Below, one piece after another: positions 1 through 64,000 of a stretch of DNA of 64,000 nt. The notes under the pieces are model-generated. The model did not search any database. It was not told the DNA's origin and saw only the letters and a list, made by a program, of their open reading frames with translations. Location: NCBI GenBank assembly GCA_030141605.1, contig JAQGDQ010000404.1:1-64000 (forward strand). Direction: 5' to 3'. The position numbers and the translations under genes were made by a program. The DNA comes from Tubiluchus corallicola (lineage: Eukaryota; Priapulida; Priapulimorpha; Priapulimorphida; Tubiluchidae). The stretch's first letter is position 1. The number at the start of each line of letters is the position of its first letter.

Positions 1-2351
1 GGATTCTAATACAAATTACAAACTACAAAGCATTGGCATTTACAATGTTTAAAAATTCCTCAACTATAAGCAGACCTCTCGCCTCGTAGGCCTATGGACC
101 CGACAAACTTTAGTTGAGTTTGAAAACGTTAAAGTGTTATATCGATAAAACATTTGAAAAGCGATAATATACAAGTACTGTACTATACAAGATTCGCAGC
201 AGTGTTGAGTTGTGCTTTAAAGGCCGTAAGAACTTAAACGAGAAACAAGAAAACTTAGTCTAAACATTTGTAGTACAAGAATAATAATTAATACGATACA
301 GCGAAAACTCCAATTGGTCGTAAGGTTGCCACAGGAATCATAACGCGCTGTTGCTGATTTAAGATGTGAGGCCCTTAAAATCTCTCTTTCCGTGCTGTAC
401 AGCAAAAATTTGTAGTGAGTTATAATTTTTCTGATAAAATTCTGTCAATAAATCAACATTAGGATCATCGCTAATTTATTTTGGTCAATTGTAAGAAAGG
501 AATTATTGAGTGCAAGAGTTTTGTATATTGATTACGTTTTTAAGTTCGATTCATCATCATATGCCCATTACGTCTGTTGTAGACGCTGGTAGGAGGATTC
601 TGAAGGAAATTTGCCTTGTAAGAGTGGTACAGCAGTAATCCACTGTACGACAATGGCTTGTCAGCGATTGATTAAGTTTGATGACTGCTTTTAAATTTCG
701 AATTATCCAGGAATCAGAATTAATATTATTTTCTACTACTATTTCAGTATTTATGTGCTAGAGTGTTATTATCTCGTTTCTACAGAACCACCTTAGCAAC
801 CATACGCAACTATGGAAGATTCAATTGTGTGGACTTTGTAAGATTACCTGCCACTATAAGTAATTTTGGTTAATTTTGTGTGCAAGTATCACCAGTTTAC
901 TACGTCAGGTTAAAAAATAAAGTTTTCTCTTATTAGTCTTAATAATCACTTATCTGTGACACCTTTTCGATTGCCGGCTATAATGTCATAAGAACTTTAA
1001 GAAAAATTATAATTGGTGTTAAAAGGAAATTAGAATATTTTGTGTAGGCATTCTTTTTCAGTGCAAAACATCAAGTGTCTGATTGAATTATTTTCAAAGA
1101 CTTCAGCACATCTATGATTGTTGTAAGTACCTATAGTGGTGGGAGAAGTGCCCAAAAACCGATGCACCCTCTCCATTTTTAAAACCTTTTAGCAGTTAAG
1201 CAGATTAATGTTTTACTTTTAAATTTATGATGAGCTGTAGACTGGCTTATGTAGCAGTAACGATAAAACAATGGTAAATGGTGCACTTGCAGTTTAGTGA
1301 GGATGCTAACAAAATTTGGGTATTAATTTGTAGGAACTACGTAAACTGCTCTGGCTAAGGATAATGGGCAAATTACAGCAAGTCCCCACTTAACGCCTCT
1401 CCGTTTAGCGACACTATGTTTTAACAACGCTGAACATTTGACAACTTTTTTTCACTTAGACACATGTTTCATTTTAGAGACGATTTTCGTACTTCGCTCA
1501 AAGCCAATTTTTTTTGTCAACAACTTTTTTACTTAATTTGATGCATTTAAAACAGTACACATTGCATTATTACATTCTAAAATTGCACTAGTAACATAAA
1601 CAGTACACTAAATATTATGTATGTTTTTGCTTACTGATTGACTGCCGAATGCTAGCGTGTATCAAGCCAGAGTTGGGAGCATACTTTATGTGAAGAAATT
1701 GCCATAGCACCCAGACAGTCTAGATAAAATTCCCAAGGTCGTCCCACTGCTTGCATGACTTTGGCTCTGCAGTGTTTATTGTTTAACACTGCCTAGGCTT
1801 AAATGTTAACGAAAGAGAAACTGCTAGTTATAGGTATTGGTAAGTAAGATTATATAACTGTTTCAAGCAAGCACATAGAAATTCAATAGAAATAGAAATA
1901 AGACTCATAAAATGTTTAATTTATATGATTTAAGTAGCACTGATTTTTGCCTCTGGATCTCATTTCTTTTACATTGTTTTCTGTGGAAGTCTTGTCTTCG
2001 CTTAACGTCGCATTTTGCTGGAATGCATTAGCGTCGTTAACCGAAGACTTACTGTATAATATTTTGTATGGTACACGCTGTACCTTAGAAGTTTTTTGAT
2101 TAGGCAAAACACTTAAACAAAGCTTAATAAGTAATCTGTAGTTTTATACAGGCTCTGTTGCTACTACAACAATCTTTCAATTTATAGTTATTTTTTATCT
2201 TTTTGTTAAATAGGAATAAATATGTGAAAAACAAAACTCATTTTTTAAGGTTTTTAAGTTTGAAATTTAATAAACTGTGAATACTTATATGAAAATACCT
2301 GGATTTAAGTAGGTCTAATGTGTGTAATACCTCAATGTATTTGTGTTCCAG
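1..2351. other. Upstream spacer and 5' intron of RPS5
   Basis: No coding exon is recognisable here. The RPS5 start codon directly follows a splice acceptor, so a non-coding first exon must lie upstream and most of this stretch is probably intron. The best first-exon candidate is at 382-414 (separate entry). The small open frames present show no family features. The stretch left of about 380 is promoter or intergenic DNA of unknown content. Confidence 0.5.
382..414 (+). promoter_or_regulatory. Candidate RPS5 5'TOP start and non-coding exon 1
   Basis: A pyrimidine tract CTCTCTTTCC at 382-391 resembles the 5' terminal oligopyrimidine start of animal ribosomal protein mRNAs. About 23 bases later a GTGAGT splice donor begins at 415. 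An untranslated first exon is required because the acceptor AG at 2350-2351 directly precedes the ATG. This is the only place upstream where I see a TOP-like tract followed closely by a good donor. The implied first intron is about 1.9 kb. The assignment is inferred from motif and spacing only. Confidence 0.4.
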
Positions 2352-5470
<3,119 letters not shown>

Positions 5471-5505
5471 TGCTGTAAGCCAGTCTCTCTGTATAATGTA
5501 TGTGA

Positions 5506-5511
5506 AATAAA
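5506..5511 (+). terminator. RPS5 polyadenylation signal AATAAA
   Basis: A canonical AATAAA lies 36 bases after the RPS5 stop codon, giving the short 3' UTR typical of ribosomal protein mRNAs. Confidence 0.8.
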
Positions 5512-7737
5512 TTTGATTTGTGCGAGAAAATCAGTGACAGTTTAGTATTGTGTTCTAAATAGTTGTTATCGAAAAACACAGTATGAATATACACCCGCAC
5601 CTCACTAGTAATGCGTGGTTACCAAAAATGTCCCAAGCTGACTTATGTCACTGCAGGTCGAATCACCCGTAAATCCACATGCATAGCAAAATCGTCCATA
5701 AGTTGGCAATTAAGCTTTTCTTGTTATACACGTGTCCTGAATCTCCATTTCATGAGAATCATTTTGATACCAAGCTCATCACTTTGTATTATTTCTAAGC
5801 TGAGATAATCCACGTTGAAGCTGAGGTACACGCTACGCACTGAGAAACTTAACCTTGAGAAAATCGCTGTTCAAGTTTGCCATTGTTTTTCGTCGCATTT
5901 CTATAAAACTCTTAGCAACTGCATAAATGATAATTGCTACAGACTTTGCAAGAACGCATTGAAGTTATGTTTAAATCCAGTAGATGGCTCTTTTGGACGA
6001 AGATCTGGGCTTGGCAACAGAAAAAACTCGAAGCAAAATGACTGCTTCCGCAAGCTACTATCAGAGTTTGAAAATAAGAGTTTTTTACAATTGCAGTACT
6101 AGTTTTTAGCGAGAGAAGTGTGTACAGAGTTATAAAATTAGATTTGTTAATATTGTTTGAACATTTTCTTGATAATTTGATGATATAATATAAAAGCCCG
6201 ATATATTCAGTATTTGTTTCGATGAAAAACATAAAATTGACATTTGATCAAATTTTTGATGCATTCTACTTTGAAGCATCATAACGTAGTTTTGATTATG
6301 CCGATTTATGGACGCTTTTGGTTTAAAAGCACACGTGGTATTAAGTACTGAAATAACTGATTAACAGAAGTAGTCACAGCTGTGTATTAACTAATTAAGA
6401 TTAACTTATGATTAAGATTTTGGTATTCGTCTTGAATCTCATAGTTGATTGTTTATCAACCTTTCTTCTCCGTAAACGTTTCACTTAACTCGTTAGCCTT
6501 GCAAGCTAGAGTCACGAAAATCACGGGGTGGGTAACCTTGTGGGAGGATCGTTCAGTTTACAATTATGATTCAACACCCAGGGCTTTTTTATATTTTTTA
6601 TATTATAAGTGTTTAGGTATTATGGGGTAGATTTAAAAGTCATTTAGTGACCTTTTAGATGCTAAGGACTAGGGACATAAAAGTCACAGGGCACACAGAG
6701 TAAAGGAAATTATGTTTATATGTGATCTGAGAATGCCTGGTCAAAGCTGGGTGGATCTTCGTTTTGTTCTCGTTATGCTCAAATGTTCGTGCTAAAGTTT
6801 TTGAGGTAGAATCCCAATTTTTGGTATGTGCATGGCTAAATATGGGTCATTGGGTAGTGGGAAAATTTTCCGCTAGGGGCAAAAACTAAAATTTTGGGGT
6901 CGGAGACAAATCTGTCAGTGGCAATAGCTTGTAGCTAATCAAATGAAGTCTTGATGAGGCAAATTGAATAGTACTGGTTACAGTGAGATTGTTTGACCTC
7001 TCACCTCATTAGTGAGCAAAATATGAATTCTGGAGATAAGTGCTTCCAGTATCATCAAGCAATGCTAGCTTGTACTTACTTAAGCGAAAGGTCCCAATGA
7101 GACAGATTGAATGGTATAAATTGACAGGACCTTGGTTGACCTGTTGTCCACAAGTCACAGGTTGGAAAGTTAGAAGTCGCGGTTTCGTTGTGCAGTTCTA
7201 GGTAATCAAGGCATGCGAATTCAGTAAAATCAAAATTATAACTTTCAAACAAAAGGCCAACGTCATTTCATTGTCTAATTCTGTAACTTTTGCTTGCAAA
7301 ATCTTTAGTTTCTGACCACATCAGAAATATTGTCAAACTAGTGTAACTTTACTATTCATACGTGCATTAATTCATTCATGAAGTGCGATGTGACGATGTC
7401 TCAGGAATGAACAAATGTTCTAAAACAATTAATGGCAATGCCATTGCACTCGAATGGTGAAGCGACATTTCTGTAACATTAAAACTGCATACAACAATGG
7501 GGCAACTAGGTTAAAAGTTTAAATTTTGCGTAAATTTACTGCTTGCAGAAAGCTTGTCTGAATAGCTATGAAGTGTTCTGTCTTTTTTTAAATTGAGAGA
7601 AAGTATTAACAGTGCAGTATCATGTTTTAAATGTATAGCTGATTTGTAAACTTTAGAGTTTATTGGAGACAAATGAACAAGTCTAAGAAGCAACAATTTC
7701 CACATGGTTACTACAAATAATTGGTCAAAAAACTTGG
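5512..7737. other. Intergenic spacer between RPS5 and the GPCR (convergent 3' ends)
   Basis: This spacer of about 2.2 kb separates the plus-strand RPS5 3' end from the minus-strand GPCR 3' end. Open frames of 60-106 codons occur on both strands, but none shows a known domain, a splice-supported extension or repeat features. I see no gene here. Confidence 0.5.
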
Positions 7738-7743
7738 TTTATT
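7738..7743 (-). terminator. GPCR polyadenylation signal (AATAAA on minus strand)
   Basis: TTTATT on the plus strand reads AATAAA on the minus strand, about 150 bases beyond the GPCR stop codon. It is the first canonical signal downstream of the gene. Confidence 0.6.
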
Positions 7744-7891
7744 TTTATGAACAATATTTCATTTCACATGTGTTATTGATGAGCTTGTATTAACACATGT
7801 AGTCAAATGCATACCTAAAAGCAATATTAAACGTAGTTACAATCACCAGGATTATAGCACAGTTTTCCCGTGCTGTCGGTGCATGAAGAAA

Positions 7892-10340
7892 CTAGTTAAC
7901 ATCTGTGATAACAAACACTTTAGTCTTCTTAGTTTTCTGACTACGAATGAAAACGTCTTTAAAGCTTTCCCTGAAAGTTTCGCTTAAGAAAGCATAAATA
8001 AATGGATTAATGGCACTGTTGCAGAATTGCAGTGTGTGTCCCATCAACTTCACTACGTATGTTGTGTCGGTAAACGACCACATTCCCGCATCATAGCTCA
8101 GTTGCACGCAGTGTGTTGGCAGCCAACATACCGCAAATACGAGGACAACTACCAATAGCAGTTTCGTCGTTTTCGTTCTGGACTGTTGGTAAATATTGGG
8201 CGGATGTTGGCTACGCGGACTGATACTTGTCCTCAGATTTTTTGCTATGAGCAGGTATGCTGATGAGATGATAAAAAGTGGGGTTAGATAAAAGGCTACG
8301 AATAACATAGCTGTGAACATTGTGCGGTGGTATGGTGTTTTCCAATGTTCTACGCAGTATTCAGTCCATGTACCCTCGTCCCAGTAGAGTACAGTTCGCA
8401 TGATAAAAACTGTTGGTAGTAAACCAATGAAACTTGTAATCCATATTACGGAGAGTATAGTAACTGTTCGTCCTACTGTTCTGCAATTTAAAATTAAATA
8501 CTTTTGCAGAACACATGGCGTAATTTACATAATTTACACATGGCAATTCAAATTAAAACATTATGCAGATTACACATCTGTTAACGAAAGTTGATTTCAC
8601 ATTTCTTCCATTTCAATTGTCTGTTTATTCAATGTGCGGCCCCTGATTTGTCTACAAGTCTGTACAAGATTCAATGCAAATAATTTAGATCCAAGTGATT
8701 ATAAAGTAAGTAGAGTTAATGATACTAATGTATGTAACTAGGCATATACTTCAAAATATACCTGAATATTCGTGATCGTAATGGTTTGACAATGGCATAA
8801 TATCTGTCAACAGCTAATGCAGTCATCGTCATAACATTTACTGATAGAGCGACTAGTGTAAGATAACTCCAGCATTTGCCTACACAAAACGACATAAATT
8901 TAATATCAATATCATAATTCATAAACACCAGATATCATGAAATTATAGGCAGTACAATTCTAAAATGCACATATGGTCGAATATCAGGCAAGTGACTTTT
9001 GGATTTGAGAAATAACTAGCTATAATCAGTTTAAAGTTTTTTGTATTGGTCACTGCTGCACTATATATGTGCCTATTTTATTCTAATCTATGAGCTTATT
9101 CTGCATGTGATCTGTTAGGATTTTGATGTAAGAAATTGGCACAGCTGATCAGCTACTCCAGTTTCCTAAGGGATATACATTACAGCACTGTTGCTTGTCT
9201 TACATTCAGTTGAAAGCAGATTTAATGATACTGTTTACTGGACAAACTGTAAAATAACATTCTGCAACATTGGCGGTTTCACTTGTGCAATGCATGTGAA
9301 CAGACTGAAGAGACCCTTAGTTAGGCCTTAGCATACTTACACATCAACTGACCAAATGGCCAACTGGTTAGTAGATAATGTACTGCAATATATGGTACAC
9401 AGTAAATAAGCAACATCAAGTCTGCTACGGCTAAGTTGACCAGATACAGATTGGTAACCGTCCTCATTGGTCCATTAATCAGGACCACGTATAAAACCAG
9501 ACCATTACCGATAATGCCAACTGCAAAAATAAAATATAATTATTATGAAAGACAAGTGAAATAAATGGCATAAAGCAACAATGACTGGCCAGAGAGAAGT
9601 AGCTGCAGATTCTGATTATATAGCAGTTAGCAAAGAAAATGCAGCCCTTTTGTCAGAAACATACAGAAGCAACACAATCTATCATCATCAGGTGATTTCA
9701 AATTACTACTGTCATTTTAATGCTATAAAGGTAGTGTTTCACCATGTGATTTCTACACTTTATGCTCTTTTAGATGCAGTGACTGTTGTTGAAGGCCCAT
9801 TGCGTCTACAGACAGTGGACAATATGACTCTGTCTAGTGCCTTCAAGATTGGTAAACTCAGCAGCTAGTCCAATTAAGTATGTACCAGACAGTAGATATA
9901 CACTACTATGCCAGTGGCTTTTCACCACTTCATTTATTCTAAACGTACTAACTAGTAGCTTCATATAAAAGGCAATATGGACAATGTTGAGTCAAAGAAA
10001 GAGTTTTGGCAGTGTCACATAAAATCATCAAAAAGTTTTTACAGGACTACTAGAAAACACAAAATGGAAGTCAGCGTAGTTTTTGCAACAGTTACTGTTA
10101 TTTACGAATTACTGCATATGCAATTTTCTTACCTAAAAAAATAAAGCTAAATGTAGTGAGGATGCCGATGACAATGCTGCTGTTGCTATAGGAACCATCA
10201 GCGTAGTTTATATAGGTGTAATTCTCAGGTGCCACATCCCATTCGGTCCCATTACAGTCTCCACAATTCAACTCCACATTGCACTGAATACACGTCCCCA
10301 GCATAGAGCTGCTGTTTGTTAAAGCTAAAGTCGGTTCCAT
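7892..10340 (-). CDS. Class A neuropeptide-type G protein-coupled receptor, four exons
   Basis: Seven-transmembrane receptor predicted at the plasma membrane; ligand unknown. Exons in transcript order are 10340-10133, 9520-9341, 8879-8762 and 8480-7892 (1095 nt, 364 aa); phases join cleanly. The extracellular N-terminus has several N-x-S/T sites and Cys residues. TM1 has GNGLVLYVV, TM2 NLAVADLMLL, and TM3 begins with the conserved Cys (split by an intron) and ends VDRYYAIVKPLRSR (the DRY motif). ECL2 supplies EYCVEHW, TM6 has FAVCWLPTH (CWxP), TM7 has NSAINPFIY (NPxxY), followed by a helix-8-like FRESFKDVF. This pattern is closest to galanin/kisspeptin/allatostatin-A type receptors by motif memory; the subfamily is not established. 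An in-frame ATG at 10379 could lengthen the N-terminus by 13 residues. Confidence 0.9.
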
Positions 10341-10379
10341 TACTTGTATCATCTGTATCTTAAATAATGCCACAAACAA

Positions 10380-12400
10380 TTTGGAGCTTATATCTCAAAC
10401 ATTTATTAATTTATAATAATAATAAATTTGATGATAAGCGGCAAACTAGATTCGATTACGAATGCTGTGACAACTAGATAATAATAACGATGCTGAATGT
10501 GCATGACTTTGGCCGTATTTCATAGAACTGTTGCCCAAAGCAAGTTATTTTAAATAAAAATAAGCTTTAATTAAACAGTAATGTAATTTCAGCTCCCTAA
10601 ATATTAGTCTTAACATTTCTGCTCAGCAAGGCTTATATGGATGCCAAACTGCAAAATCCTTCATTATGTGATTATATGCCAGTCAACAGACACATCTTTT
10701 GCTGCGGTAATTAAGTATGAACATTGATTTTGTTTTTATCTTACTTTCATAGAACCAAAGTGCAACAATTCGTAAACAAAAATATTAGTACCTTAATAAA
10801 AAAATTGTCAGTTTATCAGGAATATAAAGACGACATACCAATCATAGGCTACAGTCCAAAACTGTGATGTAGTTGACTGATTGTAAAAAATCAGCTACAC
10901 ATACTTTAAAATGGCTGGTTTTCGCTCATTGAGCAGCAACTTACACACTACCACTCGGAACTATACAGCAAAAGCATTCACTGAAGCATAGAAGCAGTAA
11001 CACAGACAAGGACAATTTACTTCCCCTGTGGCAGTGCAGATATAATTTTTCTATGCTTCAGTGATGCTAGTAGCTGTTCTGTAAATAGTCTATAATAGTA
11101 TATAAATAACACTTTAAAATGAGTTCTGTTCCAGATTTGTGATGTTCCCACTTTTACAGACGAGGCTGAAATGTTAATAAAAAGTTTTCTACAGCAAAAA
11201 TAGAATATGACATTAGACGACAAACAAAACACACCAATTTGACAACTGATAGTTGCTTTTAAACTACATAAAGTGTATAGAGAACAAGAAAAAACAGCAG
11301 AGTTAAAAGCTTTTTGACTTTTCAATCACACACTGCGCATACATCACCCAGTATACAAGAAGCGAAAGTAAAAGCGACATTGTATAATAACAAGACCAAG
11401 ATCATAAATTGAATTATTTATTATCCACAGGTAGGCCAATAAATAGATAGGGAATTGGAAACGTTATGAAAGACAACAGAAAAGCACAAAAATACCAATT
11501 TACCTAATTACAATCAAGTTAATATCGATAAACAAAATAAAAATTATACTGTAAAGTGTAAACTATAAAATGTAAACTATAATTGTATAGTATAGCTTAT
11601 TATAATACTTATTAGAGTAATAAAACCAAATAAAAAATCAAACTTTGTCTACATAATGTGATAATGACTAGAGGTTGAGTAATATTTCCTTAAAATATGC
11701 AAGCTAACACCAATCACAGGTACATAACTAATATGAAAAACCCTCCTTATCACATGATTTCCACAATTGACACTGGTGTACTTAGAGAAATCAATAAAAT
11801 CAGATAATACACTATTATAGAATAATCCAAAACTGTCATTTCATTGCACTTATCCCAACAACTGAGAATGGACATTTCAATTAAGAGAAAAAATAAATAC
11901 GAGCGCATCATAATGAACACACCTGCATTTTTACAACTGGAAACAAGTGAAATTATTTAGGAGTTAGCTGACATTTCTTACAATAAAACATCATGCTACT
12001 GTATTGTGATTCATTAAAATTGCTGAAAATACAGCAAAAAATTCCTACACACTGATTTTCTGCTTTCTGTTTCAATAAAAAAGCATAATGCATTCTGTTC
12101 CTTGAATCACAGCCATTAGCCGCAATGGCTCAGAAAATCTGATCAGATGCACCATGTAATGTCAATTTGGAGTTACAAAAATTAACCATATGCACCAGAC
12201 CTAGATTGTTTAACTTAGAAGACATAACTTACTGCATTTCACTATACATAACACTTGATAATATACCGAATTATAAAGTTTTTCAGCTCTTTATGCAAAA
12301 AGTTGGTCTACTTTTTGTTTTTCTGAAAGTTCAACGACAATTAAAGTTAAATTATCGTACAATACTGGTTTCACCTCTGATCTGTGATTTTGACAAATTT
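10380..12400. other. Spacer: GPCR upstream region and laminin 3' UTR
   Basis: Minus-strand transcription of the laminin must terminate in the right-hand part of this stretch, while the left part precedes the GPCR. An AATAAA on the minus strand at 11417-11422 is a possible laminin poly(A) signal, about 980 bases past the stop. The remainder is AT-rich sequence with no gene that I recognise. Confidence 0.4.
11417..11422 (-). terminator. Possible laminin polyadenylation signal
   Basis: Minus-strand AATAAA, the nearest canonical hexamer I found downstream of the laminin stop codon. It would imply a 3' UTR of about 1 kb. A variant hexamer closer to the stop cannot be excluded. Confidence 0.3.
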
Positions 12401-14815
12401 TTAACCCAGAGATCGACTACGAAGTAATTTCAGTGCATCTATCTGAGCTTTGGCTTTGGCTGCTCGATCCATCATGTGTGAAATGAAACGTTTTTGTTCT
12501 TCTCTAGCCTTTAGTAACACTTCCATTGCACTGCGTATATCCTACATGAAATTCCAGCCAGGTTTGAAAAACGTTTATGAATTTTTCTTATTAAAATAGC
12601 ATATTTAACTTACAAACTAACAGATTCTAACAACAAGCAAAAATACCTTAAAGGAAGACCGGACGACTGTTTAGACTCAATCTCATTTTAATTTACTGTC
12701 CAAAATATACATTTTCTTGCTTCAAAAAGCTAGCAATTGTTTCTTATATTTGAGTAATTAGCTTAGAAAGTTAATTAATGGTAACCGAACACAGTTATTG
12801 GTTACGTCAGAAACTAACCACAGTTTGTGCAATGGTAGGCATCTTCCCTTGTGCGTCAAGCACGTTTGCGTAAATGTTACTGTTTGACCGCATGATGTCA
12901 CGAAAATGAGCTCTACATCATATGACATCAGAAACTAACACTGCAGTTCATGATCATGGTTATCATGGTACAGCCTTCTATTTGTCGGCCAAGCGAATGT
13001 GACAAAAAGGCGCCGTTGCCAATCTTAGTAGATTCACATAGCCGAGTGTAGCTTTGAAGGTTTAACAAAATTTGAGTATCCGAGCCAATTATTATTTAAT
13101 CTAAGCTTTGATTTAAAAAAGGCTGTTTTAGTTTTCAATATTTTAGAGCATTCTTTATTCTGAACTAATGTCTACACAATCTCCCGGTTTTCCTTTAACT
13201 TATTTAGAAACACAAACACAATATATAAAGGGGGCCAAAGTTTACAATTCCCCACATACACATGAAGCAGATCAGGATTAAAGTGAGGGTTGGGATTAGG
13301 GTTAGGGTTAAGGTTGGGTTGGGTTAGGAGCAGGGTATTTAAATTGTATGGGGAATTGTAAACTTCTTCCAAAAAAATCATTCAATATACATTTTTATTA
13401 ACAAACCTGCTGACTCAGCAAACTGTCTGTGTCTCTTAAATCATTTTCTAATTGCACTAGTTCTTCATTGTCGAGTTTTGGCAAATTCTTTAAACGCTGT
13501 ACCAATTCTTTAACTTTAGTATCGGCAGCTTTAGCCGCAATAAATGCTTCGTTAGTCTGTAAAAATATTGGAGTTTTGACAAATGCATGGAATCTACTTA
13601 AGAAGATGTACCACCAAATTGGATAAGCAAACATGATTTACCATCTCCCCCTGTATAGTGATCGGTAATCATGAGTTCTTGCAAAATTTCTGATCCAGGT
13701 TGAGTAGAAATAAAAGAGCAAAACGTACATTACAAAGTATATGACACAATATGTATATGTCAGAGGCTAAGTGGGAAATCGGATATTCTGTAAGCATTTT
13801 AAATTTTAGTGAATATAAAAATAAAACAAATGTTCAACTGCTCTGATACAATTTTCCTAGGCATTTTTTACAATGCCACTTTTATTTAAGGAATGTGTGA
13901 AATTGAACCTAGTCATGTTTCAATGCACTTGCAAATTTGTGTGATTCGTTTGGTTAGCTCTTTCTCGTATCTGTCATTCCTCTTTTGTAGCGGATGATGA
14001 GAGATGCAAGCATTAAGGTATGCTGTGCAGGCTACAATTGGCAAACTCTTTCATTCAAATGGTCTAATTTTAATATGATGTAAAAAATACATACATTCTC
14101 TGCACATCAAATTTCTGTTATTAACCGCTTCTTCCAGACAATACCAGTCACAGCATTTAAACTAAGCACAACATAAAATTGTTCGTTTGAAAATTAAAAT
14201 ATAGTTTAAATTTTCCCGGAAGCACGAGTTCAATGCCAACAAACATACACATAAGCTCAATGGAGTTAACAGGCTACTGATCGCTGCTTGTTGCAAGTGA
14301 GACGTTTAAGGAAAACCAGATCCGACAGTAATATATATAAAATATTGAAAAGGGATAAATTGTTTTGTTTGCAAGAATGATTTACGTGAAAGAATTATTA
14401 CCGTGGAAATTTAATTTCACATTTATGCCATTAGTTTTTTGCTGTCATGTGCATTTTGCCATTCATACATTAGATGGACAACAGTGTCTGTATTTCGGAA
14501 TTGTGCTGTGCCTTTCAGTTCAGTTATTATGTGGCACACATACGTGGTGAAATTGCATGCTGAAAATGATAGTCAGTGCTGTACAGTAGCACTTTATCTC
14601 AATTTTAGCTTTTGTAAACATGTGCAACATGCTCATGGAATGATTCTGCCATTTTTGAAAATTACCTTCAGTTGTGATTTCATCACTTTTTGAGCTCGCT
14701 TTATATAAGTTCTTAAGCAAATAAATAATTTCTTTGGGATTATTACATGTGTAAAAATGTATACTTCAAAGCAGAGCAGAATATGAAAAATCATTGTTTT
14801 TCTTTAATTAACTAA

Positions 14816-14853
<38 letters not shown>

Positions 14854-17800
14854 TGTTTGCATAATATGTTGGAAATGTTGTAATTTCAACCAACGCCAAA
14901 ATGCCAAGGAAAGACAGTGAACATCATTAAAATTCAAAGTTATAATATTGAAACTTTAATGACTTAGCTAAGTGGTCAGCATTTTGCTTACTAGTCACTT
15001 ACCTCTGTCGAGGTTGTTATGACCCTCTGTTCTATGCTGTTTACTCGTGGTTCGATGTTCTCACAGCGACGTTTTAGAGGCTGTACTTGTTCCACGTTGA
15101 TGTTCTTAATCTCCCTCTCTTGTCTAAGTTCAATAGTCAGCTGACGACTCTCGGAAAAAGCCATCTCTGCTTGCTGACGAGTTTGAATTATTTCCTGTAA
15201 ACAACAATAACAAAAACTTAAGTTTTGTGCACATCAATGGGACTTTCTTGCTAGGGAAATCACTTCATACAAAGGTGTGAAGCATTTTAGCAGGTAAGCG
15301 TTTACAAAATACAGCCAGCAATTGCTGTAGCAAAAAATTTAAGGAATACAATCAGCTGTTATTAGAGTCCACTGAAGATGTCTGTTCTTATCCCAGCTAC
15401 AAACGACAAAAACCGGAACCTTGTAGAGAAATGCATATAGATGTTGCTTAGCAGCTTTACCAAAACAACCAAGGAGAAGCATCTGAACCAGTTCAGTGAT
15501 TTTTAAAACTGTGATTGGCACATGAATTACTATCACAATTTTTCCAAATTTTTAGTAATCATCAATTCTTTCACTTTTTTTGGCCTTCAACTCTGAAACA
15601 TTAATAACATAGATGGCTAATTCTGTTCAAATGAACTTATCACATTTCTCAGTAAAAGTTAGCCAAAGTGATACCATTTTAGTTACACAATATGCAAAGG
15701 TGGTTATACTGTTTTACACCTTAAACAATTGTATCAACTATGAATTTTGCATACTTGAGAAAGAACATATGTCAAAGTTAAATGAACTTCGTGCGACTTT
15801 TTATCACTGCTAACTGTATAACTGTGAAATTTCATGTTGAACAATTGCCTCTAAAATAATTTATTTTAAAATTATGTTTTAAAATAATTTAAAACAATTT
15901 ATATCATCCTGAAATAAAAAATATTCATGGTTTGATTAACTAACTCTGCTTTCTGCCATTGTTTGGTTCACAACCTCCTCAGCAAGGTCAGCAGCCAATT
16001 TCGTTGACTGCACTGCACTTGCAACATCCCTCTGCAGATTCTCTGATTGGTCGATAGCAGCACGACTCATATCATTCAGATCACCTAAGTTTTCAAGCTC
16101 TTCTTCTACCAAATTACCAAACTCTGCAAAGCAGCAAAACATCAGAACGTGTGTAAACTTGAAACTAGACAAAATGCTTTGAGTCTTATTTTCGTTCTTC
16201 AGCTTATACAGCACTGACACAATATACCAGGTTTGGTTATTAATGAAGAAAATCGTATTTTAAAATACGTATTGTATTATATTGCCACTTTTTTCAGAAC
16301 TAAACAAATAATGCTATAATTATAATTATAAGTAAGTAGAGCTACAATAAGTACCCTCTTTTCAAAACAACAGTTTATGATCTGGGAAACTAAAACCAGA
16401 AGAATTTACGATGAAACACCCTATTTTTTATTTAAGTTTATGAATCAGTGTAGGCATACCTACCCTCACTTCTGTCTTCAAAGTTAACAAGTATGTCTAA
16501 CATGTTTGTGGCATTCTTGAAGGCACTACTGGCAAGTTGGACAGCCAAAACTGCTCTCTCGTACATACGTTCCCCGCGCTCTGACACTTCAGATGCTAGA
16601 GAATGGGTTTGCTGCACTATACTGCGTATTCTTTCTGTCTCTGTTAACTGAGTGTTGATAGTAAAAGCGAAAGCTTCATTACTTTCCTGTTGTGCAATTG
16701 CCTACAACAACGAAGCAGTTTATATGAAACTGACCATCAGACTACAGAGTGCTTAAACACAAGATAACCTAGTGAGCTTACACAACTAAGCCGAAAATGC
16801 AACTTTTCTCTCTTAATTTGCTGATTTGCGATTGGATGGCAAGCGGTGTTGTATATGCTTACATGAAAATCAACTTTTATGACAGACATCTTCCTAAGAG
16901 TGAGAACTGGGTGCTCTATTTCATTTCTTGCACTGCACTTTACACAATACCAACTTTCAATTAGATTAAACCAATTCTCCATTATCCATCTAGGTAAAAA
17001 TTTTCAGTGTAACATAGACTGACCAATGAAACAATATAGTATAATTATGTTAGCATATTATCTTGCATGACTTCAGAAACACAGCTTAGTCACTAAAACC
17101 TGTGGCTGTTATAATACAATGAAAAACTTTGTTTATTTAATATTTATTTATTTATTTCGAGCATAACAAGATTAAAAAATAACAAAGATTCAGCACAATC
17201 AAATGTAAAGGTGAAAGGCTATCACATGATGTGTAGGTCATCAAAAGTAGTCATCTGTACCAGACATAGCTAAGTTTTATGACAAGTAGCACGGGGTTAA
17301 AATATGATAATCTCTATTTAAGCCTGTGTCTACTGCAATCTTTGTTAATCAAACTTTTTTTATTGCCTTTATGTCTGAGGTGTCATTTTCCATAAAATCA
17401 CAAGCTCACACAAACATAATCAGTTACAAACAGAGTCAGGCCGATAATAATATATATATGAGGCAGTCTGAAAGGAATGCTTTGACAAACTGGTTTAGTG
17501 TCAATTTCTCCTCGAACGAGATACAATATCATATTTTCGTACTGTACAATAACTTGTTCTTAATTTTCTCACCCTATCAATAAGATGGTTAGCCTGACGA
17601 ATCAAACTCGCAGCTCTGCTGGCTAGCCCAAATGCAAAATCTGTGCTAACTGTTATGTCACCAGCCACTGACAACAAATCACTGAACTAAACATAAAAAA
17701 TAAAATAATTATTTCTAGCGATTATTATGTCAAGAATATTTTCTATAGGTGATCATAGATCAACTTTGTATGCAGTATCCAGTAGTATACATTACGCAAA

Positions 17801-20800
17801 AATGTGATGCCACTGAGTTACCAAAAATCCTCACTATTAATGCACCATTAACAAATTAGTGAAGAAAATTAAGCTTAGTATAGAACCAAGGCGCAACATC
17901 AATATAAGTAACAAAAGTACTACATTGTTATGAATATTTGCTTGTAGAACGTGCCTTGCAAAACAACTGTAGAATGCGCAATTTTTATATGGGTGGTACA
18001 CAAGTATAGAGTGAATAGTGAATGATCTAGGCTTAATTCCAGATAAAGCGTATAATGTAAGAAATCACAGATGTGACTTAAAAAATAATTTTTTTATGGT
18101 ACCGACACAAAAATGGGCAAGTTTTGTTGTGAGAAGGTCTAAATGGCATTAGATCCTGATAGATTCTACATTGGATTCTGATTATGGGTGGTAGTCTTTA
18201 CATTCCGCTTATCACAACATTACAAAGTTGTCACAATGTTGATTGACATCTTTTAAATTCACCAATCATTCAAAAATGTATCATGTTCTGACTTAAATGC
18301 AATGTCCATCAGATATCAGAAAATAATGTTGGGTAGACATTAGATTTTATGTAGTAGTTGGCTGGACATTGGTAGCTGACGGAGTGAGCTACATATAGCA
18401 TTCAGAAATATAGGAAATGATGACTTTGGAAAAGAAGTTTATTAACCTGTTCAAAAATCATTACAAACATACAATGCCATCGCCTAACTTTTAATAATCC
18501 AAAATTTTTGTTATTTGAAACTAATAAAATAATTACAGATTATTGTGCCACTAGGGGCACTTTGGCCTAATTTACCTGGTCCACGATTTTTCCGGTGTCC
18601 TCCTTCACTTTTGTTACTGAAGTGTTTAATGATTCCGTGAGATCCCGAATTGTGTCAACAAGTGTTGAAAGCTCGGTCAGCAACATGCTGTTTTGTTCTT
18701 GCATTATATTCGCATCTTGCAGTAGCTAGAAGGCATCAATTCATTATATAGTTTTCAACATGCACAGAATACAAGAATTAAGCATTTCATGAGGTGTTGT
18801 AAGTGAGTGAAATAACACTTGATAGTAGTCAGGATTAAGAATTTAATCACCAACAATGTGAAAATGTAGGTTATCTAACGACTCTAATCAATGTCTTTTA
18901 AAAATGCAAACAAATCAAAGATTACTACAAAAATAGGGAAGTGCCTGCCATATAAGTTATTTCAAAGGATTAATTAAGATTTTAATGTATATTGGATTCT
19001 TCGATCTCCTGGCTTTCAGTTGCTGGTAAGAACTGATACCTACACTGAAATCTATATGAAGCATTAATTAACAGCAAATCACACCTCATCTAATCTCAGA
19101 AATACCCAGACACTACTTATTTTTATTTCAAGCAACTTACTTAACAAAATGTGAATTTCAGAATTCTCTAAATAAGTTTAGTGTCTTGAAAACTGTCAAG
19201 TACCAGTAAAATCTACTTTGTTAGAGATACTTGCATTAACCCTTTTACTACGTAATTGCTTTTTAACTGGGCTGATTTGGTTTTCGTGTATTTCACTATA
19301 ATTTCTTGTGGTGTGTTACTAAATCAGAATCTTGTAAATAAACAAATAGTCATCTGGTAATAAACACTAATATTGAATATTAATTTTATTTGTACATATG
19401 CACACACATCTGCACACACATACATACACACCCACACAAATAAGCACATACATATATTTAGAAGCCTTTCACATTAGTCATATTAGTAATCTATAATATG
19501 TAATTATTTTATAAGAATGTAGAATAATCAACTAAACATAAGTTTCACCAACTATAAACAAGCAATTTTGCATGAGAACGTACTACACAGTACAGTATTG
19601 CACCTGGCTTCAGATACTGATTGGCTGGTTAGCAATACTTGTTGCGAAGCAACTCCAATCCCATGGCTGTTAAAGTTTTCTCTAGTGTTTTTGAATGGCC
19701 GTAGCAGTGAAATAAACAGGCATGGGTGAAATAAACTGCGCTTAGTGCCGAGCTTGGCTAGCAGTGTGTCGCCTTCCATAGTGAAAGGGTTAAAGATTAT
19801 AATAAAAACAAACCAGATTAATGAAAAGTATGGGCATGCAAGTCGCGTCTGCAATTTATTTGCAGTCTTATATTAAGTCTTTATAGAAAAGTAGTCATTA
19901 CCTTCTACAATCATATAACAACATTCACTAATGATATACACAACCCTATACCTCTTCAGCTTGTGCAATAAGTCTGACCGCTTCGGCAGTCTGGTTAGTC
20001 ATACTTGAAGTCATATTTTCCAGCCTACTGATTGCTTCAATGATATTTCCCGCTGTACGTAATACGGTTATTTCTTGAGCATGTAGTTCATTAACGAGTG
20101 ACTGAATTTCTGTATCCAGCTGAAATATCGAGCCTAAGAATAAAAATTCAAAATCACATTCATCAACTAACTTTTGAACTAATAACTTAGTCAATTTTAC
20201 CTGTCACTATGAATTGCTATAAAAGTAACTGCATGATACATATAAGAATGCTGACACTGATAATTATTAAGACATAAGGGTGCTGACACTGATAAATATT
20301 AAGACATATAAGGGCGCTGACACTGATAAATATTAAGACATATAAGGGTGCTGACACTGATAATTATTCAAAAACAATAAGCTCCCACTTCTTAAAAACC
20401 CCAGTATGATGAATAACATGAATAACAGAACACTAAATTTAAGAAACATTAGAACGAACAACCAATATGGAAAGAATTCCATTACTAAGCAAGCAATACA
20501 ACTTTGGAATTCATTAACGACATTACTAAAACACAGCAGTTCTTTATCAATATTCAAGTCTAAATTAAAAAAACATTTAATGACTCGTTTTGAATATCCG
20601 ACATACGAACACGATGATACTTACTCAAATCATAATTTCATTTTTCCTAGACCTAACTAAACTAGCTTATATTTTATTTTTTGAATTTCTAGTTCCACTT
20701 ATAGTTTAGCTTGCACCAGACGCATTTGTCCAGAACAGTGTATGTTTTTAATATGAACTAACACTGATTGTCTGTCTTTTAATATGATGGTCAATGTTTT

Positions 20801-22514
20801 AAAAAGGGCAAATAAAGATTTTACTACTACTACTACTACTAAGACATAAGGGTGCTAACACTGATAAATATTAAGACATATAAGGGTGCTGAAACTGATA
20901 AATATTAAGACATATAAGGGTGCTGATACTGATAAATATTAAGACATATAAGGGTGCATAAAATACTGATAGATATTAAGACAAATTAAAGTAAGCAAAA
21001 TCTAGAAAAAGCCTTAACTATTTACTTAGTTATTTTAGTATAAAGAGTTTAGTAACAAAACAACATAATCTTCTTAACTGCTATTTAGATGTTATTATCC
21101 TATATTTCTACAATGAATAAAAGAATTGCTAGAAAGAGGGGAAAGCTGGGATGTAATAGTCTTTTATTCCATGTAATTAAGTTTGTTACCTTTTTTATAT
21201 ATTATATTTGCTAGTAAATTTCTTACGAAAAGAAGTCTCCAAGTAATATCAATAGGGTAGTATTTTGTACCACATAAAGATTTCATCTCAATTTTGCACA
21301 ACTGTTTTGCAGTGAATGCAGAAAACACGGTAGTATGTGCAGGTAGACAAAACACTTAAAATAAGTAATACTATAGAAAAGGAAATGATATGATAATAAT
21401 TATGTTAAATCCCACGCCCATTGCCAATATAATGGCGCTAGTTTACACCACCTACTACAGACTAAACATACAGTTATAACAATTAGTAGCATGCAAACAT
21501 TAGATGATGTATTTATTGATTTGGCTATAATAAAAGATATACAACATTATATACAGCTGTTACCTCTAAGTAAGAGAAACACTTGATAAAGTGTAGAATT
21601 GGTATCAGCTATACAGATGTCATTGTTATGCATAAATCCTTCCAATTCCAGTAGCGTATGGTTTGTTGCATTTGCCACTGGGGCCACCATCGAGTCAATG
21701 ATATGAACTAGCTCAGCCAGGGATTCATTCAAATTTTTAACATTGTTGTGAACATCCTCGTTTACCAATTCGGCATTTCTAACCTTCAAATTCATGTTTA
21801 TTTTAAGACATCATTCTGTTACACAATGTTAATGTTCCGAAGAACTTTATAGCAAATGATGAACACAGAATAACAATTTGAATAGATCAGGAAAAAACAA
21901 AAAGACATAAAGGGTCTGGATAACTATGAGTAAACATTTGTTTTTAAAGTTACTAAGTCAGAAATATGCTAAAAATGGACAAAAGCTAAAAATGATGTAC
22001 AAATGAAACACTAGCCAAGAGGTAAGTAATCTCCTACAAAAGAACTAAAAGTTTAAAATCAATCATTAGGTATCTCTTACAAGCCCACAGACATTTAAGG
22101 CATCCAAGAATCACATATTTGTGTCAACAGGAGTTAGTTATGTCTTCTACAAGTAAAGCTCCACCAATCTTATAATTATTGACAAACAATCAAGTAATTT
22201 TATAAGGATTACACAGCGAGTATATATAAAAAGATCAGTAATACACTGTACTTCTTTTAATTTTTGGGTAAACGCATCACAATAATCTGAGCAGCTCACA
22301 TGAATTTCACCAAGTCTGTCCAAGAAAAGTGTACTTACATTGTTAACAAGATCCTGCACATGGTTCGTAATACTGCGGAGTCTGGTACGAAAACGAGGTA
22401 AATCAGAAAACATGCTCTGATTGCGAATCATCGCTATGAGTGACGTAAGGTTGTCTCTCTGCTCTTGGAGTAGTTGAACTTCAGTTAGCAGATTTGAGTA
22501 ACACTCTTCACATT
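12401..22514 (-). CDS. Laminin exons 18-27: coiled-coil long arm and C-terminus
   Basis: About 580 residues of heptad-rich helix that would trimerise with partner laminin chains. Exon 18 opens with ECEECYSNLL, like the gamma-chain entry to the long arm. Several N-x-S/T sites follow. Only isolated cysteines occur (one in exon 19, NDICIADT; one in exon 25, RRCENIEP), so the Cys-rich beta-knob found in beta chains is missing. The last exon (12401-12541) ends AKAQIDALKLLRSRSLG then TAA, without the cysteine near the C-terminus by which human beta and gamma chains are disulfide-linked. Introns here are 200-1900 bp and carry most of the repeats in the gene. Confidence 0.9.
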
Positions 22515-25500
22515 CTGCACAAACAATTGCAAAGAAATTAGTAGCATATATTCACATAGCGACATTGAAATTTAACAGCCTTTTTTGACTCATTTACCTA
22601 AAACGAATGCAGCTGAACATGATGTGAGAACCTAGTTAATGAGACAAGTTTAGTTCTTAATCTCTACACTACACCTGCAACACTGTTAACAATTCACCGA
22701 AACAATTCGCCACTAGAATGGTTTAAAAGACTACAAATGGTTTCCATTTTGCCTTTAACGCTGCAAAAGCAGCCTAATGTCACCGAAAATGACTTCTATT
22801 GGGGCACGAAGACAAATTATTATTTAGAGCTCGATAATTACCTACGCATCCACTAGGTCCAAAATTCATGAAGTTCAATTGGCAGCGGTCGCACTTCAAT
22901 CCTCCAACATTCAATTGACATGTACACTGTCCTGTGTCCATGTCACAAGCAATGTCCAACGAGCCAACAGTATCACAGTTACATGCTAATAGATAACAAG
23001 AAAAATTGTTGGAATTTGCAAACAAATGTGGAATTATATGCATAAAAAGACCATTTCCACTTTCCACTTCTCACTTGAATAGACGGACCATAAGTTCACC
23101 AATTTATTCAGTAGCAACTAACCTACTAAGGCCTCCCATATAATAACATGAAATCCAACTTGTAAATTGTCTAGCAATTATTTTCTGCTTTAAGTATGAC
23201 ACCCTTAATATTTACATGAGAATACAAAAGATGTAATAGGGTTCAAATGTTGAGACACAAGCATGACTTGAACAAAATAAAACCTTTGCAAGAAGAGTGC
23301 TGACAATGGAAGTGTATATATCTTGCATTGTACAAACGATAAATTTATATTTGGATATGTATAGCTAAACTTGTAATGCCATTTTTTTTGTAATCTTACG
23401 TTTGCAGCCGTCTTGTGATAATCCATAGAAACCTCGTTCACATACGGAACAGTCTGGTGGCTGCACATTTGCAGCACATAACTCACACTTACTGCCGGTG
23501 GTGCCATTTCTGCAGTTTAGACATTCACCAGTGTACGGATTACAGTCAGGAAGTGGCTCAGTCATTGAATTTCCTACAGCAATAACAGTAATTGTACTAC
23601 GAAGATTATAAAAACGCCCATTCACAAATTAGCTCTAGTTGTTATATTCGTATATTTCTTTAGGTTAGCTAAAGAACTCTTGGCTAACTCTTGGAACTGT
23701 AGTTTGATACTATCATGGCATAAAGAAATGTTATAACTTTTAAATTAAACATTAGATTGAAAGATGAAAGAGAAAACTGAATTCTGCTATCACAAACTAA
23801 AAATTACCAATGGTTTGAAAGCACCATAATTCGATCGATATGGAAAACCTGCAACATAACATTTCTAAATGATGCTTTGAAGATTAGAAAAGTATAAATT
23901 TTCCAAAATATTTTTTGCAGTAAATTAATGCACAGTCCAATTAAAATTAAAGTATAGAAAGTAACGATAACAAAGACTGGAAAACCAACAATAATTCAAC
24001 ATCAGAAAGATGTGCTAACATAATAAATTAGTAAATTAAAAGTTACATTGTCTAACAAACTGCACTAGGTACTGACAAAGATGGGAAAGGTTGCTATTTC
24101 ATTATTCTAAACATTAGTTTACTGCATTTAAACAATGACTATATGCACATGAGCACAAAAGTAGCGTACATTATACATGTAATACCTGAACAATCGCATT
24201 GTATGCAGGTGTCAAACTGTGTGCCATTTGTGATCACACGCATGTATCCTTCCTGACACGCTGTGCAAGAATGACCCTCAACATTGTTCTGAACCTGACA
24301 ACTGCAGTTCTCTACTGAAGTCAGCATGGGAATTGGATCAGAAAACTCGTCAAACAAAGTCTTGTTAGAGAAGACCACAGTTTCTAAAACCACATTGTTG
24401 ATCTGAGCCTCATCTTGTAAGAGGTCTTTTATAATATACAAGTTAGTCATGCTAGCCAGTAAGCGCTGAAATTCAAAAGAAGTAGGTTGTCGAGTATCAC
24501 TTGTCTGGAAATTATGCTCGTGCAAAAAGATACTAACACGCGTAGGTCGCACATTTGATATCTCGATAGCATTCAATGAATGCCAAGCACTGGTGTTGTG
24601 ACCTTGAAAAATCAGAACCCTGGTGCCATTAACTGTTACACGTCTAACTGTGGACATCATATCAAACATGATATTTTGTAAGTATGAGTATAAGTTATTA
24701 CCAAGATACCTGAATGGGGCGCTAAAGTATGCCAACCCATCCACAAAAGCAACATCCCAGTCATTGGTAGACACAGTATCTATGGTTTCCGGGAAATATC
24801 CAGAAGCAGACTCGCACTCGAAAGCATGTCCAAAACAGAAACAGCTCTGGCATCCATTTGGATTTAAAGGATTGAGATTGAAGGTGCCTGGAGGGCAGCT
24901 GTCGCACTTAAGACCTTCCACATTGGGTTTGCAATAGCATTCGCCACTGAACGTATCACACGTTTCATTCACAGACCCAATCATGCTACAGTTGCATGGT
25001 AGGCATCCGCTGGACGAAAATGAAAAGTAGCCATCCATGCATCTGTCACAATGAACACCATCTATTGTGGGCTTGCAAACACAACCATTTTCTGTACACT
25101 GCACAGACATGCTGCCTTCAGTACTGCACAGACATTGTTCGCAGCCATTACCGGTGTTGTATCCAAAATAGCCTCTTATACAGGCACTGCAGCGCAGGTC
25201 ATTCATGAAGTCCAGACTGTTGTTTAATCTGGCTGTAGCTACTCCAGGCTTGCAAGGACATTGTCCGGTATCGTAATCACAAACTAAAGTTTCAGATCCA
25301 GTTGGCCTACATTGGCATGGTTTGCAGCCTGAAAAGAAAATACACAGGTTTAGTTTTGGATTAATAAATGTTACTAAAACATTTGTTCATTTATAATCAT
25401 AATCTGCATTTGAAAATGGTACTTTTAAGTTTGTTCAAGTTAAACAAACATTTTGTCCTTATAATTATACCATGTGAAAGAACATTATTTTGTTGCTTTT

Positions 25501-28500
25501 AAATTTTTGTTAAAACAATTGGCTCTATTGCAGATTTAATTTCATGGACTATCTTAAATTTTCACTGAGTTTGTTTTAGTAAACATACATGTGCAAAATA
25601 TGTATCAACTGCCTCCCACTCTATCAGTCTAAATTTTCAATTAAGGTGTAACAAAGTTTATGACTACAAGTTTTTGCTAATTATTACAACTATTAATTGC
25701 ACACAACAGAGACCACTCACTTGTTACGTACTAACTAAAACATAATTATTTAATGTATGTTCGTGAAAGCTTCATCATTTTAAACTGTACATTGGTGATA
25801 TTTGCTACAAAAATTTTACTAATTCAATCTCAGATTGATGAGGAAAGCTCACATGAAACTCAAAAGAAAAAAGTAAGAATAACAAATATAATACTACACC
25901 TTCACTGCTGAATCCATAATATCCCGGTTGACACCTGTCGCACTGGCGACCTTCAACCCCTCGCTTACACGAGCAAGCTCCGCCCACCATGTCACAGACA
26001 GGGTTTGCAAAGGCAAGGGTGCCTGTAGTATTGCATTCACATGCTAAAAAATGATCAACGAGTTTAGTAGTTAGTCTGTAGACATTTGTACTGATAACTG
26101 TTAGTGCTTTTCAAAACTTGTCAAGTCCAGGTGTCGTGGAATCTTGTTCGAGCAGCACAATGAAATTTATCCAATAATTTAATACAGTAGGCGCTGCTTA
26201 ATAGACTTACTTTGGGACAGTGTTTTGACCCAATTAACCGACTGAACCTATTAACCGATGGGTGTAATATTACTGGTACAGTAGTATGAGTCACCAGCTC
26301 ACTATGCATTGCAAAGGTTTTTAATGAATTTTAGGAAAGAAGTTATACCTAAATTCCTTTGTGCAGTTAAAAATTAGAAAAAATATTCTAAAATAATAAT
26401 TTGTATAAGTGAATTAGCAATAAATTGAAATTTTCTACACTTTTCTAAACTACAGTGTAAGTGTTCAAACTGTTGGTGATGTTTCCCCGCAAGTAGCTTC
26501 GTCTGTAGTTTCGCCCAAGCTCCCGCTTGTTATAATTGTGATGTACTTACTGTACTGTACCTGTGTCCCTGGCATAACAGCAACATCTAACTGATTAAAT
26601 TTTCTGGCAAAGACAACCAGAGCTCCAAAAGCAAACTGCTAAGCAAGCGATTAAATGTTTAGCTTCCAGGAATTCTTGGGTAACGAGGTTAATTGCAGTG
26701 GACGGGTGGGGGTCAAAACAAACCAATAGGCTAGCATAATTAGCCTATGCTAAATGTTCCTGCTTACAAACAAAACAGTATTTAACATGATTGTTTCTAC
26801 GTATATTACAGGACAAAAGCAAACAAGATAACATACAATTCATGAAAGCTTATTAGTCACACAAAAGTATCTTATCAAAGCACGTGAAGCAAAAATATTG
26901 AGTCAATTATGCACTCTCATTCAAATTTTTACTTCTGATAAGCTTTAGGATTTGAAGTAATAAACTGTGATCTACAGGACATGAATTCTGAAATTTGTTT
27001 AATCAACAACTCAGTAGATAAAGTACAGGCAATAGTTGGTCACACAGAGCAAATCAATATCTTAAACTACGTAAGAAATAAATTGAGCAGTGGAAAATTA
27101 CTGTATCTATCGAGACTGCTGCAGAATAGGCATTCAAGTAAAATCTACTAATTAATACAACAATCAACTGAAGGTTGAAATTTTGCAAAATGAAGCAATT
27201 GTAAAGGTGCAAAGCAGCCAAAACCTGGTGCAGTTCCTCCTAAAACTCCTTCTCTTAGTGTCACATTCCATGTGTCGTGTAAATACTGAGTGTTGTCTTG
27301 ATAAGTCTTTTGATTCGTTTGTGCACATATTTGTACCAGAAATTAGTTATTGCCAGTGTTGGTTCTTTGGAATGATCAAAAAGCATAAATAATATAATGT
27401 GAAGCTTTAATGTCAAAATTATGACACTACTGGTAGTTATTATGGTTACACTGTCTATTAAAACTAAACTGTTTTTCATAATTTCTCATTTGTAAGCAGT
27501 GAGAATGAATAATGTACAATTAACAAGATACACATAACAAGATGTTTAATATATCCTAGGATTGGTGGTCAATTTAAAAGATGTATAATGATTAATTTAA
27601 ATCTTTTCAGAATAGTTCAATTTCTTGCCATTAAATTTTATTTTTGTGTTAAGATCTACAATAACATATTGATGTTATCGATTTCAACAACACTCATTAT
27701 CTTAACCTACTGATCACTTTTTCGACTATTCACAATAACAACATACGTTGAGATCCATTGTGTATTTCAGCACCGAGAGAAAAGAATAATTTGCGACAAG
27801 CTGTGTCTTCCATGGCTTCTTGTCTGGTTGCTGCAGAACCCAGTTTTTCAATGCAGTCGTCATAAATCATCACTTGAGCACGATCTAACATCAACATAGA
27901 ATAAAACCTAAACAGCTTTTAAATTGCAATTGCAATTAAGTTGAGAGGCTGGTATAAATATGTCTGTAACGCTACAGTTAAGCTTAGTTACAAGAACATT
28001 AGCAAATCAACAAGTCAAACAGAATAAAAACATAATTTGGATAACTGCTAGTAGTACTTTCTAGTAAGAAACTCAAACTGTTTTCTCATCAAATATTAAC
28101 ACAAGTACACGCATACATTTTGTACACCACATAATAAATGAGTTTCTTGTGTCAGCTGTTAACATTTTCAAATTCTATGAAACAGAAAAATATAATTAAA
28201 TTTTTAACTAAAAGATTTGTAAAATTCTATAAAACACAAAGCTATAACTATAATCAAGCCCGTAACGCGATGTTTACGGATGTTACGCATGAATTGAAAA
28301 AAACGCGGTAGAGATGGATAAAATTTGTATCAGTTCTTTTTAGCTGTAAAAGGTAGAGCAAAATCTTGAATAGTGAAGTTCGCTAATAAGCAAATAAAGA
28401 GTTAAATACATGCAGAAACATAAACGTACCAGCTCGCGCGTAAACCGTTAAATTTTTAGGATCTGGAAACAAGACGAGTGAATCGATGATCACAGTGATG

Positions 28501-31500
28501 TTTGGATTCTCATTTGGAGGAGCAACACTGAACTGTAGCGTGAACTGGTACAAGCACCGTGCATCTAACATCAATGGTTCTTGTGGCTTGGTTACAAAGT
28601 GAGATTTCCCTTTTAGAAATGCATAAAGAAGGTTAATTCAAAACAATCCAAACCTTAATACATAGCATCTTGCAGGTACAGGTGATTAATGTCAGAAATG
28701 ATGGACATTTGAGTGAATATTCTATGAAATTCATTACATTCAAGAGCTGTATTTTTATAACCACAAAAGATGTACTCAACAAATAAAAAAAATCATTAAT
28801 GAACATTCTGGGTGCTAGTCACAGAAAATACACACTCAAGATGTAAAATTGGTGCAGTAGATGTGATGTGTTGTGACAGTATGAAAAATGGACTAATAGC
28901 CATTGTTCTGCAAAGTGAATGTTATTGATTAGTGCGGTTTTGTAATAAAAAACAAACATAAAAAATAATTACACAATTTACAACACTATACTGTCATTTT
29001 AAGGCAGCATATTTCACCACTAATTGATGTATAAATTCATATTAATAAGGAATTTTGTTAATTACGTTTATTAATGCAAGAAAACTTTAGTTATCAGTGC
29101 AATAGGTTGCATTTGCCACAACACATTTCTAATATCATGCATTCACATATTCGAACATCAGCTTGGAATTTTACTCCTTCAAACTGTTAGTGCCACTGGC
29201 CGTTGGTGGCTGGTCAAGAAAAATGTATAATGTACTAATTACTTAAGAGTGCAGTCTCAAACGAATAGAAGATTTTATATATAAAGCAGAGCTTCAATAT
29301 GTGCCTTTCATGTACAAAAAAACTTGATAACAAGGTACCAATAGCAAAATTCAAACTGCTAAGTTTATAATACTCAAACAGGCAAAACTGTTTCGGACTG
29401 TACTGTTATAAATTAAGCATTACAATGCTGCTAAAGATTTAACACCCACCGTATTCTATATCCACACTCGGCTTGCTTTTGCTGCTGCAACATGTGATTT
29501 GACAAAAATCAGTCTATTATTATAAAACAAAGAAACTAGTACCTTGGCCAGGTGCTAAACTGAAAGACAGACTTGGATGATTACGGTCGCTATCACGACA
29601 ACGGAAGGGACCTTGATCACTCCCGGGCACATTAACCTCCTCGGCATCACCAAGGACAACTGTTCCAAAAGATATACCATCCCATTTGGTTGTACCATTA
29701 TAAGAGTAACGAAGTCCGACTTGGTATAGCCTGAAATTCCACTGACAGTTATAGCATAGCCAAAATAGTGACCTTAGAGCCTATAGATGATAGAAACCAT
29801 AAATCTAGTTAAGCAAGTAATTACCATTCAAGTGCTGGCTGCGGTAATCCGGAAACGGTCATGAATGTTAAAAATGTATTTGCACCACATTCTATATAGT
29901 AGATATCAGAAAAGTACTGCTGTCGTCGAAGTGCAGTAGCATTGGTGCACTCTGAAAACTCTGCAAAAATTTTTTACCCTCCAATAAAAGTTCTGTAATA
30001 TGGACTTTCTTGCCAGTGTAGAAGTTGTGCTGTTATAATTTCTATGGTATGTGTAAACTAGTAGTCATTTAATAGTAAGGATTCATGCATTATGCCTCCC
30101 TGCTAGACAATTGTGAACAAACAAAAATCACAAGCAGTTCACGTGATGTAAATGTAATTAGGCATTTGAATATTCATAGATGAATTGCTCCACTAATCTG
30201 TCTGACTTTCAGTTTTAACCATTTGAACAAGTTGATGAAAAAGTTGCAGCTTTTCAGGTTTCAAGTAAAAATAATAAACCCGTGTTACACTTTTAATCTT
30301 ATGTTTTCGGGTAAAACTTTTTGTTACATATGCAATTGATTATAAATGACTAAAAATGTTGGAAGTAGCATCTAAGGACATCTCATTAATTATTATAAAA
30401 TGAACTACCATACCTGTGAGGATGTTGCAAGCCAAGGTTCAACTACAAATAGGAAAGTATAGAGACTTCAAAAAAATATTGAAATTTCTATAGAAATTAT
30501 ACCGTGGAAATAACATTGCTTGCACTACAATGCACTAATGTTCAATTATAAGTGTAATGTATATGACATTCAAGTAAAAACTAGATAATGCAAATTATGC
30601 ATTGTAAACATTGTGCACTGGCGTACTGCAGCATAATGTTTGGTTTTGATCATTTAAACACGTTAAGGAGTATAAATGACTACTAGCCACAGCAGCCAGT
30701 TACAAAAATATAAAATGGTGCACTACCCAGTTACTGTTCTTAAGGAGTTTGTTAATTAGTCTACAAAGTTTCGAAAGGTGCCAAAATGGACTTAGAAAGG
30801 TTGAACTACTGTGGTGTTAGTTCTCTTATTGAAGTGCCAAAATGCTGCACACAACTAACATTAAATGAGTATTAGCCTATACACACTATAGAATTTGCGG
30901 CAGCACAGCTTTTACACAAGCAAACTTAAAGTCAGTATGGCAAAAGTGTGATTGTCCAGATGACAAATTATTTTTTACTATTGCATTAAGTGAAGGAGTG
31001 TGCATATGGCTACTATAATAGTTACTATAATTATTATATCTTAAAGTACACAGTTTCTATTTGTATCACACATTTTTGTCTGAATAAAAACATAATACCA
31101 AATGGCTTGTACAAGAAGGAATCATATGCAGGTATAAAATGTGATGATGCAGTCTGATCGCATCTCAGTCCCTGTATGTTTGGTCGACATTCACACTGTC
31201 CTATCTGTTCCTCGCATGTTGTGACTAAAGCAGCCCCCAAGTTGCATCCACAAGATTCACAATCCTAGCCAAGTACAGGCATAGAACTAAAATATCTTAA
31301 TGTAGAAAATAATCATTTTGAACGTTAACGGTTTCTTTGTGTGCTTGAACTTTCTAAGCTTGAACTACTTATGACCAATATGAAACCAAATAAGTCAAGA
31401 CACAATTTCACGAATGTTAGAAATTTTATATGCTAACTTCAGCAATCTTTTGCTGTGACACTGCAAGTAATAACAGCACAAAACATTCTTTACAAAATGT

Positions 31501-34500
31501 TTTGAATGTTAGAAGAGCTAACTTTACATGATCACCTTGGCAATATTTTGATATAACACATCACTCAAAACATTCTGTCAAAGGTACCACAAAATCATTT
31601 TTTATGCTTTTTGAGTATATCAGAATGCATTTCATATAGACAATTAACATACTGTGCACACACATTATATGATTATATCCAGTTTGTCAGCTATTAGTAA
31701 ACCTGTTAGTACAAAGTTCTTTACCTGTTTATTGTACATGAAAAAGTTATGCAGGTACCAGAAACCAAGGCCAGAAAACACTAGAGATTTCTGTAATCAT
31801 CTTTGGCAGTAGCCTCCTTATTAACATTGTAAGGCTAGCATGTTTAAAAATGCAAAAGACTATAAGCAAACTTCAAAACAACCTTTCCAAAGAAACACAG
31901 GTCATATAAACTATGATTGGCTTGCTAATGCCATCTTTAAAAATATGTCATTTTAATAAACATACACTGCCAAATCGCTGTGGAAACGTATGATAGCCAT
32001 CCTTGCATTTGTCACATTTTAGAGCTGTAATGCCCATTTTGCAAAAGCACTGCCCACTGGTTTGCTCACATGCGTTATTAGCACCAACCGTTCCGCGTGT
32101 GTTACACTCACATGCTGAAAAATAATCATATTAATTGAGCCATAATCTGAAAAAAGTGATTTTTAGTCAGTCGTATGGCTACAGCACTTCAAATGTTGCT
32201 ATGCCCCGTGTTACATTAGTTATACAAGGCACTTATCAGTTCATAATAGAAAAAATGCGAAAGTACTGGTACTACTAGTACTAGCAAGAGAGCAGACTGG
32301 AAATTATCAAAACAGGATTGGAACACGATGTACAGTGAATGAAGAAGGTTAAAAACAAATATACTGGCATGTATTAGAAAGTAAAGTAAGAATATTTTGA
32401 ATGATAATGTTTGTGTCAGATGCATCCATTATATCTATTGCCCACTGAAAATATGAACAGCAGAAAACAAACACACCAAAATTTCATTTGTGATTCTGTT
32501 CATTGCATTTTTAGCTGCTAACCATAAATGTCAATTTCATCAAAATAGCTAATTGGTCATTTATTAACTTAACTGAATGATTATAAGCTAAATCTTTAAA
32601 CTTAGATTAATATACTAGATATTGTGAGTTACTGATTTGTTCAATGTGAATGAAATGCAAAATTTTCTAAAAGTCATAAACATAATGTAATAGATAATAT
32701 CGCAGCACTGAGTAAATTTTTTTGTCTGTAATTTGTCCCGATCTGTGCATAATTCCAAAAAGCGAGACAATCATTAAAATGAAATTTCAACATTAACGGT
32801 TTTTTCGAACACTATAAAAAGATTAATTATTAATATAGGGTTACTAAGTGTAAGTACACTCATATCTTGGTTTGCCGGACAAACGTGGGGAGACATCGGT
32901 CAGAATTTGCTGATTGTCTGTATTTACCAGTACTAAGCTAATACAGTAGGTGCCATGTATAAGACTCACGGTAATGTAGAATCAATCAATTAATTGTCTC
33001 AAAAACATCTAGTACGGGCCGCTCCTATGCAAAAGTATACAAAAACTGACTCAAATAACTCCACATAATTGACTCTATATTTTTATATAAAGAGATATAC
33101 ATGTGGTTACACTGATGTAATGATGTGTCTGTAGTATGCGGGACTTTTTAACGGTTCCAGATTTTGTCCGATTCTTCTGTTATCCGTAAAAGCGAGGTCC
33201 GGCAAACTGAGATACGAGTGTATTCACATTTACTTTGCACACTATAAATTGTGTCAGTTAGCAAGTAAACTGGCTTGAATAACTTACGTTTGCATGTCCC
33301 TATATCAGGCTCTACCAGTAATCCATAAAATCCACCAGCACATTCATCACATTTCTGACCAGTAATACCAACTTGACAAAGACACTGTCCAGACATCTGA
33401 CCAGTTGCACTGTCAGATTCAGCCAAGCAGGTGGCATTAGGATCCAATGTTCCCAATGGTTCACAGTCACACTCTGAAAGATTTATTTTCATAAATATGT
33501 TGTTATTAACTGAAAGGACCGACTTTGCTACCGCACTCCCATATGGAGCCTTCACATCACCTGCAGCAAAATTTCTACGACTTTTCCTCTACCTTTTACA
33601 ATTCTAATTTGGTGCTTACCTGCATGGACAAGTTTTGATCAACAACGTAAAAGATAACTCTTCTAATAAACAAACCCAAACAATATGGACCCTCATCGTG
33701 TAGACCTGGTTTATCTGGTATGATGACAATTTGGTATGTCTCCAGTTGTCAAGTAGAATTAGTAACACCAACAATCAATGAACACATGACAAGGTTAGCT
33801 GGCTAGTAATTGCATACCAATTACATATGATGTACAGGCTACAACACATGACATGCCTCTATGCATAACACCTAGCTAAGTCAGGTTCCTCACATTTTTA
33901 TTAAACTCTGTTCTGGCAAAATCATTTTTCAAAACATGGATCAGGCACATTTCAGTCTGCCTGCTCACTCTACATTATTATTGTCATATCACCTAGTTGT
34001 TATCTGAAGCTGCAGCATTCTTAATAACGTGCAAGATAAAGGTCGTAGTGCAAAGCAGTCAAGACAGAAACTGTTGAAAATAAATTGCATGCATCAAAGA
34101 TAACATTAGATGTCTTACAACTTAAATTAATCAGGAAATGGATGTAAGTAAAACTACATGTTATCTACTTCGAAACAAGTCATCAGGCACTTTAAGTAAT
34201 GCTACTAACTGAAATTCTGGTTAATGAGCTCTTAGTTCCAAAACTTCACAAGAGACTAAAGCAGGAATTTATTAACATTAATGAAATGGACCCCAACAAA
34301 AATTTGCTTTATTTGCTGTTAAGGCTGCACCATTCAATTGATTAGAAAGTTTATTAGCAAACTAATACATCTTAAGTTTAAAATTTAAAAACGAAACAAC
34401 TGTCACATTTAAAAGTGAAAAAACTGTCACATCAATGTAGCTGCAAAAATGACAGTATATACTATTTATTTTAAGTCACTGGCCATGACAATTATTGTAA

Positions 34501-37500
34501 TAATGTGCAAGTATTTACCAGCTCATTCTCAACTAGGAAAAAGTAAATTACAATTTGCTCTGTATTTAGATAATAGCACTGTGGGTGGAGTGTTACAAAA
34601 ATACGGTATCTGTCCAGCCACATGTTCATCATTGCAAGTGCCACGAACAAAACCTATTATCATACCTATACATATGTTCGTATCATTAAGTTGCAGGCTT
34701 TCATTTCTGTAGAAACCAGGCATACACTTGTCACAGTTAGTCGACATCGTATTATCTGTGCAGTTGATGCACACATCAGTGCGCATAGTGGAGTTATACT
34801 CGCATACAGCAGAATGGTTATTACAGTCGCATACTGCAAATTAAATCAATTAAACATGTAAAAATTACAAAAACCGTCATCAGGTTTACATTTTACTTTA
34901 AAGGCTACAGTATTTGTTCAGTTTAACTGCATTTGGCACTAATCTTATTTAGAATGGTAGAAGATATATAAATCTACAAGTTGTAATTTTGCTTATAGTA
35001 GAAACTAGCCACTAGATTTGAAACTTCAATTCAATAACAGACTTGCCAAGCCATTTCTTTCTGCTTTGCATAAAGGTAACACCAAAACATTTGATTTGTG
35101 AAAATAAAACGAAATATGTCACAGTTTCAACCAAGTACAGGAGTAAAAAAGCTAGAAGATGCACTTACGAAGGCACTGATTTGCTTCACCAGCTCTCAAA
35201 GGAAGATAGCTTCCTTGCACCCAAGGTCTTTGATTATAAAGTGGCCGGCAAACCTCGCAGTCCACACCAGTTGTTTGATGAGAACAAGTGCACTCGTGCT
35301 GCCCCCTGTTCACTTCTTCACATTTTCCATGGAGGTTGCAAAAACACCTAGACAAAAATAATAAATTTGGACAAGGAAAAGGTCAATTTAAACAAAAATG
35401 ACAACTAGAATTATTTAATGTCAATTCATTCTTCTACCGTCTTTGTTCATTTTGAATGAATTCACCACATGTTAGCATCAAGATGAGTAACATTATAATT
35501 ATTCATAATTTAAAAATTACTGTATTAATGATGGAAGCACACTTATTGAATTTTGAACCCAAACTTGTCTGAATAAAAGGAAATGTGAAAAAGTAAGGAC
35601 AAAGCCTGGATTTGAATCAGTGCCTTTCCTTCAAACAAGTTTGGTTTTAAAATTTTATAAAGGAGGGTTCATTTTTTACTATTAATATTAACCTTGATAT
35701 AAAGATTATGAATAATCAATTAATCATCTATGGATGGTTTTAGGCTTTAATTTTAAATTTTTTTGTTATTATAATAAAGCAATATATATGTTGCTTTATA
35801 TATTATTATAAAGCAAAAAAGCATGTATAAAAAAGTAAATAATGCTTATAACACAGATTAATTCTTAATGAGAAGAAAAATGACACTAACGTCTTAATAA
35901 TATTTTTTATTAATGCAATATCATATACATTGCATTATATATTGTTCCAACCTTTGTTCACCAACATTTGTTTAGTGCATGCAGCCTGAATAATACTAGC
36001 TGTTGCACTTTTAGTTATTTCAATGATTTAAATTTCACATTTAACCATGAGGTGCTATTTTTATTGTTTTTTCTTTAATGCAATGTGTTCTGGGTATAAA
36101 GGTATTAGCATTACTGTTGCCTTACTCAGTTTTAATTAACTGACTCTCTTATTAATGTAACAGCTGCAGAAACCAACTGTATAAGTACACAAGGTGCACC
36201 ATGTAATTTAAGCAATAATCATATTATTGACACTATGAGCACACTGTAGACAGACTTGACATATTATAACATTTTGAAATACAGGTTTTGTTTTCACTTA
36301 ATACTATTGCAGCAAAACAACATGTCACTCACCTGCCTGTAATGTTGATATTAGAAATTGCATAATAATATTTTAGAAATGACTGCTGACTGCCGAATAT
36401 TTCACGTCCGTCAGTCGCTGGATGAAGTAGCTGAATACGCAGATCAGTGAACACCAGAAAATCCTAATAAAAATGTATGATTACATGCTTTAGAATTGAG
36501 CATTGTCCATAAACAAAATTATGTTGTCTTATGTGCAAATGAACACAATTTTCCCATTTAAGTTATAAAAAAACAGAATGCAAATGTCTCCCCTTATAAA
36601 TCATGTTCACCTGAAATTCTTGGTTACGTCCCAACTCCAAGTAAAGCTGGTTCTCACTTCCACCACTTTGAGCAAGACGCAAACGTTCACTGATTGGTAG
36701 CACAACTTGGCCTCCAGACATCGGCATGCTGCCGCTGTACTCGTCTGTACAAATTACTGCGGCCAAACTAGATCTGGTAACAAACGGTCTCGCTCGTTGA
36801 TCGCGAAAGTATTTCTGGCAGTTGCGCTGGGAATAGTACTGCAACGGCTCCCATGTCTTCCCATTGTCTTTCGATTTAAGTAGAGCCATCTCTTGAGGCC
36901 GACCAGAGTTGAAAGTTATGATAACGTCATCTCGTAACTCAAACTGTTTGCCGTATGACAATGTCACGTTTATCTCTAGATTGTCAGGATAATTTGACCA
37001 AGTAACTGACTGCCACCAGGTTGTGTTACCATCGGCATCTACAACGAAATCGGGTGGGTGGCGTTTTGTAGCGACTCGTTCGTTACAAACGTCACATTCT
37101 GGCTGAAGGTCATCCTGCAAAATGTCGTTAACTTAAAAATTTGCTGCAAAATTTTGAAAACTTTTTGTCAGTAAGTACAGGGATAAATTGCTACTTTGCA
37201 TGCATTTAAACATCTAGTCTAATATGATCATGTATTCAAATGTAACTGAGCTTGGTACAGATAATTTAAGAAGACAGACACCAAAACAGCAACTAACACC
37301 AGAGGTCCAGAGCCCAGTAATATCACATAATATAATATTATATAATAATAATAATCACACAGGTATTAGCAAACCATTAATTGTCAATCATGAATGCTTT
37401 GGTAACAGAATTTGCTATCATTATCATTTCCAATATTACATACACATAAAAAAAGCTAAAACATACATGAAACATTGGCTTATAACTATAACATGTATTT

Positions 37501-39110
37501 TTTACACTAAAATAGCAAAAGTTGCTTTATACATCCTATATGATCCATTACAGGTTTCTTTAAAATAAAGATATTTCACAAGGACAGTGTTTCTATGCTT
37601 TACTATAAGAAACAACTTTCAGATTATATTTTGTACACTACGTAGGATTTTGTGATATGCAAACTTATGAAATCAGAAATATTATGTATCTATGTGCTCC
37701 TTCTCTATGAAACATGCAAAGGAAGCAAGCTTTTAAAAATAGGTGCCAGTGTGGCATTAAATCTAATCATTATAAAACTATCAGCACTGTCATTACTAAA
37801 TTTGTCTTCATAGAATAAATGATGATTAAACATTATTGGCCTCAGTATGCTTTTTTATGTCATTGCGTGTTGGAATGTAGTGCACATTAAAGAGAATTTA
37901 AAAAGCGGCTAAGTGAAAGTCATTTTAAACAACAATAATAAAAAAGTCCACAGTTTCAAACCAGAGTAATCATAGCCTCCTCATAGGTCACCAACCTTTG
38001 TTCAGTGCATGCAGCTTGAGTAATACCAGCTGTTGCACTTTTAGTTATTACAGAAGGATAGCTTGCTATAAACCATAATGGGCTGCAAAGCTTTACAAAA
38101 TAATGTGCTTTGAGACTAGAACTCGTGCCAATACGTGTGCTGGCCAACAAAAAAACTTTATTTAATTCAAAGTTTTATATTTTCAACAATTCAGATCACA
38201 GGAAGCTGAATGAGATATAAGTTATATGGCATATGACAAGGTCATGTACTTTCTGGTAATGTTGCAAATTTTTGAAATTATATCTGTTGAAGCATATCAA
38301 TGAAGATTTCAATCAGCCAGTGGTTTAATAGTTATCCAATTAGTTAGTGCAGAATATATGAAGCACTGCTAAAGCATGAATCACACTCAGTCTATCAGTC
38401 CCAGTCAATTCATCAATCAATCAGCTTGGAGGTGAAAGAGCGAACATTTCAAGTCATCATCGAATACCCATCATGCCTAATGCAGATCCTGGGCAGGCAG
38501 AATTCTAAAATAAAGAAATCTGCCCTTAACATAGGAGGTAAACATACCAGTTAATCCAGTAAACATAGTAGACTGCTATGCGAGTGGTTTTCCAGCACCA
38601 CTTCTGTATTCAAGCATACTTAGCCGAATAAACAAGGAGCATTTAAACTCTTACCAATGTGCAGAAGTCTTCTGGTCCCGTTTGACCGCACGTTGCTTCC
38701 GGTGGGGTCACTTCAACATTTACAACTGCACCCCCTACCAAGTTAAGCACCTCTTCACTTCCACATGCACGAAAAATTGTCTCACCTGAAGGAAATATAA
38801 TGTATCGAGAGAAACATGATATGAGTTAACGAGAAAACAATGTTAATGAAATCTATATTATAAAAATTTGCTTCAGTTACAAATGTTGGCAGCCCCTTGT
38901 TGTACCATCACTAACACATTACCAAAAATAATAGTACTCTAAGCTACGTTTTTGATGAAGCTACGCTTAAGCATCACCTAATTCAGGTCTTTCCTTACCA
39001 GAGGCTACAGTCTCTTCGCATTCATTTGTAAAAATAGCTGGTAAAGTATTTTGTCCAGTCGAAGGCTCAGTTAGCAGCAACATCAAACAAGCTAGTATCC
39101 ACGAGGCCAT
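12401..39110 (-). CDS. Laminin chain with mixed beta/gamma architecture, 27 exons, 1904 aa
   Basis: Secreted basement-membrane subunit. Exons in order: 39110-38999, 38785-38655, 37114-36611, 36463-36333, 35347-35169, 34833-34666, 33473-33288, 32114-31966, 31264-31099, 29960-29825, 29730-29543, 28609-28430, 27884-27747, 26043-25900, 25328-24186, 23573-23400, 22985-22842, 22514-22339, 21783-21564, 20133-19952, 18725-18576, 17686-17573, 16701-16464, 16123-15945, 15194-15003, 13556-13407, 12541-12401. They total 5715 nt and phases agree at every junction. Order: signal peptide (1-20), LN (about 32-292), LE1-LE4 plus the first part of LE5, L4b (about 557-789), LE6-LE9, LE10 interrupted by L4a (about 1028-1158), LE11-LE12, coiled coil (about 1325-1904). 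There are no LG domains, which excludes an alpha chain. Human beta1 and gamma1 are 1786 and 1609 aa. The least certain junctions are the AAG acceptors at 28610 and 21784, and the donor after 31099. Confidence 0.9.
13238..13365. repeat. Small inverted-repeat element with telomere-like core
   Basis: Lies in the last laminin intron. The ends are perfect 17-base inverted repeats (AAGTTTACAATTCCCCA at 13238-13254 and its complement at 13349-13365). The interior at 13284-13328 is a run of TTAGGG-like units (GGGATTAGGGTTAGGGTTAAGG and variants). The 128-base form suggests a MITE or foldback element. I could not see a target-site duplication. Confidence 0.65.
14820..14854. repeat. (AT)n microsatellite
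   Basis: Uninterrupted TA dinucleotides for about 27 bases, followed by short imperfect AT units, inside the laminin intron between exons 25 and 26. Confidence 0.9.
17131..17240 (-). repeat. Possible LINE 3' tail
   Basis: Read on the minus strand, the segment ends with TTATGCTCGAAATAAATAAATAAATA, a short tandem AATA tail like the 3' ends of several non-LTR retrotransposon families. No reverse-transcriptase frame is recognisable upstream, so it may be only a 3' UTR relic. It lies in the intron between laminin exons 22 and 23. Confidence 0.3.
19392..19460. repeat. CA-rich low-complexity tract
   Basis: Imperfect CACA/CATA repeats (CACACACAT, CACACCCACACA and similar) within a laminin intron. 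Confidence 0.7.
20239..20369. repeat. Minisatellite, 34-bp unit (left block)
   Basis: Four units of about 34 bp share the core AAGGGTGCTGACACTGATAA then TATTAAGACATA. The core recurs at 20251, 20283, 20317 and 20351. The array continues at 20841 after a LINE fragment. Confidence 0.85.
20370..20840 (+). mobile_element. 5'-truncated non-LTR retrotransposon (LINE) 3' end
   Basis: The frame at 20370-20660 encodes a typical LINE reverse-transcriptase C-terminus: QAIQLWNSL, then a Leu/Ser stretch, then SIFKSKLKKHL. After the stop, a 3' UTR of about 180 bases ends AATAAAGATTTT followed by (ACT)n. The fragment sits inside a 34-bp minisatellite, interrupting one unit cleanly, so its ends are well defined. 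No target-site duplication is evident beyond one or two bases. Most of the element (endonuclease, RT core) is missing. The exact clade is not determined. Confidence 0.8.
20841..20990. repeat. Minisatellite, 34-bp unit (right block)
   Basis: Continuation of the 34-bp array after the LINE fragment, with units at about 20855, 20889 and 20923 and a decayed unit to about 20990. Confidence 0.85.
22842..23573 (-). CDS. Laminin exons 16-17: LE11 and LE12
   Basis: Exon 16 (23400-23573) completes LE11 with TGECLNCRNGTTGSKC and an extra Cys-containing loop. Exon 17 (22842-22985) encodes LE12 (PCNCDTVGSLDIAC then GQCTCQLNVGGLKCDRC). Both have phase-1 boundaries. The ECLNC form of LE11 resembles LE repeats late in beta short arms. 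The last residues GCV join exon 18 to give the Cys-x-x-Cys-x-x-Cys-Tyr hinge. Confidence 0.92.
24186..26043 (-). CDS. Laminin exons 14-15: LE6-LE10 with embedded L4a domain
   Basis: Exon 14 (25900-26043) encodes LE6. Exon 15 (24186-25328, 1143 nt) encodes LE7, LE8, LE9, the first half of LE10 (CFCFGHAFECESASGYFPE), an L4a/laminin B domain (approximately 24365-24765; landmarks WDVAFVDG, YFSAPFRYLGN, VLIFQGHN, VSIFLHEHNF) and the second half of LE10 (CSCQVQNNVEGHSCTAC). L4a typically interrupts an LE repeat in just this way in alpha and gamma chains. Both exons start and end at phase 1. LE7 is atypical: about 12 extra residues separate GV from the Cys-x-x-Cys, and the usual G-x-x-C-D-x-C is altered. 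Confidence 0.92.
27747..31264 (-). CDS. Laminin exons 9-13: partial LE5 and L4b (LF) domain
   Basis: Exon 9 begins with LE5 (GQCECRPNIQGLRCDQ), then passes into PAYDSFLY, matching the beta-chain transition from LE5 into the L4b/LF globular domain. Downstream landmarks are YQVGLRYSYNG, the Pro/Leu/Met-then-Cys segment LMLDARCLYQFTLQF, VIIDSLVLFPDP (beta chains have a similar 'DSL' block), YDDCIEKLGSA and DTACRKLFFSLGAEIHNG. The exons are 31099-31264, 29825-29960, 29543-29730, 28430-28609 and 27747-27884. L4b is normally diagnostic of beta chains. The first half is divergent, and a short missed exon between 29961 and 31098 cannot be fully excluded, although phases already match. Confidence 0.85.
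31966..35347 (-). CDS. Laminin exons 5-8: LE repeats 1-4
   Basis: Four laminin-type EGF repeats, one per exon. LE1 (35169-35347) starts CFCNLHGKC and has a long tryptophan-containing last loop, as in beta-chain LE1. LE2 (34666-34833) has the short form CDCNNHSAVC. LE3 (33288-33473) has an extended second loop ending GQMSGQCLC, again as in beta chains. LE4 (31966-32114) is canonical. The spacing and loop lengths match the LEa segment of laminin beta more closely than gamma; this comparison is from memory of the families. Confidence 0.92.
32857..33220. mobile_element. Non-autonomous DNA transposon (MITE), pogo/Tigger-like ends
   Basis: The terminal inverted repeats pair CACTCATATCTTGGTTTGCC at the left with the complement of CACTCGTATCTCAGTTTGCC at the right, both continuing GGAC. 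Each end is flanked by TA (32855-32856 and 33221-33222), as for Tc1/mariner-type insertion. The 364-bp interior has no coding frame. It lies in the laminin intron between exons 7 and 8. Assignment to pogo/Tigger rests on the TA duplication and the TTTGCCGGAC-like end. Confidence 0.75.
35961..36019 (+). repeat. Dispersed repeat, copy 1
   Basis: About 60 bases (CCAACATTTGTTTAGTGCAT onward to CTTTTAGTTATT) closely match a second copy at 37990-38049. Both lie in introns of the laminin LN region. Type unknown. Confidence 0.7.
36333..39110 (-). CDS. Laminin exons 1-4: signal peptide and LN domain
   Basis: Exon 1 encodes a hydrophobic signal sequence (MASWILACLMLLLTEPSTGQ). Exons 2-4 encode the N-terminal LN domain, which in family members polymerises laminin short arms into a network. 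Visible LN hallmarks are ATCG followed by PEDFC, the ECDVC pair, TTWWQS, GRPQEMALLKS, KTWEPLQYYS, the ICTDEYS block and the closing KYYYAISN. The LN carries both beta-like and gamma/netrin-like sequence features, so it alone does not assign the chain. Exon 3 (36611-37114) is 504 nt and in phase 0 at both ends. Confidence 0.93.
37990..38049 (+). repeat. Dispersed repeat, copy 2
   Basis: Near-identical partner of 35961-36019, sharing AGTGCATGCAGC, then TAATAC, then AGCTGTTGCACTTTTAG. Same orientation, about 2 kb apart. Confidence 0.7.
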
Positions 39111-39211
39111 CTTCTAATCTGTAACCAGTGGTAACAATTTACGCACAAGGTGACTGAAAACGTTCGGAAATGTCTTAACTCTCGTCTCTGAACCTAATTT
39201 GAATATAACTG

Positions 39212-39220
39212 CTTTTTATG
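39212..39220 (-). promoter_or_regulatory. Candidate TATA-like box of laminin
   Basis: The minus strand reads CATAAAAAG about 105 bases upstream of the laminin ATG, which would allow a short leader. A possible acceptor (TTACAG) about 9 bases before the ATG could instead mean that the promoter lies farther away. Confidence 0.25.
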
Positions 39221-41634
39221 CAGATGCTGTGCTTATCTATCTCATTTTTTAAATTTACCATTTTTTAAAATATCAACTCAAGCTTATTCAACAAAATGTG
39301 AAAGTCAAACCAGCAAGAAGTATGCACCAAACAATTCAACATGTACAGGTTTGTAACTTATTATTTACTGCAATATTCCTCTCTTGATAACACTTGCAAA
39401 ATCTAAATAGAACCCAAGAAACTATCAACAAAGTATGGAAACAATATGTTAAGACGGCCCTAACATGATGTAGCTTAAAATTCATTTATTTTTTATCTGT
39501 AAAGTACAACATAATGACATCAGTAAATTATAAAAAGCCCATAATTATACCGATTTTCTTACTAAAATAAAATCTATTCATGCCAAATAATTTTTCCCTG
39601 ACAAACATAATCACTTCCTGGAAATGCTTAAATAAAGTGCTATCGGTAAAATGCTCGATCTGCCGTGACGTACGTAAAATTATTTTTTTGTTGACCTTTT
39701 TAAATAAAACATGATAAATGGTAAATGTGCACATAAAGAATTATTCTTTCTCAGTTTCTGTACGTTGTTGCATTAGTGCTTTAGTGGTTTTAACGATGTC
39801 ATTCCTAGATCATGAATTGATAAATAAATTCACCTAATACTGTACCCTGCAAACTATTGTGCCCGTGAGTACATCCAATCGAATGTGAAATGGGGAAAAC
39901 CGTCTGAAGTCATCTTTTTCTGAGTTTGTGAAACGTCGGACAGCAACAGCTGCTGACACAGTGAATGTACGAAATAAAAACAAATGTTGCAAGACGAACT
40001 GTTAATCATTGATCACTAGTCAATGCCTCATGGCAATATCCGATGATTATCTGTGTCATAATGAGTGAAATAAATGATCACTACTTTACTACAATATACA
40101 CGTGTCCCAGACCTGCTGGAGTCAGCTAGATCAGAGACTAGCGGAGTCTGCTTGACTTGTCACTACGGGCAGAAATAAAACATCCGCAAAAAACAACGCA
40201 CGAAAAAACCTAAATGTTGCACCTCGAGGCAGGACTGAAAACGCAAAAACAGGAATGCAAAAAAAAGCTAAATGAATATTAGCAAAACGTCATAAATAAT
40301 TTACTTTTTCCGAAAACCAATAGATGCGCATTTGTTTGCTAACTGTACCGAACTCTTTTCAGCATGGCTGCGCCCGGAAAATTGGTGTTTTATACTTAAA
40401 AAGTAATTTCTGAAAAAGTGAGTACATTTTTTCGTGTCATTTGTTTATAATTTAAAAAAATAACTTAAGATAACCAAGGAGGACTAACTTGTTTGATTAC
40501 CTAAGTCATTTTTAAGCCTGCAACGTTTGTTTCCCTTAAATCATACCAACCAATCGATGTAATTGATGAGTGTAAAATGCAGAAAGTCCGGGATCATAGC
40601 CCCTCTGTCAGGGGTATAGTGGAGATACTATGCCCCAGAAATTTTTGGGGTGTGAAAATCAAATTGCAAAAAAATAGCCAAAAACAAAAAAAAATTAAGG
40701 TAATTTTTGGCTACTACTGAACTACCTCATTGCAGTTCACTGTGTTTTATAACGCAGCTTTATATACGAATATGTTCATTTATACATAGGAAAAAAGCTC
40801 GGTAGCACACAAAAGTGCTTAATTTTCAATAATTGTAATACCCTTTAGTATATACATCGTGAGAATCATGAACACTAATTGTATTATTGCGAGTAGTTAT
40901 GTTCTTGTTAGTACTGATTGGCAAAGGAAGCCAGGTGATTAGCCAAACTTATCAAGCTGTGGAATATGTGAGAACTGAAATTGTGTAGTGTGGGTTTGAA
41001 AGACTTAAAATGTGTGTGACACACGCCTATGAAAAACTAATCTCGCTAAGCAACGATTATGTTATATTTGATGATTTTTGTAGGTTTCTACTCCTCACAC
41101 AATGGACTATCATGCAAAATTATATATGAAATGCATTTGCTTACCTTACACAAATTAAAAATTGGCTTTTGACAAAAAAGAATGAAAACCATTTCAGTAC
41201 ATGTATGCAGTGTTTGCACCATAGCAATGTACAAAATATCTGACTAACGGGCCACATTAAAGTTTCCCGCAATTCCTGTGGTCAAGGAGGCAAGAACATT
41301 ACGACCTAATAACGTTTTTTCTGCATCCAGTCTGCACACACCATTACTACAACACAGGAAAACTATTCTAGAAGTTATTAAAATTTATATTTAAAACCAC
41401 AGATTTCAACTTTCATGTCAGATAGTGGTAATTTTCTTGCAATGCATATTAGTACTGTGTATCACACAGTCTTTGTAATACAATGCATATTAAATTAATC
41501 TGCCTTGAAACACTCGATGTTCTTCTTCAATCTTCCTCTTTTTCTTATCCATGTTCTGATCTATAAGAACACTACTACTACTGAGGCTACTACTGAGCCT
41601 AAGCAGAAACTAAAATTTGGAAATCCCCCTATAT

Positions 41635-42154
41635 CAGGGGTGACCACGCTTTTACAGCTTGCTTGCTACTTACAGATTGATCTGTTCAGTTCAGTCATAT
41701 TGTTTATTTTTTAATTTTATTTTTAATTTATTTTGTAAAATAACCAAGTCAAAATGATCTACCTGCTATGACCAAGAAGGCAACTGGGCCGATCAACCGT
41801 CCCGATAACAGAAGCCTAGAGATTGGCAGGTTGGTCTTCCTATCAGCCAAACAGATTGCTTCTCACATTTCTTGCACATTTGAGCATTTCGATGGTGGCG
41901 TCTTTGGTAGTTTAATGTGTTCTGTGGTTACATCGCTTTTTTGTGTTCCAAGTGAGCAACGCGAAATTTCGTCATGTCCGACAGTGACATTAAGTGACAA
42001 CCGTCTTGTAATGGTTAATGCAATCCGTTCTAGTGGGAAAAAAGCTGGAAATAACCTCCTGATACTTGCGACTGAATTTATCGCCCGGGCCGCACTTTCA
42101 TTAAGTTGACAGACCTCTTCTTGCGGCCCACGGGCCGCAGTTTGCACACCCCTG
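41635..42154. mobile_element. Non-autonomous hAT-like transposon
   Basis: The left end is CAGGGGTGACCACGC and the right end, read on the minus strand, is CAGGGGTGTGCAAACTGCGG with a GGCCCGTGGGCC palindrome just inside. CAGGGGTG ends followed by CAAACT and GGCCC palindromes are characteristic of hAT (Charlie-type) elements. The 520-bp interior contains a 124-codon minus-strand frame without recognisable transposase motifs. The 8-bp flanks do not form a clear target duplication, so the copy is old or rearranged. Confidence 0.65.
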
Positions 42155-42512
42155 ATGTACAGTATCACTTGTGTGAGATCGGCTAATGCAGGAAATTTAT
42201 ACAGGAAACACAACACTCTGATACACTTTGGTCTCAAGTCTCCTCTATTTTTAATGAGAAATTGTTGTTAAAAGATGACACAACCTTAATTTGTCTTTAG
42301 TTGATCAGTTAGTTTTTCCTGGAATAGCAGCAGAACTCTGCACATCAGACAGTGCTCTTGGGCTGTAACAAGCAGGCGATCAATAAAATAGTGTGTATGA
42401 TCGCGCAAGTATACAGGCTAAGCTGCTCAATGGGCTAAGTTGGAGTGATTGAAAAGGGTATCTTTTTCTCAATTTTGTCCAGTTAAATCTCTTATGAATA
42501 CTTAAACAAATA

Positions 42513-43502
42513 AGGTAAACTGGGGTAAGATTGACACATCTTCATAATTTCATTCTGTAATAGGATGAAAATGCAAAAATATCAGAAGACTTTTACAGAA
42601 TTTTGGTCTTTAGTAATCTACTAAATAAATTGTAGTCTTCCAGAAAAAGATTTTCTTAAAATCAGATAGCCATACCACGTATGTCCCACTCGTCTTGACA
42701 ACACACGATTTCATTGTTTCTCAAAACTGCACATCCATTCAATTCCAGGAGTTCAATCAGTAAACCTTTCAGAAGTATCTCTGCCTAAGTTTTTCATATA
42801 TTCTTTTACAATGCTTCTTACACACTCTTTGTCAACACCAAGCCCCCAGTCAGCTAGTAGTCTGCATAAACTATGAACAAGTAAGCCTTCCTCTTTATTT
42901 GTCTGAACAGTCGGTCTGCCAACTTTACCGCACTTCTCACCTTTGAGGTGATTAAATAAGAGCGCGTCTTTTCACATTATGAAGTCTAGCTGCACTTGCT
43001 ACTGTCATTCGATTATCTTTAACATCACGAACAGCTGCTTCCATGGCAGCTTTACTGTAAATCACACAATTCTCATTCTTCCTTTTGTACTTTCTTGTGA
43101 TTTTTTTAGTCGCTACAACTTAAATAGAACTTGTAAGAACTCTAAATTTTTATAGCAAGACAAAATACGTAACAACGTGTGCTACGTAACAAGAATGTGT
43201 GTGGCCCAAATAGACTGATATTATTTAATGTGAAATATTTGCCCAAACGTAGTGTTCATATGCATGTGAGGTAATGTTTTATACGTTAAAAAATGGCCAA
43301 AATGATACTCACTAAAAGAAAGGAATAAAAATAAATACAACATTTCACTGCTATATTTTTGAATTAGATTTAAAATATGTTAGAATGCCACTTAATTTCC
43401 TTAACTTGTTTTTTTACGATAATGCTCTTAGAAATGATGTCAGTAAGGCATAATGAACATGTGTCAATGTTACCCCAGTGTCGATGTTATCCCGCTTTAC
43501 CT
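42513..43502 (-). mobile_element. Degenerate pogo-like DNA transposon
   Basis: The 990-bp element is flanked by TA (42511-42512 and 43503-43504) and ends in inverted AGGTAAA repeats with GGGGTAA then TTGACAC subrepeats. The minus strand encodes the N-terminal half of a pogo/Tigger-type transposase: a psq-like helix-turn-helix (AMEAAVRDVKDNRMTVASAA at about 43015-43050), then GRPTVQTNKEE, then ADWGLGVDKECVRSIVKEY, then TPGIEW. Frameshifts and stops break the reading frame. The DDE catalytic part is absent, so it is an internally deleted, inactive copy. Confidence 0.75.
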
Positions 43503-43800
43503 TAGCGTGATTAGATAGCCGTATTCTCCTGAATAGAACAGTACCTAATTTACAGTCATTTAAATGTCTGAGTTCATTCTTAGCCAAACAATCATTGGTG
43601 TTATAAGACTTATTTTGAGTTGCGTGGTTCTGAAGGACTTATTTGTTGTATGTGTTCCAAAACTGGCTTCTTTCAGTGTTGCACTTCTTAGCTCTATATA
43701 CAGAGATACTTCTTTTCTATATACAGAGATATGTATTTGTGTGTGTCTGCGTGTGTGTGCGTGCACACATGCACGCTAGGGGAACTACGTGTTACTACAA

Positions 43801-44041
43801 GTAATAATAATAATAATTTCGTTCAGGACATAGTCCGTGGATAACACCTTTAGTAACTCAATACTTATATCCAAGGTGGTCCTGATTATTATTACCCGCA
43901 CGTTACTTTAACAAACCCACGTGCCTGGTCGAAGAACCAGCGGTACCATTTTTGGAGTCTTTGGTATGACTCGATCGGGAGTTGAACCAGCAACCTGCCG
44001 GGTAGGAAGCGAGCACGCTACCATTGAGCTACACCACCCGG
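43801..44041 (-). mobile_element. tRNA-derived SINE with (ATT)n tail
   Basis: On the minus strand the head carries a pol III A box TAGCTCAATGG (44021-44031) and B box GGTTCAACTCC (43978-43988), 33 bases apart as in a tRNA. The stems do not form a good tRNA cloverleaf. A body of about 170 bp follows, then CCTGAACGAAATTATTATTATTA. The insertion is in an ATT-rich site, which obscures any target duplication. Confidence 0.75.
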
Positions 44042-46020
44042 TACAATAATAATAAGTGTGATAATAGCTTCTTTTACGATAGTAACTGACAATAAGTGTT
44101 ACATGCAATAAGTGTGAACATTTTAATTACTTTCAAAGTTTTCACTTATGTTATTCAAACTAATAATATTACTTTCACCCTTAATGTGCAAAAATTACGC
44201 ATTTAGATGATATTTATTGCTGATGCTGTTTGTTACTGGTCACCTTACTATTATTTTGACCAGTAAATTGTAATTGAGCGTCCGTTCAGTTGCAAACTGC
44301 CTAATCTTAACTAATTTCTTGCTCAGCAATTATGCAAACTTATCCCTTTATGGTGAGCGCCTAGTGGTTTGATTGGACCGAATAATTCTAAACATCTAGT
44401 CTTAATACTACTAAAAATATCTTTGCATGAAGTAAGATAGATATGGCTAAATCCTTTTTTAGAAGCACTGACAGTTTTTTCAAAAATGCAATGAGTGGTG
44501 TATACGTTATTTGGTTGTGACTATTTGCGATGCTGTCATTTCAATGTTGCCCCCGAGGTCTTTTAATTGAAATAATTATAATGATGAATTATACTTTATA
44601 TAATAAATTAATTGGTACGGTTTGGAGTATGTGGAGGAAATTATCGTTAAGCACAGGACTTTTTTTATGATTTTTTTCAGAGTTTAAAGCTGATTATGTA
44701 ATATAATTAATCTGAAATATTATTAGAAAGGTTACTCTTTAAACGTAAACGTACGTTTTGAACTCGAGTTCACGCACAAGACCATTATTGACCACTGGCA
44801 ATGTTGCACAAAAGCAGAGATTTTTGTATTCGCGTTACGTTCTGACGTGTGTGAGCCAGCAGCTCAGCTGGTCACATTAAGCGCTTAAAGGTGTGTGTCA
44901 TCGGGGTTTAATCTGATTGGTTAGTCACGTACCAATCCGGCATGCAGGTCCTGACTGTGCCTTGGCCACTTAGGCCAGGCTGCTTTGGCCAACGGTGAAT
45001 ATAAGTTACCTGGAGGTAAAAGGTATATTTAGTGAATCAGTCCCCATGAGTTCGCTATTGTGCTGATATAGAATTCCGTGTCCTAAGTTTTGTATTAAGA
45101 AGAAAATTTATGATTTTTATGTAATGTGCATGCTGTCTTTATCGTGGTATAACGAAATGCAAGCCGCGTGCCTTTGGCTTGTTGCCAACACACGTTGTGT
45201 TAACTTTAAGTTTGAAGAGGTTTTTTGATAGTTGTCGAGCCAGGGGTGAAAAACTGCTGGAGAAACGCACGTGATATGTTTTGGCACCTTGCCAAGTATT
45301 TGCGTACCGCGTTAGTTAACGCAAAACAGTATGATCGAATCAGATAGTGGCATTCTTACCGCTCATTATGTTACCTTGAGAGCTGGAATTTGGCAATGTT
45401 TGACGTTGCGGTTTATTGAAGTGTGTGTTCATGTAATATACAGGCTTTCTGTGTAGTTTTGACACGATTCCAACTATAACTTTACTTCTAAAAACCACGT
45501 TGCCAGGGCAATAATTAGACTGAAGCCTGGGCGAGTGGGCTGTACGTGTGAAACACATGTGATTTATTCTACTTCGTTCCTGGTTAATAATGAGTTCGAA
45601 AACAGTGATTTTTGATGTTTTCTCTTGCGGGTGGTTTGTGCGTGCAAAACAGGTGTAGTGGTTTTACTTGTAAACTTGTAGTATGCTGTACTAGTTCAGT
45701 AGCAACTGAAGTAATGTCAGCGGATGTATTTGAATATTTTGAACCGTTTGCAGGCTATGCTAATGCAGATGACCCAGCAATATTTTTACGGGGTTGCATG
45801 AGTAGTAGCTGCGTCACACATGCACGTCACCAAGCTTGCATTCCAATATCTTTATATTATTACTGTCTGGGGGCGTGTCAAACACTAGATATTCATTATA
45901 ATTCATTGATTAATTTGATCTTGCATAACAATTTAATAGGTGCATCTTTTTTTAATTCAAGTTTCATTTTCAGGTTAATATATTATTGATTATTTGGTTT
46001 ACACGAACTATTTTTTTCAG

Positions 46021-46102
46021 GTCAAGTTAAAATCATCGATGGAGCAACAAGTAAACTGAATGACTCTAGGCTTATCGCCTCATAGTTAGTGAAAGGGTTA
46101 AG
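46021..46102 (+). other. TSC1 5' UTR exon segment with two short uORFs
   Basis: Begins right after a strong acceptor (TTTTTTTCAG ending at 46020) and runs to the hamartin ATG. Two upstream AUG frames lie inside: one of 6 codons at 46039-46059 and one of 9 codons starting at 46059, both closed before the main ATG. They may dampen translation. At least one more upstream untranslated exon must exist; it was not located. Confidence 0.6.
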
Positions 46103-49100
46103 ATGACTGCTCCACAGAAGGCTTACCCTGGGTTAGAATTTAGTCTACTGGAGTCAAATGATTTAACTCAGGTCAATGGAATGAAGCATCTTATTGTAGA
46201 CTACCTGAATACATGTAAGTATCCTCTATCACTATATTACTAGGTGCTGCCCATGTGCATATTAGCAACAACAGGGTAAGAGAATAGCGGTGAACTTGAC
46301 AAACAAAGTTAAGCTTATTGATAAGCTTGCTAAAAAATGGATGGTGACCTTTGTAAATTTGCTTTTTGGCAATTTCATCTGTCTACTGCCCCTAGATGCT
46401 CACATCCTGGCTCATTGAGGAAGGATCTATATGAATTCAAACATACAGAGTCTCATTTTAGAGGCTCAGGCTTTCCAATGATGTAGATTCCTGTCCGGCC
46501 ACAACTATTTACATCAAGTATGTGTGATGGAGTTAGGTTTGCAGTGTAGTAGAGTTAGTCAATGATGGAGTTAGGTTTGCCAGCTGCCAAATTATGTAAG
46601 AATGAGTAAATTAGTCTTCGATTTGTTCATTCTTCTATTGTTTTTCATATTTATTTCTTCTTTCGTTCTTCTACTTCTTTAATGCTTTTCTTTTATTTAT
46701 TTGTTAATTCATTTATTCTCTGTTTTACTTGTTATCCATATCCATGCAGATGTATGACTGAGTGTATGATATAACCCAGTTTTTGGTTCTTTGTACAATG
46801 GCTACCAAAATTAAAGCCACAGAAATAGCCAAGATAATAGTGGTAAGTGCAAAGGTGAGCTAAACATGCATCAAGAGTGTGCTTTATATATGTATGTATG
46901 ATCGTTTAGTAATGGTAGTAAAATAGGTTATATGTGTATAAAATACGATGGCATGAAACTATGATTATTAAATTTTTGAGACAAAAATTGACAATATGAA
47001 AAAGTTGGTGTTAGCCTGCATTCGAACCAGAAACTTTTTGCAGAAGTTTAATTAATAACCAAGAATAATTAACACGTTTAATACAGTAATCAAATTTGTA
47101 TAAAATGTTGTTGTTAATTATATTTTTAGAGCTTTGAACAGTGTTCAAGCATTGATTAAAATTCATTTTCGTTGATTCTGAGTTCAAGGTCCAAGCATTT
47201 TTACTCATGCTTATTTTATTAATTATATTTGTGTGAATGCTTTAGTGTGGGAGATCAGATTGCAGTGGATACTTTTTTACACTGACTTTACTGATGTTGG
47301 CTTTATGGAAAATTCGTAGTGAATCAGTGCATTATGATAAACATTAAGCAATAGATTGCTTGCTTGTGCTAACCTGAACGTTTTTCACATCCATGAACAG
47401 CTGTTAAATTCTCAAAAGGGATGGTTCCAGACGCATTTTATGATGGGGCATGTGTTGGTTTTAGCCACAACAACTTTTTTCTGGTTTGCAACCAAGGAGT
47501 TAATTCCAGAAAGCTAGGTCATGTGTTAATTCCAGAAAGCTAGGTCATGTACAGTAAAATGTTCTTGTCTGCTTTTAACTGCTAGACTGATGAGGCCTTG
47601 CAAGCACTTTTGTGTGTTTTGGCACAGGGCCATTCAGTCTTGTGATCTGCAAATGTACCTGGCGAATATATACACGATTGTTCTATAGATGTTTGGAAAT
47701 CTTTTTGCTCACTTTTAAACATGAATTTTTTCTCTTCAGGTTTTTTATAACAGCATATTTTTTACATCAGTTTTCCAAAGAAGTCGCAGCCTAGCTTGAT
47801 TTAAAAAATGACAATATTAATATTTTCACCAAGACTCAAATCTATAATGCTTCTTTGAAAATTCGAGAATTTTTTAGACATTGCTGTTTGTGCCATAATA
47901 TTAAATAATGTGACGAGCTACAGGTGCTTATTTTATAGGAAATGACATTGCGCTGTGTATTTTTATTATGACAGTGCTCAATAACATGTATGCCTTCGCC
48001 TTCTTAAACAAATGTCAGAGCAGGCTTAGAATCACTAATTTTATGTCAGCACCATTTCTAGTTCTTCTGACGGCTCAAGCCTAGGTCAGGCAATATTCAA
48101 TTAGCTACTAATTGTGTGGCTGACTTTCCTGCCAGGTACAACCACTGGCAACAAATGCGTCGGCTGGCTTATAATATTACGACGTATTACTGTTATGCCA
48201 GGCAGCCTGTGACGACAATAAAATCGGCAACATCCAGTTTATATCGATAATTTTATGCTCTTCTTTTAACAAATATACCTGCTGCAGCCAACATATGAAT
48301 AGGCAGAATACAATCCAAAGTAATGCTAGTACGTAAATAGTGAAATAAATAGTACAGATATAAACAATGCAGAATATTATATAGCACTTTTGCATGGTAA
48401 ACGATAATTATTAAGCAAGTTCTCTTGTCGAAACCTTGGAAGGCACTGTGACTATCAGCTTATTGATGCACTTCAATTTGTGCAATACTTGTACTAAAAA
48501 CTTGTAGTAATAAACAAAGGAGAGGTGGGTAGATCACCTACTCTGACAAAATAACAGTTAATTGATCTTACATTATTTAGGTTAATTATTACTAGCCATA
48601 TTACTTTTCTTCTGCAAACACTAAATCAGACTGCACATAAAAAAAGTAAATTCACTGCACTAAAACTTGGGTCGCATTTGTTAGTGGTGTCAGAGCATAG
48701 CACGAATGCAAAAATCTTTGATGGTGCGAAATATTGTCTCTGTTTTGCCAATAGTTCCAGAGTCATGGTTGGTTAATGGTCTAGTAGACTTCTACATGTC
48801 AACCAATTCTTCTCGGGCGCTGTCCATCCTTTCCTCACTTAGAGAACCACACCACAAGGTAAATATTATTACATATGGATGTTTTCTCATTTTGTGTAAC
48901 AAAAGTGTTGTAGTCTTGTGTGTTGCAGTTGATTTTTTTGTGGATTACCATGTTTTTCTGCAGTTGCTATCATTTTAAAGCTATATCAGTTTATGCATCT
49001 TGTGGAACATTTATTTACCAAATAAAACTTTTATTGAGGCTTCTAGAGCATATTCAAAAAAAGTGACCTCCTGTCATCTTTGTTAGTTTTACATAAATTT

Positions 49101-52100
49101 ATTTTAATAGTTTTCATTTTAACGATCTTAACAGCAGCTAGTCATACTACTGTGTATACAACATTTGTTGGACAAAATTGCAACTTCTTTAGCATCTCAT
49201 GTAATCCGCAGTTCGTACCTCTCGGTTAGCTGTTCTTTGAAAGTTATAATAATATTCATTAAATATTGAAAACCACCCTTAATGGAATGTCTAAAAGCAT
49301 TCTCGGGTTTTGTGTAATTAGATGTTGATGGGTGAGAAAACGTTTTTAGGCATTACTTTACAATTAAAAAAAATCTGTAATAGTGTTAAAATGTGGCAGT
49401 GTCCCGGCTATATTATGTAAGCTTTGACAAAATTGATTTATGTTGCTGGATTAGTGATTTACAGCTAGGTGATAGTGGCATTGGCATACCAATCAAAGTT
49501 AAACATCTTCACATTTGTCAGTGACTGGATTGGTGATAATCAGCAACACTGCTCCTGTGTGGTTTACTGCTTTTGGCTATTTTCATCGTTGAGTTAGGCT
49601 ATATATGTATCTAAACATTATTAACACATCTCTCTGGCTGGTTCAGTGTCTTACCCCTGGGAACAGTGTAATGGTGTAGGTTCCAGTCCCACCACCCTCA
49701 ATTGGATTAGTGTCGGCGAAGTTGAATACTGTTTTCCGACTTGCAAAGTGTCTTTCTTTTTTTAAATTAATAATTAAATAATCATAAATAATAATCAATA
49801 ATATGTATAATAGCGAAAATTTTACTTATAGCTACAGTTACTAATGTCGTACTGCTTTTTTTCAGCATTTGTTTGACAACATGCATGACTACATGAAGGC
49901 TGATCACAAATTACAAACTTTGACACTGCTGGGTCATGTAATTCGAAAGCAACCCCCTTGGCTACACAAAATCGTCTGCACTCATCCTCTACTAAGTACT
50001 ATCCTGAAATGTTTAAAGGTGGGTCATATTTGGGTTACAATGTCATTACCCAAGACAGGGGCTGTGCCATGTCTTGTGCTTAGATCATGAGTGATTTTAT
50101 TTTGTATTTCTGTTGTTGCAAATGCTTGTAACTGAATACTATTAAGTTCTATATAGAAGAATATGTTTTCTGTGATGACACTTTAGTGATGAAAAAATGT
50201 TCTTATAGATTAGAAAATATGGAAATCAAGTTTTGCTTTTTTAAAAATTGTCATAAGCATACATATTTGCTTATGAGTTTTCAATACTCATAATTCAAAA
50301 ATCTCAAGTTTTTAATTAAAATTTCTTGCCAAGTTGTTGCTTGCTCAGAAATTAGTGTGACAACTTGAATCAGAAAAAATGGTCTTTTAGCTGAAGAATG
50401 TGAAAATATTGATTTTTTTTCATCTAGATTGCTAGACGTCTTTAAGTTGCTGATGGATAACTTTTGTTGCTGCATGTAAAGGGGCCATGTACTTCATCAA
50501 TAATTCACCTTTTTACTACAGAAATGTTTTCTTTCCTGCTTCTCATTGTCTCTGTTTTCACTTTTCTCTCAATCCTTTCACTCCATCGCCCTTTCCTTTT
50601 CTTCCTTCCTCTTTTTCTGTATTCTCAAATTTGTGTTGTTCGTACTAGAGCATATTTATTAAGTAATTACAATAATTTACAAAGAGTTATTATGTTACAT
50701 GTACATAAGCATCTTTATATTTTACAACTAGTCAGTGTGCAATATGCCTAAATAGTAATAATCTTATTTCGTCCACTGAAAAGGCAGCAGGTAATTAATG
50801 TTATGTTTTTAGACTGGCAGTGACATTACTTTGCTAATGAATGGCTCTCTCGTAATCACGACTCTTCTGCCCATGGTCCCATCGCTGATTAGTTCGCATT
50901 TGGGACAAGTTTTTGACGTTTTCTGGAGAATGGCTTCACTAGTCACTAAAAAATCTGGTTTGCTACATTATGATTTTTATAATATGTTCATAGGTTTATG
51001 GCATTAGTGACCAATTAATAGTTGTCTGTAATTTTAAAAGCAAGCCTTTATATCCCTATACTGGTAATCTTGTTTACTTTGCTTGAAAAGGTTTACTTAA
51101 TATATCCATTGGCATGCCTTAAATTCACATGCAGTAATTGTTGCGCATTTGTTTCCAAATTACACTAGAGCAGAGTCTAAGATCCATTTGTGAAATGACA
51201 TTTTTTAAACCTTTTCTTAGTTGACATTATATAGCTGCTTTATGTTCATCGTGTAAATAAATAGGATCCATGGAGCCAAAATGATGATGAATAAAGAAAA
51301 GAACGACTTTTTAGGTACTTCAAGCTTTGTAGGAGGCTCATGTAGTTTCATGTTTTGAGACAAAAGATTTTTGTGTTCATGTACAATCTTATAGGTTGGC
51401 TCTTACAGCGTGTTCAGACTAGCGAGTTTTCTCTGTGAGAGTAAACTCGCAAGTGTGCACGGCTTTCTGAGTTACTGTCAGCGACTTTTTTCAAACACTT
51501 CGACAGTTGTTGTGAGTTGATGCTTTTTAATCTGAACAGGCTCGTGGGTTTTTTTGGTGAGCTTGTTGAGTTTACTTGGCGAGATAATTTGCTAGTCTGA
51601 ACCAGTATTGTAGTCAAGTCTTTCAGCTCAAGGCCAAGTTGAGTCCCAAGTCTTTGGGGTTCAAGTTTGAGTCGAGTCTCAAGTCACTGTGGCCCAAGTC
51701 TGAGTAGAGTTTCAAGTCATTGTGTCTTCATCTGAGATGAGTCCCAAGTCATGTTTGCGTGGTCGTGTTCAATTTCAAATGGAGTTTCAAGTAAAAATAA
51801 TCCAAAATTAAATCGATTAAATCTTTTTATTGAGTAACAGAAAAGTGATATTATAATCAGCAATACTAATTACAATCTACTACGAACACCGATCAAACAT
51901 TGGATTGATATGCTTTCGCAAGCAATACAAATGTAAGCTTTGTCCATTTGCGTCCCAGACAAGTAACAAGTCATTTATTGCAAGTCCTAGTCAAGTCTTG
52001 AGTCCGTGACATGTGAGTCCAAGTCGACTTCATGTCTAAAGCAAATTGCAACTTGAGTCATACTCGAATACTACAAACACTGATCTGAATGCACAGTAAG

Positions 52101-55100
52101 GTAGACAGATTTTGTGCCATGTGTGCAGTCTTTTTTACCCGAAGAGCAGTCTATGAGGTTTTTCTCCAATATTAGATGCACACTTCAATTGAATACTGTG
52201 CACACTGACAACAAAAATATTTCAACTTACCAACTTCGTTACACTTGTACGCCAGCTGACCTGCTTCAATACAGTAGTAGACACTGATGCGTTTTAACCA
52301 ATGGTGTACCTGAATTACTGTTATATCCCGCCAGTGGTGCCAAGTGCACTTAACCGAATTAAATAAGAATTAACCAATGAAAAATGGCTTGAGCTGTTGT
52401 ACTTGGCTATTTAGAAGAGTGATACAATAGACGTCTTGTATCATTCTTATACCGCAAAATTATATATTGCATTTTAGCCAGTTAGCAGTGTAGAATTTTT
52501 TGTAACATTGGACAAAGTCATTTATGTGAAACTTGCAATCTGATGCAACTTTGAAATGATGTCGTTATGTATTCTTTAGGCAGTCAACCTGATGTGCATC
52601 TGGTACATCTACATGTGGCAGCTTATCATTTATTTCATTACCTCTATGGAATGTTTCCATGTAATTTTGTGGCCTATCTTCGACACAGTGCGTCCAAGGA
52701 TGAAAATGCTCTTGTCATGAAGAACACAATTTTGGTAAGTTTTCCTGCATTATTGTGGTACACGGTTAGCATTTTTATATATTTCATTTTAGGAAGTTTG
52801 TGGTTATAGTTACAATTGACATAAGAAAAACCTATTTAAGAATCTGTGTAGATAATTTAAAGATGCTGTTTAAATAAATTAATGTAGTTTTTCAAATAAA
52901 ATTTATATTTGAGTAAAAAAACATAAGATACCAAAATTATTAGCAAAAAATCAGTCTCCTCTTTGAGTCGTTCCTTTTACAGGACTGTTTTTTATTTTTA
53001 AAGTTTTCTATCCTGTTTCCTCATTATTTGTACTGTCAGTTTTATATATTTTAGAATATTATAAACAGTAACTTGTTATGGCGCATTAACTGTCTAGTCA
53101 TTTCTGCAATTATGTTTTTCGCAGACGTACATTTTCAAGATTATTAATTAATTTCTGAATTGAAAGTTCTCCTTAAGTTTTTTTGTCTAGTTTTTTCGGT
53201 CACTAAGTGCAAAATTGTAGACATTTCGATTTTCGCATTCTTGTTGAACTTGGTGACACATTCATTGCTACAGCACATGTTTCAGAAATAATCACTTCAC
53301 AGTTGCAGCAAAACGTATTCTGCAGATTAGCAATTCTTGTTTTATGAATTGTTTTTATAGCTAATTAAGTTGTGATCTGCAGCCATCATTTTATTTATAA
53401 TCTTGTAGCCATTTTTGGAGAGAGTGCGAATGCATCCTGGACTAGTCACCTCCGATAAGCCAGTGGAGGTATCGAAGACGAAATGGTATCGCAAAGAAGT
53501 GCATGATATTGTCATGGAGTGTGCCAAACATTCATTGGATGCTGCTGAAGGAACTAGCGATGCTCAGGGACCATTGTACTATTTTGAGAAAAACCGCCGT
53601 TCTTTGGATCAGTTGTACAGGAAATTTGGTAAGCAAATACCAATAATTTTCTTTTGTCCATGCATGTAAAAATTGAAGGTTTTGCTAGTACTAGATCTTT
53701 CTAAGTATTGTTGGTTGTTGGACTGACTGCAGGAACAATTTATTTAGTGGCATACATAGTTTGTTGCATCCTCACTTTCTGTGGAGATGACTGTGGATGT
53801 GACCTCCACAATTAGGTGATACCATGGAGTAGAACTGATTCTACTTTTTGCAGGCATAAAATTGAACCCGTTCTATCACTGATTTTGTTGCATCAGACCT
53901 TTAGACCGAGTGTTAACACTAGATTGAGATCTCTTGTTTGGTGTATGAATAGCAAAGCCACAAGGCACCTAGTTTGTGCTCATATATAAAGCTGTAGACC
54001 AGCAGAATTATTCTGTTAAAATGCCTATGATGGTGACACCTATTGAGGAAGGAGAGAAAGATTCATAAGCGCATAGTCCTTTGAGCAATGTCATTGCATC
54101 ATGATCATACATGCGTAGAGTAGCCACTGAAATCAATAGGAGTGCAATGACAAATGCGCATGACTGCGCTTTTCTTCCTTCATGCATGATGTTCACAATT
54201 CTGTGACAATTGAATTATTAATCGTTGAATTTGCTGCGCCGTGCATTGTATGTAATGTGCTAGACGAACGTGCATTCCTTTTGAGAAGAGCACCAGGTTC
54301 TTGAAATGGAAGAAGACAACACAGCATTTGATGTACATCTTAACTTTAGCACCAAGTTTCACATACTAACAATCAAATTAATGGAAAATGATGGCAAAAT
54401 GTCATTAGGCAGTTTTAATTCCAACTTCACCAATTTCAAGAGCAATGACACCACTCTTGTTATGGAAATGGCACTGCCTGACCTGGGGATGGCAATGTTC
54501 TTAAGCGCTGTTGGATCCATTTTGAATGTTTTGGTTGTCGTTGCCTTTTCTAAATTCAAACAGCTGCAGACTAACACAAACAAGTATTTAGCTTGTCTGG
54601 CTGTCACTGATCTAATATTCGCACTGACAGTTATTATTGCTGGTGTACAGTATATGTTCCTGCGTCTGGATGATGCCATTTCATGCAGTGTAAAGGTTTT
54701 CATGGCTGTTTATGTACTGATGTCAAGCGTGGTTGTTTTATCACTGGTGACTTTTGACAGATACATTGCTATAACCAATCCAATCAAATACAAACGGTTT
54801 ACATCGAAAAAGCATACCAGGCTTATTACTAGTTGTATTTTGTATTCAGCCTTCATTGCTGGCGTTGGTTTTATTCAACCTTTTTTCATCGACATGAAAG
54901 CCCGTGGAGAGTGTGATGTGGACATTCTTCTATGGGATTGGTTTGCAGTGTTTGTTGCTTCACACTACATTGCAGCCTTTGCCTTCATGTTGTTTGCGTA
55001 TGGGAAGATTATTCAAGCAGCCCAGATTCGGCGAATGAGGGTGCATGAAATGAATCAGCAGCATGAATTACAAAGGGCATTCTCGATTATTCAGATGAAA

Positions 55101-58100
55101 GCGACGAAAATGAGTGCACTGGTGGTTGTCTCATCAATTATGTTTCTACTGCCACACGTTGTTCAACTGTTTCAGTTGAACATTAGCCACACAAAGAATC
55201 TGCAACTAAATGGCATTAGAATGATTTGCCTGACAGCAAATTCTCTGCTGAATCCTTTTATCTATTTCTTCGCCAATCGTGAGTTTCGCACGTGCTTTCG
55301 AAAGATGTTTTTTCGTAATTGCTTTTCAAAGACTTTCGGGGGAAGTGTTACGACTAGCTCCTCTAACAAGACTACAATAGCGGTGGTGCAGTCATTGAAG
55401 CCTGCGTCAAATAGTGGCACTGATGCTCAGCCAGCGGCTTTTGGCAGTCCTGTTCCGCCACTGATGACTTAGCTGACACGTCAGTTTATTAGTAGTCATG
55501 TGCACCATTATGTGTTGTGTTGAGCATGGCTGCTCCTTAGTCCTTATAGCACTTTGTTCACTTGGAAAATTTGAAAAATGTGTGTGTAAACATGTCTGCG
55601 ATTTACAAAGTGGGCATTTTCTAAATTAGTTTGCTATTTAATTTGATGTAATTTTCTTATGTTGTCCCAAGAAATTCCTATTTTGTAGAAATAAAATAAT
55701 GATAAAAACTTGTCTTTGTAAAGAATTGAACATATGCATGCACTGCACTCAGGCAACAACTTTTGTAAGGCTTAGTAAGATCTGTAATACATGTAGCTAT
55801 TTTTGCAAGTATATGTAAACATTATGTGGTGAATAATATATTACAATGAATACGACATATACCAGGTACCGAGTAATGTTGTGTATATTAAACTAATTGT
55901 TTCATGTTCAAGTTATTTTATGCTTAGTAGCAATTGTTTACTTTCCTTTATTGTATTGATCACATTATATATAAAATCTAAAAAATAAAAAGGTAAATGC
56001 ATCATTTTACTATTGTTTGTTTTTGTTGTTGTTGTTTCTGTTATTGACAGGGAGACATAAAAAAGTAGAATAATCACAAGGTTCGTCATGAACAATATAA
56101 ACAAGTCACAAAGCTCATTGGAGAAGTCGTTTGTGTTGGATAGGTAATCTGTCACATTTTGTAGCAATTTTTTTCTGACATAATCACTCAAACCAAAAAA
56201 GATCTACCAACTCGGTATATTTATTATGTTACAATGACATATGTGACACAAGAGCAGTGATTTGAAGTGGATTGCTGTGCCTTAGACAATCTGGAATTTC
56301 GTGACATTCGATGTTTTTTTCTGGAATAAACTCGGTTTCATCTCCTTGCCATGACTGCTTCCACTGACAGTGTTCACAAACTTGATGGGCATTGGCACGT
56401 AATGAATTGAAACATGTTTTTCACTTTTGCAAAGGTGCTGAATATAGGGAAACAAAGCACATTTTTCTCTCTTGACAGGGCACTAAAGGGTCATTATGCC
56501 TGAGCAACCGAGGTAGGCAATGTGCAACAAATCCATAGCACTATGCATACTTTCTAGTCATATAGTGACTCCCAGAGTAAATGAATTTTTCTTCTGTATT
56601 TGCTGTATTATTTGCTGTTGAAAAAATTATACTTGGCCCATGTTTTGGGCATCAGCTCATGTCTAGAGCTACAGACTGTGTATTAACATGCTAAGCTAAT
56701 TTTCATTTGAATTGACAGTTCACAAGTTATTTGAACTCTGGTTGTTCGCAACAAACAATTGATTAGTCATTCTATTCCATTTGCTGACTCGCATGTGCAA
56801 AACTGTTTAAAATACTCCCTGTTTTCTGTTGGTAATGTTGTTTTTTTATTGGAAATACAACATTAGATTATTCATGAAATGTTATTGTTTCCTCCCAACA
56901 ATTTATTACCTTCACATTTGTACAGAAATAAGACTGCTGAACACTGAATAAATGGAACAAAATATTTTTATATTAACTTTTGTTTCACTTACGAATTTCT
57001 GTGAAGTGTTTTGCTGAAGACGTAAAAATCTCACCGTTACATTCTATTATTTCTATGTAATAATGATAAATGCACACAAGGGTCATTAATAGAAAGTGCA
57101 TCATTTTTGTCTATCGTAGTGCCTACAAATTGAGTTTCGGGTAGTAACTAAATTGAACAGAGTGACCCAAACACTGCTTTTTCATGTTAGTTAGCTTGAG
57201 GCCCTTTTTTGTTTAAAATATTTGGCTGCTTCCCCCAAAATGTGCAAGAAATACCTAAGAACGTGCTCACAAAATTGTATTATGTTTCTCAAAGCAATCT
57301 TCAATTTTTACAAAACCTTACGGTTATTTGGCTGCTGCTTCCCAAATGTGTGGGAAATTATCTAAGAACATGATCACAAAATTGCATTACAAAGGAGGCT
57401 TCAATTTTACACAGTCCTCTTTGGTCTTTTGAGAAAAAGTCTGTATTACTCTGCATTATAACATTTAATAAGTTTTTATGTAGCAGGCAACAAGATTGTT
57501 TATCAATTTATGTATCCAGCAGCTAACATTAGGAAGTTGAAAACATTGCCTGTATTTTAAAATGGCACGAGAAAAGCTGAAAATGTGATGTAGCTGTTAT
57601 GCAAAGTTGATTTTGTGTTTTTGTGCGAATAATTTTTTATTAGATTTATGAATTTAAGCAGCTCTATAAGAAGCTGCTTTTGTGAAAGTGCTTTATGGTG
57701 TTTGTGTCTTGTTATTATTATTTACCTGTTTGTGCTAGTCTTCTTGTCATTGTAAAAGCATAAGCAGCTTATGGTGTTTGTATCTTGTTATTATAATTAA
57801 TACTAATCTTCTTGTCACTGTAAAAGCAGTAAGTAGCTTAAGGTGTTACTATCTTGTTATTTATGCCTGCTTTTGCTAGTCTTCTTGTCAGTGTGAAAGC
57901 AAACCCTACGTCAGCAATTGTATGAAAACTAACAGCTCCTCCTGTTTAGCTTTGTCTGGTAAATGTGTTCTAGGTTAGTTGAGATATTCTTTACTGATAA
58001 TATTGTTCTTAATAAAATCACAATAATCGTGCAGTAATTGACAGAATTGTCGTTGGCTTTGCCGATTATAACAATAAAATGTCATCCTAAGGTAGTGCAA

Positions 58101-61100
58101 AGAAGCATCCAATTTATAAAATATGCGTAAATTTTTTAAGTGGATGATATTTGTAAATGCTTTGTGTGCATTTTAAATGGGCCTATGTTTTTAGTCAGAT
58201 ATTAACTATCAGATATTAGCTATGTACAATGTACATCAGATTAAAAACAGTAGCATTATTTAACTTTTGCATGTTTCCACTGTAGTAGTGAATTTATTAA
58301 ATCACTTTGTATGTTGCTTTGTTATACAGTTATTTTGGCGTTCTACCAGCTGCAGTGCAGTACTTTAGGGCCAGACCTGTTCAATCTAGATGCTTGTAAG
58401 AATTTATAATGATAGTCTTCCAATTTGTATATCCATTTATTCTCCTCCTATCTATATCCCATATATTTTCCCTCCCATTTATTCATTGACCAGGTTCTGT
58501 GTTGCTTAACTTTGGCCTTAGATCACATTCAGTAAGTGCTTGGTTTATGCCAGGTGATCTCAGTAATTTTCAATGCTAAAGTAAAAAGTGAATTTGTAAT
58601 TGTTTGATGATATAATGATGGTACTTTTTTTATAGCTTTATACTTTTTACATCTGCAAAATAAATATCCAGTTAGTGGAAGCCATGACAATTGAAGGCAT
58701 TATAACTTAGCACAGTTGAAATTAAAAGCATACAAGCCAACCTGGTGAACTTGTTCAACTTTTCATTAACTGACTCATGGTCAGGAGGAGATAAAACTAG
58801 TCATTTGGTGTACTTAAAACCTTGCAGTTAACAAACAACATACTAAATATTGTGTTTATTGTTCTAGATGGTGGTTTTCAAAGCGGCCACATGGAATCTC
58901 AGTCAGTATTAGCTCAGACGTTAAACCAGGATGCATTTTGGAGTCCGAGTGCCCATTGTGATCTGACGTCACCTCCTCCGTCTCGACGAATTAGTCAAGA
59001 GGCCAAACATACCACGTCGCAGGTCAACTCGGTGGAGGTAGGTTGGTCATTTTCCATGTTTGTTTCCTTTTGCTGCTTGCCAATGGTTTTGTGTATCATT
59101 TGGTGGAAATAAAAATCACCTCGAAGCATCTTCACAGTTTTGAATATTAATGATAGTCTAATTTTTTACACATGTATTTTTCGGTTTTTTGGAAATTTCA
59201 GCATACAGGTTAATCTCTTGAGTGTTCAATTTTTTTGTTTGTGTATTTTTAAGTAATACCACTTAAGTTGATACTTTTTACCCTAAATCTATTTAACCTT
59301 AAAATTTATGTGTGCTTATTTTAGGTAACACCAGTTACCACGCCTCGTGAGAAGGAGACAAGTAAAGCAAAGAGGTCTGACTCTGCACCAGTTTCTGCAA
59401 AGTACAAGCTAGAATTTAGTGCTCATGGTGTCAAGGTGTGATATAAACATTTCCAATTTTGAAGGTTTTTGTTTTCATTGTCAAAAAAGTTTTGTTTGCT
59501 GTAATTTCGAGCTGCTAGTAATAATTTTTGAAGGTGCTGCTTATAATCTTTAATCACCTGAAATTAAAGCTGACGATATCAGAACATAAATGAATATAAA
59601 AATTGGAATCTCTGGAACTTTGAGACGCTAGGCACCAAATAAATTCTTATTAGCAAAATCAAATTCTCGCAACATACTAATATGTCACAAATGATTAATC
59701 ACAAGCAAAAGTTTGTGCTTTCAGTTTCTAAGAGACCCTTGAACTGTATTGTCTGTTATAGTGTCGTCTCTAGTAATTGATTTACCAATTTTACACAAGT
59801 CTTGAGACCCTGAATTTTAAAAATCCAAAAACGAAGAGTATACAAGTCTTTAAATAAGAGTTGCTTACTTTTTGTGTTGAAGTGTGCCACCGTCACACAC
59901 CAAAAACTTAAAAAATGGTATTTGTACCGGACAATTTGCCAAGCAACCAGATTATTGAACATGTAAGTAATAATAATCACTTCTACGTAACTTAGAGTTT
60001 ACCGAAAATCTATATTTGGTGTGTCTCAACGTGTTTCAGCATATTAAAGCCTTCATCAAGGATCTAAAATTAATCAAGATATAATAGGCTCGAAAATAAT
60101 TTTTACAAGAACAATTACATTATGAATTTAAATTACATAAATGAATTACATCATGAAACTAAAGCTAGGCTTATTACTATAATATGTTTGTTAAAACAAC
60201 CTGCTGTATTACTCATTTACCTAGGCAATGCACTGTATGTCCTTACTCAAATCTGGCAGTAAATGTTTTTAACACTGATCCATACACTGAAAATAACAGA
60301 AATTTAACCATTGTTACATATAGGGGATTTCCATATAGGTTTAGTTTGTTATTAGTTGTCAATATTTATCGTAAAAGAAGCTTTATTCCCCATGTTTATT
60401 GAATGATGATCGTTTCGGCTGCTGTAGCCATTAGCAAACTGTAAATCAAGCCGAAAAAGGAGAATAAATAATGCGTCAATGATACAAAGGCACAAATTGA
60501 ATCTACAAAACAACGGATTAGAATTTAACTTATGAAAATAAATGAGGTTGTAATGGAAGAAATTGCAGAGAAATGTAAAAAAATTTCCCTAAGACGAGAA
60601 CCAGAAATAAAAATTAGTCCAAGTCAACATAATGAAGCACTGCAGCAGTAAGCATTATTAAAACACAACAAGTGCAAGCTTTATTCCATTTATGATATAA
60701 AGCCTAGTAACCTTTTTCCTGCATCATAATTTGCTGTGTGAAGTACTGTAAACTGGGGAAAAGTGCGAGCTAAAGCCTTGTTTGTAAAGTGATATTTTTG
60801 TGACGCAGCCTTGCGTACATCATGATATAAAAACCAGCACCTTCTGTCGCATTATTGGCCACGCAATTACATGTAGTAGCTGAATTCATAAAAAACTGAT
60901 AGCACTAGTTTTACAGTATTTCCGCATTACAGCTGCCTTGTCATAATAGACCAAGAATAAAAAAAGGAAAATTTACACAACAAGTTATGTTATGCCAGTA
61001 GTAAAAACAAGTAACTGCTGCCTTTCATTAAGTAATTGCTAACACGTGTTCTAGTATATGTAATCGCTTGTTCACTGTTGTATGGTTGTATAAAATGAAT

Positions 61101-64000
61101 GCCTACCATCAAATGAAAGCCAATGTGCGGTTATGAGACAGCAGCAGCTTGAATACTAGCATAATTTATGCACCTAGATATTTATTTGTATGTGTCTGGC
61201 TCTCCTTGCAAAATTTGAAAACATTTCCAGCACTCGGTAATTTTTACAGTTTATGATAAGTTTCTGTTTAGAATCAGACAGCTGCAAAAATACAAGGTGG
61301 AACATAACCTTTTCTAGGGGCAATAAGTAAAATTTCTGAATGACTTTTTCATTATTAAATACAGAACTGAATATGCTAGACTTGCAAGTTTTTTGACGCT
61401 GTATGGGAAGCACTATGTATAAGACTGAGTGATTCAAAGTATATCTGAAACGATTGCGAGTCTTCCCTAAGCTCAGAATTTAGTGTGGTCGCCTCGTGTG
61501 TCTCCCACAGCCTTCAATTATATGGAGTGTAATCTCATTAAAGTGCTCTGTACTATTGCTCTTTGTTTCTGTACTCCCCTAGCAAAAGGTTATATACCAC
61601 CGTGTAATAAGCTGCAACTTTGTGAGAGAAAAATGGCAGACTGCAAGTATAATATCGAATTTCTAAATCGGCAACTTTTTCATGGTTAAATACAAAGCTG
61701 AATATGTCAGACATGCAAGTTTTGTCATTAAATGTAATGTACTATATATCAGATGAAAAATCCCATTCCTGTCACTTTCACTTTTGCCATTGACACAGTT
61801 TGATATGCTGAGTGTTGCAGTCATGACATTATGTAATCATTTTTTCATACAGAAACGCTAACTAAAAGTGCCACTTTTAAGCTTTTAGTTCACAACATGA
61901 AACCTTATCGTGTTAATGTTGTTCAGCAGCTTGTCAATGAACAATTCGTTTTTTCATTGCATTACATTGCTTCAGGAGGCAGATGCAAAGCGTAGGAATT
62001 ATGTGACCAAAGCATTGCAGAATGTCCACACTGGCATCAATAACGCCACCAGTCCGACACATCTGGGAGACAACTATCAGCAACTTTCTGCACCTGTAAC
62101 ACCCTTAAAAAAGGACTCATCACCTGCTCCTTGGGATGGGAGGGCTTCCGCTCAAACCGAGGCAGAGATTCTGAAAGCTTCAAAGAAAGTTGTTGCTAGT
62201 GCTCAAAATGTTAAGCAAGAGGTGGGTATCTATGCTAGGCATTTAAGGTTTCCATAGGCATGTAATTTGCATGCTATTGCTAAATTTTGTCAGTTTGTGT
62301 GCAAATAAATATTTTTATTTAAAACAATTTGCCTATTCATCTAGTTTGCGGGAAATATATCAGTAAAGACAGGCTGTTGTAAGGTTATTGATTTTCCAGG
62401 ACACTTGTATGTTTCAGTTTTGAATTCAAATTTTTTTCTCAGTGTGAATGTGTCCCTTATGCATTTCCTTATTTGTGCAAAACATTGTACTAGTTTTAGA
62501 AGTATTATGAAGTGTCACTACCTAGAGTTTATTTACTTAGTTTTTTAATTTACTTCCCCAGTCTAATGATGCATATTAGCTGATATAAAAAAAAACAGTT
62601 CAGGCATTCGAAAAAAGATGGAGGCTGAGAACAGAGAGAGAAAAGGCAGAGTGGAGACAGCTATGCTACCTGTAAGATTTGGTATAATGTGAACCATGAC
62701 ATTGTTGTTGTTGTATTTTGTACGTTGTGGACTAGCAGACAAATTGTTTTCTCTACTGAAGTGTTGATGAAATAAACGAAAACCATTCTTTCTTAAGACT
62801 GCAGTTTTAAAATTCATTAAGTTACTTTAAAACTTTGCACTTTAAGATCCGGCCATAACCTACAATGCACACAAATGCAACAACAAGACAATCAGATGAT
62901 CACCATACACAATTTAAAGTAAGGCAATCATACAGCCATAAATGGAGTGACCATACTGGATGTCCATTCTGGCGTGTTTACCGGGTTTATGTTTTTTGTT
63001 TCTTGGATTTTCATTTTTTGTCAACAGTAGTGTCGTTTCTGTTATGCAGTTGATCACATTTTTCTAGGTTTGTCTTTTTTCACTTGTTTTTGCCTTGCTT
63101 TGGGGTTGCCTTTTTCCACTGCCTGGTTGTCATGTCCATTTGGATCACCTGGTCATTCTGACAAGAGTTGCACAGAATTTAAACTCTGTAGCTGCATTTA
63201 CAAACTTACAGACATTCTCACTCTCAGAACTTTGCTTAATTAAAGTGGAAGCTGAAATAATTCCTAACTTTTGGACAAGGATAAAATTAGCTAAATTAGC
63301 AGCAAACTAAATTACAAAAGTCCATGACAGATTTTTTTAGAATAGCTTTTTTTAATAACATCCAAGATCAACATTGTTTTTCAGGCAGTCACAACAAATT
63401 CAGTGATAACAGTGAACAATTTGCCTGATGTAATTCAAAAACTGTCTGAACATCAACAAATTGACCTAGAAGATAATGCACTAGGTATTTTTTGTGTTTA
63501 TATTTTATTTTTGTTTGCAAAATAAAGATTTGCTGCCTTTAGTATGTATTAATTTCATTGAAGCAATAATAAGTGGATGATGAAATGATTTTTAAATTTC
63601 TGCATTTATTACACCTACAATGCTTCAGTGCTAGACTTGCTATTTGTTTGTGAGATGTATTTCTACTTTTTGGAACTTCAAAATTACAAAATGCCTTTGT
63701 GAATTTCAAAACGCTTCTGTCTCAGTATGGCAATAGGCACATTAAAATGCATCATGCACACTGTTGCAGGTGAGTATGATGAGGAAGTATCCGGGCTTGT
63801 CAACTATGTCGGTTTAATCAACCCAGCAGATCACATTGCGGACTACAGTGCTCATGCTTCTGCAGAGCTGGACTCCTCCCTATTGGAGTTCTTTCCTTTT
63901 CAGCCTGGAGGCCAGCTTTCTTTTTCTAATACTGGGGAGCAATTGTCACAGTTGCTTGCGGGCGAGAGTTCCACGGATGCGTCGAAATCTGTCGTCAAGA
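46103..64000 (+). CDS. TSC1: TSC1 / hamartin, 3' end beyond the window
   Basis: Scaffold of the TSC complex, which with TSC2 and TBC1D7 acts as the GAP for Rheb and so restrains mTORC1 at lysosomes. Exons: 46103-46214, 48755-48858, 49866-50018, 50813-50957, 52580-52734, 53409-53628, 58868-59037, 59325-59435, 61976-62221, 63385-63484, and 63770 to the window end. All phases agree; about 582 residues are visible. The N-terminal helical-repeat core is clear: LVNGLVDFY then LREPHHK (exon 2), LTLLGHVIRKQPPW then LLSTILKCLK (exon 3), TTLLPMVPS and VFDVFWRMASL (exon 4), VHLVHLHVAAYHLFHYLYGM then CNFVAYLR (exon 5), RVRMHPGLVTS and VHDIVMECAKHSLD (exon 6). Exon 7 has FWSPSAHCDLTSPPPS, matching the Pro/Ser-rich WSPS segment. 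The C-terminal TSC2-binding coiled coil lies off the right edge. The ATG choice is supported by the exon-1 alignment and uORF layout. Confidence 0.93.
47499..47550. repeat. Exact 26-bp tandem duplication
   Basis: Two identical 26-base copies (beginning GTTAATTCCAGAAAGC) sit head to tail in TSC1 intron 1. Confidence 0.9.
49631..49705 (+). repeat. Possible second tRNA-like SINE head
   Basis: A TGGCTGGTTCAGTG segment followed at tRNA-like distance by GGTTCCAGTCC (49679-49689) resembles pol III A and B boxes with mismatches. It is unlike the SINE at 43801-44041. It lies in TSC1 intron 2. Confidence 0.3.
51402..52100. mobile_element. MITE split by a later hAT-like insertion
   Basis: The left end CTTACAGCGTGTTCAGACTAGC (from 51402) pairs as an inverted repeat with GCTAGTCTGAA near 51591-51602, continued after the inserted element at 52083-52100 (ATCTGAATGCACAGTAAG). 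Removing 51603-52082 and one duplicate restores a longer inverted end (13 of 17 bases match). The original element is therefore about 210 bp and lies in TSC1 intron 4. Confidence 0.6.
51603..52082. mobile_element. Non-autonomous hAT-like element rich in CAAGTC/GAGTC motifs
   Basis: The left end is CAGTATTGTAGT and the right end on the minus strand is CAGTGTTTGTAGT. Flanking 8-mers GTCTGAAC (51595-51602) and ATCTGAAT (52083-52090) match at six positions, fitting a worn 8-bp hAT target duplication. Both subterminal regions are dense in CAAGTC and GAGTCC motifs. Its 480 bp have no coding capacity. Confidence 0.7.
54306..55472 (+). CDS. Intronless class A GPCR nested in a TSC1 intron
   Basis: A 388-aa seven-transmembrane receptor encoded by one exon inside TSC1 intron 6 (53629-58867), same strand as its host. 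The N-terminus has several N-x-S/T sites. TM1 has GSILNVLVVVAF, TM2 NKYLACLAVTDLIFA, TM3 starts after ISCSVKVF and ends TFDRYIAITNPIKY (DRY), ECL2 has a Cys (ARGECDVD), and TM7 has NSLLNPFIYF (NPxxY) followed by NREFRTCFRKMF. The TM6 CWxP is replaced by MFLLPHVV: the proline is kept, Cys-Trp is lost. The Ser/Thr-rich tail offers phosphorylation sites. It has its own poly(A) signal. The ligand is unknown; the layout recalls amine/melatonin/orphan class A receptors but no subfamily is claimed. An internal Met at residue 26 is an alternative start. Confidence 0.92.
   Translation: MEEDNTAFDVHLNFSTKFHILTIKLMENDGKMSLGSFNSNFTNFKSNDTTLVMEMALPDLGMAMFLSAVGSILNVLVVVAFSKFKQLQTNTNKYLACLAVTDLIFALTVIIAGVQYMFLRLDDAISCSVKVFMAVYVLMSSVVVLSLVTFDRYIAITNPIKYKRFTSKKHTRLITSCILYSAFIAGVGFIQPFFIDMKARGECDVDILLWDWFAVFVASHYIAAFAFMLFAYGKIIQAAQIRRMRVHEMNQQHELQRAFSIIQMKATKMSALVVVSSIMFLLPHVVQLFQLNISHTKNLQLNGIRMICLTANSLLNPFIYFFANREFRTCFRKMFFRNCFSKTFGGSVTTSSSNKTTIAVVQSLKPASNSGTDAQPAAFGSPVPPLMT
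55690..55695 (+). terminator. Nested GPCR polyadenylation signal AATAAA
   Basis: AATAAA lies 218 bases after the receptor stop codon, supporting an independent transcript that ends within the TSC1 intron. Confidence 0.65.
57220..57420. repeat. Imperfect tandem duplication, about 106-bp unit
   Basis: Two adjacent copies each contain TATTTGGCTGCT, then CCCAAATGTG-like sequence, then CTAAGAAC and TCACAAAATTG, then CTTCAATTTTAC. The copies begin near 57220 and 57326, in TSC1 intron 6. Confidence 0.75.
57675..57900. repeat. Minisatellite, three units of about 84 bp
   Basis: Repeated blocks share AAAGC, then CTTATGGTGTTTGT, then CTTGTTATTAT, then CTAGTCTTCTTGTCA, ending GTGAAAGC. Units are partly diverged. 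Located in TSC1 intron 6, downstream of the nested receptor. Confidence 0.75.
60022..60440 (-). repeat. Possible Penelope-like element relic with hammerhead-like motifs
   Basis: On the minus strand, 60409-60440 contains CTAATGGCTACAGCAGCC then GAAACG. This is a hammerhead-like core (consensus CUGAUGR, stem II, GAAAC) with one core change and a GGCT/AGCC stem. About 370 bases away (60022-60066) a second motif reads TTGATGAAGGC, spacer, GCTGAAAC. Paired hammerhead-like motifs are known at the repeated ends of Penelope-like retroelements. No reverse transcriptase is left. It lies in TSC1 intron 8. Confidence 0.35.

Follow-up and report, generated by a model that had tools for sequence, protein, structure and literature searches.

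A laminin chain of the priapulid Tubiluchus corallicola with a netrin-G-like LN domain, a diverged L4b domain and a gamma-like coiled coil

The window analyzed here, by which we mean the whole 64,000-nucleotide stretch of DNA from the priapulid Tubiluchus corallicola, carries a laminin gene on its minus strand that runs from a start codon at 39110 to a stop codon at 12401-12403. The stop-to-stop frames of both strands were read and exons were then chained with a codon and splice-site model; the 27 joined exons comprise 5,643 nt of coding sequence and predict a chain of 1,880 residues with no internal stops. Downstream of the laminin gene, at 7895-10394 on the minus strand, lie the frames of a multi-exon rhodopsin-family GPCR (7tm_1, 80 bits for 7898-8524; the remaining frames by eye), and a rhodopsin-family GPCR with one open frame of ~395 codons (7tm_1, 101 bits) is located at 54285-55469 on the plus strand. 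A 34-base tandem repeat forms two separate arrays within intron 19 of the laminin gene, at positions 20238-20368 and 20846-21001. At gathering scores, Rfam returned no matches in the window.

The domains of the laminin chain follow one another along the minus strand. Exon 1 (38999-39110) holds the ATG, a predicted signal peptide recognized by eye (MASWILACLMLLLTEPSTGQ) and the start of the mature chain. Exons 2-4 (36333-38785) encode an LN domain that is netrin-G-like (PF00055 at 36683-37108), and exons 5-8 (31966-35347) the repeats LE1-LE4, of which LE1 spans 35347-35169. A truncated LE5 and, after it, a diverged L4b (LF) domain similar to that of the C541 chain described below are encoded by exons 9-13 (27747-31264). 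LE6 lies in exon 14 (25900-26043; PF00053, 51.2 bits), whilst the 1,143-base exon 15 (24186-25328) encodes LE7-LE9 together with LE10, which is split by an L4a domain (PF00052 at 24373-24729, 56.5 bits). LE11 and LE12, placed by the PF00053 profile search and the gene model, occupy exons 16-17 (22842-23573), and exons 18-27 (12401-22514) encode a CEECY start and a coiled coil of 571 residues that has four cysteines and no beta-knob.

The first Pfam run took a 25-exon model, in which exons 10 and 19 were absent and exon 9 was cut short. It gave Laminin_N (183 bits), EGF_laminin (229.8 bits over 8 stretches) and Laminin_B (50.9 bits), all well above cut-off, as well as EGF_LMN_ATRN (50.8 bits) and LAMININ_IV_B (20 bits), and there was no LG family among the five families listed. 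The order given in a preliminary description of this DNA, namely LN, LE1-5, L4b, LE6-10 with L4a in LE10, LE11-12 and coiled coil, was thus borne out, as was its statement that L4b and L4a occur in one chain without LG domains, with the L4b match being weak. With its LN domain, LE array, domain IV and a C-terminal coiled coil that opens on a CxxC motif, the chain is a laminin by its layout. The five C-terminal LG domains of a laminin alpha chain are missing from the 25-exon model, and the pairing of L4b, albeit weak, with L4a in a chain that lacks LG is that of a chimeric beta/gamma laminin.

All 26 introns of the 27-exon model are GT..AG and the frame is kept across every junction. The model is a composite: a bonus weight was placed on exons 9, 10, and 19, exon 22 was taken manually from the first chaining run, one zero-length exon was left out, and two chaining runs begin exons 20 and 23 at different positions. 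Exons 9, 10, 19, 20, 22, and 23 are consequently less certain. As a coding control, we counted codons at three other loci only, where exons had been located with a table first trained on the window gene. The gene region scored 113 on the gene strand versus 2.8 on the opposite strand, eight of eight block shuffles scored 1.1 to 5.7, the reversed sequence 4.8, and the two strands of 40001-64000 scored 3.6 and 2.6. The control recovered 13 of the 27 exons exactly and at least one shared end in 19 of them. When the DNA of exon 15 was searched against the assembly, its one match was itself. The single 27-exon frame proposed earlier is therefore upheld by the model, its GT..AG introns and the coding control. 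The matching phases at 26 junctions, which had been put forward as an argument against merged genes, are indeed all in frame, but as an argument they are partly true by construction because any chained model keeps frame. Judged from its sequence, the gene looks real, and would encode a full-length basement-membrane protein.

We searched the assembly (343.5 Mb, 2,344 contigs) with profiles PF00055, PF00052, PF21199, and PF00053, followed by exon chaining. The genome encodes a beta chain on C2320, with an L4b domain, a cysteine-rich knob and an end cysteine, and a gamma chain on C177, with the NIDPNAV motif and an LPDGCF tail. Alpha-type LN domains are found on C162 (by tree) and C1849 (by eye). 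A second chain with both L4b and L4a (Laminin_B, 79.8 bits) lies on C541 at 675121-701513 on the minus strand; no LG domain was seen as far as the chain end was read, and a candidate C-terminal exon ends in ICQTP, that is, with an end cysteine by eye. On C1787 (855547-866926, minus strand) there is an alpha-like chain composed of LN, LE, an L4b-like domain, LE, L4a, LE, coiled coil and five LG domains, the last of which set it apart from the window chain (25-exon model, Pfam). It consists mostly of two frames of 1,401 and 1,376 codons. Its L4b-like domain had no Pfam L4b match and, of three other such domains compared, was above chance only against that of C541. C1787, C2138, and C2264 give equal scores for their LN, L4a, and LE matches and look like uncollapsed copies. 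Because the C541 chain and the alpha-like C1787 chain of the same genome also pair L4b, or an L4b-like domain, with L4a, the rule that L4b marks a beta chain, on which the preliminary description had relied, is too simple. Further LN-containing loci are a gene on C669 (72001-92000, plus strand), usherin-like as judged by eye, in which LN, LE and FN3-like stretches follow one another; a netrin-1-like gene on C968, identified by tree; and an LN-LE gene on C1954 (47772-56269, minus strand), one of whose LE repeats carries a Ser/Thr-rich insert. Elsewhere in the assembly, Hox homeodomains with 86-97% identity to the Antennapedia homeodomain are located on C1217, C412, and C2201, and as judged by eye the C2201 homeodomain is followed by a Ubd-A-like peptide, for which Pfam gave no confirmation. 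The homeodomains and the peptide indicate a bilaterian and probably a protostome, the latter on the strength of the peptide. A search of the assembly for cox1 returned no matches.

Compared with chains in the PDB, the LN-LE1 region of the window chain was closest to netrin-G1 (233 bits) and netrin-G2 (227 bits). The next matches were netrin-1 at 145 bits and below, gamma1 at 138, alpha5 at 118 and alpha1 at 91 bits, and beta1 was the weakest laminin, with 87 and 80 bits. The corresponding queries from C177 and C2320 led to gamma1 (400 bits) and beta1 (436 bits), respectively, that from C541 led weakly to gamma1 (106 bits), and that from C1787 led to alpha1 (86 bits). Since all four sibling-chain queries go to gamma1, beta1 or alpha1, the likeness to netrin-G is particular to the window chain.

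The trees, which took in PDB chains and chains of this genome only, placed the window chain with netrin-G1 and netrin-G2 at a support of 99/99 in a 16-row alignment, and at 99/98 in a 12-row alignment from which the long or incomplete rows of this genome (C541, C1787, C162, and C1954) were left out. In the 16-row tree the C1954 LN grouped with C1787, at 84/87 only. Five alternative placements, with groups named after the first tree had been seen, were submitted to the AU test. It rejected placement of the window chain with gamma (p 2.5e-5), with gamma plus the netrin-1 group (p 0.005), with beta (p 1.6e-5) and with alpha (p 8.5e-4); placement with beta plus netrin-4 was not quite rejected (p 0.051). 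By eye, the window chain and the netrin-Gs also have three indels in common: LE1 contains an SYLPL insert, ELxDDV is longer by one residue, and a loop in the second half of the LN domain is extended. The window LN has a laminin-like PMSGG stretch, which corresponds to PLTGG in gamma1 and is absent in netrin-G; this patch presumably matters for polymerization. The window chain therefore has an LN-LE1 region of netrin-G type, as judged by sequence, sister position and indels, in a protein of quite another length. Netrin-Gs, adhesion proteins of the brain that bind NGL receptors, are short and have neither L4 domains nor a coiled coil, whereas the window model runs on through L4b, L4a and coiled coil. 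Vertebrate netrin-Gs, as stated in passages of PMC4706652, are GPI-anchored; the window chain, for its part, is a complete laminin.

The coiled coil of the window chain, 571 residues long, compares with 601 in the predicted gamma and 600 in the predicted beta chain of the same genome, and the power at the heptad period is 0.064, versus at most 0.033 in 200 shuffles. Residues 212-550 of the coiled coil are collinear with that of the C177 gamma chain; the two comparisons gave 32.2 and 25.0 bits, whereas the highest-scoring of 200 register-keeping shuffles reached 18.9 and 3.9 bits. There was no comparable signal against the coiled coils of the C2320 beta chain or C541, and a search of the PDB yielded no matches at E values up to 1. 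The window L4a is about equally close to that of gamma, for which an incomplete domain was used, and that of C541. On account of the coiled coil and L4a comparisons, we place the window chain, apart from its L4b, on the gamma side. However, it differs from the C177 gamma chain, which showed no L4b and has both NIDPNAV and the cysteine-bearing tail, in carrying an L4b and lacking both motifs; if the last exon is right, the C-terminal cysteine and the acidic tail of an ordinary gamma chain are missing. With the C2320 beta chain it has in common the succession of LE1-5, L4b and then LE repeats, but that chain has no L4a match and possesses the cysteine-rich knob and C-terminal cysteine, whereas the window chain has no knob, and its LN, unlike that of C2320, is not of beta type. 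The PDB comparison, the sibling-chain controls and the AU test led us to reject an ordinary beta or an ordinary gamma chain.

The L4b domain is the weak point of the observation, being diverged in sequence. With exons 9 and 10 complete, it matched PF21199 with a score (23.8 bits, E 3.6e-5) below the curated Pfam cut-off of 27 bits, and the match was confined to the last third of the profile. Compared with the C541 L4b, it scored 9.0 and 8.6 bits, values reached in neither direction by any of 200 shuffles, of which 157 and 126 returned a score. A profile built from three other L4b or L4b-like domains gave 8.6 bits against the window L4b (best shuffle, 4.0 bits) and at most 0 bits against four L4a domains. 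The likeness of the window L4b to the genome's own beta L4b was at chance level, with 4 and 8 of 200 shuffles reaching the scores, and a single-sequence hhalign of the domain gave no result. The C541 L4b, for its part, is clearly similar to the beta L4b (31-32 bits), and its first part scored 33.1 bits in Pfam. We nevertheless retain the assignment because the window domain is similar to the C541 L4b and sits directly after a truncated LE5, as does the L4b of the C2320 beta chain.

A further chain type was reportedly described by Fahey and Degnan in 2012 as common to Amphimedon, Nematostella and sea urchin. Chimeric beta/gamma-like laminin chains are described for the sponges Oopsacas minuta and Amphimedon queenslandica in passages of PMC10280926; the sponge set consists of two chimeric beta/gamma chains, an alpha-like chain and a gamma-like one. 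In our reading of that text, "chimeric" denotes L4b plus L4a without LG. The window chain can be likened to the sponge chains by this description only, and differs in belonging to a bilaterian that has beta, gamma and alpha-type chains beside it. L4b and L4a in one chain, which had been presented as unusual, are thus not so as such: given the chimeras in print for sponges (PMC10280926, as excerpted), the pairing has very probably been described before. C541 has it too, and C1787 has it with an L4b-like domain. No beta/gamma laminin from a protostome was found in the titles and abstract openings searched, which covered few subscription journals, and one may already be in print. What the window gene adds is a full-length member, probably of a protostome, whose LN is of netrin-G type and whose coiled coil is gamma-like, alongside beta, gamma and alpha-type chains.

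In vertebrates, the NIDPNAV motif binds nidogen, the end cysteine of gamma forms the beta-gamma disulfide, and the gamma tail contributes to integrin binding. We think it likely that the window gene encodes a secreted, full-length chimeric beta/gamma laminin on the gamma side, and that netrin-G is a short descendant of such a chain; our best reading is of an ancient laminin of the gamma side that has retained L4b and is sister to netrin-G. The coiled coil would then occupy a gamma-like position within a laminin trimer, and the short arm would project, so that the LN domain could make laminin-type or receptor contacts. Since the chain lacks NIDPNAV, it would not be expected to recruit nidogen in the usual way, and since, if its last exon is correct, it lacks the end cysteine and acidic tail, it would neither form the usual beta-gamma disulfide nor contribute to integrin binding through a gamma tail. 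Vertebrate netrin-G would be a GPI-anchored descendant from which everything after the first LE repeats was lost. Passages of a review derive netrin-G1 and G2 from a beta-gamma ancestor (PMC9788559). Netrin-Gs are called exclusive to vertebrates in parts of PMC4706652, and are said in parts of PMC4000137 to have no invertebrate orthologs except for one ascidian gene.

More tentatively, the alpha-like C1787 chain with its LG domains and the C541 chain could combine with the window chain, at the gamma position, into a second complete laminin trimer that exists beside the ordinary one. Netrin-G would be the last remnant of this second trimer in the vertebrate lineage, and part of the sponge chain set would represent the same ancient trimer. 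The coiled coil of the window chain has no clear likeness to those of C541 and C1787 (the highest score, 3.3 bits, came from a 98-residue segment of C1787), and this mismatch, together with the results for the C1787 L4b-like domain, counts against the idea. It is unlikely that the netrin-G likeness merely reflects retained old features or a pull exerted by the model, and that the chain is a divergent gamma paralog with an extra L4b. Such an origin would suit the gamma-like coiled coil and L4a, and an LN identity to netrin-G of only 39-41%, versus 33-35% to netrin-1, gamma1, and netrin-4; however, netrin-G1 is ahead of gamma1 by 95 bits, the indels are shared with netrin-G, the grouping persists when the long rows are left out, and the gamma placements were rejected.

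The preliminary description had offered an ancestral beta/gamma-like form and a lineage-specific hybrid as explanations, and C541, C1787 and the sponge chains make the former the likelier of the two. Recent domain shuffling could have put L4b into a gamma gene, and exons 9-13 do encode it as a block that might have been inserted as such. We regard this as improbable, as C541 and C1787 also place an L4b or L4b-like domain ahead of L4a, chimeras are reported in parts of PMC10280926 from two sponges of different classes, and the window L4b is diverged rather than fresh. A decaying, non-functional gene would fit the diverged L4b and the missing C-terminal cysteine, but is very hard to reconcile with a stop-free frame of 1,880 codons over 27 exons and a coding signal far above that of shuffles. 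Finally, it is scarcely credible that two neighboring genes or two contigs were joined by the model or the assembly: some splice sites are weak (exon 9 donor GTATTA, exon 19 acceptor TTGAAG), but the window contains no N letters, frame and GT-AG hold at all junctions, a signal-peptide-like start in exon 1 is matched by a coiled coil at the end, and, as the best evidence, a merged gene is unlikely and was rejected because C541 combines L4b and L4a in one gene and C1787 combines its L4b-like domain and L4a, there within the one uninterrupted frame of 1,401 codons.

On the preferred reading, the window chain may be a living relative of the laminin that gave rise to netrin-G. Among the sequences compared, the closest relative of netrin-G is an invertebrate full-length laminin, and the proposed derivation of netrin-G from a "beta-gamma ancestor" becomes testable, both as to what the ancestral LN domain bound and as to what was lost. 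In addition, the gene suggests that a bilaterian can possess beta/gamma laminins next to chains of alpha type, beta and gamma.
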